Part shown: piece after piece, positions 1 to 64,000 of the stretch
How the letters are laid out: every line of letters starts with the position of its first letter
Position numbering within the stretch: position 1 is the stretch's first letter
From: Tetragonia tetragonoides
Taxonomy: Eukaryota; Streptophyta; Magnoliopsida; Caryophyllales; Aizoaceae
NCBI GenBank assembly: GCA_038025085.1
Contig: CM076154.1
Span: 29,442,501 to 29,506,500, forward strand
DNA: 64,000 bases
Reading direction: 5' to 3'
Program-made: the position numbers and the translations under genes
The notes under the pieces: model-generated
Seen by the model: the letters and a program-made list of their open reading frames with translations, nothing else
Told to the model about the DNA's origin: nothing
Database searches by the model: none

Positions 1-76
1 ACTAGACTTTGGTGGTGTTTGGCCCAACTTGTAAGTAGCTTTCTCTTTTGATTAATGCCATGTTCTCGTCAATGGC

Positions 77-290
77 ATGATGAGGGACGGTGAGGAACGG
101 AAAGGGACAGAAATTACAGCGCAGTGGGAACGAAACGGAAATTACAGCGCGGGACGGAATGAAACAATAAATATAACTTGTGTGGTGCGGAACAGAACGA
201 AAATTACTGTGCGGTGCAGAACGGGACGGAACGGAATAAAAATTGCGGTGCGGTGCAAGACGGAACGGAATGCAGTATAAAAACGACGAA
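77..290. repeat. Degenerate purine-rich minisatellite
   Basis: The stretch is built of variants of GGGACGGAACGGAA and GGAACGAAACGGAAATTACAGC. The short open frames across it (N/R/T-rich on one strand, C/S-rich on the other) follow from the repeat and are not genes. Confidence 0.6.
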
Positions 291-1400
291 AAGAACAGGG
301 CCTAACAAAAAAAAACGATTAGTAGTATCATTGTATAAGTATCTATTTGTTTTATACGATGGGAAGGGAGGTGAATGGAGGGATTTCTCCTCCCATCTTT
401 GTCGCTCTGTACCATTCATTCCGTTTCGCTTCAGAACATCCCAATAGACTACAAAATCAGTTCGCCACGCCCCTTCTCTAATTAGTCTCTTGTCTTTTCA
501 TAATTCTCGATCAAGCCAACAATTGTGCTCGGTTCTTGTTTTTCTTTAGCTAGCGAATTGCTCCAAGGAACTCAACTTCAGTTGCTTGTTTTTATTGTCT
601 TCTACTACCAAATCTGGCCAAATAGGCAAGTAGTCGTTATTCCTTATGCCTAATAATCTATGTCTTTTTAGAAAATGGATAATGATGTCTTTTATAGTAA
701 ACAAAAAATTAAAAATTGTAGTAAAAATGTGTATTAAACATACTTTTATAGTAAAAAGACACCAAATTATGGTAAAAATTGATATGCCATATAAGACTAG
801 ACGATGAATAAGAGCATCTTCTGAAAAGGCATATATCATTGCTCATATCCTTATATCATTGTACTTCTTTTCTTTTTATTATGATAGAATATCATTGTAC
901 TTTTAAACATATGGCGTAATCTTTGATAAGCTTGTCCATATTCCTCACAAGGCAGTTTTTTTTTAAAAGAAACATTACTCTAATAAGGCAAATAGGTGTC
1001 ATATCATTTACGGGATAAAGGCTCTGTTCTTCTCAACATTCAATGAGGCATATTAGGGGTATTTATATCCAAAAATTAGTTTGATTTTGGTCGACGGGTC
1101 AATAAGTGGTCAGGGAGTATACCTCAGTGTATTTAGTCAAACGTAGGTACACCTCTCTGCAATTTTGCCAAACCTCAATATACATTAATGTAATTAACCC
1201 TAAATAAAATGGCATGGGTCATTTTTAGAGTGACAATTTATTAAGTTATATATATGATGTACAATTGCAAGTTAAGTGACAAGTGATAGATATTATTATT
1301 ATTTTTTAATAGGAGAATAATGAGTGGTATGGCATGGGTAAAATATTCACTAGTCACTATTTTTCATTACCTTTATAAAGTATATAATTTTTAAAAAATC
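291..1400. other. AT-rich intergenic DNA, nothing recognised
   Basis: No coding frame with recognisable similarity, no terminal repeats and no RNA gene seen. A 98-codon minus-strand frame at 546-839 is hydrophobic and looks like chance in AT-rich DNA. Confidence 0.5.
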
Positions 1401-1991
1401 AGAAATTAATTTAAACATTAAAAAATATTGATAAATTGGTTGTCCGTGCGATACTTCGGTAAAATCCTAGTTGTCAAATAATTTTGGGTAAGTTTTTCTT
1501 CTTTACTTTACCGATTCAGGTAATATTTTTCAATTTTTGGGGAGCTCAGAAACACGTTATATATTTTTAATTTGGTATTTTTTCAAATATAAATAAGCGA
1601 TGCATAATTTTTTTGAGTGCTCCATCAACATTTCTGGTTAGTTTGTGTTCAGATATATAGTACTATATATATGTCACAGCCTTAAGAATTTTGTATTTTA
1701 TTGATTTAAACATTAAAAACCAGAAATTAATTTGAACATTAAAAAATATTGATAAATAGGTCGTCCGTGTGATACTTCAGTAAAATCATAGTTGTCAAAT
1801 AATTTTGGGTAAGTTTTTCTTCTTTACTTTACCAATTCAGGTAATATTTTTCAATTTTTGGGGAGCTCAGAAACACGTTATATATTTTTAATTTGGTATT
1901 TTTTCTAATATAAATAAGCCATGCATAATTTTTTTGAGTGCTCCATCAACATTCCTTGTAAGTTTGTGTTTAGATATATAGTACTATATAT
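1401..1991. repeat. Tandem duplication, about 321-bp unit, second copy split by the Copia element
   Basis: Copy A begins at 1401 (agaaattaatttaaacatta) and copy B at 1722 (agaaattaatttgaacatta), offset 321 bp. They share the run through gtgctccatcaacatt to the TATATAT stretch. Copy B stops at 1991 where the Copia 3' LTR begins, and its tail (atgtcacagccttaag) resumes at 8669 after the second target-site copy. Copy A has the same sequence uninterrupted near 1670-1690. Confidence 0.85.
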
Positions 1992-2623
1992 TGTAGGATC
2001 TAGTTGCAATGATCTAATCATAAAAGCGGAAGACAACTAAAAACAGGAATCTTAACGGGTCATTAAATACACATAAATATACCTTTTGATGCGTGCCTCA
2101 TTGATCGATTAAATATCGATAGGTGTGAATTAGGATTCCAAGTGTAATCCCTCTACCGTAGTCCACACAGCAATCAATTGGATCAATCCAAACACGTTCG
2201 TTAGCTAGAACGAGCACAAGGAACCGTTCCTTGGGCTATGAAGGTGCTTGGTTGTTGAGAGAGAAAATATGAGAGAAGGAGGCTGTCAGTTGAAACCTGT
2301 AACCTAGTTACATCCTCATTCTCTTTTATTTAAACTGTAGAGTTCACATGTAGTGGGCTAACCCTAGGTAGGCCCACTTACCGTTCTCTCTTACTAATTA
2401 ACTAATGCGACTCCTAGGTCCATTAATTAATTATTAATCCATTGATTACTTAAGCGTGTGACCCGTTAGGCCCATCGCATTTAGTAGTCGGCCGACTCAT
2501 ATCGGTCCAATTATCGTAAGCGGTCTCTAGCTAAACGTTACGACCTACTAAATCGACGAGTTCACTATCTCTTTAATTTAATCCCGAATTTTGCACCATG
2601 ACTGATAGGACATAAATCCTTCA
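1992..2623 (-). repeat. Copia 3' LTR
   Basis: 632 bp, TG...CA ends, paired with 8032-8663. It is 3' because the PPT adjoins its inner edge and the coding runs on the minus strand. Confidence 0.95.
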
Positions 2624-2634
2624 ATCTCCCACTT
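2624..2634 (-). other. Copia polypurine tract
   Basis: On the minus strand it reads AAGTGGGAGAT directly before the 3' LTR, the usual plus-strand priming tract of plant Copia elements. Confidence 0.85.
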
Positions 2635-3422
2635 GTCCTTAAGACAAGTGTGCAAATCCATTCCCTTATCGCTTACTGTCTTGATGTGAACGTAAGATAA
2701 GAAGCCTAGTCATCCTTACAATGTTCATATCTTTTCTTGATCCCGAATTGAATTGTTAAGACAAATGATTATCCAATAATCCATTTGAGCATCGCCATGC
2801 ATTTCACAATCCCAATTCTACAAGAGGCCCATAAGACAATGATCCCCGTAGGGAGGACAATTCCCATCTTGTGCATTCATGAATTCCAACATGATTTTCA
2901 ATAATCCGGATGTATTCGTTATTGCCTCCTGTTACGCAGGCGCTAGGATAATCACAGATCATCAATCCTTATGTCATTATTCATAACCATTCAGGTTTGA
3001 GAAATGGTTCAAGATAGTTTTATGAGAGTCTAATATGACTACTTGTTCTTAAAGAACTCTCATGGTGGGTCTGTCTGATCATGAATTCCCAATTCATATC
3101 TATGCAAATGATCCTTGACATCCCATGTCTCCAGCCCATGAAACAGGCACTGAGATCAACTTGCAATCTAATCATCACCGGTTATTAGAATCTAATTCTA
3201 ACACCTAGATTAGGGACAAATAACCACAAAATCCAGTTCACTCAATAGGGTTTCATTATCCAAGACATCGTCTTGATAACCTATTTGGAAATTTGTGTTA
3301 TATTATTTTGGATTAATATTCAAAATCATACAGAAGATTAAATAGGACCAAAACTCATTGTGATAAATGTACAGAACCATGTTTTAATCATGAACACCAT
3401 TTCATAATCTAAAACAATGAAG
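2635..3422 (-). other. Copia 3' untranslated region
   Basis: Between the RNase H remnant and the PPT. No coding frame recognised; ordinary for elements of this type. Confidence 0.6.
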
Positions 3423-4469
3423 TTAATCATCTGTATGAACCTTGCATATGCTAATATCACCATCCTTGACCCATTGTCTAATAATGTGATATTTGCGATG
3501 TACATGTTTAGACTTTTGGTGTGACCTTGGCTCCTTGGCTTGGGCGATGACTCCATTATTATCACAATAAAGAGCCAACGGTTCAGCCGCCGTAGGCACA
3601 ACGCCAAGCTCAGCCATGAACTTGCGTATCCAAATAGCCTCCTTCGCAGCTTCCAAAGCAGCGATGTACTCTCTTCCGTTGTAGAATCTGCCACAGTGCT
3701 CTAGCACTCTTCCAGGTCACTGCTCCTCCATTGAGACAGAAGACAAATCCTGATTGGGATTGGGAATCATCTCTGTCGGGTCTGGAAGGAGGCATAAGTG
3801 TAACCTTTCACAATCAACTTTTCGAAAACACTTCCAACGCCAAGTCATTACAGACTCCAGCAATGGAATGTCGTTTCCAATGATCAGTATGTCATCAACA
3901 TACGGGACCAAGAAGACAATTTTGCTCCCACTGAACTTCTTGTATACACAAGGTTCTTCTGTGTTTCTGATAAAACCAAACCTAGTTATGGCTTCATCAA
4001 AACGCAGATTCCAGCTCTGTGATGCTTGCTTCAAACCATACATGGATCTTCTCAGCTTGCAAACCTTCCCAGCATTTTTAGGATCGACAGAACCCTCAGG
4101 CTGTGTCATAAACAAATCCTCTTCGAGAACCCCGTTCAAGAAAGCGGTTTTTGACATCCATTTGCCAGATCTCATAGTCATAATGAGCTGCAATTACTAG
4201 GAGTATCCTTATGGTTTTAAGCATGAAAACTAGTGAGGAAGTTTCATCAAAGTCAATTCCTTGAATTTGCCTGTAACCTTTTGCCACCAGTCTAGCTTTG
4301 AAACTAGAAAGTTTCCATCCTTGCCCGTCTTGATCTTAAAGATCCATTTGCACCCGATGGGCCTAGCTCTATCCGGAAAATCGACCAAGTCCCAGACTTG
4401 ATTCTCGGACATGGAATCCATTTCGGATTTCATGGCTTCTTGCCATTTGCTGGAGTTTTGACTCGTCAT
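3423..4469 (-). pseudogene. Copia reverse transcriptase-RNase H, broken
   Basis: The minus strand encodes the C-terminal half of a Copia polyprotein, which would copy element RNA into DNA in virus-like particles. RT fragments run from about 4469 ([22 protein letters not shown]) through [10 protein letters not shown] to the catalytic motif YVDDIL near 3890-3905. RNase H follows (SQSGFVFCLNGGAVTWKS, AALEAAKEAIWIRKF, LYCDNNGVIAQA), ending near 3423. Between the YVDD segment (LLESV) and the RNase H start (SQSGFVF) only about 45 codons remain where relatives have well over 150, so a large in-element deletion has removed the RT thumb and connection. At least three frame changes are present. Confidence 0.9.
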
Positions 4470-4965
4470 TGATTCCTTGTCAGTGCTGGGTTCTTCACTT
4501 TCAACGAGGAAAATGTCACGACTTTCCGTCGAATAGATTGAAATATATCTATTTAATGGAAGCCTGACTCTATCAGACCTTCAAAGGGTGGATTCAGGTT
4601 CAACCTCTCGAGTTGCGTCTAGAGTTGAATCTGGAGATGTTTCCAAAACATCTTGGATGGATTCTAAATCCCTATCCACATCCATTGGAGCTGTTCCAAA
4701 ACATTATGGATGGATTCCAAATCCCTATCCATCTCCAATTGTTGCTCATCTTGAATTTCTTCGAGATGGACTTTTCTCCCACTTGTCTCTTTGGAAAGGA
4801 ATTCCTTCTCCAAAAAGACACCATTCCGAGCAACAAATACCTTGTTCTCAGTTTGATTGTAGAAATAATAACCCTTCGTTTCTTTTGGATAACCCACAAA
4901 AAAACTTTGTCTGATTTGGGTAAAAGCTTATCGCCGAGTAACCTCTTTACATAAGCTTCACACCC

Positions 4966-5660
4966 TCAAACCTTGAGAAAAGACAACTTGGGAACCATTC
5001 TCGTCCACAGTTCATGTGGTGTCTTCTCAACGGCTTTTGACAGAGTCTTGTTCAGCGTGAAAGCTGCCGTCTTGAGAGCATATCCCCAGAAAGAAATAGG
5101 AAGATTGGCATGACCCATCATTGATCTAACCATATCTAATAAGGTTCGATTCCTCAGTTCAGACACACCGTTCCACTGTGGGGTACCGGGCGGAGTTAGC
5201 TGTGAAAGTACTCCACAACCCTTTAGATGTTCATCGAACTGTGGGCTCATATATTCGCCTCCTCGATCCAATCGAAGAGCTTTGATTTTCTTGCATAGCT
5301 GATTTTCAACTTCATTCTAAAACTCTTTGAATTTTTCAAAAGATTCAGATTTATGTTTCATTAAGTAAATATATCTATATCTACTCAAATCATCAGTAAA
5401 TGTAATGAAGTAGCTAAACCCATCTCTTGCAGTCGAACTCATTGGTCCACAGACATATGAGTGTATTAGACCCAATAGCTCATTGGCTCGCTCTCCCTTT
5501 CCTAGAAAGGGCGACTTTGTCATTTTGCCAAGTAAACATGATTCGCAAGTATCAAATGACTCCAAGTCAAATGAGTCCAGAATCCCTTCCTTAAGAAATT
5601 TCTGAATGCGTTTCACATTTGTATGGCCTAATCGACAATGCCATAGATATGTGGGGTTAG
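4966..5660 (-). pseudogene. Copia integrase, broken
   Basis: The zinc-binding H...H...C..C segment is present (LWHCRLGHTNVKR, then CESCLLGKM), followed by the catalytic core. The first catalytic Asp, expected in the IHSDVCGP context, is Tyr here (IHSYVCGPM). The second sits in DRGGEYMS and the Glu in NGVSELRNRTL. A TAG at 5317-5319 splits the core in frame and is explained by CAG to TAG. A frameshift near 5660-5690 separates it from the upstream pre-integrase part. The enzyme would insert element cDNA into chromosomes, but with these lesions it would be inactive. Confidence 0.9.
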
Positions 5661-6489
5661 AATTATTAGTTCTAGCCTTTTTGTTATTGATGGTGAATGT
5701 TTGTCAAAATTTAGCAAATAAAGCCCATTATGCAAACGGGCGCTAAAATAAAATACATCATCTTTTGAAACTGTATAAGAACCATTCTTAATACGCATAT
5801 CAAAACCTTCCATATCCAATACAGAAGGAGAAATGATGTTTTTGTTTATACTAGGAACATAATAACAATTATTAAGTTCTAGTTCAAGGCCCTAGGGCAA
5901 CGACAAAACATAAGTTCCTACAGTCAAAGCATCCACCCTGGCCCCATCTGACTCGTAGGTTCACCTCATCTCTAGCTACCTTTCGAGGTTGTTTTAGTCC
6001 CACCATATTTGAACAAATGTGAGTACCACAACCGGTATTCAATATCCAATCAGAAGTAGTTGTAGCTAGATTGATTTCAATAACGAAAACATTTGAAGTC
6101 ATGGAAACCATTCCATACTTCAGGTCTTCCTTTAGCTTTGAGCAGTTTCTCTTCCAATGCCCCTTTTGTTGGCAATGGAAGCACTGATTATCCGCAGCTA
6201 AGGACGACTTCTTAGCGGCCAACCGTTGCTTAGGCTTAGGCTTGGTCACATTACCCTTGCCTTTCAACAAGTTGCCCCTTGAAGTGGCCCCTTTCTTTCC
6301 CCTCCCGATATTTAGCACTTGCTTTTCGGGAAGTCTTGGAATATGCGTCTCCGAGACGCATTCCTTCTTATCATGCCTAAGAACTATTCTCAGGTTGCGA
6401 TGACTCTGCAGGTAATTGTTTGGTCCAACCAAACGTTCACTATCTAGTATCGACTTTAGGTTAAAAGTTGACTTGCTTTTATTGGCCAT
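5628..6489 (-). pseudogene. Copia gag-protease-pre-integrase, broken
   Basis: The gag start (MANKSKSTFNLKSILDSERL) is the usual Copia N-terminus, but the text jumps within about 50 codons to the basic stretch before the zinc knuckle, so most of gag is deleted. A CCHC knuckle follows (CFHCQQKGHWKRNC). The protease motif expected as DTG reads WILNTGCGTHICS: the catalytic Asp is Asn, a single G-to-A change. The pre-integrase part (LHNGLYLLNFDKHSP) ends in a different frame from the integrase. Confidence 0.9.
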
Positions 6490-8017
6490 TGCTACAAAAT
6501 AGAAATAATATGCAAAAATTTAGTATATTTATCAATAAATAACTTAATCAATTTCCAAAATAGAAAAGTTATTTAATATTTTATTCATCCTCTTAAGGTG
6601 TCCCTATGAATAAAACAATTTCAAGATCCTCATTTTACCCTAATGTGACCAAGCTTTGGCTTGTCAACCACACTAGTCAAAATAGGTAAGCAATTCTTGC
6701 TAATTATGTCCAACATAACTCTCGGTTGATAGGCATATCTAATATGGCTATCCCTTTGCCCCGATATGTAAAAGGATTCCTTACTCATATCTTTGAGGGA
6801 ACCAAAATAGTCTTGTAAATCTCTTCTTAGACTTACCCGCATTAACTCAACATTAAAATAATGTCACGCTTTGGCGATGCCCATTATGAATGATCGAAAG
6901 TGTAATGGGTGAACCTTATTTGGGAGGGCATAAACTCAATATTTTCTTTGGGACGAGATTTAATAAATTGTTTTAATATATGTGAACTAATAGTTATATT
7001 AAAACAATATAGTAAATCAGGCATGCGATAATTAAAGCAATAAATCTAATTTAAGAAATAATTAAAGCAATAAATAAATGATCCTAGTATGACCCCTAAA
7101 AGGAAAAAATAAAGATCTAATCTTCAAATATCTCCCACTTGAATCGTGATCTCCTCCAAGGCTCCATTATTCAAGCTTTACATTTAGTAACTGTAATTTA
7201 AACTTAAAGCTAATGCAATAAAATAAATTACATAAACACTACGGCATTACATACCGTATTTAGGTTACAAAAATACAAACGATGCACAGACCGTATTTTG
7301 GGTCATACTAGATCATACATTCATTCACCAATAAAATGGGTGACCCATAAATATAAAATATGTCCAAAAGCATACAATAAACAAGTAGATCAATAATCTA
7401 ATCATTGAAGTAATTTAAATTATATGCTAATGAATAAAATATATTGCATATTATCATAAAAATAATATTTTTTTAGCCAAAGTTCCAAACTTTAGACTAA
7501 GGCAAGCTAATTAATAAAAATAAACAATCAAATTAGCTAAACTAGTGCTTTGATCATATGATCCAATTAGGAGTTGAAAACAAGCACAAACCATAATCAA
7601 TAATAAGGACAAAGCAGTTTTAATGATCCAATCATAAAACTCCTTGTAACAATGCAAGTGAAACAGCAAGCAGAGACTTACGCCAATCACCGTATTGACC
7701 CAGTGAACAAACAAAGCCATTTAAATTACCAAATCTAGTGAATTAAGATATGTTGAATACGGAGCCCTAGGCCACATAAACTCAATAAAAAAAACTTCAC
7801 AAGATAATATGGTACATGCTGCAAAGATACACTTGTCAAATAAAAGAAGAGAAAAATCCAATCTTTCTCTTCAATAAAGAAGACGGAAAAACACATAAAA
7901 GATCAAGATCTCATAATTACCGGCCCAACCAAAAGCACACCGAAACAACATAGCCAATAAACGCTAATTTTTGGCGCAACAAGGTTGAATAAAGTGATCT
8001 AATTAACCCATTAATTA
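6490..8017 (-). other. Copia 5' leader, about 1.5 kb
   Basis: Lies between PBS and gag. AT-rich, without recognised coding. A 70-codon minus-strand frame at 6842-6630 (MRVSLRRDLQDYFGSLKDM...) is the only notable one, and I cannot assign it. The leader is long for a Copia element. Confidence 0.55.
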
Positions 8018-8030
8018 GGCTCTGATACCA
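8018..8030 (-). other. Copia primer-binding site, initiator tRNA-Met type
   Basis: On the minus strand it reads TGGTATCAGAGCC, one base after the 5' LTR, the standard complement to the 3' end of plant initiator tRNA-Met. Confidence 0.95.
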
Positions 8031-8031
8031 C

Positions 8032-8663
8032 TGTAGGATCTAGTTGCAATGATCTAATTATAAAAGTGGAAGACAACTAGAAACAGGAATCTTAACGGGT
8101 CATTAAATACACATAAATATACCTTTTGATGCGTGCCTCGTTGATCGATTAAATATCGATAGGTGCGAATTAGGATTCCAAGTGTAATCCCTCTACCGTA
8201 GTCCACACAGCAATCAATTGGATCAATTCAAACACGTTCGTTAGCTAGAACGAGCACAAGGAACCGTTCCTTAGGCTATGGAGGTGCTTGGTTGTTGAGA
8301 GAGAAAATATAAGAGAAGGAGGCTAACAGTTGAAACCTGTAACCAAGTTACATCCTCATTCTCTTTTATTTAAACTGTAGAGTTCACATGTAGTGGGCTA
8401 ACCCTAGGTAGGCCCACTTACCGTTCTCTCTTACTAATTAACTAATGCGACTCCTAGGTCCATTAATTAATTATTAATCCATTGATTACTTAAGCGTGTG
8501 ACCCGTTAGGCCCATCGCATTTAGTAGTCGGCCGACTCATATCGGTCCAATTATCGTAAGCGGTCTCTAGCTAAACGTTACGACCTACTAAATCGACGAG
8601 TTCCCTATCTCTTTAATTTAATCCCGAATTTCGCACCTTGACTGACAAGACATAAATCCTTCA
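8032..8663 (-). repeat. Copia 5' LTR
   Basis: 632 bp, the same length as the 3' copy. Differences are mostly transitions. Followed by target duplicate TATAT at 8664-8668. Confidence 0.95.
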
Positions 8664-8668
8664 TATAT

Positions 8669-9045
8669 ATGTCACAGCCTTAAGTATTTTGTATTTTATT
8701 GGCATTTAAATCCTGGTTGGGTTGTGGTATCTGACATAAACTTTGCAAAAATAGAAACAAAAAAACGAATCCCTTCTTTCGAACTCTCATCCTTACTATA
8801 TGTTTTTGATTGGAATATAGCTATTGAAGATAATCTTTCAACGTTATCCAAATATTCATTCTTTGTTTGACAACTATCTTGGACTTCAAACTTTTCTAAA
8901 GCTAAGCTGGCAAATGACCTAAGAAATGTGTCTGCAATATCATATCTATCTTAACGTCTGAAGACTTTATTTTGAGTATGGACTATTAACATGTATTTGG
9001 AATATTTGAATTAAATAATAATAGTTCATGTAGAACGTAACAAAT
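8669..9045. other. AT-rich DNA with one unassigned open stretch
   Basis: It begins with the tail of duplication copy B. On the minus strand about 8705-8945 is open without a Met (ALEKFEVQDSCQTKNEY) and could be a decayed exon, but I recognise no family. Confidence 0.3.
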
Positions 9046-9058
9046 TAACAATGCGAAG

Positions 9059-9843
9059 AAGCAAAAGAATATAGAATTATTAACTAGCCTCCTTTTCTCT
9101 CAAAAAAACCGTAGCTTCCTTTTCTCTCTCAATACCTTAAAGCTTTATAGGGTATGAAATTGGGGCTATCGTTGGTCATCTACCAGTGATAAGCCCCTCT
9201 TTTTAGTTATTTTTTCCTTTCTTCCACTGTTATTTAGGTTTTTATTTAAGTAGATCAATAAAATTCACTCCATTGTGAGGTTTTAATTGCTCCTTTTGGT
9301 GAGATTTCGATCAAATCAATTGTGAGGTAAATTAGACTCCTTTTGTGAGGTTCATTTTGACTCCTTTTGTGAGGTTAATTTTGACTCTTTTTTGTGAGGA
9401 TTATCTCTTCATCTTTGGAGGGATCTTTGGTAGTTTCTGGTTTATGGAGTTTTGGTGGGGTCATTTTTCTTCTTGGCTACAGGACATCTCAGTCTCTATC
9501 TTAATGGTTCGGAATTGAAGTAGAACGTGAAGTTGATAGTTTGCGACTTCGGTTCACTCATACGGGTATACTGCGAATCTTATTCTTCAAGAGGCAGTCT
9601 ATAATGTCAGAGTGGTGCATTCATCAAGGCGCTATGGCAGGGTCTTCCGCAAAGAGGCTGTGATATGAAAAATAGCGATACAAAGGAAGTCGTTCGGAAT
9701 TGTCAAATCTCAAGTGCTTGATAGTGTTTCTATTAGTATGTTTTCTGATGTTTTAGATCCATTTATTGTTAAATTTAATTTCGTTTGTAGATGCCATATA
9801 GCCTATTATTAATACAATTCCTAATTTTCCCTTCAAAAAAACG
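9059..9843 (+). mobile_element. LINE-like retroposon, 5'-truncated, with 13-bp target duplication
   Basis: A 785-bp block is flanked by exact 13-bp copies TAACAATGCGAAG (9046-9058 and 9844-9856). Its right end is A-rich (ccttcaaaaaaacg), as expected for target-primed insertion by a LINE. No reverse-transcriptase frame is present, so it is a 5'-truncated LINE tail or a derivative. It holds a degenerate 24-25-bp tandem repeat around GACTCCTTTTGTGAGGTT (gactc at 9334, 9359 and 9383). Confidence 0.65.
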
Positions 9844-9856
9844 TAACAATGCGAAG

Positions 9857-10292
9857 TACTATTAACTTTGAAGTTCTACTAATGCTAGAATCCTAATATA
9901 TATGAGCCCCCTCCAATTCGTAGCCCCCCTCCCCCGATTTCATTGGCCATATTTTTTTAACCACCCTATAAATAATACTACTAAGGTAATGATTTCTCTA
10001 TATATATTGATTGATTTATTTAAAAATTTATTTTTAGATCCTAAGTGCATTTCTCTTAATCTATCAATTGCAACCATTTCAATTTGATTCGTGAACTCAA
10101 TAACAAGAAGATAGATTAGAGACCCTCAAAAAAAATAAAAATAAAAATAAAAAGCCAATTGTAGGATCAAAGTTCATGTATTCTTTGCGACGTAAATGTA
10201 CTTCAAAAGTGATGGAAACCTAATCAGTCTTGACGTAAAACTCATTATTAATTAGTTTGATAGTTAGGTCACTCACTTTTTTGTCCTCTAAG
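9857..10292. other. AT-rich DNA, nothing recognised
   Basis: Contains a short A-rich run near 10128-10152 (aaaaataaaaataaaaataa type). No gene seen. Confidence 0.4.
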
Positions 10293-11875
10293 CACAACTA
10301 GAAAAACATGTTTTAACGACAAAAATTTTGGTCGTTAAAAGGCTTAAATTTCGTCGTTATTGCTATTAAGGACGAAAAAAAAGTTCGTCGTCGTTCGTCG
10401 TTTTTGATTCCCTCGTTAAAAGTTATAACGAGGACTTTAAAATGTTCCTCGTTTGAAATCAATAATGATGAGATTTTTATGTCGTTATTACAAACCAATA
10501 ACGACGAACAAAAGACCCAGTAACAACAATATCGCTCATTGTTAATGTTCATAGCATTGTGAATAACGTCCAATAATCGTTATTGTAAAAATTACAAATA
10601 CCAAAACTTTAAATTATAGATTTCTACACTATTATCAGCAAATAATCAATTCTTTTTTTTTAATCAGTAAATAATCAATTCTTATAGAAGTACTAAAGAG
10701 AACATAAGAAAATGGATTTTCAGTACTCATCTCTTTATTGAAAATATAATAATTGAACTACACGAATGTTATCACAAGCATAATTGACTTCTATAACACT
10801 TTTTTTTGTCTGCTCTACAATTGACGTCTACAACACTTTCAAAGTATAGTGAATTCTGGGTACAAGCCTATTTAATATATTTCTATTCAAGCCTAACTCA
10901 AGTTAGCAACTGCAACAGAACGTTCATTTCTTGAGAGTACCTGCAAGAGAAACAGATAAGTAAGAGCTTAAGTTAGAATTTTGGACCAAAAAAATAGATA
11001 AAGTCTGATATCATACCATAACAAAAGAAAGATATGAGAGAAGATGATATTGGAAAAAGAAACACATATTCAAGAGCCATACTGCCAGACCCAACTAGGA
11101 AATCAAACACACTTCTAAGGAATGTCCTTAGTCCCAGTCATTATATGCATATCAACTTAACTAAAGAAACACTATACACCATACAAATGTGCTAAATAGA
11201 ATCAACAAAAACATGGTCCAATCAACGTAACACACATACCTGAATCAAGAGGTTGCTAACTGTTTGTGTTTTCATCCACATATCTGATCTCCAGAATACC
11301 TATGCACATTTCTAACAGAATGTCACAGGAATTGGAACCCGTAGTGAGTGACTTTGTGATAATCGACTAATCAAACCAGAACCTTGATACAAAGCTACAA
11401 CCTACAGTTAAAATAAATAGCTCTTTGACCTCATAAACTCCTATGGACACTAGGAAATTCCCTACAACCAACTCATGTTTAAGAAAGTCATACATCATGC
11501 CAATGTTTTTTGCACCATTCTCACAGCATGCATACAAGAGATTACTGCAACAAGGAGCATTAATAATTTCAGAATATATGAAAGCGTGATAGAAAGAGAA
11601 ATCAATGATTGACAATGAAGGACCATCCTGTAACTAGCATTAATGCTAGCTTCTACAGATTACAAGCTCAGACCCAAATAAGAAGCCTGAAGAGTGAAAT
11701 TTTAGCCTAAGCAACAATTTACAATTCTATATGAGCCTAAAATTCAGGAGTTTTTTGATTCTGATGTGGACTAAATTCGGAGCAAATTAAAAATCAAAGG
11801 GTGAAAAGTACAGGCAAGTCATGGAAAGGAATTTAACAGAAAGATAATACAACCTGCATCAAGCACACATAACAA

Positions 11876-12135
11876 CAACAGTAGCTACAGTAGTAACAGG
11901 CAGCAAACAGCAACAGCTAGTTGCAGCATCAGCTGCAGCCAACAGCCAACATCAGCAGCAACCAGCAGCAGCCAGCATCAGCATCTGCAGCAGCCAGCAT
12001 CAGCATCTACAGCAGCCAACATTTACAATAGCCAGCATCAGCATCTGCAGCAGCCATCATTTGCAGCAGCAAGCATCTGCATCTACTAGCAGCAGCAACA
12101 AAAACAACCAGCAGCAGTAAACAACAGCAGTAACA
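11876..12135 (+). repeat. Compound CAG/CAGCAT/CAGCAA trinucleotide tract inside the CACTA element
   Basis: About 260 bp of degenerate CAG, CAA and CAT triplets (for example cagcagccagcatcagcat). In one frame it would read Q/S/H-rich, but stops and the lack of a start leave it without a supportable protein. Confidence 0.75.
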
Positions 12136-12939
12136 GCACTTAAATCAGGTTGCACCCAACAAAGAAAAGTCTACAAGTAATGGCTTGGACAAAATCAGCA
12201 CACTATAAGCTACAAGTTTACGAAGATGTGTAGGGTAAGTATTCTTCCATTGAAACACTCTTGTGTTTTGTTCACACTAGTTAGAAAACAGATACTTAGC
12301 AACCAGAGCATTTAAACGCATACCCATGGCACTTTTCTCTCTTGTATTCTACAGCAACCACTGTATTATAGTTCCAATGAGGATTAATACAGTTTCTATT
12401 AAGGAAAAAGCATATTTTTTTACTAAACGAACAAAGTTCGAGTCCTTTTACAATGTGCCTAAGAGTATATCAATACACAAGCTACTGTAAATTATAGTAC
12501 TGCTCAGAAAGAGAAGCTAAAATAAGCCCTTTAACAGAAAGTGCTAAGAACTCACCCCATTATGCACACACTAGTACAGGATCCTCAAACCCGATTAATC
12601 ACACAAAACATCATGTTTCCGCAGCAAATATCCAATGAATTACAGACCAGAAACCAGATTAACACTCAGCAACTTCACACACAATTGAACCCAATAGAAT
12701 AATAAGCACAAGAACACTACAAACTCAGAAACAATGTCAAGTTCTCAGATTTCCAAAGCAGAACAGTAGTAGCGAAGTGAGAGAAAAACATTAGGCCAAT
12801 TCACATACAGAAATCAAAATTCAGAAACTTAGCACAAAACCAAACCAGAAAAAGTGGTCTTGATAACATAAATCAGGCAATCAAAAACCCTAACAATCAT
12901 AAATCCATGAAATTGAATAAAAGAGGAGAGAGAAAGAAA

Positions 12940-13330
12940 GGGACGAACTGTATAGTGGTGAAATCTCGCTAATTCTGCTCAACACTCGACGGGGTCTCAG
13001 ACATCATACGACCATCACCATGAGAGAGAATCAGAATTGAGTTAGAGGATACAGAAAGCAAAAAAAAATCGAAAGAGAGTAGGAGAGGGGGTTACCTGCG
13101 GCTGCGGTACCATGGTTCACTGAGAATTGTGAGGGGGATTGAGGATAATCGATTGAAAGCGAGGCAAGTGAGTGGGAGGCTATGAGAGCGATGGAGATGT
13201 ATCTACAGTGTAATTGTTTTCTCTCGAGCGATAGCGATAGCGATGGCGATGAAGGGGTTTCTGAAGATCTCGATTACACTGATAGCTTTAGCCGCTTTAG
13301 GGTTTTATTTTTCCCCTCGTTCCAGTTCTT
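12940..13330 (-). other. Gene-like 5' end inside the CACTA element
   Basis: Read on the minus strand this stretch looks like a plant gene start: AAAACCCTAAAGC leader at about 13300, a pyrimidine- and CGAT-rich leader, then an ATG whose six codons (MVPQPQ) end at a GTAACC donor near 13095. No later exon with a recognisable domain follows in the element. It may be a captured promoter and first exon, or the relic of the element's own transposase leader. I cannot decide. Confidence 0.3.
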
Positions 13331-13722
13331 TTATTTTCGTAGTTAATAATGTTGTGTATTTAACATTTGTTTTTATGTGTATCATGGTCCCATTAACATT
13401 GTTTTAATCGTATCTATGTTTTAACATTTTAATTCAATTTTTCACGATTTTCCTTTCTAATAATTATTTTGGGGGATGTGTGAATATTTTTAACCGTTCA
13501 CGATTTTCAGTCAGATATAAGACACAATTACTAACGATGAAATTTAGAGTCACAATAATGATGACTTTAACGATGACTTTCATTACCCTCGTCGAATCTA
13601 TATGGTTTATAATACTAACGACCAAAAGAATAAATTCGTCGTTGTTGATACAATACTAACGACGAAATTTCGAAGTCGTCGTTATTAATTGGTCGTTAAA
13701 AGGTCTTATTCTAGTAGTGAAG

Positions 13723-14677
13723 GTAACTTCTTCTTTTTTTTCTTTTTTTATTGAGAGGGATAAGTCTCTTGTTGGACTATGTGTTTTAAACAGAAAGAGT
13801 TCAGTTGTCATGATGAATCTAGATTTTGGGCATGGTCCTAGCAATGCATGTCCGAAAATGGGCATAAGCTTGCTTAAAAGTTCTAACATGAGTTTAGTTG
13901 AGTTTGGGCTATTTTTGGGAAATTCTGAAAGATTTCACATATGCAAAGAAATCTAAATGAATTTAATCTTCAATCATAATCAACTGTGCTGGTCAATTAT
14001 CATATTGCTTCATGACTCGCCTTGGACATGGAGCAGTTTTAAATTCCTGGCCAGCTGTTCCACCCTTTCAGATGCCTATAGGACAGCGCGGGGGATATTC
14101 ACTGTGGTCGACGGTGAATACCCTTGGACATGAACCAAAAAATATTGCTTCATGACTAATGAAAGTTTCAGCTGGCAAGTGGAGTTGGGTGTAGTAATCA
14201 AAGTTGTTTGACCTTTTCTAATCTTTCTTTCTATACTTAATGCTGGTCAATTATCATATTGCTTCATGAATAGAAATGCTTGCTATTGGACATTAGTCAT
14301 CGATATGAAGAGATACCTTTGTTGAATTTTTCAATTTCATTGGCTAAAGAAGAGATGGACAACCACTTGAGCTGCTGTCCAAGCAACTCCTTTTTTCTTT
14401 CAAATTTTATTAACTTTCTTATTTCTTTTTATTATTATTTATTTTTCTATTTCAGTCACGAATTTTTTTCCCGGTTGTAACACTCAGCTTCTATTGTCAA
14501 CTGTATATAAGACCCTCCATTTGTAAAGAGATCAAAACCAAATTCCATGAATTAAATCAGTTTGAGAGGATTGTCAAGAACCTTGATTTTCTGTATCAAT
14601 AATCTTTGGGAGGTGTTAAAGTGAGACTATAAACTTGCACTATGCATTGGTACAATTTTTGCCATCCTTTCTTTCCT
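13723..14677. other. Non-coding DNA with nested short direct repeats
   Basis: A 29-bp sequence (tgctggtcaattatcatatt + gcttcatga) occurs identically at 13987-14015 and 14241-14269, with a partial copy at 14142-14157. A TATA-containing stretch near 14505-14525 (ctgtatataagaccctcc) resembles an LTR promoter, but I find no pair. Open frames here show no domain. Confidence 0.4.
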
Positions 14678-14707
14678 TACGAGTTATGACTATGAACATT
14701 TTAATTG

Positions 14708-14940
14708 GTGAGTGTAATCACAATGTTTTAAAAGACTTTAATTTTACTATTGTTAAAACACTAACAAAAAAATAAATAGATATATTAATATGTGAGTGTA
14801 ATCACAATGTTTTAAAAGATTTTAATTTTACTATTTTTAAAACACTAACAAATAAATAAATAGATATATTAATATGTAAGTGTAATCACAATGTTTTAAA
14901 AGATTTTAATTTTACTATTTTAAAACACTAACAAAAAAAA
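14708..14940. repeat. 84-bp tandem repeat, about 2.8 copies
   Basis: Units start at 14708, 14792 and 14876 with GTGAGTGTAATCACAATGTT (third GTAAG...). Adjacent units are nearly identical apart from small A-run changes. Confidence 0.9.
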
Positions 14941-14994
14941 TCAAAAGAATAAATAAATAAAAATAAATAAATAAATACATAATAATATATTATC

Positions 14995-15265
14995 AGTTTC
15001 GGATCGGGTTCGGGTCTGTTTGGGTCATAAATTTTGGGTTGTGTTCGGTTTGGGTCCCTTCGGGTTATTCGGATTAGGTCGGTTTCGGTTTTGCTCATAT
15101 TTAGGTACGGGTCATATCGGATCTGATAAAGTCGGGTCGGTTTGGTTTGGATCGGGTTATTTCGGATTTTTGGTTGAATTTCGGGTCTTGCTATTCGGGT
15201 TGAATCGGGTCACGTGTCGAGTTATTCGGATCGGGTTATCAGGTCCGGGTTAGTATTGCCAGGTC
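14995..15265. repeat. Degenerate GGGTTCGGGTC-type repeat
   Basis: Roughly 270 bp of imperfect TTCGGGTC / ATCGGGT / TTTGGGTC units, a kind of satellite found in many plant genomes. The 77-codon F/G-rich open frame across it is a by-product. Confidence 0.75.
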
Positions 15266-15280
15266 TACGAGTTATGACTA

Positions 15281-15730
15281 GGGACATTTACTCATCATGT
15301 GTCTGTCAATTATTGCCTAAGCGGTTATACTATCCTTTTTTCGCCTCCGAAGCAAGCTCTTTGTTATGTTTCAGTCAATGATAGCTCAAAATAAAGCATT
15401 TAAACTTTTCATAAGTTATTTTTCCCATCTACATCCCATCACCCACAAAACCAGTGGTTGCGTTGTCTTGCTAACCTTTTCATTTTTCTTTGAATACAGG
15501 TCTCCTGCTGTCGTCAATTCCCAACCGCGAGTGTTTTTGTCACTGCTAACCATTTCCTTTATTTTTCCTTGTGTTCACAGAGAGGGATCTTAGCATCCAC
15601 TGAGCGCGTTTCAGTCAAGGTTTGCCTATTCACATTCATATTGTACACACACACTGATCGCACGTCAGCATACTGCATGCCGCTTTCAGAATACTTTGAT
15701 CGTCGCTTTACTCAAACTCGATCAAAGTGT
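15281..15730. other. Non-coding DNA, nothing recognised
   Basis: Several overlapping short open frames but no domain, splice pattern or repeat structure that I can support. Confidence 0.4.
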
Positions 15731-15935
15731 CACTACTACAAAACGCGCCATATCTCAACGCTTTCCTCTCGACGGTTCCGGTAGCTTCGAAGGAAAAATA
15801 AGTATGCGCGGAAAATCTCGAGGCTTATTCCTGTCGAGAAGGGTTCTCGACCACAAAAAGCGTCGAGAACTAAATCTCGTGCAACCCAAATGTTCTTTTG
15901 GATGCGGCCCACTTCCATCTGAACTACTTTCAGCG
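15731..15935 (+). mobile_element. Orphan CACTA-type terminus
   Basis: CACTACTACAAAACGCGCC at 15731 is a typical CACTA end. It is followed by subterminal inverted motifs around CTCGACG/GTCGAGAA (about 15768-15880), including gtcgagaagggttctcgac, which can fold back. No matching opposite end (...TAGTAGTG) is found downstream, so the element is truncated. Confidence 0.5.
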
Positions 15936-15970
15936 AGCGCTAAAAAAAATAAAAAATAAAACAACCCATG

Positions 15971-15972
<2 letters not shown>

Positions 15973-16017
<45 letters not shown>
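15973..16017 (+). repeat. (CT)n microsatellite
   Basis: About 22 uninterrupted CT units. Confidence 0.95.
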
Positions 16018-16020
<3 letters not shown>

Positions 16021-16368
16021 TACAGTGGGCAGTATATAGATGAAAATTCATATGACACAAGACCGAGGAGGAACCATTTAATTTACTGTCGTGCGTTCTT
16101 CGATTTTCTTTTTTTTCCCATCTTCGTTTTCCCTTTTCTTAGGAATCTTGTGCAGGTTTTAGGGTTTCTATGGGTACAATTGGCGCAAGGATTAGTGGGT
16201 TTTTGGTTTTTGACTGCAATTTAGGGTTTCTCTGGGTATTGAAAGCTTCTTTTTATCAAAACCAGACACAATTTTGTGTTCTCATATCATTTGCATCATT
16301 TACGGTAAATCTCTTGAACACTTAATCTCCATCTTCTCGCCCTATGAGATTGTTTTGATGTTGGTTCA
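16018..16368. other. Non-coding DNA, leader-like
   Basis: Contains tttagggtttc twice (about 16158 and 16222), a motif common in plant leaders. No supportable exon. Confidence 0.3.
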
Positions 16369-17300
16369 ATTAGGCAAGCAATTTAATTTGAGCCCTCAGG
16401 AGTTAGTACCTCAACTGTAGGCTATATTTGACAAAAATAGTAAAGACAAGATCTCAAATTTTGGAAGAAAGAGGGAGAAGCTCGGGAGTACTCAATCGAG
16501 AATAGAGGTTGTCAACTGTAGACTATGTGATTTGAACTAAGGGAGGAGGGTTATATTTATAGAGAAGGGAATAGGGTTGGACGGGTGAAGGGTGTCCGAC
16601 ATTTGGAATTGGCTTGAAAAAGACGGGCTTCGAAAGACTCTGCTAGAGACGCCCAACTCATTTGAGCGTGAAACCAAAGCCATTTGCAACTACACCCAAC
16701 TCCACTTGCCAGCTGAAACTTTTACGGGCCATATCTCACTCGTTTGGGCTCCAAATTGGATGATTCAAGATGAGTTGGACATCTTATTGGGTGTAGTTGC
16801 AAATATCTTTAGTTTCATGCTCAAATATTTTGTGGATCTCGGTATATTCGAAAGAGTAAGGAGAGATCAGTTTTAGAGTACAGATCAAAGTTGGGCTTGT
16901 AAACTCCTTGGTTGGAAATGTGGTATGGGCTCATGATATGTCATTGGAAAGCTATTTGAATAAGGAATCCAGAAATATATGGGTCACACATTAAATCAAC
17001 CAAATAAACTCCCAAATGGGGCTGGATACACGGTCCACAGTATTCGGCTACATCTGTTTTGACCCTTAACTTTGTTTGCCCACAACTCTTAGGTGCAGAA
17101 CTCGTATTTGGACATGGAAGGAAGCAATGGAAAGCTCTTAAAAGGGGCTTTTAAATGAAGTGGGAATGAAATAGTGATCGAGGAAAACCCTGAGACCTTA
17201 TTTTACCTATCAAAGAAAAATAGCATTCAAGTTTATAAATTACTCATTTTCATCATTGGGATTTTGCGGAGAAATCTGAAGGCGCTTTTTTGGCGTGTAC
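16369..17300 (-). repeat. Tat-type LTR fragment related to the LTR at 37190-38440
   Basis: From TAGGCAAGCAATTTAATTTG (16371) to about 16555 it matches 37796-37985 closely. From about 17185 to TGTACA at 17300 it matches the LTR end at 38329-38440 (tttgcggagaaatctgaag). The middle part has diverged. The first about 600 bp of the LTR are missing, and no element body adjoins it. A TATA-like tatttataga lies near 16552 on the expected strand. Confidence 0.75.
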
Positions 17301-17675
17301 AAGTTCATTGTCTTGAATATTGTTATTGGTATTTGTCTAAATCCATACATTGATGAGTCAAAGATTAAGGTTTGCTTGCAATTTTGGCATGACATTTCAT
17401 CATATTTGGTTGATAATAATATGTTTTTCCAGTGATTTTTGTTCATTTAGACTAATTCAATATATTATTTATCATGTTTTATTGTTGTTAAAACTTTGAA
17501 AAAATAATCTGAACTTTGAAGGTAGAAAAATATGTTACAACATTAAATGTGATTAGCTCTAATAGTCTATGGTTCCATTCTCTTTTGATTTAGATTTAGA
17601 AGTGGGTATAAGTTAGACACTAGCCAAATCTTTCCTTGCTGTTCTATAGCTTAAGTTGAGATTCTGCATTGTAGC
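17301..17675. other. Non-coding DNA next to the PEX12 pseudogene
   Basis: May hold decayed intron sequence of the pseudogene. No exon recognised. Confidence 0.3.
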
Positions 17676-18215
17676 ATGACCGGTATGTTGTGGTCTTTCG
17701 ACTCTGTTCTCTTCAAAAAAATTTGGGTTTCTTATCATGAACTATTGGTATTGATACCAAATCTGTTTAGTATATGGTGTTACTGCATTATTGAGTTGCT
17801 ATTGAGGTATCAATTGGCTGAAGAGAGGATGTCTGCTCCAACTATTTATCCCTCGCCACCACCTCCTCCAGCCCCAAAAGTGAGCTGTGTTTTCTTTAAA
17901 CCTTTTCGATTAGTTATGTCCTCCAACCCCATGTGAATAACATAGTGACAAAGAGTATGGTTGTCCCCTGGAATTTTAGTCGTATTACATCTATTACTTG
18001 TCATTCTCTATTGTAAACTTGTGACATAGCCTCTCTACTATAAACTTGTTACAGAGCCTCGTGGATACGTCATGCAGGTTGCTAAAGAGGGAATTCAATT
18101 GCCGCCAGACAGAACCATTTGTCCTCTTTGCTCGGAGCAGTCGTACAAATCCGTCAGTAGTTACAACTTCAGGATTAGTTTTCTGTTATGGTTGCATAGT
18201 CAAGTATATATGTTT
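17676..18215 (+). pseudogene. PEX12: Peroxin-12 (PEX12) pseudogene fragment
   Basis: Two exons of a plant PEX12, the RING-type peroxisomal membrane E3 subunit used to recycle the import receptor PEX5. Exon A carries AEERMSAPTIYPSPPPPPAPK, the linker before the RING, and ends at 17879. A GT-AG intron (17880-18077) follows. Exon B starts VAKEGIQLPPDRTICPLC and, after a one-base frameshift near 18135, continues NPSVVTTSGLVFCYGC, giving both CxxC halves of the zinc-binding region. The frame upstream of exon A is degraded, and the C-terminal tail is lost after VKYI. The retained intron argues for a DNA-level duplication, not a processed copy. The PEX12 name rests on these motifs from memory of the family. 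Confidence 0.7.
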
Positions 18216-18430
18216 CTCAGGCGAGGCCTTTAAACCCTATCATTGTTGCTTAGGCGTCAAAGAAAGTCTTTTAATTTTTACGAATTGAAATAATTTTATT
18301 AAAGTTCGGCCCAACGAGCTTCGCTAGTGCTCAAGACCAAAGCCCTTGATCACCCTCCTCTGTATCCCCCACCCCACCCTAAATGGGAGGAGGAACTCGA
18401 TATAGTTGAGATCTATCATGTTGCATGCTA

Positions 18431-20965
18431 GAATATTTGTATGTGAATTCAACAAAGTCTGCAGAGTAAATCTTTTGAGCATTTCGCAACTATGTGATCA
18501 TTGGAAACAAAGTTTAATTTTCTTCCAATAGTTGCATGATAATAAGTACCAAAAATGGAAAAGTTTTCTTCAAAGGGAAGCGAGACAAAAATGTTTATTT
18601 AGCAAATCTTTCATCCCTTCCCCATGTTGAAATGTCATGTTTTACAAAAACTTGTGTGGACTTAGTCCATGGTGGACTAATACTTCACCTGGAGCCACTT
18701 CTAATAGTGGAGCCACCCCATACTTAACTTGGAATCGCCCCCTCTAATAGTAGACTCACCCCCTACTTTACCTGAATTCACCCCTCTAATAGTGGAGCCA
18801 CCTGCTACTTCACTTAGAGCCACCCCTCTAATAGTGGAGCCACCTCCTACTTCACCTAGAGCCACCCCTCAAATTTATACTTGACGTCACCCGTTTAATA
18901 GTGAAGGCACCCCTCTAATAGTGAAGCCATCCCCTACGTCACCTGGAGCCACCCCTCAATTTTGTATTTGGTGCCACCCTCTAATAGTGAAGCCACCCCA
19001 TACTTCACCTCGGTCACTCCCTACTTTACCTGGAGCCACCCCTCAAATTTACTTACTCCGCGGGGGACTAAGTCCACACAAGACAGGGTGGTCATGTTTA
19101 AGTGTCCTTGATGATGATGCATTTCTTTGGCATAAAAGATTAGGACATACTAGTTTATCCTTGTTACAAAAACTGTTGTCTCAAAACCTAGTTGTTGGTC
19201 TTCCTTTAATTAAGTTTGAGAATGATAAAGTTCGTGATGCATGTGCTCGAGGAAAACAAGTCAAATCATCTTTTAAGTCTAAAAACTTGGTTGGCACCTC
19301 TAAACCACTTGAACTCATTCATATGAATTTGTGTGGACCCGTGAGGGTAGTTAGTAGAGCAGGAAAAAGATACGCGCTTGTGATTGTTGATGCCTATTCT
19401 CGTTTTACTTGGACCTTGACACCTTGTTTCTCACTTTAAAAGATGAGATATTAGATGTGTTTGATGCATCCATAATAAGAAAACTGAAAAGATAAACGGG
19501 AATGAACTTAATAGCATGAGATCCGATAATAGAACCGAATTTGATAATGCATCATTCATTCAATTTTGTGAACACAAGTGGTATTGACCATAACTTCTCA
19601 ACCCCTAGGACACCACAACAAAATGGTGTAGTTGAAAGGAAAAATAGGACACTAGAAGATATTGCATGTACAATGTTAATTGCTAGTAGTCTTTCTAAAC
19701 AATTTTGGGCCGAAGCCGTAAACACAGCTTGCTACATCATTAATGGTTGCATGATTAGGCCATTTCTCAAAAAGACTCCATGTGAACTCTTTAGAGGGAG
19801 AAAACCATCCATGATGCATCTTCGTACTTTTGGTTGCAAATGTTTTGCGCATAACAATGGAAAAAGTCAACTTGGCAAAATTGATGCAAGAAGTTATGAA
19901 GCTATTGTTCTTGTATACTCCTCACGTGCCAAAGCTTACAAAGCTTATAACAAACGAACCATGCTTGTAGAGGAAAGTGTTGAAGTTTTTTTTTATGAAA
20001 CTAACGTTTTGGTTCAAAGGTGATTTAAAGGATGGTGATTTGAGATTGGTCTTGGAAAAAGCCATCTTCATTCTCCAAACATGGAAGAAACATCAAAGGA
20101 ACCTCACGATGAAAACAAGCATCATGCTCCTCCTAAAGATGGGACGCCACCGATAAGGGAAACAACTTTTGATGACTGTGGTCCCTCGTCTGTTCCTCAT
20201 AGACAGACTTCAAGTACAACCAACCAAGACGGCGGCTCAACTCACTCATTGAGTATGAGACCTTGGAAGCATAGTGGATCACACCCTTTGGATCTGATCA
20301 TTAGTGACTTCAACAAAGGAACCCAGAAAAAGCCCTCGGTTCAAAACTTTTGTGCACACTTTGCATCTCTATCCACCCTTGAACTGAGGAGCTATCAAGA
20401 AGCCTGCTCGATCCAGACTGGGTCATTGCTATGCAAGACGAACTGCATCTGTACGAAAGAAGCAAGGTGTGGGACCTTGTGCCTCGTCCCTCACATCAAA
20501 TGATGATTGAAACAAAATGGGTGTTCAAAACAAGTTATATGAGCTAAGAACCGTAGTCAGAAACAAAGGCAAACTAGTGGTTTAAGGATACAATCAAGAG
20601 GAAGGTATTGACTACGATGAAACTTTTGCACCCGTTGCTAGGCTTGAGGATATTTGCATTCTTATTGCTTTGGTTGCATTCATGGGTATAACCCTCTATC
20701 AAATGGACGTTAAGAGTGCCTTCATGAACGGTTAATTGAAAGAGGGAGTTTCTGTTGAACAACCTCCCGGTATTAAAAGTCATGCATTTGTAAATAATGT
20801 TTTTAAATTGGACAAGCACTATACGGTTTGAAACAAACTCCCCGACTTAGTTTGAACGTTTATCCAAATTTTTAATGGAAAATGGCTTTCAAAGATGCAA
20901 AATTGGCAACATATAGTTTCTTAAGGCAAAAGACAAACACTTATCAATTGTGCAAATATATTATA
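18431..20965 (+). pseudogene. Ty1/copia polyprotein fragment (pre-integrase, IN, RT)
   Basis: A decayed plus-strand Copia body without LTRs, probably SIRE-like. Pre-integrase text (IISTKNGKVFFKGKR) begins about 18431-18640 and is interrupted by a 448-bp MITE (18643-19090). It resumes with LDDDAFLWHKRLGH, then integrase: the first catalytic Asp is Asn (LIHMNLCGP), while the Glu region reads PQQNGVVERKNRTL (about 19605). RT text with many stops runs from about 20380 (KWVFKT near 20515, YQMDVKSAF near 20700) to the point where the YVDD motif would follow, near 20965. There the sequence passes abruptly into unrelated motif-rich DNA. Confidence 0.85.
18643..19090. mobile_element. Mutator-like MITE with internal tandem repeats
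   Basis: The insert is flanked by exact 9-bp copies GTCATGTTT (18634-18642 and 19091-19099). An 18-bp perfect inverted repeat CTTGTGTGGACTTAGTCC lies 8 bp inside each end (18651-18668 and 19065-19082). A 9-bp duplication points to Mutator-like transposition. The interior (about 18690-19050) is a degenerate tandem array around GAGCCACCCCTCTAATAGTG with no coding. It interrupts a Copia open frame. Confidence 0.8.
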
Positions 20966-21260
20966 ATATACTACAACAATGATCAAAATAGGCAACACAT
21001 AAAATGCCAACAATATTTCAACCGTTATCTTTATTTATCTAAGGCGACAGTTTTCTTGCGTTACATGATTGGTTTGTAACGCTACAAAAACTTTTGCTTT
21101 ATATAGGATAAGGCAACAATTACAGCAAATGTTGTCCATTTCTTGCATAAGGCAATAATTATTGGAAACGTTGCATTTGATGACAACAATATATTTGTTG
21201 TTGCCTTATAACACAACACTTCTTGTTTTGTTGCTTGTTTAGACAATGGTTTGGATAACA
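20966..21260. other. Cluster of AAGGCAAC / GTTGCCTT motifs, possibly a decayed transposon end
   Basis: After ACTACAACAATGATC (about 20969) come repeated GGCAACA, AAGGCGACA, TAAGGCAACAA, TAAGGCAATAA and TTGTTGCCTTAT motifs in both orientations. The density resembles the subterminal region of CACTA elements. No second terminus or target duplication found. Confidence 0.35.
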
Positions 21261-23075
21261 TAGACATCAAATTTAAAATGTTGCCTCTATGTGCATTAAT
21301 ATCCTAGCTACTAGAGTGATGTGTCAAAATAAATTCTTATAACCTTTTACCCCAACTTGTAATAAATGGTATGATAATACTTTTAAGTATGATGAATTTC
21401 ACATCATCCCTAATAATAATAACTAAATTTCTTGCCCATGCAATGCGCGCGCACACACACACTAATGATGATAATAATAATATTAATGATAATAATATTA
21501 TTGTTATTATTATTATGATAATAATATTATTTTAATTTTAATTTTTTTTATTATTTATTTTCTTTTATTTTAGGTGAGCCGATTTATTACATACTGATTA
21601 TTTTCCATGAGTTAATAGGTTGATGTTTGTTTTTCCTCCCTTTGAAGTGATTTCCCCCGTTATTTTTATATTGATAGTAAACTGAATTTCTTATAGAAGA
21701 AGAGCACAACATATGTGTGTTTTGAAGTTGTTGTTTTTGGTTCCTTGTTTTTATTGAAATTATCTTTTTACTCCCATGTCTCTTTACTTGTTCTAATTTC
21801 ATCATATTTTATTTAGTTTCCTTTTTGCATAATCCTCTATCTTTATCTAATGTGGGACTCATGTAAAGGTAACACATTCGTAAGATTTTATTTATTTATT
21901 TATTAAAACTTTTAGGTAAAGATTAGAAATTAATTGTACGTATAAGCATTAGTGTGAGCGAATGAACTTTAAGTAACAAAATTGCAACAGATGAAAATAG
22001 ATACTACACTTGAACATTTAGTCATGTAATTTAGTCATGACTTAAGTATTATATCTCAATCGATAAAAACAGATACTTTGCTTTAACAACACATAGTCAT
22101 ACAAAAAGTTGAGAAATGTATGTTTTTCTTTATGCCTTGATCGTATATTTTTATATATCTAATTAGCCTCGTTATTCACTTTTTTCTTGGATGTGGGACT
22201 CCCAACATATAAATCAAAAATGATATATCAATACATTAATCTACTAAAAATGATATACAAATAGTAACAAAATATTTTTGTTTGAGTAGTATTCTTTTTG
22301 GGGAAGATTTGTGGTTAAACACTGATTTGATATTACTTAGAAAAGGTTTGGATGGTTAGTACATATTAGGCTTCCTATAATATTTTTCATGCAGTCACGC
22401 CTTGATTTCCGCTTGGCTTTTTTTTTTTTCTTTTTGCCAATTATTGTCTTCCTTCGTGGGATTTGTTATCTAACTTCCACATTTGTTACTCTGCAATAGG
22501 TAACGTTAGATTCTAAAAACGTATACAATGTATTGATAGCAGTCGAAAACCACAATGCTTGAAGCACGTTAAAAGTTGAGAGGAGATTCTATCAAAATAA
22601 TAAAAAAATTTGAGAGGGGGGGATTAAGGAGGAGACTCATATCTACTTTTGCTAGCTTCTCATTAAAACCTACATTACTATTTTAAAAGTAGATTGATTA
22701 GATATTTGCAGATAATTCTGACTTATCGGTATATATTTCAACAAATGACTTGTTTTGACAAAAATAATGTTATTAGCAAAGTATATATATTTCTCTTTTG
22801 ATAGCTCTCTTTGTGTAATGTTAACTTTCTTTAGCTACTACCTCAACGGTTGTTAATCTTGAGAGTCAACTCGCAAGCCACTCGACATAACTCCCACTTG
22901 ATGGTAATTAAAAAAACAAATTGAACAGGCACAAAGATTTGATATGAATCTAACCTTCAACTTCAAGGTTAAGGGATAATACTCCTAAACTTTGAAGCCA
23001 AAGTCTAAACCTAACTTAGATAAACCAAGTTTATATGGGTTCAACTCAACTCAACTCAATAAAATCGTTAGTTTT
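21261..23075. other. AT-rich intergenic DNA
   Basis: Holds TAA/TAATAATGA microsatellite-like DNA (about 21405-21550) and a short CA run (21452-21461). No gene, RNA gene or element ends seen. Confidence 0.5.
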
Positions 23076-23641
23076 GGCCACTGAGTTTGTTGCGGAGTGG
23101 GGAAAGTATTGGTATAGCTGGGACCGCTGGACTGTACCTCGGGTGATTGCTTCAACCTAAGTTTCTGAGACCTACTTGAACTGACTTTCCTGCAGTGATG
23201 GAGAAGCGAAACGAGCCCATCGTCATGAGGAGTGGGACCAACTAAAGCCTAGATATGACTCAAAATAAGGAAGCAAGAAAAGAGAGGAAGGGCCTCAAAT
23301 GGGAGTCTATCATGTACTGAAAAGAGGCAAGCCCCCAGCTCAAGGAAGCGATCACAGGTCATCCTCAAGCCAGGGTCCTTCAAAGAAAAAATCTTCAACG
23401 AAGCCTTCTAAAGGGAAGAAGGATTAAAGTAGTTTTCTAGAAAAGCAAGTCTAGTTTTGAAAAATAAGAATTAGGATTTGTTTAGCTTAAACCCTCATAG
23501 TTGCATTATTATTTTTTTTAACCTTAGCAAGTTTAATTCTTGCAATGTAAGCTTATTCGTTCAGTTTGAATAAAGATTATCCCTTTTGAATGAGTTGAAT
23601 GGAATTGATTTTGGTTTTGGCCGGGCCCCTTAGAAGGGTTA

Positions 23642-23678
23642 CCTACGTATCCAGTGTGGAATTAGGCCAGCGTAGTTC
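23642..23678 (+). other. Conserved spacer motif CCTACGTATCC...CGTAGTTC
   Basis: Matches 50595-50634 of the inner Tat element in the same position (between cargo ORF end and pol end), also preceded by GGCCGGGCCC. CTACG and CGTAG can pair as a short stem. Confidence 0.5.
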
Positions 23679-23723
23679 GTTCAAGTTGTGTACGTCTTTT
23701 TTTATTTTCGGAATTTTTTTATC

Positions 23724-23943
<220 letters not shown>

Positions 23944-24103
23944 TTTTAGACGTAGCACTTCTTTAGTTGGTCCATATTGGTGAGCTGACTGAACTCGATG
24001 CCATCAATTTCCATGAGTCTGACTAAGCCTTCTGATAGAATGTCTTTGATGATGAACGGGCCGGACTAATTTGGTCGAAATTTGCCCCTGGGGTCGGTTA
24101 CTG

Positions 24104-25850
24104 GGTGCAGACATTAAAATGTGTCACCCCTTTTAATATGCCCAATGAAGATAACAAACATTTAAGAATATGAATTCTATGTCAATGATTGAGTAACTTG
24201 TATATCAAATACCTTCCATTACATACCCCTTTCTATAAGATTTCCAACGCCCCTTACCTTGTCCAAAACGGACACCGGAGTGAAAAGCTGTGATTCGACA
24301 AAGTTATGGGACAAAAATGATACTCTGATTACCGCACTCCACGGTTCAAATAGGATTTTCCTCTATTAGAGGAAGAATTCCCAATTGGGCCTAATTTACA
24401 TGGATTCCTCACAAAAAATACCTTCAAAATAACATATTGTGGGTCCAAGTCCAATAAGAAATGAATGAAATATGATCCAATTACCGCAATGTATACTGAA
24501 ATGGACACATCTTTAGTGTTTGGGCCATAACTCGCAAAATACTGATGAGCATTGGGCTTATAATATGTCTAAAAATTGCCCTTTGAATAAGGAATCTAAT
24601 GCAAAACGAATCAGGTCAATCAGAGGTTAAAAGAATAAATTATGGCCTTTGAAGTCGAACCTCGCTAGTCGGAGCGGTTGAACCGCTTAAGCCGCTTGCC
24701 CTAGTTGAATGACCGTTAGTCCTAGCGGCTAGCCGCTTGTTGGAGCGGTAGCAGCTTAGACTCCAACTGGCCCCCATTGACAGGTGCCTGATAAACTTTT
24801 TGTCCGGCCTTTTTGTCAGTTCCGTCTCAGACCTAACCCTACCTCTATATATACTCTTTTTCTCCGTTTTTTCAAGGGGAACACAATGGTAACTCAAATT
24901 AAACCCTAGAACTCTTTAATTAACCCTATTCTCTCAATATTCCTCCATCTCCTTCCTCTATCATCAAATAAACAACCCTAAACACCATTAAAATACCTTC
25001 AAACTCTACCATTCAACCTCAAAATTCTACCTTTAATATTTCCACCACTCAAAAATCAACCTTCAATCCTTCTCACGTACAAGTTCAAGAGCATTGACAT
25101 TCAATTCTAATTTCTTTCAAGGTTCCACCTGAGGGCTCTATGTAATCTTCAAATCTAATTTATATTATTTCAATCATGTTTTATTTTATATTTGATTATG
25201 GTTAATTCTATTGCATTGTTTTAATTGCCTTGAAGTTACTAACTAGTTTATTGATGAAATTTAGCAACTTTGCACGTTTAGCAATCAAGGTAGGGTTGGA
25301 GGATTTTATTATTGTTGTTGCTTTAATTTATTTTTAACATGCAATAATTGATCTTTCTATTGTTTTTATGTAAATTGGATTAAATGAATGAAAAAGTGAT
25401 AACATATAATTTAATGGATGTTCAAATTCACTTAGTTAAATCTAGGACTTTGGACGACCGGATTTGTATGGAACCGTGCAATATTATCAATCAATCAATC
25501 AAGATCAATTAGTAAAGGCCGTTTATTGAAACGGGCGTAATTGGGTGCCTAACACCTTCCTCATTCGTACCTACATCCCTGAACTCAATTTTTGGCCATT
25601 GGGTCATTCGAGTCAATATTCCCGATAGGAATTGGGGTGCACTTAATTCGGGTTGGACTCTCTTTAGACTTTCGACTTTGATTATTTTCAATAAATTGGT
25701 TTCCTTATTTTCCTTAAAATTTGGTGCCGACTTCCTGGTAACCTTAATCAAATCCCCATTAGTTCTAAATAATACAAAATCCACTCGATTTTCGACCAAG
25801 AGCCCGCAAGAGGCGCTCGGTGGGGTTGATTCCCCTCGAGGGTTCTTACA
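24104..25850 (+). repeat. Tat-type 5' LTR
   Basis: The right end (ggttcttaca) is fixed by the adjacent PBS; the left end is inferred from the homology break. The U5 part shares tcgtacctacatccc and ATAGGAATTGGGGTGCAC with the LTRs at 42687 and 57178. A GC-rich block at 24655-24765 precedes the TATA box. Confidence 0.65.
24845..24854 (+). promoter_or_regulatory. TATA box of plus-strand Tat LTR
   Basis: CTATATATAC, about 80-190 bp after a GC-rich CCGCT/AGCGG block. Start of R inferred shortly downstream. Confidence 0.6.
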
Positions 25851-25851
25851 G

Positions 25852-25870
25852 TGGCGACTTCGTTGGGGAT
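25852..25870 (+). other. Primer-binding site, Tat/Ogre style
   Basis: TGGCGACTTCGTTGGGGAT one base after the LTR end; TGG is the complement of a tRNA CCA end. Close to TGGCAACTTCACTGGGGAT of the inner Tat element. I do not assign the tRNA. Confidence 0.8.
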
Positions 25871-26404
25871 TTAATTAAGAGGGTGTAACTTGAAAGTTGA
25901 TCTTGATTAATTGTTATAATTGCATGGTTCATGACCTTGAGTGTTTATTGTTATTATGATTGCTCATTATCAATTATTGCTTTTGCATCCATTGCATCAA
26001 TTTGCATGCGCGACTTCCGAGCTTGTTTTAATATGTTCTAACCAGTTTTTAGCCCTTGGAGTGTGGTGAAGTGCCTTGGTGGGAATCCACTCGATTCCTC
26101 TTTGCCAAGAAACATGGATCCCCCCACCTCATGTACCTTCCTACGCATTCGTCCATTCGACGAGTAGGATAACAAGAATGCATCATATTGTCGCGCATCC
26201 CGCGGATTATTGTACATTCTTGATCCTGAGTCTCTTTTGACCAAAACCCTTAAGCCTACCCAATTGCATGAACTAGAACCAATATTTTAGGCTTGAAACT
26301 CAGTCCCATGTCCATGCTAGATCTTTGTGACTTCATTTTTTTTGCGTGAATGTGTTGTTTGCCCTGTGAACGCAATCTTTGCGTAATCTTCTATGCCTAA
26401 GATT

Positions 26405-26770
26405 GAGTCTAGAATAAAATCTTTCCCTTTCCTTAGTCAAGAGTATAATCTTTTATTTTATCCCAATTTGAGTCTAGAATAAAATCATTCCCTTTTCCTA
26501 GTCAAGAGTATAATCTTTTATTTTATCCCAATTTGAGTCTAGAATAAAATCTTTCCCTTTCCCTAGTCAAGAGTATAATTTTTATTTTTTTCCAATTTGA
26601 GTCTAGAATAAGATCTTTCCCCTTCCCTAGTTAGGAGTATTCTTTTCCATTAAGTCGATAATATTTCCATCCGTAGTCAAGAGTATATATTCCCCTCCCT
26701 AGTTAGGAGTATCCTTTTCCATTAAGTCGAGAATATTTCTATCCCTAGTCAAGAGTATATATTCCCTTCT
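26405..26770 (+). repeat. Leader tandem repeats, 65-bp unit then a second unit
   Basis: GAGTCTAGAATAAAATCTTT starts units at 26405, 26470, 26535 and 26599. A second, related unit (ccattaagtcgataatattt) is present twice at about 26648 and 26718. Both share the phrase CCCTAGTCAAGAGTAT. Confidence 0.85.
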
Positions 26771-27202
26771 ATAGTCAAGAATATTCCCTTTCCTTTCCGT
26801 AATCCCCTTTCCTATTTTCAAAACTTCCCTTTTTCTCTTCCCGTTTCCCTTTTTTTAAACAAAAAAAAAACTTCTTCCTTTTTTTAATATCCAATTTTCT
26901 AGGTCCAAAAAAAAACAAAAAAAACAACAAATACGGAATTAAAAAAAAAATCAAAAAATTCAAAAATAAATAAATAAATAAATAAAGGGACTAGATTATT
27001 GGATAAACTCTTTTATTTTTTTCCTTTTTCCCTTTCCTTCTCTTCAATTCATTTTTCTATTTCTCATTGATCAAGGATAGGAAAGTCGAGCCCAAAGTGG
27101 TAACGTCCAAATCAAAAAGGAAGATTAGTTAGGAAACTATTTCCTTCACCACGTCCAAGCTCGAGATCAAGTCCAAATTCCGATTCAACTCCATTTTCTA
27201 CC

Positions 27203-28345
27203 ATGCTAGGTGACGACATGAAAGCCATTCTGGAGAAACTCACTGAGATGAACACACGTCTCAAAGATCAAGATGAGCAAATCAAGAAGCTAAGAGATAA
27301 AGTTAAACCTAAACCTCATACTAGTGAAGATGATGATGAGCATCCTACTCCTCCAAGCAAGCTTGATAGAAGGCTTGAAAAGTTTGAGCAACTAATGCGT
27401 AAGAACTCCACATATAGCACCTACTATATAGAAGAAGAAAAGGAGCCCAATGCCGATTTCCATTCAAAACTTCCGAAAAAGGTCACCTTGACCGATCTCC
27501 CGAAGTTCAAGGGAGTGGAAGACCCATATGGTCATATAAGGAACTTTACTACATGTATGGAAATCAAAGGGATTGATTCGAGTCTCTATGCAAAGATCTT
27601 TCCTATGACACTTGAAGGTCCAACTACAAAGTGGTTCAACACCATAGGCCCACTCAAGGCCAAATGGGTCTCCATCAAACACGAGTTTGTATTGCAATAC
27701 TCCTACAACAATGAACTCCCCATGACTCTAAAGGAACTAGATATAACCATGCAGAATGAAAATGAAGACTTCATCACATTCTTGAGTCGTTGGAGAGAGA
27801 AAGCGGCCCAACTCACCAATCGCCCTTCTGAAGAAGTTCAAGTGGGAATCATTGTTCGCAATCTCAAGCCCAAGTACAAAGACCATATGAGGTTCCAACC
27901 CATTGAAACTTTCGATAGACTCTATAAGATTGGGATCTAAATTGAGAATGAACTTCAATCCTCCAATGGCATGAGCTTTTACTCCAAAGAGAAAAAGAGT
28001 AATGGCTCCAATTCCAAGGGTCATGAAGTTAGTGCTATAAATGATGGCAAGCCCATTCAAAGCACCTTTTCCCCATTAGGGATTACTTTAAGCAAGGCAT
28101 TCGAAAGGCTTCATAAAGATGGAAATCTGTATCCCACAGGCCCAACTCCGGATCCACTACCCGAGAAGAAATCCAAATCTTGGGATCCAAAGGCTTATTG
28201 CAAGTTTCATCGAGGTAAAGGCCATAACACTGATAATTATTGGGTTTTGAAGCATAAGGTCCAAGATCTCATCGATAATGGGGCCATTAAAGCGCCAGTT
28301 ATCAAGAAGCCCAACAACACGATTAATCCATTGGGCAGTCATGAG
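27203..28345 (+). pseudogene. Tat-type gag, one stop from intact
   Basis: This encodes the structural gag protein that would form element particles around RNA. The N-terminus is coiled-coil-like and acidic (EKLTEMNTRLKDQDEQIKKL). The retrotransposon gag domain follows (LPKFKGVEDPYGHIRNF, LEGPTTKWFNTIGP, DFITFLSRWREKAAQLTNRP). A TAA at 27938-27940 interrupts it; the same frame continues after 27941 to the zinc-binding module CKFHRGKGHNTDNY and ends at a TGA near 28346. In the module the last Cys of the usual motif is Tyr, as in the inner Tat gag (GRAHDTEKY). The start ATG at 27203 follows the pattern of the family but is not proven. Confidence 0.85.
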
Positions 28346-28348
28346 TGA

Positions 28349-28860
28349 ATTTAAAATGCATCCACCTTAGAGGTCCACCTTTTTGAAGTCCAAGCTAAGA
28401 GCATCAAGATGTCAAGCGCCTTCAAGACTAATATTCTCTTAGGATTATTTTGTTTTTTCGAGTTCAATAATATTAGCATGAGTCAGAGAGTCACTCCACT
28501 TTCTTTGTTTTCCCATTCGAGTCCAAGTTCACTTAGGAGTCGATAAGTCTTTAAGCCTTGTATTCCTTTTTCATTCAATGAAATCAATTTCTTTTGCAAT
28601 TTGTGCTATTTTCTATCCATGGAACACTAAAATTCAATGATGAATCCAAGTTGCAAATATCTCAATAATGCTAAGGCTAAAGATGATCAATTTAATTCAA
28701 AGGACAAAAGAACAAAAGAACATGTGTCTACAAGTCAAGTTAAGGACAAGAGGCATTCATTTGGCACCCTCTATTAATCCTTTCAATCCACATTCAAATA
28801 TTCACTTGCAACCAATTTGGGCCTCAAACACATAGCCATTCATTTCTCACCCACATTAAT
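28349..28860. other. Non-coding tail after gag
   Basis: No protease or RT remnants. A polyadenylation-like stretch (ttcattcaatgaaatcaa) lies near 28572. Ends at the Tekay insertion; the 5 bp before it are TTAAT. Confidence 0.4.
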
Positions 28861-31685
28861 TGTAACACCCCAAATTTCCTTCCAATTTAAAACCATTCAA
28901 AGTCATGAATTGCAGCGGAAATACACTGAAATTCGAAGCGTTACCGCCGTATTTAATGTGCAAATCACATACAAGGCTAGAAAGAAAAATAAATGCTAGA
29001 GTTCCCAACCAAACGTAATAGATAACTAAATACTAACTATCTTCCAACTAATTTAAAACAGATAATACAAAAGAAATAAAAGTATTAAACTTATTAATTT
29101 TCATGCAAGAGAATTAATCTCATTACAATACAAAATCTCAATAATAACAAATTTCCAGCTAAACAGTGAGATAAATGTTGTTAGAAGATATACTATCTTC
29201 TTGGTACGCCTCCTCTTAAGCTCTACTCCTGGAGCTACAGTCCTGTCAATCTACTCCCCCATATAGACAAATTCCATATAGGTTCATCATAGGCCCACCA
29301 TTGAAGAGAAATGGACAACAAACACAAGTAAAAGGAAAAAAAACTAATCAGCGATGTTGAGTAATTCATAACCACATAATCCATCTCAATCTCCAAAATT
29401 ATGTCCACATGCTTGATCAAATAAATTAGTCATGCTTTAAGAAATAAAGACAACATGCTTTAAAAGTAAAGACACAAAAAACACCAAATAATAAATCTCA
29501 TTATTTATTATTATCCATTAGCCAAGTTCATTAGAGAGAAGAGAATCGCATGAATTGTCAAACCAACCGCAGTCGATTCAAGAGGATCTGAGTCCCGTGC
29601 ACAGTGGCAAAAGAGGGATCAACTGTCCCGGAGTATGGATGACTCCCGACTTACTTCAATGTTCCTTAGTATGCATACCCTCCTTCGACCCTAAAGTCTA
29701 CAGGAAGAACTGTTCCGGAGAACCACTCGCCCAATCATGATATATGGATACAAGATTTCCAAACATTGAGGCCATAACAAATGGAACCACTCAACGCTAC
29801 AAGTGACAAATTCCCATTCGCATCCTTCGGTGGATCCATTACCAAAGAAGTCTTAACTCTCAATTGCATTTAATAAGGTGATCACGTAACAAGTAATACA
29901 CATAATCTTGACACTCAAGTAACAGAATAAGGTTACCAATTTCCGATGGCATTTTCCATGAATGGCATCTTGGCCCCAATTCAAAACCACCTAATCAATA
30001 GTCAAAGTTCATATCAAATTATTGAAGTAACATGCTTCTAACATGATTCACATGCTTACTAACATGATACCAAAAATAGCAATTCCGAGCTATATCCAAT
30101 TGAACAATTATTACATAATTTTCGTTCAATAACCAATAATAAAACATGCATCTCCTCACATGAATATTAATCAAGGAGACATTGTTACCCAAGTGAATTT
30201 CCAACATTATACATGCGTTCACTAACATATAATTCTATACGAATTATCACAAGGAAATAAACATCAATTATCCCTTCTCAAATACTCACAAGTCCAAATA
30301 TGAATTCACATTCCTAATTCAATACTAGACAAATGAATACAAATCCCAAACAATATGAATTATGACAAAGAGATTACATGATTCATAGAGACATGAATTA
30401 CCTTTAAGAATAGGCAATCTCGACAGTCAAATAACGTAAGCTCCTTACGTTCAAGCGCGGTTAACGGGTCCTAACAAATCCACAATATAACCAATAGTCA
30501 ATACCTTGACTTCTAAACCACTTTATTAAACTTTAAAGATGATTTAGTACCCTTAATTTAATTAATTAAGTTGCTGGAAATTTCAGTTACTCATGCAGGC
30601 TCAAAGTTTCCAAAAATGAATTTGCATAAACCAATTTAGGAAACTTTCCAAAACCCTAAACAAGTCAATAACTAGTCAAAGCAAGTCAACACCCAAACAA
30701 AATCACCATCACCACCACCAGCGGGCCCCACCAGCAGACCCGCTGGTGGTTGACCCACCGGCGGCAGGTGCTGCCGGCTGCACGGCCAGCGGCCCGTGCA
30801 GCCCGCGGTAGGCACGACCGTGTCTTCTCCTTTTTTTCTTTTTTTTTTAAATCCATTTAACAAAACCCTAATCTAATTAAATCTACCATTATTTCCAGAT
30901 TTCATTTAAATTACAAAGATCAAACCTTTTTTTCATTCAAACTTGATTCAATTGAATAAAACCACAAACCAAACCCTAATCCTATCATGCAAAATTAATA
31001 GAATCTAACAAACCCTAGATAAAACTAAATTAGGGTTTATCATACAAAAACTAGGGTTCATGAAATCATACTTGAATTGAATCAAAAAGCTTTTAATAAA
31101 CAAAGGAAACCAATTTAGAACACTTACTTGAAAATTCAAGGGATTAAAACTGAGCAAGATGGATTGTGAAAAGTGATGAACTTTCTCCTTCTTTTTGCTC
31201 TTGGGGTTTCAGCCGTGTGAGGTGAAGAGAGAGAGACGTGATTTTTCTTTTTTTTTTTTTTTTTTTGGGTAAAGAATCAGTTTAGTTTGAAAACTGAGTG
31301 TATTTAGCAACCCAAATACACTCGTTCCTTCACTTAACTTCTTCTTTCCTAAAAACTCTCCTAACTTCCCTCCACGTACCAAATATTTAAGAAACCAATT
31401 TTCAAAAATAAAATCAGCATATTGGTGCCTTATTTTCGGCCATATAGCCGAAAATAATGGCCCAATCCTTGCTCAAAAATTTCGGCCATTAACGAAATTA
31501 CATCCCTTTAAATTCCTTTTTATTTATTTGGCCTAGTTATAATTTAATTAGGTCCAAAACTAAAACCCAATATTAATCAGGCACTCAAAAATATTTATGA
31601 GCCAAATTAATTATTTTAAATACGAAATCCCATTTTCTTTAAGTAATTATTACTCTAAAATGAATAAAAATTACGGGGTATTACA
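28861..31685 (-). repeat. Tekay 3' LTR, 2825 bp
   Basis: TGTAACACCCC to GGGGTATTACA. Long LTRs are usual for the Tekay/Del group. Contains a GC-rich block (30715-30815), a T-run at 31245-31266, and no gene. Confidence 0.9.
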
Positions 31686-31700
31686 TCCTTACCCCTTGAA
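31686..31700 (-). other. Tekay polypurine tract
   Basis: The minus strand reads AAGGGGTAAGGA directly before the 3' LTR. A similar purine tract (AAGAGGGGAGGG) lies at about 31917-31928 near the end of pol. Confidence 0.75.
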
Positions 31701-31955
31701 AAGAAGTTTCGTCTTCGAAACTTAGGATCACCACCAAAGTGAAGCTAGTTCCATAAGGCGAAGTTTTTCCACCACACTTTCAAAGTTCCATACACAACAT
31801 GTAACTCGAAAGTTTAAAAGTTTTCATAGTTTTTCCAAATAACAAAATGAGCATGATGTAATGCAATGCAATGAGTTTTCCAGTCTTTGCTTCTTTTCTT
31901 TTTGTGGATTGTTACACCCTCCCCTCTTAAAAAGGTTTCGACCTTGAAACCAAGG

Positions 31956-34535
31956 TTAAGTACTTTGTTCAAACAATTGAGGATAACGCTTGCGCATGTC
32001 AGCCTCAGTTTCCCAAGTCGCCTCTTCGACTTTGTGGTTAGCCCACAACACTTTCACAAGATTGATCGTAGACGCACGAGCTTTCTTTGTTTTCTCGTCT
32101 AGGATCCTCACGGGTTTAGTTCGCTCCTCAAGGACTCGAACTGGTTGTTCTTCATAGGTAAGTGTGTCATCTAACATTACCTTTTCTGGGTTCAGCACAT
32201 GACTCGGATCATGGTGATATCTCTTGAGTTGTGACACGTGGAACACATCGTGTACTTGCTCCAAATCCATAGGCATAGCAAGCCTATAAGCGACCTCTCC
32301 AACTCTTTCAAGAATCTCGTAAGGTCCAATGTACTTTGGACTAAGCTTCCCTTTACGCCCAAATCTCATAACTCCACGAGTCGGCGACCCTTTGAGAAGT
32401 ACCTTCTCACCAACTATGAATTCCTCCATTCGTCAATGTTGATCTGCATAGGCTTTCTGTCTATTTTGTGCAGCTTTCATCTTTTCTTGGACAAGTTTCA
32501 CTTGATCCACAGTCTCTTGGATAAACTCCGGACCCAACACAAAGGTTTCACTTATGTCGTTCCAACACGTAGGAGATCGACACTTTCTCCCATACAACGC
32601 CTCGTAAGGTGCCCTACCAATGCTCGCATGGTAGCTATTGTTGTAGGAGAACTCAATCAAAGGCAAACTCTTATCCCAAGAGTCGTTCATCTCTAGAGCA
32701 CAAGCTCGCAACATGTCCTCCAATGTCTGAATAGTACGCTCCGTTTGACCATCTGTCGCAGGATGAAATGTTGTACTAAATTTCAACTTCGTACCAAAGG
32801 TTTCTTGTAATTTGCCCCAGAAGTTCGACAAGAATCTCGTATCCCTGTCTGAAACAATGTCTTTAGGTACTCCATGTAACCTCAAGACCTCTTTCACATA
32901 AGCTGCAGCGAGTTGGTCAATTGACCAAGTCTTCTTCATTGCAATGAATCTCGCCGTTTTCGTCAGTCGGTCGACAATAACCCAAATAGTGTCCTTGCCA
33001 GACCTCGTCTTTAGTAATCCAATCACGAAATCCATCGAGATTGAATCCCACTTCCATCCAGGAATTTCTAGCGATTGAATAAGACCTCCAGGCCTCCTGT
33101 GTTCGATCTTCACTTTTTGACAAGTAAGACATTTTGCCACATATTCAGCACATTCTCGCTTCATGTTCATCCACCAAAACTGGAGTTTCAAGTCTTTGTA
33201 CAACTTATCAACTCCTGGGTGAATAGAATACGCAGTTCCATGTGCCTCATCAAGAGTTGTTCTCTTCAGCTTGTCATTATCGAGAACACACCAACGCCCC
33301 TTCATCTTTATCGTACCATCATCAAAGATCTCAAAATCAGGATGCTTCCCATCCTTTATCTTGACACGTACTTCCTCTAGAAAGGGGTCATGAACTTGCA
33401 ACTGTCGTATCTCATCATAGATTGACGGTCGCACTACCAGTGCATTCAGCAACACTACAGTCTCACCTTGTTGAACAATTTCTAGGTCCAACCTTCTGAA
33501 TTCCTCAGACAAATCATACGGTAGTACCATCATGCTATTCATAGTGTGTGAAGTCTTCCTACTCAACCCATCAGCCACTATATTGGCTTTTCCCTCGTGA
33601 TATTGAATATCCAGATCGTACTCACATATCAACTCGAGCCATCTTCGGTGCCTCATGTTCAACTCCTTTGGAGTGAAGATGTACTTTAAACTCATGTGAT
33701 CCGTAGAGATCTTGCAGCGAGCTCCATACAAGTAATGCCTTCAAATTTTTAAGGCAAAAATCACAGCAACTAGCTCCATGTCGTGAGTAGGGTAGTTCTT
33801 CTCATGCACTTTCAACTGACGAGAGGCATAAGCAACCACCTTGCCATTCTGCATAAGCACACACCCCAGCCCATTCTTTGAAGCGTCACTATACACCTCA
33901 AATCCTTCTGTTCCAGACGGTAAAGTCAACACTGGTGTCGTTGTCAACCTCTTCTTAAGCTCTTGAAAAACTTCTTCACATTGTTCACTCCAATTGTACT
34001 TCGTCTCCTTTTTCATCAAATTTGTGATAGGTCTAGCTACCTTGAAGAAGTCTTGCATGAATCTCCTATAGTAGTCAGCCAAACCGAGAAAACTTCTCAC
34101 CTCAATCACACTCTTCGGAGCAGGCCAATCCCTGACTGCCCGAATCTTAGAAGGGTCTACAGAAACTCCTTCTTTAGAGATAATGTGCCCAAGAAAAGCA
34201 ACACTCTCTAGCCAAAACTCACATTTTGAGAGTTTCGCGTACAACTTCTCATTTCGCAAAACCTCCAAAACAGTCCTCAAGTGTCTTGCGTGTTCCTCCT
34301 CGTCTTTCGAATACACCAAAATGTCATCGATAAACACGACCACGAAACTATCCAGATATGGTCTAAAGGTGTTATTCATCATCTCCATAAACTTAGCAGG
34401 TGCATTAGTTAACCCAAATGGCATAACAGTAAACTCATAATGTCCACACCTTGTCCGAAAGACAGTTTTCGCAATGTCGACCTCATCAATTCTCAGCTGA
34501 TGATAACCAGACCGCAAATCCACCTTTGAAAACAC
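31956..34535 (-). pseudogene. Tekay pol: RT-RNase H-integrase-chromodomain, two in-frame stops
   Basis: One reading frame runs about 860 codons on the minus strand, broken by TGA at about 33741 (TGG to TGA) and about 32433 (CGA to TGA). RT starts late at [13 protein letters not shown]; its catalytic motif FIDDILVYS is near 34311-34343. RNase H follows ([26 protein letters not shown]). The integrase has HHCC (HPGVDKLY...CLTCQKVK) and DDE residues in SMDFVIGL, VSDRDTRF and GQTERTIQTLEDML. The C-terminal chromodomain (VLWANHKVEEATWETEADM), which in chromoviruses directs insertion to marked chromatin, ends at 31956. The N-terminal RT and protease are deleted. Confidence 0.93.
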
Positions 34536-34597
34536 TCCAACTCCTTGGAGTTGATCGAACAGGTCTTTATTCCAGGTAGGGTATTCCCAATCACTTC

Positions 34598-35278
34598 CTA
34601 TCGTTGCTTATAAATCGCAGCTTGATTCGCTGCCTGATTGTAAGCTTCTTGCACAGTTCGACACTTAAAACCTCCAACAGATTCATGAATAGTCCAGTAC
34701 AACCCATTCTGGAATCTACGGGCCCTTTGCTCTTCTGTAGAGACTAACTCTCCAGCAAAACGAGCAAGGTCGTCAAACTTTTCAGCATATTCTTGAACAG
34801 TCATCCTTCCCTGGATAAGGTTCAAGAACTTGTTATATTTCTGGTCCTGGAGATATTCTGGGTAGAATTCCTCTCGAAGAGCTGTTTTGAACATCTCCCA
34901 ATTAAAACCCGGTCGAGCTCTAATTGAGGTACCGTTGGTTGTCCACCATCGATCAGCCTTCTTTCGGAACAAATAGATAGAACTATCCACGTTGAGTTCC
35001 TCTGGACATCCCGTTATCGCGAAGATCTTCTCTAGGTCCCGCGTCCAGTCATCAATTAGTACAGGGTCCTCGTGCCCCTCAAATATAGGCGGGTTATGCC
35101 CTTTGATCTTCTTGGATACGGCGGCGAAGTCGTCACCCCCCCAGTAACCCTTGTGTCCTCCCTTTGCATCATCTGCGCGATGAATGCATTGGATTGCGCC
35201 AAAGCTTGATGCGATTGAGAAAGTTGCGCTAGTAAGACCCATTTTCGACACTCCGTTGTCGTCATTATTATCTCCCAT
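34598..35278 (-). pseudogene. Tekay gag, C-terminus deleted
   Basis: The minus-strand gag begins MGDNNDDNGVSKMG and holds the retrotransposon gag domain (DDWTRDLEKIFAITGC, FRKKADRWWTT, FYPEYLQDQKYNKFLNL, MTVQEYAEKFDDLARF). It ends within about 226 codons, before any zinc knuckle, and within 62 bp meets the RT core. A deletion has thus removed the gag C-terminus, all of protease and the RT fingers. The protein would form the inner particle shell. Confidence 0.9.
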
Positions 35279-35829
35279 TGAACTGTTCGAACCTTCGATT
35301 CTTTGTCTGTTTCATCTAGGTGGCATCTAGCGACCTAAAGGATCAACAAAAATAAAAGAAAAAGGGTATTTTCTACCCATATCACACTCAGGTGCGATAA
35401 TCACAACTAACATATACACGTAACTCATTTATATGTTCACTAGCCAACTAGGGCTCTAGGCTCTTATTGCGTTCAAGCATGGACTTATCACACTCTTGCG
35501 TACTAGCAAGTTCAAGTTTCAATTGACTTTGTTCTTTCTCATAACAAAGAAATAACAATCAAAACGAAACATCCATGCCTTTTTCATTGGCGTTTTCACA
35601 ATACTCATGCTCCAAATTAGCAAGTAAATAACACATTTCTTGCAAAAGTCAATCTCATAAATCAAATAATCATAGTATTTGTTCCAAAAATGAGGACTTA
35701 TCACACCAAGCCTCAATAGCATGAATAAGGTAAAAACAATAACATTCTAAAATAATGTCAAAGCAATTGGCTCACAGGCCCAAATAAAGTCTCATATAGT
35801 TTACTCCATAAACTAAATAAAAGTAAGAA
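35279..35829 (-). other. Spacer between upstream ORF and gag of Tekay
   Basis: AT-rich, no convincing coding; short open frames lack domains. Confidence 0.5.
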
Positions 35830-36468
35830 CTACGCTCCTCTTGCACGGTTCCTCAAAGGGTAGCGACACACATGTGTCACTATGACCTCTTCCTCCTCCT
35901 CCTCCTCCATGGGTTCCTCTTCCTCTGGATCCTCCTCTTCTTCAGTAGGGATCCTTGGCTCGTTGGGTTCGCCGTTCAGACCCACGGGCCAGTGTCTCAC
36001 AGTGCTAGGCCTAGGTGGCCTTGCAGGAACCTCAGGAACAACAGGTACAGGCTCCTCTGGAGTCATCTGGTCGTCCTCCTGTGGTCGTGGATCGTACCCT
36101 CCAGCGTTCGTCTTGAACACCTCGAAAGGTTCTCGCAATATCTTTGGGTGGTCTCAATCCCATGCATACGCCTTAGTCATCAATGACTCCAAAGTCTCCT
36201 CGTAGGGGTATTCTCTATCGATGCGTATATCCCAGTCCATTCGCAGCTCTTCGTGGAATCGATACCACTTGAGCGACACATAGATGAAGTTGTTGATGAA
36301 GTGAAAGGCCTTCATCCTCTCTGAGCGTGTAGTGGAGTGGACACCATGGTGTTCGTTGTATCGCTCAAATACCTCACGAACAAGGCAAAAGTACTCCTCT
36401 AGACGGCCTCCATCATATCTAAGATCACGCGGATCCATAGGTGTCATAGGTCGTTCAAGCTTTACCAT
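35830..36468 (-). pseudogene. Extra ORF upstream of Tekay gag, unknown function
   Basis: A 212-codon minus-strand frame lies between PBS and gag, in sense orientation, interrupted once by TGA at about 36154 (context AWD*DHPKI, TGG to TGA likely). I chose the ATG at 36468 because it follows directly on CTCGCTTGCAG, a good splice-acceptor-like sequence. The N-terminal half is folded-protein-like (EEYFCLVREVFERYNEHHGV, FHFINNFIYVSLKWYRFHEE). The C-terminal half is proline-rich, then very acidic (EEEEDPEEEEPMEEEEEEE), ending CRYPLRNRARGA. I recognise no domain. Its length and sense orientation in the leader are unusual for this group. Confidence 0.6.
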
Positions 36469-36680
36469 CTGCAAGCGAGAAACAACACGTTTGTACTTCA
36501 CTCGAGTACTTCAAATAATACCAAAACAAGCAAAAATAACCAATCAACTCATTTCGGCTTATAAGGCTTTTATTCACATAACATAAGTCTAATAAAAAAA
36601 AAATTGACTATGAGCACATCATAATAATATACTTTTCCCAATGTGTCAGTCATAGTCTTAGGTCAAAAACTCCTAACATA

Positions 36681-36693
36681 GGCTGTGATACCA
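36681..36693 (-). other. Tekay primer-binding site, initiator tRNA-Met type
   Basis: The minus strand reads TGGTATCACAGCC, one mismatch from the usual TGGTATCAGAGCC, three bases from the LTR. Confidence 0.85.
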
Positions 36694-36696
36694 ACT

Positions 36697-37189
36697 TGTA
36701 ACACCCCGAATTTTTGTCCAATTTAAAACCATTTAAAATCACGAATTGCAGCGGAATCACACTGGAAATTCGAAGCGTTACCGCCATATTTAATGTTCAA
36801 ATCAAATACAAGGCTAGAAAGAAAAATAAATGTTAGAGTTCCCAACCAAACGTAATAGATAACTAGATACTAACTATCTTCCAACTAATTTAAAACAGAT
36901 AATCAAAAAGAAATAAAAGTATTAAACTTATTAATTCCCATGCAAGAGAATTAATCTCATTACAATACAAAATCCCAATAATAACAAAGTTCCAGCTAAA
37001 CAGTAAGATAAATGTTTTTAGAAGATATACTATCTTCTTGGTACGCCTCCTCTCAAGCTCTACTCCTGGAGCTACAGTCCTGTCAATCTACTCCCCCATA
37101 TAGACAAATTCCATATAGGTTCATCATAGGCCCACCATTGAAGAGAAATGGACAACAAACACAAGTAAAAAGAAAAACAACTAATCAGC
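36697..37189 (-). repeat. Tekay 5' LTR, truncated by insertion
   Basis: Matches 28861-29355 of the 3' LTR with scattered substitutions and ends at AATCAGC. Confidence 0.92.
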
Positions 37190-38440
37190 TGTAAGGACCC
37201 GGGATTTTAACCAATTCTTTGGTTTCCCCGGAGTGCGTCCTTATAGAAAATTTGTCAGTTGAGGGCTTAGATAAGTTCAAGGGAGCATCGAGTTAGAAAA
37301 GCTTTTGAAAAGACTTGAATTGAATAAAACCATGAAAGAGGTCACAAATCTGCTATCGGCGTTTTATCGAAGGGACAAACCGAAGGGACAATCCGAAGGG
37401 ACAACCTAATAGCGCGAAAAGTGAACTAATCATGTTTTTAGAAAGACTCCCGCTTACATAAAACATATAAGTACCGAAGAATAATGGGTTAGGGGCGAAG
37501 GTACGAGGTGGGAAGGTATTAGGCACCCAACTCGCCTGTTTATGACGGCCTCTACTAACTCAAGTTTGTTTAATAATTTAAAGACATAATTCCCATGCAA
37601 AACCGGATTAACAACCTAGACTTAGACTATTGATTGGTTCACCACAAGCATCACATCATTTATTCTAACCCTTATTTAGACATGCATTTGATTGACAAGT
37701 TGAGCAGCACAACGACTATACAGACAGTATTTAGGAAGCGATAAAAACGTGACCTAGCATGATATCTACATTATGACTACTAGTAATAAACAAATAGGCA
37801 AGCAATTTAATTTGAGCCCTCAGGAATTTGTACCTGAACTGTAGGCTATATTTGACAAGAATAGTAAAAATAGATCTCAAGTTTTAGAAGAAAGAGGGGG
37901 AAGCTCAGGAGTACTCAACTGAGAATAGAGGTTGCCAACTGTAGGCTGTGTGTTTTAAACTGAGGGTGGAGGGTTGTTTATATAGGCGTGGAAATGTAGG
38001 GTTGTAAGGTCGAATTTGAGCTGAAAAATGAGACAGGCCCGAAGGAAAAGGCAGCGCCGCTGGGACATTTTCCAGGGCCGCTGACGGCTGTCAGCACAGC
38101 TGGATGACGTCATAATGACGTCATCCAACATTTTTTTATTTTCCGGGGAATTTTGAATGTTCCGAAAAATATGAAAAGATCGTTTTACCTCTAAACGATA
38201 AAAGACGGTTTTACCTTAAATCGCAACCTGGCGACCGGGGGTCGGAATGAGGCATGAGACGTGTCGTTGGAAAGCTCTTGAACGAGGCTTTTGAATGGAA
38301 TGGAATAAAGGAGTGTTTAGTGGAAAAGTCTGAGACCTTATTTTAACTATTAAAGCAAAATCACAATTCAAGCTTAAAAATTACTCCTTTCATCATCGGC
38401 TTTTGCGGAGAAATCTGAAGACGCTTTTTTGGCTTCTACA
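37190..38440 (-). repeat. Outer Tat 3' LTR, 1251 bp
   Basis: TGTAAGGACCCGGG to GGCTTCTACA. A related fragment lies at 16369-17300. A GC-rich block at 38044-38110 lies upstream (minus strand) of a TATA box at 37977-37986. Confidence 0.88.
37977..37986 (-). promoter_or_regulatory. TATA box of the outer Tat LTR
   Basis: The minus strand reads CCTATATAAA, about 60-130 bp downstream of the GC-rich block. Confidence 0.6.
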
Positions 38441-38455
38441 GAAGCCCCCACTTTG
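38441..38455 (-). other. Outer Tat polypurine tract
   Basis: The minus strand reads AAAGTGGGGGCTTC directly before the LTR, identical to the tract of the inner element at 44210-44223. Confidence 0.88.
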
Positions 38456-39681
38456 ATCGAGCTTGAGTAAAAGCGAAGATCAAAGTATTCCGAATGCGAC
38501 ATGCAGGATGTTGATGTGCAAACGGTGTGTGAGAGTGTACATTATGCATGCATATGAAGACAAACCTGAGTTGGAACACGCTCGTAGTGTGCTAAGATTT
38601 CCTGTGAACACAAGAGAAAATAAAGGTTATAGTAGCAGGATAGAACACGGTCTATAGATGGTCTAAACGTCTCATGGGGACCTGTATTCAGAGTGAATGA
38701 AAAAGTTAGTAATACTTCGAGAATGATCAACATAGAGTGCTTCGACAAACAGTGACTAAACACCACTCGGCGGATGTCGAGATTCCGTTCCTATATAAGA
38801 AACGAAAAAGTCAACGAGACAGCGCGATTAAAAATAACAGCTGCAAAATGGTTAGAACATATGAACAATTTAAATGCAATAGGTTAAGCAATCATTGCCT
38901 GAAACATATAAAAAACAATGGACAGTATAACCACTTTAAGCAATCATTGACTGAAGCATTTAAAATAACTTAGGCGCTCGGGTCGAGAGTGGAAGCCTTG
39001 TAGGTCCGTGTTTCAGTTTCTGGGACCTGCAAAAATAAATAACTTGGGCGATCTGGGTCGAGAGTCGTCGCTGTGTAGATCCGCATTGGTACGGGTTAGT
39101 TTTACCTTTAAATGGTTGGTACCGTAAAATAGGCAACCTGTTGAATTTGAATTTGTGGGCCTGAGGGCTTTGCTCCCGCGCGTTTGGTACTGATATTGCC
39201 GCACGATGAACTGTAATAACGAACTCTGGACTGGAAAAAAAGGGCCTTGGGTCAGTTTGTGGGGCCCGTCCTGCAGGTCTTGTAGGGCCGCTAGCGGCGT
39301 TAGCTAGCGGCTCAGGCCAACGCCGCTAGCGGCGCTGGGCCTCAGTGTGAGGCCGCTAGTGGCTCTGGCCAGCGCCGCTGGGCTTGAGCCGGATAAAAAA
39401 AAGCACTTCGGCGCTTTCTCTCTCCTCTTTCGCGTTTTGAGTTTCTTCTTCACCGAGCCATTGTCGAGAGCTTTGGTCGAAACTCCACCATTGTTGAGTG
39501 CTTCACACCACTTGAGGTGAGTCGATTCTTGTCCGTTTTCTTCGGTTTTTGTCTTGAACTTGCTTATTTTTCCGCCTAGTTGCTGAATTTTTGGTTGCAT
39601 TGTTGAATAGGTGCTTGTTGCTTGTGAATCTAAAACTTTTGCTTTCCCACTTGTAGAGAGAGAAAACTCCATTGTGTTCCC
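38456..39681 (+). promoter_or_regulatory. Upstream region and promoter of the outer PMD-like gene
   Basis: No coding supported in 38456-39280. A GC-rich block at 39285-39385 contains the perfect palindrome GCCGCTAGCGGC at 39287-39298 and 39322-39333 and near copies. A weak TATA-like GGATAAAAAA follows at 39391, and a CT-rich leader leads to the ATG at 39682. Confidence 0.5.
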
Positions 39682-42449
39682 ATGGCTCCCGTAGACAAAG
39701 GGAAGCGTCCTATGTGTGATGAGGAGTATGACCGGAGCCTTTTTCGCACCGGGTTGCCTTCTACCCGAGGGCCTCTGACCCGTCACGCGGATGGGGCTCG
39801 ACTGTACCAGGATTCTTTCATGTGGTTAGACTGGCGCCCGCCTGGAGTTTGGAACCGCAGTGTTCTGTTGCCGACTAGACGGAGTCATTTATCTGACCGG
39901 GAGCTGGTACGTTTTCTGACTCAACTTTTTTTTTCCTGTTCAGTATATATTAACTGAAAATTGGAACTGTTAGTGCTTCGGCACACGAACAAATTGGGAC
40001 TTGTACTGGATTGGTGGTCAGTTGTATATAATTTGCGTAAAATTTATTTTGGCTGTGTTTGTGGTGTATTGGGTATTGAGAAAATTTTGTTGGTGGGCTA
40101 GGGTGTTGGGGTTTAGCTGCAGGCTCATGGGACTACTTCCCATTGGTCTATGATGTTGGGGACCTTTTCGGAGGGGGTCAGGAATTTGGTACTGGACTCG
40201 GGTCTCGCTGATTTCTTGACTGTTATCCCTGCTTGTCACTGGGGGGATCCTAGGATTGTTGCCCGTGGGTTACTGGAGAGGTTTTGGGATTCTACGAACA
40301 CTTTCCATACACCTGTGGGAGAGATGTTTCTGACCCCTTATCAGTTTGCTGTGCTGACGGAGTTATCTTTTAGAGGGCGTTGTATTTAGTACGACGCGAG
40401 TTATTGGCGACAGAGTGACACTTTGTCGGATCTTTATGGGCCTGTATACACCCATTTTGACCAGGATCGGATTTCTTTGGCGTGGATGTGGGATGCTGTT
40501 GCTGCGCAAGGGATCACCGAGGAGCAGAGGGCTCGTATTTTCCTAGCTTGCTTGCTGGGACCGATGATCTTTGCTCAGAAGAAGAGTGTGTGTCAAGTCG
40601 ATTTCTTGACATGTTTGGAGGATTTGACCAAGGTGCGTGAGTACAACCTTGGTGGGGCCGCTTATGCTTCTTTGGTGAAGTGGTGCCGTGGGGCCTGTAG
40701 GCCTAAGGAGACGAGTGAGAGGACATCTATCACGGGCCCATGGAGGATACTAGAGGTAGACTCTCTTTTTTTGTTTACTCCTCTCTTTTTTTGCCTATGT
40801 CTTCAATTGTGGGAATCATTTTTTTTTGTTTGCTTGTATGGCAGCTGTGGTTCTTTGAGTATTTTTCAGCTTTGGGTCCTCATCGTCCTAGTTTGAGGAT
40901 GTTTCCTTTAGGTTCACGATGGGTCGGCAGGGATGCCCATCCGTTCACTTCTCTGGAGCATTTCTGGGTTACCTTTGAGAGCCACGCTGTGTCCACGGTA
41001 CGTTGCTGTTGACTTGTGCGTTCCTTTTGTTCATTCTTTGTGAATGAATTTTGACTTGGTAATCTACAAGTGTCGTGGTCCGCCTTTGATGACGTTCCTG
41101 GGGTTCCTCCCCATATTACCCTAGAGTCTTTCAGGGTATCTTCTCTACGAGTGGTCTTCGAGGGGCCATTCAGCTTTGTATGGTATCTGGGGGATCGCTT
41201 GACTCGATTGGTCTATCCCTCCCTGGGTACTCATCTGGTTCCGGAGGATCCTCCTTTGACCATGTTTTACCTGCGTGGTCTGAGTGTGCGGGACATGGGG
41301 GTCGTGATCCGTGGTAGGGCGGCGCAGGAGTTTATCGTGCCGGAGGTCGTTGGCTTGGACCAGACTGCCATGTATCTGGCCTGTTGCTTGGATCTATTGA
41401 TGTCGGACCTTACTTCTGAGGTAAGTAACTTGTCTGCATCTTTTAATAGTGTGTGTAATATACTGAATTTTTGTGTCTTGCAGGCGGATCGTCTAGCTCT
41501 TCCGGGCCCTAGGAGGTCTCGTTCTAGAGCTTCTCGGGGTCAGCCCCCAAGTGTGACCTTGCTGACCAACGAGGTGAGGTATTTTGGAGAGAGTGGGGGA
41601 CGCATAGTGGAGGAGTTCCCTCTTGATATTGCTGCTGGAGAGGCGGTGGAGGGCCTGCCCTTGCCTGATGGTTGCACGGGGGTGAGTCACCCTCTCTGTC
41701 TCACTTTTATACTTGTGTTTGTTTTTGAGTGTTTGACTCTATCTTGTGGCTCTCTCTCTCTTTTGTAGTTGAACCGGGAGTAGACCTCTCAAGTCTTCAA
41801 GCTCATTCACTTGTTGAAGAAAGGCTATGGTCGAGCGATGGGCAAGGGAAAGAGTTCTCGGTCTAAGACCATTTATGTGAGTAAACTCTCTTCTCTCTTT
41901 GTTCGTTTAGCTAAGTAAAGTGCTTAACTTAACATTTTATCCTTTGATCATCTGCAGATGTCTCAGTCTTCATCTTCGGTAGGACCATGCCACTCTTCTG
42001 CGGCGAGGGTTTCTTCAGTGAGCAGACCGTCTATTGCTCGTTCTCCTCCTGTGGTGGTGACCAGGCCTCCTCTTGATGAGGCGCCCGGACCTTCTGTCCC
42101 CTACATTCCGGAGATGTTCTCTCCTGCTGATTTACGGCCTTCCGTTGATAGGTTGCCTGCTGCTACGCCCTTGGCTGGAGACTGGGCAAACGCCCCTGGA
42201 TGGGATATGTCATATACTGGGCCTTCTCATCAGGATGCGGCTATGGATTTTGCTAGTCAGGCCACTGCGAGCTTATTTGCCTCGGGGTTTTCGGCAGGTA
42301 CCCCTATGCGGGCCCCAGTGTATGATGGACGGGACATGAGGCCTGGGAACAGCAGGCCCATATATAGCTCTTCTTTTCCTTATTCGACCGAAAACTATGG
42401 TCAGGGGCCGTCTGTTGATGATGAGGCTGGCAGTGACGATTCCAGTTGA
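39682..42449 (+). pseudogene. PMD-like (plant mobile domain / aminotransferase-like) cargo gene of the outer Tat element, antisense to pol
   Basis: Seven exons by GT-AG borders: 39682-39906, 40123-40755, 40845-40997, 41071-41420, 41484-41681, 41769-41876, 41958-42449. Exon 2 holds the PMD hallmark (LERFWDSTNTFHTPVGEM, LTPYQFAVL) and VREYNLGGAAYASLVKWC; exon 3 LWFFEYFSALGP; exon 4 FSFVWYLGDRL. The last exon is Ser/Pro-rich and disordered-looking. Lesions are TAG at 40387-40389, TAG at 41781-41783 (CAG to TAG) and one base missing near the exon 4 start. PMD proteins such as MAIN/MAIL1 act in transcription and silencing, and the domain is known from plant transposable elements. A role for this copy is inference only. 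Confidence 0.78.
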
Positions 42450-42686
42450 ACAATGTTGGGCCACCTTTGTAAACATTGGCCTTTGATTTTTGAACTCCTG
42501 TTTTTGGTCTAACACATACACACATTTTTTTTTGATATGCATGAATATGTTATGACGACTCAATTATGCCCGTCTGATCTATTATGTAATGTGTCATGCA
42601 GTAGGACAAAGCTACAAATTTAGGGAATAGTAAAAAAGAAAAGGGTAAAAAATTGCAAGGAAAAAGCAAAAAATTACACATATTAA

Positions 42687-44209
42687 TGTAAGAACCCTCG
42701 CCTTTCCAGCGCGCTTTCGATTTTTAGTTGAGATTAATGGTTCTTAAATATATGTCACATGCGATTCAAATTAATTATAAAGAACAATAATTTGCAAGTA
42801 AGAAGCCGCCACCAGTTTTAAGGAAACAATTGGAAACCATCAAAAGTGCACCCCAATTCCTATTGGGAATTGACTTATGCCCATGGGGACTAAGTATTGA
42901 TTTCGGGGATGTAGGTACGAAATAAATAAAACGAATCTCATCTAAATCGCCCGCATTAACAACCTCTACTAAGCTTATACATGTCAAGTTTTTATTTATG
43001 CTAGATGGTTTCATACAAATCCGGTCGTCCAATGATCCTAAATTAGCTAGGCGGGTTAAGAACAACCAAATTACCTATGTTATCACTTTGCACGATTTAT
43101 ATCCAATTTACATGCATACTATTGACAAGCATAATCATGACATAAAGCATTAAATTAACGCTCCAACCTACCAACTTTGCTAAATGCGCCGTGTATTGCA
43201 TATGCACATCTATAAAACCGTTAGTATCTTCAAAAGAATAATAATAATGCTAAGGTACTAACTTTATGCTAAAATAAACCTAGGAGGCTACTGTATGCAT
43301 GCAAAAACTATGAAAAGATGCAAACTTGCACAAACTAATAAAAAGACGCAAACTTTATATTAACTAAACGTGCATAATTATATACAAAATCAAAAGCATG
43401 CAAATTTATTCAACCTTAATCAAAAGCTAAATAAAACATGATTAATAAACAGCAAATAAGAGATTTAATAAAGAATTGGGCCCCCAGGATGGTTAACCAG
43501 GACGTTCTATTCGAACGGGACTAGTAGAATTGGAATTGCTCTTCGATCTTGGGTGCTAGGCTAGGTGTATTGCTTGCTTGAATCGTCAGATTTCTGAATT
43601 CTCTTTGATTTGGGGAAATATGTGCTCTCAATGCTCTCAAAATTATGAACTCACTGACCTCCTACAAAAGAGGGTGAAAGACAGTATTTATAGAGTTGGG
43701 GGACGGATTTAGGGGCTTAGGGCAAGAAGCCCGGCGTCAAAACTCGGCCCAGTCAAAAGACTGGTTCAGCGGCCACACGGAGGGCAGCTGGGGCCCGCGG
43801 TGGCCGCTGGGGCTCATCGGCTGGGTCGTGGGGCCAACGGCTGACGTAACAGCCGCCGAGCAGCCTGCGAAGGCCGCCGGGCCTGACGGCGCGCGCGTGA
43901 CTAGGGTTTTTGACTTTTTGTGCTCTGTAAATTACGCAATTTCCCTTGGGCTGGCCCAAGGGGCCGGGATTGAGCGGTTTTGACCAAAATCTTCGAGACG
44001 CGATATCTCTTGATCCAGGAACCTGATTGAGGCAAGGTTAAAAAGGCGTTGGAATCCTTATAACAAGGGCTATCAAAAGACTGAGGTTTCAAGGATTTTG
44101 GTCTAGATTTCCGAGCAATGTCCTTTTCTACTTACGTCCATGCTAATCCACTACCATCATCATCGGGCGTTGCGGTGTCAGGGGATGAGAACCGATTAGG
44201 GTGTCTACA
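42687..44209 (-). repeat. Inner Tat 3' LTR, 1523 bp
   Basis: TGTAAGAACCCTCGCC to GGGTGTCTACA, paired with 57178-59860. A TATA box on the minus strand (CTCTATAAATAC, 43684-43695) has a GC-rich block upstream (43748-43895). The 96-codon minus-strand frame at 43065-42775 recurs in the other LTR and is U5 sequence, not a gene. Confidence 0.93.
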
Positions 44210-44223
44210 GAAGCCCCCACTTT
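44210..44223 (-). other. Inner Tat polypurine tract
   Basis: The minus strand reads AAAGTGGGGGCTTC directly before the LTR. Confidence 0.9.
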
Positions 44224-45306
44224 GGCCGAGTTTGTAAAAGCGAAGGTCAAAGTATTTGCTAAATATGCCTGCAATGTTTTTTTTTGATGAAAATGCTTTA
44301 TCTTAGAAAGAAGAAAAGATAGACTCCTGACCGCCTGTGGTCAGGGTTACCTGCATTGTTTAAAGAGCAGTGCGTTGCTCTGCTTCAGTGTTGTCAACGT
44401 GATGCTAATTTTAATAGCCCCATCGTTAAAGAGCGGTATGTTGCCTTGCTTTAATTGTTGCCAACGTGACGCTAATTTTGATAGCTTCATCGTCAAAGAG
44501 CATTGTGTTGCCCTGCCTTAATTGTTGTCGACGCAATGCTAATTTTGGTAGCCTCATCGTCAAAGAGCGGTGCGTTGCTCTGCTTTAGTTGTGCCTGTGC
44601 TTGGAAAGTTGTGCCTGCAAAAAATACAATGAAGTGCCTGTGCCTGCAAAAAGTTAGATATGAGGCTCGCGCCTGCAAAAATAGGTAATGTCGGGTCCCT
44701 AGGATAGGAAACCAAGCTGTGGGGGCAAAAAAGTCATTTTGGGTGATATACTCAAATCTCGCGGGCTTCCAACGGTCGAGAAATGCAATCCTGCGCGGTA
44801 TTTGAACTTGTGGGCCCGCCCCAAGACGGCAAACGCAAAAATTGGCTCGGCGGCCATGCGCAGGGCCGCCGAGTGCTGGGCGGCCTTTACGGGCTCGCTC
44901 GACGGCTCAATTTGCCATGCGAAGGCCATGAGAGGGGCCGCCGGGCGGGGCGTCTTAGCCGCTGAGGCTGGGCGGCCCTGAACCTGGCCGCCGGGCCGGT
45001 TCAGAGGCGCGAAAATGGGTATTTTGTGTGGGAGCCGAGTTTTTTGGGTCATTTCTTGCCCAAAAATTCGAGACTCTCTCTCTCTACCTCCATTGTTGCC
45101 CAAACCTCATTTCTTGCTCAAATTTGCTTCTTTTTGCTTGCATTTGCTTGGTTTTGCATAATCTTTGCATAATTTGAAGTTTATTTGTGATTTTTCACAA
45201 ATTTGGGGTGAATTTGAGAGTGGGTTTTTGAAACCCTTGGAGAGAGAAAAATCCCAATTTCTCCATCTTTGCTTGTTGATCTTTGCTAGCTTGTTCATCC
45301 TTCTTC
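44224..45306 (+). promoter_or_regulatory. Upstream region of the inner PMD-like gene
   Basis: Positions 44350-44600 carry three or four imperfect copies of a roughly 80-90-bp unit (AAAGAGCGGTGCGTTGC, TTGCCAACGTGACGC, AATTTTGATAGC). A GC-rich block spans 44846-44996 (GGCGGCC, GCCGCCGAG, GCCGCCGGG). No clear TATA box; a CT-run (45065-45084) and a leader precede the ATG at 45307. Confidence 0.5.
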
Positions 45307-47979
45307 ATGGCTCCCAAATTGGCGAAGAAGAGGAGTAGAAGGGTCGAGATCCGGGAGGAGGTTGAAGAAATTAATATCTTCACCAAAGCTTTTCCTTCCC
45401 ATGTCAAGCCTTCCAAGAGGAAGCCTAATGTGGCTTTTCCTCAAGATAGGTACACACGGTCGGATAGGAAGCCCGACATCATTTGGGATCGGTCGGAGTT
45501 GCTCTTTCGACCGAGGACTCACTTGAGCTCCCGTGCTTCCAAGTTTGTGGTAAGCCTCAAACCTTGAATTCATAGTTTTATGCATTGAATTTTAGTTTAT
45601 ATGCTTTGCCTTGAGTAGAATTGTGTAGAAATTGTATGCAATTGTCAAGTTTGTAGCGCATGTGATCTTGCGCGGCTTGAACGAACTTAGAAACATGCTT
45701 AGGATTTGAACACTTGGTTGAATGTGAACCTAAGAGGTTGCGAATTTGATCATAGGAATCCGATGGGAATTTGAAGCCCCATGGTAATTATGGTTCTTCG
45801 GTGAGACTTTTTAAGGTCTTGCCCAAGGAGGTGCAAAGTGCGGTTTTGGGTGCGGGGTTCGGACCCCTTTTGAAAGCGGCGGACTCGGTTGAGCGAGTCA
45901 AAAGGTGCATTGTCCGCTTGTCTTTGGAGCGTTTTTGGGATACTACCAACACGTTCCATTTCCCTAATGGGGAGATGATGATCACTCCATCGGAGTTTGC
46001 TCTGTTGACTGGGGTGCCTTGCGTGGGTACGCCCATTGTGTATGACGTTTCTATTTGGAAACGTAAGAGTGAGATGGTGGAGTTGTTCGGCCCTTAGGGA
46101 AATACCTGGGGTCACCATTATCGTCCCTATAGCGAGCTCTACGCTGCTTTGACTGATGCGAGGTACAAGAGGACTACCTCGGTGGAGCAGAAGGCGAGGA
46201 AGTTTATCGCCTATCTCCTTGCCACCACCATCTTTGGTGACAAGGGAGAGCGTATCCATGCTATTTACCTCCCTAGCTTGTTGGATTGGGAGAGGGTGAG
46301 AGAGTACAACTGGGGGGGTTGCCGGGCTACGCCAACCTCTTGAGGTGCATGCGGTTTGCCTGCCGCGTGAATGATAAGGGATACAAGCAGTCGACTCTTC
46401 CTCCCGTGAGCATGTGCGGTTTTTGGAAGGCCTTGCAGGTGCATTTTGCTTTTGTATTCATTTGATGATTTGCATGATTTAAGTGTATGGTGCTTAATTT
46501 CATGTTTTGATGTAGCCTTGGTTTTTTGAGCATTTCCCGGACATGGCGCCTACGGGTTGGGAGTTGGATTTCCCGGTTTGCAGGACGTGGCGTCATAGGG
46601 GTCCTGCGCCCTTTTCGACTCTCCAGCAGTATCGGGAGGCTCTCTTGCACCTAGATTGGCACAAGGTAACGCAGTTTTGCTTTTTTTTACATGGATTGTA
46701 TTTCTTGGTGTGGAAATATCTTATATTGCATGTTTGTGTAGATTGACTACTTCCCTTGGGCGAAGTACCATGGGTTGGCTTCGGATGCTGTCCTTGCATC
46801 TAGGGCGATAGACCGCCAGAGGATCCTGATTGCGGGTTCGTTCTCTTTTGAGTGGTATTTGGGAGAGCGGATCTTCCGTCTTATCCTGACGTGGCTGGAC
46901 CGAGGATTCCCTTGGATCCTCCCTTGACCATGTTCTTGGTGAGGTGCTTGTCACGCGAGCAGGTTGCGGAGGCCATGGTGGGCTCGGATGTTATGCGATA
47001 TTTGAGGGAGCCTGCGGAGGACCTTGCGGGACACTACGAGCAGTTCCGTCGTGATCGCCTCATGCCTTCATTTGTGGGTTTGAAGGTAAGAACTTTATAT
47101 TTGTCATTCTATGCCTTTCTTGTTTTGTTGGTTGCTAACCCTCTTATGCTTCATAGGAGCCTCGGGTCGATGATGTTGACGTGGATGTCCTGGATATGCG
47201 GGTCCGAGGTCGGGACTATGGCAGGAAGGAGTGTTGGGGAGAGGTCCCGATGACGGAGGACCTTGATGAGGACATCCAGGGCCTTCCTCTTCCAGTTGGC
47301 CATCCAGGGGTAAATTTGTCATTTTACCAGTTGCATGTGATTTTTACCATTTTTATGCTTGTATTGACTATTCTTTGCGCAGCTTGACCGTGAGCAGACC
47401 GGGAAGGTCTTCAAGGTGATGCATGATATGAAGTCCTGGATTTCTCGAGCTCTCTCGAAGGGCACTTGCTCCAGAGCTGACTTGGATAAGGTAAACTTGA
47501 TTTGCATTTTCAAAGTTGTATGCTTTGAGAATGTGTTTTATATGCTTGGTGGGTTGCAGGTTGAGTATCGTCGACTCCTTCCTCGTCGGTCACGACAGGT
47601 GGTATTATCGGATGATGAGGTTGTGAGCTCGCCTGAGCGTAGTCCTTCTCGCGAGAGGAGCCCTCGGAGGGAGAGTCCTAGGAGAGAGAGGGAGCCTGTG
47701 CATCGGACGGACCGTCCTGGTGGGAGTAGGATGACTCAGTTTGTGGAGCCTACTCCTATGCCTATACCGATGTATCCTTCTTATCCCGGGTATGCGGGGT
47801 ATGCTCCTTATGGTGGTCTTTACCAACCCCCTATTCCTGCTCCTATGATGCCTACCATGCCTCCTCGTTCTTCTTGGGGGTATGATTCGAGTTATGCTGG
47901 ACAGGGGTGCTCGTATCTGGAGCCTGCCCGTCATTCTTCCTTTGACCCTGGCCAGCTGGCGGTCGATCTTTGGCGATGA
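45307..47979 (+). pseudogene. PMD-like cargo gene of the inner Tat element, antisense to pol
   Basis: Seven exons matching the outer copy in number: 45307-45549, 45756-46438, 46516-46665, 46742-47085, 47157-47309, 47383-47490, 47560-47979. Exon 2 carries RLSLERFWDTTNTFHFPNGE and MMITPSEFALLTGVPCVGTP, then RKFIAYLLATTIFGDKGERI; exon 3 PWFFEHFPDMAP. Exon 6 is 108 bp in both copies. Exon 7 is RS-rich (SPERSPSRERSPRRESPRRE), then P/Y/M-rich. Lesions are TAG at 46095-46097, one base lost in the G-run at 46311-46317 and one lost in exon 4 near 46880. An alternative frame at the end extends to 48064 (EDHFEVLHSDVDVGDDFYD), so the true stop may lie there. It likely encoded a nuclear PMD protein. Confidence 0.8.
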
Positions 47980-48064
47980 GCCCCGGAGGTCGGAGGATCA
48001 TTTTGAGGTGCTCCATTCAGATGTTGATGTGGGTGATGATTTTTATGACAATGTATTTGTATGA

Positions 48065-48797
48065 GATACATTCTTGAACATTTGTGTTGAACAAATATTC
48101 GGACTTCGCTTTGTAATAGATTACTGTTTTATTGGTCCCTGCATATAATTAGGCTTATGCAAATGCACAGGTAGTTAAGCAAAAGCGCAACTAATAGCCA
48201 TGTAGCAAAAAATGGTACAGCCAAAAGGTTAAAATTGGGTGTACCCTATCCCCCTTAAAAAAAATGAAAAAAGAAAGGGGTGCCAAAAATGAAATGAAAT
48301 TAATAAGTGAGAAAAAAGAAATAAGGAAATTGTGGGGTTCCCATAAATAATTAAAGAAATAATAGGAAATAGCAATAATAGAAGAAATAGGAAACTGAGC
48401 CAAATTGGAGTCCCAAACGGTTAAGGAAAGTGTCCAAAACCGGGTAGAAGAGTGTTGTCTCGAAAAAGAGATTCGGCGGCCAAAGGAGGGTGCTCAGCGG
48501 CTGACGCAAAGGAGCGGGGGTCAAAAGTGGGGCCGCCAGACTCAGCGGCTGAGCCGCGGAGGCTGGGCGGCTGGCTGCTGGGCCTTCGCTGCCATATCGT
48601 GGCCGCCGAGCCTTCGGCGGCTGCCCTATGGGCAGCTGAAGCCTATTTTTCGACGGGTTGCCTTATTTTCGTCTTTTTTCGTGCGAGCCCTATATAAGCC
48701 TTGGGTTAGTCCGGTTTTGGGACATCACCTTTTATAACTCCATAGCAATAGAGAGCTTTTTAGAGAGAGAAACCTCCAATTAATTTAGAATTCATCC
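48065..48797 (+). promoter_or_regulatory. Intergenic region and promoter between the inner cargo genes
   Basis: A/T-rich to about 48400, then a GC-rich block (48472-48640, with GGCGGCCAA, CAGCGGCTGAGCCGCGG, GGCCGCCGAGCC, TTCGGCGGCTGCC), a TATA box and a short leader to the ATG at 48798. Confidence 0.55.
48691..48698 (+). promoter_or_regulatory. TATA box of the inner DUF7745-like gene
   Basis: TATATAAG about 107 bp before the ATG and 50-220 bp after the GC-rich block. Confidence 0.65.
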
Positions 48798-50338
48798 ATG
48801 ACAAGTTTTGAAGTTAAGTTCGATAAGTGGTTGCAATCTATGACCCCTGAAGAGAGGATGAGACTTGTGCCCTTTCACTTGAATGCTTTCTTTCATCTGA
48901 AGCAAGTTCAAGTTGTCTGGAACCTTCTTGAGGTTGCGGTTGAATTTTGGGATGACAAGCTTCATGTTTTTAGATTCGGGTATAACAAATTGTCTTCTCT
49001 TCCCGAAGAGTTTGCCGCCATAATTGGGTTCCCTCATGATCAAGCCCCTGCAACTCCATGTCTTGGGGCCAATCTTGAAGGCTACTATAAAAGGTATCTT
49101 GGTTTATCCCCAACACAAGCCTCTTCAATGGCTAGAACCGGTGAGCTAGACCTTAATGGTGTGAATGACATCTTTTTCCCCAAGGTAAGGGATGATCATA
49201 ATGAGACATATTATAGGCGTGCTTTTATCTTATGTCTCTTACATAGGTACCTCTTTGTTGGTGGAAGTAATAATGGTAAAACTTGTATGCTTAGAATTGT
49301 TGAACAAATTCAAAACGATTTTATCCCTACGTCTCTTGTTTTTGGTGAAACCCTAATGTGCTTGGATCGCAAGAAACAAGAACCAACTCATGGTGGATGG
49401 ACGGGAAGCCGTCTTCTCCTTCAAGTGAGTGCTTGAATAATTGCTTTGGATATAAAGTTTGAATCTTTAATGGATACCTAACTTCTTTTTTTTTTATTTT
49501 TTTATTTTAGATATGGCTTTTGGAGCATATGTGCTTCATTGAGAGGCCGGCTAATGCGCTCAAATACCAACCAGAGCAGTTTCCTGCCCGCCAAAGGCTT
49601 TATTATGAATCCACCATTGATGAATGGCGTGGATACCTTAAAGCTTGCCCGTTGCTAAGATGGACTGTCAAGTGGTGGGGCCTAAAATCCGCAATCGGAT
49701 GCACCAAGGAGACGAGACATTATCAATTCCTTGGTCTTCAAAATTTGACTTACATATTTCCTAGCCGTATCATGCGGCAATATGGGAAACGCCAGATTAT
49801 CCCACAGAAGGATAGTGTTGCGTCTGCAACCCGGGTTTTGACTATTAGTATGGTGAGGTCATGGGAGTGTGCATGGGATCGTCACCCTAAGTGGACTATT
49901 CCTCATATCAAGGCCCCAACACCGATATCTTCAGGTTATGAAGCTTGGATGGATTGTAAGACTGCGGAAGGTCGTCGTGCATGTAGGAAATCCGAACAAG
50001 ATGATCTTCAGGCCCAATCGGTCAAGGCTAGCTTAAGGCTTTCTAACCCCAATGATCCTAAAGGGAAGGGTAAGCAAAAGGGAGTCAAGCATATGAAAAG
50101 TGTTCTTAACCCGAAGGCCAAGAAAGCATTAGCCAAGATCACTACTAAGCCGGAGGAGAAGCCCCAAATTCGGGCCAACGATCATGATGCGTCTACAAGT
50201 GATCCTCTAATGGAGGTTGAAAAAGAAGAAGAGCCCGTGGTCCGAGAGAGATGGGCTCCCAAGGAACGCGAAGTGGAAGGCCTAAAGGTTGATGAACCCA
50301 TGGAGGATGTTGTCCCTACTACCGAAGCTACGGAGTAG
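48798..50338 (+). CDS. DUF7745-like cargo protein of the inner Tat element, antisense to pol, intact
   Basis: Two exons, 48798-49424 and 49511-50338, joined by an 86-bp phase-0 GT-AG intron, give 484 codons without stops. The outer copy reads straight through at this exact point (LLFQ then IWLCEHL), which supports the intron. The domain spans most of the protein: AVEFWDDKLHVFRFGYNKL, LPEEFAAIIGFP, RAFILCLLHRYLF, WRGYLKACPLLRWTVKWW, and IMRQYGKRQIIPQ near the domain end. The tail is Lys-rich (KGKGKQKGVKHMK), then acidic. I identify it as DUF7745-like from the FW...F.FG, EEF and RQYG.RQ.IP pattern; the function is unknown. It converges on pol, with a 410-bp spacer. It is the only fully open long cargo gene here. 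Confidence 0.8.
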
Positions 50339-50567
50339 TCTATTAGGAGATACTCTTCTTGGAGCATGTCTAGCTTAGGATTGCCGTTTATTTGCTTTAA
50401 TTTCAATAAGGGTGATGTGCCCTCTTTTTTTTTATTCAGTTGGTTTTTGCCAAGTCTTGTAATGGACTTTATTATTATTTATGGAGACATGCTTATTTTA
50501 ATATTGCAACCTTGTGTTTATTATGTGCACAAATTTTAACAACTTTTGAATGCGAAATTGATGAAAG

Positions 50568-50634
50568 GGCCGGGCCCAATTGCAATTGGGTTGTCCTACG
50601 TATCCTTTTTGGGGAATCAGGTCACTCGTAGTTC
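50568..50634. other. Conserved hairpin-capable spacer between convergent cargo gene and pol
   Basis: GGGCCGGGCCC and the 16-bp palindrome CCCAATTGCAATTGGG are followed by CCTACGTATCC...CGTAGTTC (50595-50634). The second part matches 23642-23678 of the orphan fragment. The outer element lacks it because its spacer is only 86 bp. Confidence 0.5.
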
Positions 50635-50748
50635 TTATCCGTTTATTTTTTTTACATTCAATACCTTATTTTTATTTTTTTTTTTAATTTTTACGGTATT
50701 AGTTAGCCTTGTGTGGGCCTCTCGAAAGTGTTATATTGGGTGTCTTGC

Positions 50749-51387
50749 CTAAGCATAAAACCTCTTTAATTGATCCATGTTTATCCATTGACTAAATTCG
50801 ATCCTGTCTAAATCTGCCAGTCTTGCAGCGCCACCTGTTAAGATCTTTATGATGATAAACGGGCCCGACCAGTTGGGTCGAAATTTGCCTCTTGGGTCAA
50901 TGACATTGGCCCTTACTTCTTTAAGTACTAAGTCTCCAACCTTAAGGTCCCTCATTTTGAGCCTTTGGTTAAAGTGTCTAGTTAGTCTTTTCTGATAGAC
51001 TCTTACATTGTGTAAAGCTTGCAACCTTTTCTCATCCAGCAGGACTAATTGGTCATAGCGGGCTTGGACCCAATCTACTTCTGGGATTTGATTTTCAGAA
51101 ATGATCCATAGAGATGGGATCTCTAGTTCGATTGGTAATACGGCTTCCATTCCGTAAACCAGGGAGTATGGTGTTGCTCCCGTTGATGCGCGAACTCATG
51201 TCCTATAACCCCAAAGTGCGAATGGCAGCTTGTCTGGCCAGTCATGATAATTTTCAGACATTCTTTCAATGATTCTCTTGATGTTCTTGTTGGCTGCCTC
51301 TACTGCACCATTTGTTTGCGGTCTGTAGGGAGATGACTTTCGATGCTGGATCTTAAACTGGGCTAAAAGCTCAATTACTTCTTTCAT
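50749..51387 (-). pseudogene. Inner Tat integrase, C-terminal half
   Basis: Minus-strand frame: catalytic core with the Glu motif (YRPQTNGAVEAANKNIKRI), LPFALWGYRT, a TGA near 51196, then the C-terminal part (MEAVLPIELEIPSLWI, LKVGDLVLKEVR, GKFRPNWSGPFII) ending at 50749. The zinc-binding N-terminus and first catalytic Asp are lost in a deletion that joins RNase H text to the core near 51470. The second Asp lies just upstream in SDNGSHF (51390-51410), after a stop. The protein would integrate cDNA; this copy cannot. Confidence 0.88.
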
Positions 51388-51676
51388 GAAGTGTGACCCA
51401 TTATCACTGATGATTTCTTAGGGAACTCCATATCTAGCTATTATGTTATTCTTAATGAACTTGGAGCATGTAATGTCGTAGCTTTTTGGTAGTTGCTACC
51501 AAAGCTAAACATGTCTTTTCCTAGTGATGAATAGCGGGTTTCATATTCCAGAAATTTCTTGCTCACATAGTATATGGCTTTCTCTTCCTTATCCACTTCT
51601 TGGGCTAACATGGCCCCCATTGACGTTTCTGTGACCGTAAGGTAGAGGATTAGAGGCATGCCTGGAATGGGCGGTA
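51388..51676 (-). pseudogene. Inner Tat RNase H remnant
   Basis: Reads PLILYLTVTETSMGAML, then KEEKAIYYVSKKFLEYETRY, the start of the Tat RNase H. It changes abruptly within about 20 codons to integrase text, marking the deletion. Frame shifted relative to RT. Confidence 0.8.
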
Positions 51677-53236
51677 CTAGAACAGGTGGTTCGGATAAAT
51701 AGGCTTTATGTCAAAGGCCTTTTGGCATTGCTCGTCCCATTCCGTCTTTACCTCTTTTTTGAGTTTCTTGAATATGGGCTCACAAGTGATAGTTAACTTG
51801 GAGATGAACTCGCTAATGTATTGGATTCTTCCTAGGAAGCCTTTTATTTCCTTTTCCGTTTTCGGAGGCGGCATGTCCATTATGGCTTTGATCTTGGATG
51901 GATCGATTTCTATCTCTCTGGTGCTTATGACAAATCCTAGATGTTTGCCGGATGTAACTCCGAATGCGCACTTCTTGGGATTAAGCCTCATATTGTACTT
52001 CCTAAGCATGTCAAAGCACTTTTGAAGTGAGGGTACATGCCCTTCTCTGTCTTTGGACTTTATGATCATATCATCTACGTACACTTCAGCTTCTTTATGC
52101 ATCATATCATGGAGTAACGTCGTAGCTGTTCTTTGGTATGTGGATCCCGCATTCTTAAGCCCAAACGACATTACTGTATAGCAATAACTGCCCCACTGTG
52201 TGATGAAAGTGGTTTTCTCTTCGTCCTCTTTGGTCATTAGGACTTGGTTATATCCTGCGTACCCGTCCATAAATGATAGAAGGGCGTGTCCGGCTGTGTT
52301 ATCTACCAAGACGTCTATATGAGGTAAGGGAAAGTCGTCTTTTGGACTTGCTCTGTTCAGGTCCCTAAAATCTACACACATTCGGACCTGTCCGTCCATT
52401 TTTGGGACTGGGACAATGTTGGCTACCCAATCGGGGTAATTGGCCACTCTTATGAAGCCTGCCTCTAGTTGTGTCTGGACTTCCTCCTTGATCTTAAGAG
52501 CCCACTTTGGCTTCATTTTTCTTAACTTTTGTTTGACTGGTTTGCAGTCGGTATTTAGCGGAATGGTATGATGAGCAATTTTGCGGTCTATGCATGGCAT
52601 GTCCTTATAGGATCAGGCGAAAACATCCGTTTAATTCTTTAGGAGTGTTACGAATTGTTCGCGTTCATTAGATGTTAAAGACAAACCTATTTGCACGTGG
52701 CGAGGTTCATCATTAGTTGCAATGTTTATTCTCTCCGTTTCTTCGATTATTGAAGTCTTTTGCTCATGTTCGATTAGTGCTTTAATAACTTCTTTCGGCA
52801 ATTCCGTTATATTTTCTGAATTATTAGCGGAGATGCAATCCGAGTAAGCAAAATCAACGTTCATAATATTAATAGAAGCAGACAATACATCAATGAGGTC
52901 ATCACTAAGGACCTTAGCAGGAATAGACTGGGGTGGACTACCCGACACTTCTAGGATAACAGACTCAGAATCAGACTCGGACTCGGAATCAGGCTCAGAA
53001 TCAGAGATGGGCTCTCCTGTAGGAACGTTGCAGATGGTGAACTTGTACTTGGCTTCCTTGACCGGGGTCCAATTCGTCTTGTGCTTCCAAGTGTTGCGGT
53101 CTGGCCCGATTGGGGCGATCAGCTTGGTCGGGTCGAAACCTTCATTAAAAAGCACAGTAAGGGGAAGTTTGGTAGTGGTCTCGTCGTACTGACGACTCTC
53201 TTTTCCAAATAAAAGCCCAAAGTCGTTGGGTGCCAT
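51677..53236 (-). pseudogene. Inner Tat protease-RT linker and reverse transcriptase
   Basis: The linker (53236-52631) has an acidic Ser/Asp/Glu repeat (SDSEPDSESESDSES). Two in-frame stops near 52613-52633 follow, one from TGG to TGA. RT then runs 52600-51677: VPKMDGQVRMCVDFRDLNRA, HALLSFMDGYAGYNQV, FGLKNAGSTYQR, the catalytic YVDDMIIKS near 52069-52095, and MRLNPKKCAFGV. It shares its frame with the gag-protease part upstream, so the intact element would have read through as one polyprotein. Confidence 0.92.
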
Positions 53237-53260
53237 GTCATTAGCCCAATCTTTAGTGGA

Positions 53261-55522
53261 TTAGTCCTCATTGGGAGGTATGGGTGTGTCTTCACTCATG
53301 AGGAAACAGTCTTGAAATGCCTCAAAGCCTGGCATTAGAATCCCGTTGATTGTGTATGGTTCAGGGAATCCATAGTAAGGATATGGGTCGCCTTCCTGAA
53401 GGAATTTGCCATTGAGGGTAAGGGGATAATGATCCATGCTGTGTGTAACGGGTTTGTTAGCCGCACAGGCTCTTTTCTTAGCCATCACTTTTGATATGTA
53501 GGCCCTAACTTCTTGCCTTGTGGGCCTGTAGCCCAGCCCGAATAAATCATTTTTGATCTTGGTGTTCCAAGAGGCTTGAGCTACCTTGGGATGAGGGCCC
53601 AAAGTGGTGACTGGGAAGTGGCCTTGCTTTCTGAGTAAAGCATTCACATTAAGTGTGGGCTCTATTGTTTCTATGAAGGTTATCTTCTCAAAACCCCATA
53701 ACTCCTCGTCTTGCTCATTATGCTCTATCTTTAGGACTGAAGCTTTCTCAATCTGGGCTATCATAGTATCGGTGCAGACTTCCAAGGTGGATCCTACCAA
53801 AGATAGTTTTACCTTTTGATGCAGAGTTGAGGCTACAACATTTAGCCCGTGTAACCAAGGCCTTCCTAAGAGTAGGTTGAAGGTGGCCGGAATGTCGATC
53901 ACATGGAACTGGACCATTTTCTCGATGGGCCCAATATTTATATTCATCGAGAAAGTACCCAATACATTCCTTTTGGAATTATCATAGGCCCTTAGCCCTT
54001 GTACGGAATGCGCGAGGTTGTTGCAGTCTATTTTGAGGTGTTCAGCAGTCCTCAAGGGGCATACATTTCCGGCAGAGCCATTGTCGACTAAAGTCATAGG
54101 GACTTGTATCTGTTGACAGATTACAGTAAGATAAAGGGCCTTGTTGTGGTGAATACCTTCGGGTGGAAGGTCTTTGTCAGAAAAGGTGATGGGCGTGGAT
54201 GACTTTCCTTGGGTCAGGCGGTTGACTACCTCTTCAGGAGTGGCATTTGGAGAAATGGTGGTTGCGTTCAAGGCCTCTAGCACGGCCCTTCTATGAGTGA
54301 TAGAAGTGGTCAATAGTTGCCAAATGGATATGTCGGCTTTTGTTCTTTGCAGTTGCTTGAGGATATTGGTCCCATCATCTTCTTTAGCCATTTCCCTTTG
54401 GGCCGAATCCCTATTGGGGATGGCTACAGGCTCCACAGGTTGGATTTGAGGTGGATCCATATAGATGTTTTCGGGCCTGAATTGGCGTCCCGATCTTGTG
54501 AGATAGTTTAGAGCTTTATCATCTTCTTCCTTTTCATCATCGGAGATATCATACCAGGCTTTGTTATTAGCTATGTCATGGACTTGGGGAGTCAACACAT
54601 CTTCTGGATCAGTATATGCCCCATTATCTTCCTCATCACTATCCCAAAGGCCGCACACGTCCACCGTGGATCTTGGGCTTGGGTATGGTGGTATGGTCTG
54701 TCCAATAGGTGTGATCAAATAGGAGGGATCAAACCCTTCTTCTATGTCAATGGCAAAAGAATTCCCAAGGGGATTGTTGTTGTTGCTGGGCGGTGGTGCA
54801 TCTTTAGGCAATGGTATTGTGCCATTGTCAAACAAGTCTTGGATTTTATCCTTGAGGGTGTAATACTTTTCAGTGTCGTGCGCACGCCCCCTATGGTATT
54901 TGCAGAATGCGGACTCGTTCCAATATGGTGACCTTTTCTCTACAGGTGGATCGGGAGTAGGCCCAATCGGATGTAGATAATCTCCTTTGATCATCTTATC
55001 TAGAGCTTTGACATAAGTCATCCAGAGGGGAGTGTACCTTCTTGGACGCCTATCAACTATGGCGTTCACTTCATTTCCTCTACTCGTGGAGGTATGGTTG
55101 GTATTGGTGTATTTCTTATCCTTATATCCACTTGTGTTGTTATTGTAAGTGACTTTGTTCTTCCCCCTTTGGAGTTGGTCATCTTCAATGGTCATGCCCA
55201 CTTCAGTTAATTGGGCATAGGTGGTTATGGGTTGAAACTTCATGTGTTCGCAGTATTCAGATGCCAAATTCTGGACTAGCATTCGAATTTGATCCCTTTT
55301 AGATGGACGATCAATCATTTCGGCTACCTTAGTCCTCCATCTTCTCACGAAACTAGTGAACCCTTCCTTGTCACCTTGCTTGGTGATGTCCAGCTCTCTT
55401 AATGTCATGGGTGGCAAGATATTGTCAGCATATCTCTGGAGGAATAGTGTGGATAGATCTTCCCATTTTTCCAACTTTTGGGTGGGCAACCTGAACAACC
55501 AGGCCCTGACAGCAGGATCCAA
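53261..55522 (-). CDS. Inner Tat gag C-terminal part and protease
   Basis: A 753-codon open minus-strand frame. The gag domain continues (WEDLSTLFLQRYADNILPP, TSFVRRWRTKVAEMI), then the zinc-binding-like module CKYHRGRAHDTEKYYTLKD, in which Tyr replaces the last Cys. A retroviral-type aspartic protease follows with VDNGSAGNVCPL and LLGRPWLHGLNVV; Tat elements often have DNGSA in place of DTGA. The first in-frame Met is not the true start, since the N-terminal gag lies upstream in another frame (56152-55553), joined by a single frameshift near 55540. Confidence 0.88.
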   Translation of the reverse strand: MDPAVRAWLFRLPTQKLEKWEDLSTLFLQRYADNILPPMTLRELDITKQGDKEGFTSFVRRWRTKVAEMIDRPSKRDQIRMLVQNLASEYCEHMKFQPITTYAQLTEVGMTIEDDQLQRGKNKVTYNNNTSGYKDKKYTNTNHTSTSRGNEVNAIVDRRPRRYTPLWMTYVKALDKMIKGDYLHPIGPTPDPPVEKRSPYWNESAFCKYHRGRAHDTEKYYTLKDKIQDLFDNGTIPLPKDAPPPSNNNNPLGNSFAIDIEEGFDPSYLITPIGQTIPPYPSPRSTVDVCGLWDSDEEDNGAYTDPEDVLTPQVHDIANNKAWYDISDDEKEEDDKALNYLTRSGRQFRPENIYMDPPQIQPVEPVAIPNRDSAQREMAKEDDGTNILKQLQRTKADISIWQLLTTSITHRRAVLEALNATTISPNATPEEVVNRLTQGKSSTPITFSDKDLPPEGIHHNKALYLTVICQQIQVPMTLVDNGSAGNVCPLRTAEHLKIDCNNLAHSVQGLRAYDNSKRNVLGTFSMNINIGPIEKMVQFHVIDIPATFNLLLGRPWLHGLNVVASTLHQKVKLSLVGSTLEVCTDTMIAQIEKASVLKIEHNEQDEELWGFEKITFIETIEPTLNVNALLRKQGHFPVTTLGPHPKVAQASWNTKIKNDLFGLGYRPTRQEVRAYISKVMAKKRACAANKPVTHSMDHYPLTLNGKFLQEGDPYPYYGFPEPYTINGILMPGFEAFQDCFLMSEDTPIPPNED

Positions 55523-55552
55523 AGTTTGGGGAAAGAGGTGAACATACAGCTC

Positions 55553-56152
55553 TTATTCAATGCCTCTAAGGCCCAATGCAGTAGTAAAAGCCCTAATGTG
55601 ATCTTGTGGATCATCGGTTCCTTTGAATGTGGGAACTTCAGGCATGGAGAACTTATTGGGCAATTTTCCTTTGATGTGGAGAGCATAGCCTTCAGAATTG
55701 ATGATCATGTCGTTGAAGGCACGACTCTTACCTAAGACAGATTTGAGCCTGTTCAGCTTGGCTTGAAGTTCTTGCACCTCTTTAGTGGAGGGTTCGGCCT
55801 TTTCCCCATCGGGCTTGGGCTCATCATCATCTTTATTAGGGGGATCCAACTTGGCAACACGAGCTTCTATATCAGTAAATCTAGAATTCATGGCGACCAT
55901 TTGGGCTAAAAGGTCATCCATCTTCTGGTCAGCGGTTCTCTCGGCGTCTCCAGACATAGCGGACTTAGGCGAATCGGATGGTGAGGTTTGAGGTGACAGT
56001 GGCAGTGTGTGAAGGTAATCGAGCCAAACGGGGCCCACGAACTGTGCTTGTGGTGAAGGTTCGAACGATAACTTGTGGACTAACCTCTTGCTGGACTCGT
56101 CTCTCTCCCACCCCCTAGGACTAGGATCTCTACTTCTACCAATTCTGGACAT
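55553..56152 (-). pseudogene. Inner Tat gag N-terminal part
   Basis: Starts at MSRIGRSRDPSPRGWERDE (ATG 56152), a better start than upstream Mets because the text before it is hydrophobic leader sequence. Contains a heptad-like stretch (KMDDLLAQMVAMNSRFTDIE) and the beginning of the gag domain (MPEVPTFKGTDDPQDHIRAF). A frameshift near 55553 separates it from the rest. Confidence 0.85.
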
Positions 56153-56263
56153 AAAAAAGGCTCGTTTAAGAAAATAGAAAATAAATGGGAACCTCCACAT
56201 AATAATAAAAGTTTTATTTTTATAACAAATGTGGGAAGAGAATGTAGCACTAATCCTCAACAT

Positions 56264-57157
56264 GGTGATCCTTTGGGTAATACGCGATTTTATGTAAATA
56301 ACATATTCTAATCAATGATCTTTCGACTCTATTAGAATTATAAATACTCTTGACTTGCATATGGGATAAAACTCCCTAATTTTAGAAATAGAGAAATACT
56401 ACTGACTTGCATATGGAATTAAATTGGACTCTTTTTTTTTTTATTTGGTGAAAGATCATTGACGGGGATATGTTATTTGCATGCAATCTAATTCTGATGA
56501 AAAGGAACGTCTTCCTAACATGGTCACTAGCATCGTCGGAGTCATACGGGGATTCTGCTTCCTACAAAGATAAGATCCTAGACTCTATTTGTAAACCTGA
56601 CCAAATGTACAAGCAAACAAAAGGGAAACCTTCCCTAACCAGGACTCAATAAAAGAATCCTAAGGGGTGATCTAGTCCTAATATTCTATGAAAATTAATC
56701 ACATAGCAAGGAAACAATTAATAATATGGCAAATAAAGCAATTAGCACCTTGATATGGACTATGAGACATAATGTAATAGTTTGACACAATCTATGGTTG
56801 GATACGGTAACCCATGGCCGGATGCGTTTTGTCATCTATGGGGTGCATAGTAAGACTAGACGTACCGCTTTACACATCTCGAATGAAAACATGTAAATGT
56901 CATGGGGTGGAACACGACTATGTGCAAAGCTAATTCGGACCGAGTGGGTCAGTGGTCTAAGTCATAGACAATGTTCCAAAGGGTGGTTCCTATAACGGTG
57001 TGGTGATGTCTTTCGACATCTTGCAAAGATAATGCATGCAATATGAATGATATGGATGCAAAAAAGCAAAGAAAATAAACACGCACGGTAATTGAACCAA
57101 ATAGCTAAAAATAAATCATTGACATGGATAAATGTTCGAATTACATCCTCTTATTAA
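56264..57157 (-). other. Inner Tat 5' leader
   Basis: Non-coding. Holds two copies of an ACTTGCATATGG-type phrase (about 56354 and 56405), comparable in position to the leader repeats of the plus-strand Tat element. Confidence 0.6.
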
Positions 57158-57176
57158 ATCCCCAGTGAAGTTGCCA
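57158..57176 (-). other. Inner Tat primer-binding site
   Basis: The minus strand reads TGGCAACTTCACTGGGGAT one base after the LTR. Similar to 25852-25870. Confidence 0.88.
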
Positions 57177-58045
57177 CTGTAAGAACCCTCGCCTTTCCGG
57201 CGCGCTTTCGATTTTTAGTTGAGATTAATGGTTCTTAAACATATGTCACATGCGATTCAAATTAATTATAAAGAACAATAATTTGCAAATAAGAAGCCGC
57301 CACCAATTTTAAGGAAACAATTGGAAACCATCAAAAGTGCACCCCAATTCCTATTGGGAATTGACTCATGCCCATGGGAAATAAGTATTGAGTTCGAGGA
57401 TGTAGGTACGAAATAAATAAAATGAATCTCACCTAAATCGCCCGCATTAACGGCCTCTACTAAGCTTATCCATGTCAAGTATTTATTTCTTCTATATGGT
57501 ACCATACAAATCCGGTCGTCCAGTGATCCTAAATTAACTAGGCGGGTTAAGAACAACCAAATTACCTATGTTATCACTTTGCACGATTTATATCCAATTT
57601 ACATGCATACTATTGACAAGCATATTCATGACGTAAAGCATTAAATTAACGCTCCAACCTACCAACTTTGCTAAACGCCGCCGTGTATTGCATATGCACA
57701 TCATCAACTAATAAAAAGACGCAAACTTTATATTAACTAAACGTGCATAATTATATACAAAATCAAAAGCATGCAAATTTATTCAACCATAATCAAAAGC
57801 TAAATAAAACATGATTAATAAACAGCAAATAAGAGATTTAATAAAGAATTAGGCCCTCAGGATGGTTAACCTTGATGTTCTATTCGAACGGGACTAGTAG
57901 AATTGGAATTGCTCTTCGATCTTGGGTGCTAGGCTAGGTGTATTGCTTGCTTGAATCTTCAGATTTCTGAATTCTCTTTGATTTGGGGAAATATGTGCTC
58001 TCAAAATTATGAACTCACTAACCTCCTACAAAAGAGGGTGAAAGG

Positions 58046-58059
58046 GAGTATTTATAGAG
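58046..58059 (-). promoter_or_regulatory. TATA box of the inner Tat 5' LTR
   Basis: The minus strand reads CTCTATAAATACTC. A GC-rich block (58128-58245) lies upstream. Confidence 0.65.
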
Positions 58060-58273
58060 TTGGGGGACGGATTTAGGGGCTTAGGGCGAGAAGCCCGGCG
58101 CCAAAACTCGGCCCAGTCAAAAAACTGGTTCAGCGGCCACACGGAGGGCAGCTGGGGCCCGGAGTCGCCGCTAGGGCCAGCGGCTGGCGTAACAGCCCCC
58201 GCTGTCACGCGCTGGCCGCCGGGCCTGACGGCGCGCGCGTGACTAGGGTTTTTTACTTTTTGTGCTCTGTAAA

Positions 58274-58966
58274 TTACGGAATTGCCCTTAGTCTGGCCCA
58301 AGGGGCCGGGATAGAGCGGTTTTGACCCAAATCTTCGAGACGCGATATCTCTTGATTCAGGAACCTACATATTTTGTCCTTGCAACCCACAATTAACACA
58401 TTAAACCCAAACTGATAATCAGACAAATGATTCCAACAGTGAAGCACCTTATATTCCTTGTTAACAGGATCAAAGCCGAAGAAGAATCTTGTTTCATGGT
58501 CGATGTTTATTGGCGGTGTTGCAGGAAGAGGCAGGGTTTCACCTGTTGTGAGATTATAAAGGTAACCTGTCTTACAAGCACCATGATATAAACCTGCTTT
58601 CTCATAAAAGCACATCAAGCCATTCACTACGTTCGATGTATATGGCGCTTTGAGGCGCAACGATCGCTGTCTGCTAAGGTTTGAGGTCGGCTTCGTCTTG
58701 TCTACATGTATATCAACAACATTGAAGACTTTCCCGTCAAAAATACTACCATTATAGTTGCTTTCCAATAGAAGGGTTACAACACGCTCTCGTGACTCGG
58801 GACGTTTTTGATGCATCTCGGCAAAGATGGGATGGGTTATAAGAGATGACCAGTGTTTAGAGACGGACTTGAATCGCATAAGAGACTTGGCTGGAAGTCT
58901 CACAAGCACTTCCATCAGCACATCAGTAGGCATACCGCTATTGTCTTCATGCCTCCTCTTTGCCAT
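58274..58966 (-). pseudogene. F-box gene, 3'-truncated, fused to LTR sequence
   Basis: An ATG at 58966 opens a 230-codon minus-strand frame. The F-box lies near residues 10-50 (MPTDVLMEVLVRLPAKSLMR, FKSVSKHWSSLITHPIF), the Skp1-binding part of SCF ubiquitin ligases. An F-box-associated domain follows (NVVNGLMCFYEKA, LYNLTTGETLPLP, FFFGFDPVNKEYKVLHCW). At about 58373 the frame passes into LTR sequence (ISRLEDLGQ...) and stops about 31 codons later. Plant F-box/FBA proteins are usually 350-400 residues, so about 40% is missing. The start follows the family pattern. Upstream Met codons exist but give a non-conserved extension. Confidence 0.85.
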
Positions 58967-59690
58967 GGATGGACCTAATGAAAAAAAGAGAATACAACGT
59001 TCTTGAGAAATTAACAAAAGTATCCTGCTTGAGCTCTAATTGCTCTTTTTTTGGAAGGTCTTTAAAAGACCTCAGCCGCCTATTTAAGCTACGGATTAGG
59101 AAGTTTCTCCTGAGCTTCCATTATTACCGATGTGGGACAAAGCCTTTTTTTTTTTTTAAATTAACAATGCTTTTCCTATTATAGCTTCCATTTAGCGTAA
59201 TTCTAGGGGTTCATCACAGGAATTAACACAAGTAATTCAAAAGTTTACACATCATTTTTTAAACTTCCTGTATTATGATCATTTTGATTTACATAGAATA
59301 TCTTTCGTTTTACAATTAAATTATGATATCTGCAGATAATAATATTCTGTTGCATGGTTCCTTATTGTAGGATTGCAATTTGTTTTGATTAGTTCTCATC
59401 TATTTTTGAAAAGAATGAAGAACATGATTTAATTGCCAACTTGTGGAACTTTGACCGTTTGATTGTTCATATTTTATACATATTGGACAGTTGAATTTTT
59501 TCTGTCATTGCCTTTTCATTTAGCTTCTTATGGCAAAATTGCCATGGATTCTGAGTTCCCTTCAAGTAGTTAAGTATAGGTTAACTGCATCATTAGTACG
59601 CTTTGGCTCACCTTCGACAAACGGTATATACAGGTCTCAGTCTCACAGTCATTTGCAAGCCTCGCTCATGGTGCTGCAACCCACAAATCT
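58374..59690 (-). other. Captured host DNA in LTR: F-box coding start plus about 720 bp of its 5' flank
   Basis: The insert lacks LTR similarity. It holds the F-box coding start and, on its upstream side (58967-59690), AT-rich promoter-like DNA with TTAAATAGG near 59085-59093. An 11-bp repeat GCAACCCACAA lies near both ends (58382-58392 and 59676-59686). No transposon ends seen. Confidence 0.7.
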
Positions 59691-59860
59691 TCAAAGGCGT
59701 TGGAATCCTTATAAGAAGGGCTATCCAAAGACTGAGGTTTCAAGGAATTTGGTCTAGATTTTCGAGCAATGTCCTTTTCTACTTACGTCCATGCTAATCC
59801 ACTATCATCATCATCGGGCGTTGCGGTGTCAGGGGATGAGAACCGATTAGGGTGTCTACA

Positions 59861-60222
59861 ATTACACCCCCTAAAAAAAATAAAGAAAATAATAAAAAAA
59901 GAAATGAAAAAGATAAATCTAAGAGAGTCTCGGGCTTTGTAATTCCGCGCGGGTATTAAAAACTGGGCTGAAATTGGGTCGTCTGGATCGGAAAATGCGA
60001 ACTGGAGGAAAAAGGAACTCGGACTGGGCTAGGGTGTGGGCCGCTAGCGGCGCTGGGCTGCGCCGCTAGCGGCACTGGTCAGTCCTACTGACAGCCTTTT
60101 TTTGTGAATTTTTGGCTTTTTCGGCCCGCGTTCCTGTCTATAAATAGGATATTCGGGGTGCTTGATGTTGTACAACTTTTTTGTATACCTTTAGCTCTCC
60201 CAAACTTCTCCAATTTTCAGCC
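59861..60222 (+). promoter_or_regulatory. Promoter region of the outer DUF7745-like gene
   Basis: A-rich at the left. GC-rich block 60036-60080 with perfect GCCGCTAGCGGC at 60040-60051 and 60062-60073, TATA box CTATAAATAG at 60138-60147, leader, ATG at 60223. Confidence 0.6.
60138..60147 (+). promoter_or_regulatory. TATA box of the outer DUF7745-like gene
   Basis: CTATAAATAG, 76 bp before the ATG and about 65 bp after the GCCGCTAGCGGC pair. Confidence 0.7.
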
Positions 60223-61522
60223 ATGGTGAAATCCTTTGAAGATCTGTTCAATGCTTGGTGCTTGGTGCAAAAATTTGACCGTAGAAGATAAACTTAAACT
60301 AGCCCCTTCTTCGGTCTGCTTTGAATTATTGGGATCCTAACTTGCATGTTTTCCGGTTTGGTAATTCTGAATTATGCCCTTTGGTTGAGGAATTTGCTGC
60401 GATCACTAATATTCCTGACGTTCTTCCCTCATCTGTGCCTTATGTGAGAGATGGTTTTAGGGATCAATACAAAAAATCTCTGGGCTTGTCATCTGCAGAA
60501 GCCAAAAACATGGTGCTCGGTGCTGATGTGGACTTAGTTCAACTTTGCGAAAAATTCGTTATTTCTTCTGAAAAAGGTGCCATATTAAGACATTGTCGTC
60601 GACAGGCTTTTGTACTGTGCCTGTTAAACCGCCTGTTGTTTGTTAATGCAGAATCTTCCAACATGGGTAGAGCTTCGTTGCTGCGAGTGGTTAATCAAAC
60701 GGTTGAAGGCTATTCTCCCTTACATCTGGTCATAAGAGAAACCATTATTGGGCTCGACATGTTGAAAACATCTCCTAACCAAGCTTTTTCGGGCAGGCCC
60801 CTGCTGTTTCAAATCTGGTTATGCGAGCATCTAAAGTTGATAGAGTCGCCGGATAATCTGATTATCCGTGTTCCTCGGACTTGGTCAAAGAAAACTTGTA
60901 CTGTTGCTAGCTTTCTGGTGAGGAAGAGGCTATATTCTGAGAAGTCCCTTGCCGAATGGGATGCCTTTTTCAAAGTGGGACCTATCATCCGTTGGCATGT
61001 ACCTTGGTGGAGCTTGACTTCTTTAGTAGCTTATGATGACTTGATCCTTCATACTACCATACTTGGTCTGTATAGGACCACTTTCTTCTTTCCCTCTATG
61101 GTCATGACGCAATATGGTTTGAGTCAAGTGATCCCTCGTCAGGAGACTACGAGACCAAATGTCGTAGCCATAACCACTAATTTGCTACAGAGTAGGGAAA
61201 GTATTGGCGTAGCCGACATCGCTGGACTGTACCTCGGATGATTGCCCCAACTCAGGTTTCTGAGATCTACCTAAATCGGCTTTCCTGCAGTGATGGAGAA
61301 GCGAGACGAGCCCTTCGTCATGAGGAGTGGGACCAACTAAAGCCTAGGTATGACTCACAAACAGGAGGTAAGAAAAGAAAGAAAATGTCTCGAATAGGAG
61401 ACTACCATGTACTGAAAAGAGGCAAGCCCCCAGCTCAAGGAAGCGATCACAGGTCGTCCTCAAGTCAGGGTCCTTCAAAGAAGAACTCTTCAAAGATGCC
61501 TTCTAAAGGGAAGAAGGATTAA
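60223..61522 (+). pseudogene. DUF7745-like cargo gene of the outer Tat element, broken
   Basis: ATG at 60223 (MVKSFEDLFNAW) parallels the start of the inner copy, but a stop follows at codon 23, and about 25 codons before NYWDPNLHVFRFGNSEL are deleted or frameshifted. From 60321 the frame is open to 61241: EEFAAITNIP, RRQAFVLCLLNRLLFVN, LLFQIWLCEHLKLIESPDN, WDAFFKVGPIIRWHVPWWSL, MTQYGLSQVIPRQ. A frameshift near 61200 moves the tail to 61238-61522, which is basic (GGKKRKKMSR, KKNSSKMPSKGKKD) and may be a nuclear signal. The intron of the inner copy is absent. It is convergent with integrase, separated by only 86 bp. Confidence 0.78.
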
Positions 61523-61608
61523 AGTAGTTTTCTAGGAAAGCAAGTCTAGTTTTCAAAAGAAAATAATTATACGAATTTGTTTAGCTTAAACCCTCATAGT
61601 TGCATTAT

Positions 61609-62580
61609 TTAGACGTAACACTTCTTTAATTGATCCATGTTGGTAAGCTGGCTGAACTCGATGCCATCGATATCCATGAGCCTGACGGTGCCTCCTGATA
61701 AGATGTCTTTGATGATGAATGGTCCGGACCAATTTGGTCGAAACTTGCCTCTGGGGTCGGTTACTGGGGCTCGTAATTCTTTCCAAACTAAGTCCCCTTC
61801 CTTTAAATTTCGAGGTCGAACCTTTTTATTGAACGCTCTTGCCATGTGTTGTTGGACGGTAAGGGGATGATTTGTGGTGCTGGGTTTTGTAGCTTTTGAG
61901 AAGGATGGTTGTTTCGGCTTTGAAATGGGATCCATGGTCACTTATGATTTCATGTGGAACACCATATCGGCAAATGATGTTGTTCCTTATGAATTTGGAC
62001 ACTTGTTTGGGGGTAAGGATGGCATAGGACTGGGCTTCAACCCATTTGGTAAAATAGTCTATGGCTACTAGGATGTATTCATGTCCTCCCGAGCCTTTCG
62101 GGGTGATCTTTCCAATGATGTCTATTCCCCATGCGGAAAATGGCCAAGGATATGTGAAGTTGTGGAGCATCAAGGGTGGCATATGTTGTAGGTTGACATA
62201 TATCTAACACTACTTACACTTCTTAACGTAGTCATAAAAATCCTTTTCCATAGTAGTCCAGTAGTATCCCAGTCGTAGAACCTTTCTGGAAAGCATTCGA
62301 CCATTCATGTGTGGCCCACACACCCCATTGTGGACCTCTTCCATGATCTCTGCAGCTTCTTCGGCGTTTACACGTCTGAGGTTAACCCCGTTGTGGGATT
62401 TCTTGTACAGAACCCCCTTGTATTCTATGCATTGCGCCGCTAATAGACAGATGGCCGGTTGAGCTCTTAGTGGCATATCTTGAGGGTACACTCCTTTGGT
62501 GATGTAGCTGAAGACGTCTTGGTACCAAGGATCTTCTTCTATCGGAGCCAAAGTCATTTCCGTGTCGAGGTTGTTGCAAA
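61609..62580 (-). pseudogene. Outer Tat integrase, broken
   Basis: On the minus strand the zinc-binding part (EEVHNGVCGPHMNGRML, then KKCK) ends at two close stops near 62205-62215, the second replacing the residue after the last Cys. The core follows in the same frame: AWGIDIIGKITP (first Asp), VPHEIISDHGSHFKAE (second Asp), SSPYRPTTHG. There a deletion removes the segment with the catalytic Glu and joins the C-terminal part (AFNKKVRPRNLKEGDLVWKE, GKFRPNWSGPFIIKDIL), ending at 61609. Confidence 0.88.
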
Positions 62581-62973
62581 AAGCTGGTTCACATCCTTTT
62601 TCTTGGGGAGTGGCATCGTTGAGGTAGTTCAGCTACTCAAATTCCTGTAAAAGTGAAAATCTGTATTCTTGCTTTGTGAAGTTTACTCACATTACTCAAA
62701 TTGATCAGTTGATGATTTGTGCAACTTTGTATTCATTGGATTTGTCAATAGTTAAACAAAGAGAGAAATGAGCAAGAGGAATTTTTATTGATTTGCAAAA
62801 GTAGATAAGCACACATAACTTTACAGAAGAGGGTCTCTAATACCCGGCAAAAAGAAACTAGACTTAGAAGGAAAATAAAAGAGGAACACCCCCTATTCAA
62901 GACTCAACCTAGAGATTTAGCTAAGACCCTAACTCGACAGGACTCGACTCCTCTAGCTCTTGCAGGTAACTAA
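62581..62973 (-). other. Spacer between outer Tat gag and integrase, intron-like right before integrase
   Basis: No coding. On the minus strand it ends in a pyrimidine-rich tract and CAG (ATTTTCACTTTTACAG, 62645-62660) directly before open integrase-side text, as a splice acceptor would. Tat/Ogre elements of some lineages splice an intron after gag. Protease, RT and RNase H are missing here. Confidence 0.4.
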
Positions 62974-64000
62974 TCAGTTCCAGGCTTCTTCATCTATGTT
63001 GCCCTCCCTTAGTGGTGGTGGAACTTCTTCTCTGTTGATGACACCTTGGATGTCGTCTTTTAGACGAAGGCAGTCATCTGTATGGTGTCCGAACAGCCAA
63101 TGATACTTGCGATAAGGGCGGTTTTCTCCTGGCTCTGATCTTGCCTCCTCCAAAGGGATGTAAGGCTGAATGTCACCTCTCCATACTAGCGCGTTCATAA
63201 CTGCTTCCATTGGTGCAAAGAAAGGGGTATACTTTTCATGACCATGACGACACCAGTTGACCGTCCAAGTGTATAGTGGCCACATTGTCCCCTGATCAAT
63301 GAAACGCACGACGAGTCTTTTAAACGCCTGCACTGGTTGATGTGATGTCCCTCAGCCGCGCAGTAGGTGCAGCTTAGAAAGGGATTTCCGTCTCTCGGCA
63401 TAAGCTTTGATGTAGGGGTCCTTGGGCGAATATGCCCATACTTGGACATCTTGTGATACAGGAGGTCTTGGCGCCACCAAGTTTCTTCTTTGGTCAAGAT
63501 GACCGTGTTCCTACGTTTGGAGGTGCGCTCTTCTAGAATGTCAACCTTCTCTCTCATCTCCTGTATCTCCTTGATTATACGAGCCAGACTTTCTTGTATT
63601 TGATTTCTGTCATCCACTATTTCATAGCTTTCTATGGAAGGTTCTACTTCATAGGACTTTTGAGAACTCAAAGTGGTCTCCTCATCATGGATGATGTGAG
63701 AGTAATCTTGGAGCTCCTCTATTGCGATGTGATTGATAGCATCTAGGAGGTTGTCGAAACTCCCGGTTTCTTGTCTTGGATGATGTGTCGAAGGGCCCAA
63801 CAATCATTCGTGTCATGCCCTTTCCCTTGGTGGTATTTGCAGTAATGGCCCTCCTTCCAGTGGCAACCCTTAATACTTGGTTCTGGGATGGGACCTATGG
63901 GTCAGAGCATGTCCTTGTCTACCAATCTCTCGAGAGCAATGTTGAGGGTTAGTCCCAATGGAGTGAATTTCCGGGGTACACGGTCTTTCTTGGGCGAGAC
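62974..64000 (-). pseudogene. Outer Tat gag, composite with three zinc-knuckle-like modules; continues past the window
   Basis: Read from the right edge: gag text (KFTPLGLTLNIALERL), a TGA (CGA to TGA likely) and module 1 CKYHQGKGHDTNDC near 63800-63841. A frameshift near 63790 follows, then a coiled-coil-like stretch (LARIIKEIQEMREKVDILEE) and module 2 CTYCAAEGHHINQC near 63332-63373. After another frameshift comes AFKRLVVRFIDQG, and module 3 KYHWLFGHHTDDCLRLKDD near 63060-63110, with Arg where the first Cys is expected. It ends near 62974 (stop after EEAWN). Modules 1 and 3 share KYH...GH.T.DC..L...IQ. Gag normally has one or two knuckles, so this looks duplicated or recombined. Confidence 0.7.

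Follow-up and report, generated by a model that had tools for sequence, protein, structure and literature searches.

Plant LTR elements have long been known to carry antisense genes, without an assigned function. The antisense ORFs of Grande (gene23), RIRE2, Silene Retand and PvRetro13 lie in the same place and orientation as the module described here. Grande gene23 is described as having its own promoter and a nuclear protein product (PMC7264820), and antisense ORFs are reported to be near universal, and tandem arrays common, in Retand elements (PMC11963269). PMD, the domain that is central to this study, has been reported in 57% of Ogre elements (PMC6317226). Another element-encoded protein, VANC, is described as containing DUF1985 and as having short motifs in variable tandem repeats as its targets (PMC5735166).

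Here, we analyzed a window, i.e. a 64,000-nucleotide stretch of Tetragonia tetragonoides DNA, in which two LTR elements carry an antisense gene pair. Whereas the Retand antisense ORF is a Transposase_28, the present module is PMD, and it differs from the known antisense ORFs by its two paired PMD genes and by the six introns of gene 1. Family-specific boxes common to the LTR, which we describe below, are not mentioned for the known antisense ORFs in the accessible portions of these sources.

Results

Two nested elements carry the same antisense gene pair

The window contains two nested Ty3-type elements, A and C, and the domains detected in it are RT, integrase and gag (gag below the cut-off). 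Element A is inserted in C, between the two antisense genes of the latter, and is flanked by the 5-mers ATTAA and ATTAC, which differ by one mismatch. In both elements, gene 1 followed by gene 2 is found in the interval from pol to the 3' LTR, in plus-strand orientation, which is the position and orientation of an antisense additional ORF (Table 1). The initial annotation had reported the same pair, in the same order and orientation and opposite to pol, in two elements with different LTRs. This layout was seen in both elements, the A and C LTRs have no blastn match to each other (E 1e-10, 80 columns), and the bounds that had been given for the C genes (start 39682, end 61522) were recovered exactly. 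Rfam and tRNA scans of the window gave no match, and no relative was recovered when viral contigs were scanned with the reverse transcriptase of A.

Table 1. Elements, antisense genes and promoter boxes in the window (positions are those of the window)
Feature	Position	Strand	Remarks
C 3' LTR	~37190-38457	-	right edge inferred from CTACA end and polypurine tract common to A
C 3' LTR motif sites, two	38056-38081	-	71 bp upstream of LTR TATA 37977; weak
C gene 1 promoter box	39285-39378	+	three units around GCCGCTAGCGGC, 2-3 mismatches; 13 bp before TATA-like site 39392
C gene 1, PMD	39682-42449	+	seven exons; decayed, in-frame stops
C gene 1 exons	39682-39906, 40123-40755, 40845-~41000, ~41070-41420, 41484-41681, 41769-41876, 41958-42449	+	
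A 3' LTR	42687-44209	-	
A 3' LTR box	43769-43877	-	76 bp upstream of LTR TATA 43685
A gene 1 promoter box	44850-44991	+	GCGGC/GCCGC cluster, 7 sites
A gene 1, PMD	45307-47979	+	seven exons; decayed, in-frame stops and frame breaks
A gene 1 exons	45307-45549, 45756-46438, 46516-46665, 46742-47085, 47157-47309, 47383-47490, 47560-47979	+	
A gene 2 promoter box	48476-48621	+	8 sites; 69 bp before TATA 48691
A gene 2, divergent PMD	48798-50338	+	two exons, 48798-49424 and 49511-50338; both open
A gag-pol region	51677-56263	-	RT 51677-52612
A 5' LTR	57178-59860	-	broken by insert ~58367-59692
A 5' LTR box	58133-58219	-	76 bp upstream of LTR TATA 58049
C gene 2 promoter box	60038-60077	+	pair of units at 22-bp spacing, 65 bp upstream of TATA 60139
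C gene 2, divergent PMD	60222-61522	+	no intron; decayed, frame breaks
C integrase and further reading frames	61609-63803	-	runs off window

Gene 1 and long C-family copies of gene 2 match the PMD profile

The A and C versions of gene 1 share 32% identity over 580 columns (E 2e-73), and their six introns, all with GT..AG ends, lie at matching places, one exon edge of C gene 1 (near 41000-41070) being ambiguous. The two versions of gene 2 share 37% identity over 299 columns (E 3e-62). Identity by codon position is 0.49/0.57/0.38 for gene 1 and 0.55/0.63/0.38 for gene 2, a coding-type pattern in both genes that indicates coding constraint, beyond chance, and rules out a chance layout.

When spliced translations with X at stops and frame breaks were used as queries, gene 1 of both A (85.0 bits) and C (78.4 bits) scored above the PF10536 (PMD) cut-off of 34.9 bits, in agreement with the PMD-like label initially given to one of the two genes. 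Exon 2 of A gene 1 also resembles DUF1985 over positions 25-131 of 141, at a score below the cut-off of 35.1 (22.3 bits, E 1.4e-4), and a profile search with C gene 1 gave no match to DUF1985. A protein database search with gene 1 scored 7,994 candidates, none of which was significant.

Gene 2 had been taken for a DUF7745-like gene. Against that profile (PF24924, cut-off 26 bits), the window copies score 12.8 and 17.9 bits and other copies 16.7-20.9 bits, with a match that spans only ~50 residues. In a six-frame genome search, two C-family gene 2 places barely exceed the cut-off (26.9), with the same N-terminal stretch. The full-length match is to PMD. Three long open gene 2 proteins were scanned, out of the five with ≥400 aa among 30 loci, and all three pass PF10536 (41.3-43.1 bits, from positions 16-19 to 345 of 347); all are C-family copies, so the basis for membership above the cut-off includes none from the A family. 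The window copies score below the same cut-off (18.8 bits for A and 23.7 bits for C). DUF7745 is thus a partial label, short and mostly below its cut-off: of the PMD plus DUF7745 pair originally proposed, the pair itself and the PMD identity of gene 1 stand, and gene 2 is reassigned to PMD.

Because the PMD matches of gene 2 cover the full domain, the cargo is therefore a twin-PMD module. The kinship of the two genes is based on their common match to PMD; when they were compared directly, the best blastp E value was 0.43 and there was no convincing profile match. Among 953 candidates in a protein database search with gene 2, none was below 1e-3, a PDB sequence search returned nothing meaningful, and AlphaFold on a three-row alignment of gene 2 gave a mean pLDDT of 33.7. 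Between relic D and the C gene-2 tail, dN is 0.10 and dS is 0.23 over 88 codons, a small sample that carries no conclusion.

The pair is widespread in its genome and its codons are constrained

In their own genome, A gene 1, A gene 2 and C gene 1 each have at least 150 scored matches and C gene 2 has at least 127, beyond which there are thousands of unscored first-look candidates. Gene 1 precedes gene 2 at 29/30 and 27/30 genome loci. The pair is therefore not private to the window copies. The analyzed loci leave out L001-L008, L069-L072 and L086.

In the A family, pN/pS is 0.13 for exon 6 (36 codons) and 0.32 for exon 7 of gene 1, and 0.24 for the analyzed part of gene 2 exon 2; in the C family, it is 0.41 for gene 1 exon 7. 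Values of 0.15 for A gene 2 exon 1 and 0.23 for C gene 2 are based on a pN that is biased low, because gene-2 loci, unlike gene 1 exons, were picked by protein score. The exons analyzed lie within 0.13-0.41, compared with 0.48-1.12 for non-coding controls (six intergenic frames). Stop-free copies in the A family amount to 9/28 for gene 1 exon 7, 23/29 for gene 2 exon 1 and 8/27 for the part of gene 2 exon 2, and in the C family to 15/27 for gene 1 exon 7 and 19/29 for gene 2.

Plant LTR elements are known to capture genes (PMC7264820), and the present ones could in principle be captured host PMD genes that travel as passengers without a role. However, both genes are constrained in both families and the pair is kept in nearly all loci, which makes this so improbable that we reject it. 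Co-occurrence, codon constraint and the TATA boxes of gene 2 in both A and C instead support the earlier view that the pair is a retained accessory system with promoters of its own.

Family-specific boxes precede both genes and recur in LTR promoters

Within each family, the regions upstream of both genes and the LTR promoters have a GC-rich box in common, which is not common to the two families. These cis boxes are the new finding of this study. In the window, all six clusters of ≥4 GCGGC/GCCGC sites per 150 bp are at module or LTR promoters. In seven promoter regions that were chosen after the clusters had been seen, AGCGGC is the top-ranked 6-mer and present in 7/7, and within-element box pairs are alike (6/6, z 2.3-11.5) when compared with cross pairs (15/15 with z ≤2.0). 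In other copies, mean scores are 25.5 between the gene 1 and gene 2 boxes of A and 22.3 between those of C, versus 15.7 and 14.1 across families. Another C-family LTR (L077) gives z 10.3 and 5.4 against the C gene 1 and gene 2 boxes, and ≤0.7 against three A boxes. The C 3' LTR of the window has no unit at ≤4 mismatches, and its box is not above background in a scan without region selection; motif counts alone in the A LTRs are not above dinucleotide expectation (P 0.21 and 0.27). The observed/expected CpG ratio is 0.81-1.08 in boxes versus 0.54-0.74 in genes, gag-pol, leader and the C LTR outside its box, an excess that we do not use as support because a box-free stretch of the A LTR also reaches 0.83.

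The C box takes the form of tandemly arrayed units around GCCGCTAGCGGC. One to five units are present in 26 of 30 C gene-2 promoters (range 0-5), with 33 of 34 spacings of exactly 22 bp, and none was found in 30 gene bodies or 30 A promoters. Family C thus has, in its own non-coding regions, a short motif that is specific to the element and tandemly repeated in variable number, and family A has motif clusters with no clear period by eye. Genome-wide, GCCGCTAGCGGC has 7,369 sites versus 16 for the reversed control. Among the matches listed on contig C1, 7 of 39 cluster distances below 12 kb are 3.37-3.71 kb, near the 3,579 bp that separate the C gene-1 box from the gene-2 box. The A-type GAGGCTGGGCGGC occurs 145 times versus once for its control and, among the matches listed, 56 of 100 sites are at a module promoter versus 0.1 after shifting, as assessed with the 96 of 150 gene-2 and 86 of 150 gene-1 places listed that are on contigs with listed sites.

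Boxes from one copy of family C are as alike as boxes from different copies (22.50 versus 22.29, P 0.43). Copy-by-copy co-evolution of the two boxes would therefore be an over-claim, and co-evolution applies at the family level only, on two families. Slower evolution of the box would likewise be an over-claim, since its divergence (12.4%) is as fast as that of neighboring non-coding DNA (11.5% and 11.6%), with motif 5-mers kept somewhat better (23.1 versus 18.7 of 30).

This unslowed evolution would suit boxes that are host transcription factor sites, e.g. for a GCC-box binding factor of the ERF type, which would drive the PMD genes while the PMD proteins act elsewhere (chromatin tethering, integration help). 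So would the presence in A-type boxes of GCCGCC, the GCC-box core, and the position of the nearest motif 65-76 bp upstream of TATA in 5/7 of the promoters with a TATA or TATA-like site, a usual place for host factor sites (no TATA was found in the A gene 1 promoter). Nevertheless, GCCGCC is absent from the C-type unit, and orthologous A and C promoters are unlike whereas non-orthologous promoters of the same family are alike, which is unexpected under one host factor. We consider this explanation rather unlikely.

As RNA, each of the seven box stretches folded exceeds its dinucleotide shuffles in stability (z -2.3 to -7.0), and a DNA-binding role is thus not forced. The boxes might be structural, forming inverted-repeat hairpins in genomic RNA (dimerization, packaging, template switching), with the likeness within families resulting from recombination in reverse transcription. 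Such an origin would fit L075, a natural chimera in which an A gene-2 box is joined to a C gene-1 leader at the box, and the higher frequency of gaps in the box relative to the intron and the intergenic stretch. It is nonetheless highly unlikely in our opinion, because one would not expect an RNA packaging element to show the 65-76 bp spacing to TATA or the common direction of the units: LTR units in L077 and L078 have the same direction relative to transcription as those in 7/8 gene-1 promoters with units in other copies, the exception being L074.

Discussion

The initial annotation had suggested counter-silencing or transcription control of the element, for which the family-specific boxes provide circumstantial support. 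Since a family box precedes both genes and is present in LTR promoters, the pair likely acts on the box and keeps the element on. Our prediction is that the antisense twin-PMD module acts jointly on the box of its own family, likely as a VANC-like, sequence-specific activating/anti-silencing switch, a proposal that is tentative but the best of those considered here. Several results weigh against it: the boxes of a single C copy have no special likeness, the C LTR box of the window is weak, the A LTR motif counts do not stand out, the boxes diverge at the pace of their surroundings and fold well as RNA, many copies contain stops, the DUF1985 match stays below its cut-off, and gene 1 does not directly match gene 2. 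In such a mechanism, both PMD proteins would be made and enter the nucleus, the products of gene 1 and gene 2 would form a pair in the manner of Arabidopsis MAIN and MAIL1, the box would be bound by either product or by a partner, and binding would open promoters rather than close them.

The opposite outcome, in which the module limits its own element because the PMD proteins repress the LTR via the box or because antisense transcripts form dsRNA that feeds silencing, appears unlikely. MAIN and MAIL1 are reported to be required for TE silencing (PMC7156037, PMC5418596), and antisense transcripts have been discussed as dsRNA sources for such elements (PMC7264820). Yet, codon constraint on both proteins speaks against a role of RNA only, and the families are numerous, and a pure self-repressor would bring no obvious gain.

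Beyond a switch in these two families, it is possible, although more speculative, that self-addressed anti-silencing exists in LTR elements, with a PMD pair reading a family-specific tandem-array address before the LTR and both genes, and each family having changed lock and key together. In that scenario, the DUF1985 of VANC would be a distant branch of the PMD fold, and VANC and the retrotransposon PMD pair would belong to a single ancient class of anti-silencers of plant TEs, the source of the host silencing proteins MAIN and MAIL1. If this were true, LTR elements would possess a VANC-like system, PMD would be explained as a domain that served counter-silencing in elements before hosts used it in MAIN/MAIL1, and the sequence address would be usable in epigenome work. 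Because a PMD pair is kept together with a family address in three promoters, its function can be reduced to one direct binding experiment.

Among known systems, the PMD genes that Ogre and further Gypsy elements carry (PMD-A1 and PMD-A2) are described as domains, and the accessible part of the source mentions neither a two-PMD module in one element nor common boxes; it is tempting to guess that genes 1 and 2 correspond to PMD-A1 and PMD-A2. The likeness to VANC/VANDAL of Arabidopsis lies in an element-encoded protein and a short family motif that is tandemly repeated to a variable extent in non-coding regions of the element, as described in PMC5735166 and PMC10398659, and the module has a further, weak link in the sub-threshold DUF1985 match of A gene 1. 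VANDAL, however, is a Mutator-like DNA transposon with a single VANC protein, whereas the putative system described here combines an LTR element, antisense genes and two PMD proteins. MAIN-MAIL1-PP7L of Arabidopsis is described as involving two different interacting PMD proteins and a promoter motif in part of the dependent genes (PMC7156037). MAIN and MAIL1 are host genes, whereas the PMD pair described here is element-borne.

Both elements carry the same antisense gene pair

The window (C16:29442501-29506500, in an assembly totaling 752,761,462 bases, whose genes point to a plant) contains two nested Ty3-type LTR elements, A inside C. Each has two plus-strand genes, gene 1 and gene 2, in identical order between pol and the 3' LTR, bearing out the initial annotation, which had placed a same-order pair opposite to pol in both elements. 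The span given there, 39682 to 61522, arises because the insertion of A splits the gene pair of C.

Features of the window
Feature	Position	Strand	Remarks
Integrase fragment	18885-20023	+	copia-like by eye; 42-bp repeats upstream
Relic D	23078-24105		gene-2 tail plus integrase end, interrupted by an AT microsatellite; 87% identity to C
Element E	about 24300-28348	+	third element, has gag, truncated by element B; LTR and leader pieces 70-75% like those of A; AGCGGC sites in LTR arranged differently
Element B	28860-37189		LTR element; LTRs about 0.5 kb, start TGTAACACCCC, used as control LTRs without boxes; right end adjoins 3' LTR of C
Element C, 3' LTR	about 37190-38457		
Element A, LTRs	42687-44209 and 57178-59860	pol on -	nested in element C
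Tandem repeat of A	44362-44592		67 bp, 3.5 copies, between 3' LTR and gene 1
F-box reading frame	58274-59035	-	PF00646, E 1.2e-9; within insert 58367-59692, which splits 5' LTR of A
Element C, integrase	from 61609	-	

Gene 1 has seven exons, and its six introns, all GT..AG, occupy corresponding positions in A and C (one exon edge in C is ambiguous), although the two proteins share 32% identity. In A, gene 2 is interrupted by a single intron; at 28 of 30 C-family loci, the reading frame runs open through the equivalent position. We infer that introns on the antisense strand would survive in genomic RNA during retrotransposition, i.e. would not be removed. Identity between A and C at codon positions 1, 2, and 3, counted over better-aligned codons only, was 0.49, 0.57, and 0.38 for gene 1 (358 of 644 codons), 0.55, 0.63, and 0.38 for gene 2 (313 of 408), and 0.64, 0.72, and 0.39 for an integrase piece (105 of 111). 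In the window, gene 1 of both elements and C gene 2 are disrupted by stops or frame breaks. Elsewhere in the genome, gene 2 can be long and open: 5 of 30 C-family loci have an ATG-initiated frame of 400 aa or more.

Gene 1 and gene 2 are both predicted plant mobile domain genes

Gene 1 matches the plant mobile domain (PMD) profile at 85.0 bits in A and 78.4 bits in C, above the cut-off of 34.9 bits. The window copies of gene 2 fall below it (18.8 bits in A and 23.7 in C), and score 12.8 and 17.9 bits, respectively, against DUF7745. The long open C-family gene 2 proteins (three scanned of five) match nearly the whole PMD at 41.3, 43.1, and 42.7 bits; the same three proteins match DUF7745 over about 50 residues at 16.7-20.9 bits. 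By profile score, with gene 1 and these three gene 2 proteins above the PMD cut-off, both genes therefore classify as PMD genes. For A gene 2, the assignment rests on homology to C gene 2 and a sub-threshold match covering profile positions 18-295. Of the "PMD plus DUF7745" pair initially proposed, the PMD half thus stands, and the DUF7745 half gives way to a second predicted PMD. Genome-wide, DUF7745 has 90 matches (118 scored), 11 spanning most of the model; two lie in C-family gene 2, barely above cut-off, at an N-terminal stretch. A gene 1 also shows a match to DUF1985 (E 1.4e-4, 22.3 bits) below its cut-off of 35.1 bits; C gene 1 shows none.

The pair is widespread and its codons are constrained

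A search of the own genome, in which the best of 4,272-7,176 first-look candidates were scored so that counts are lower bounds, gave at least 150 matches (150/150 scored) for gene 1 of A, gene 1 of C, and A gene 2, and at least 127 (127/127) for C gene 2. Same-strand pairing, with the final gene-1 exon preceding gene 2, was seen at 29 of 30 family A loci and 27 of 30 family C loci; the window copy of C is among the three misses because A sits inserted there. With 24-29 copies behind each figure, many carrying stops, pN/pS was 0.13 and 0.32 for exons 6 and 7 of A gene 1, 0.15 for exon 1 and 0.24 for the PMD part of exon 2 of A gene 2, 0.41 for exon 7 of C gene 1, and 0.23 for C gene 2, versus 0.48-1.12 in six intergenic control frames. 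The pair, initially taken for a kept accessory system, thus extends beyond the window copies under codon constraint. Local clusters of strong PMD matches, with many open frames >500 aa, occur at C9:42.07-42.32 Mb and C15:4.42-4.61 Mb.

GC-rich boxes mark the antisense and LTR promoters

Six places in the window have clusters of at least four GCGGC/GCCGC per 150 bp, one ahead of each of the four antisense genes (boxes A1, A2, C1, and C2, named by element and gene) and one in each of the two A LTRs; in 100 order-2 Markov copies of the window, clusters never exceeded three. Of the 70 window sites, 27 fall in the 500-bp stretches preceding the four antisense starts (2.2 expected; a count attained in 169 of 64,000 circular shifts), and 13 in the C 3' LTR plus both A LTRs (4.4 expected; 2,687 of 64,000 shifts). 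Four control LTRs have none. In seven promoter regions picked around the clusters, AGCGGC/GCCGCT was the most enriched 6-mer, present in all seven (21 seen, 2.4 expected). Single-region enrichment varies, with P 0.001-0.05 in six of eight regions and P 0.21 and 0.27 in the A LTRs. Measured from TATA, the closest upstream motif is 13 bp away in C1, 65-76 bp away at the A2 and C2 promoters and in the C LTR and both A LTRs, and 109 bp away in LTR E; the A1 promoter has no TATA.

The boxes are specific to each family

Within elements, all six box pairs were alike beyond dinucleotide shuffles (z 2.3-11.5); across elements, none of 15 were (z ≤2.0, lowest P 0.06). An unselected window scan recovered the A LTR, A1, and A2 boxes as mutual best partners, scoring 19-30 against a background of up to 15, and matched C1 to C2 at 25 against up to 17; neither the window's C LTR nor LTR E rose above background. 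Across other copies (four A, nine C, plus the window), likeness was 25.5 for A1-A2 and 22.3 for C1-C2 versus 15.7 for A1-C1 and 14.1 for A2-C2, and thus holds at the family level. The LTR part of this stretch in the four other A copies has 3-5 motif sites apiece.

In family C, the box is a tandem array of 1-5 units in 26 of 30 gene-2 promoters (none in four), spaced exactly 22 bp in 33 of 34 cases; gene bodies, shuffled promoters, and A promoters, 30 of each, had no units. Among C LTRs covering this part, two of three (L077 and L078) have units at ≤4 mismatches, and the window's has none. The L077 LTR, with one perfect and one one-mismatch unit, resembles the C1 and C2 boxes (z 10.3 and 5.4), as opposed to the three A boxes (z ≤0.7), and its units run in the same direction relative to LTR transcription as in the gene promoters; in L074, gene-1 units are reversed.

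The unit core GCCGCTAGCGGC occurs 7,369 times in the genome versus 16 for its reversal. Among 61 positions listed at the start of contig C1, within-cluster spacings are 22 or 30 bp in 11 of 14 cases, and 7 of 39 cluster distances <12 kb are 3,365-3,709 bp, close to the 3,579 bp between gene-1 and gene-2 boxes in C with A taken out. Next to PMD matches at C1:4.20-4.27 Mb lie GCCGCTAGCGGC sites, several of them at intervals of about 7.7 kb, as a tandemly arrayed element might give. For the A-type word GAGGCTGGGCGGC, the genome has 145 occurrences (control, one). Of 100 listed sites, 39 are immediately upstream of a listed gene 2, 16 lie at gene-2-promoter distance from a listed gene 1, and one is upstream of gene 1; the other 44 match no gene place compared, the comparison covering part of the listed genes. 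Site shifting gave 0.1 promoter assignments and strand flipping none.

L075 (C4:26770013-26771863), taken with L054, is a natural chimera: the end of A gene 1 and the A gene-2 box run into the C gene-1 leader, after which comes C gene 2. It illustrates movement of the box as a unit, although chance could also account for it. Besides this chimera, the points against self-addressed control are that the boxes fold well as RNA, that their sequence does not evolve more slowly, and that the two boxes of one copy match no better than boxes from different copies of the family (P 0.43).

Comparison with known systems

The most fitting interpretation of an element-encoded pair of PMD proteins, with a family-specific candidate address at three promoters, is putative self-directed transcription control. 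Two published statements point to counter-silencing as its predicted direction: VANC proteins remove silencing and bind short tandem-repeat motifs that differ among related VANDAL families (PMC5735166), and Ikeda et al. speculated that MULE-captured PMDs act in TE anti-silencing (PMC5418596). VANC proteins carry two marked domains, one of them DUF1985 (PMC5735166); none of three papers listed for DUF1985 pairs it with a PMD, and no paper in the collection searched mentions DUF7745. The two-PMD module and its boxes were absent from the titles and abstract openings listed from the non-subscription literature searched. PMD is already known in Ogre elements (57%; PMC6317226), and antisense ORFs in Retand (PMC11963269) and further elements (PMC7264820). 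The 67-bp tandem repeat of A resembles the arrays described for Retand elements.
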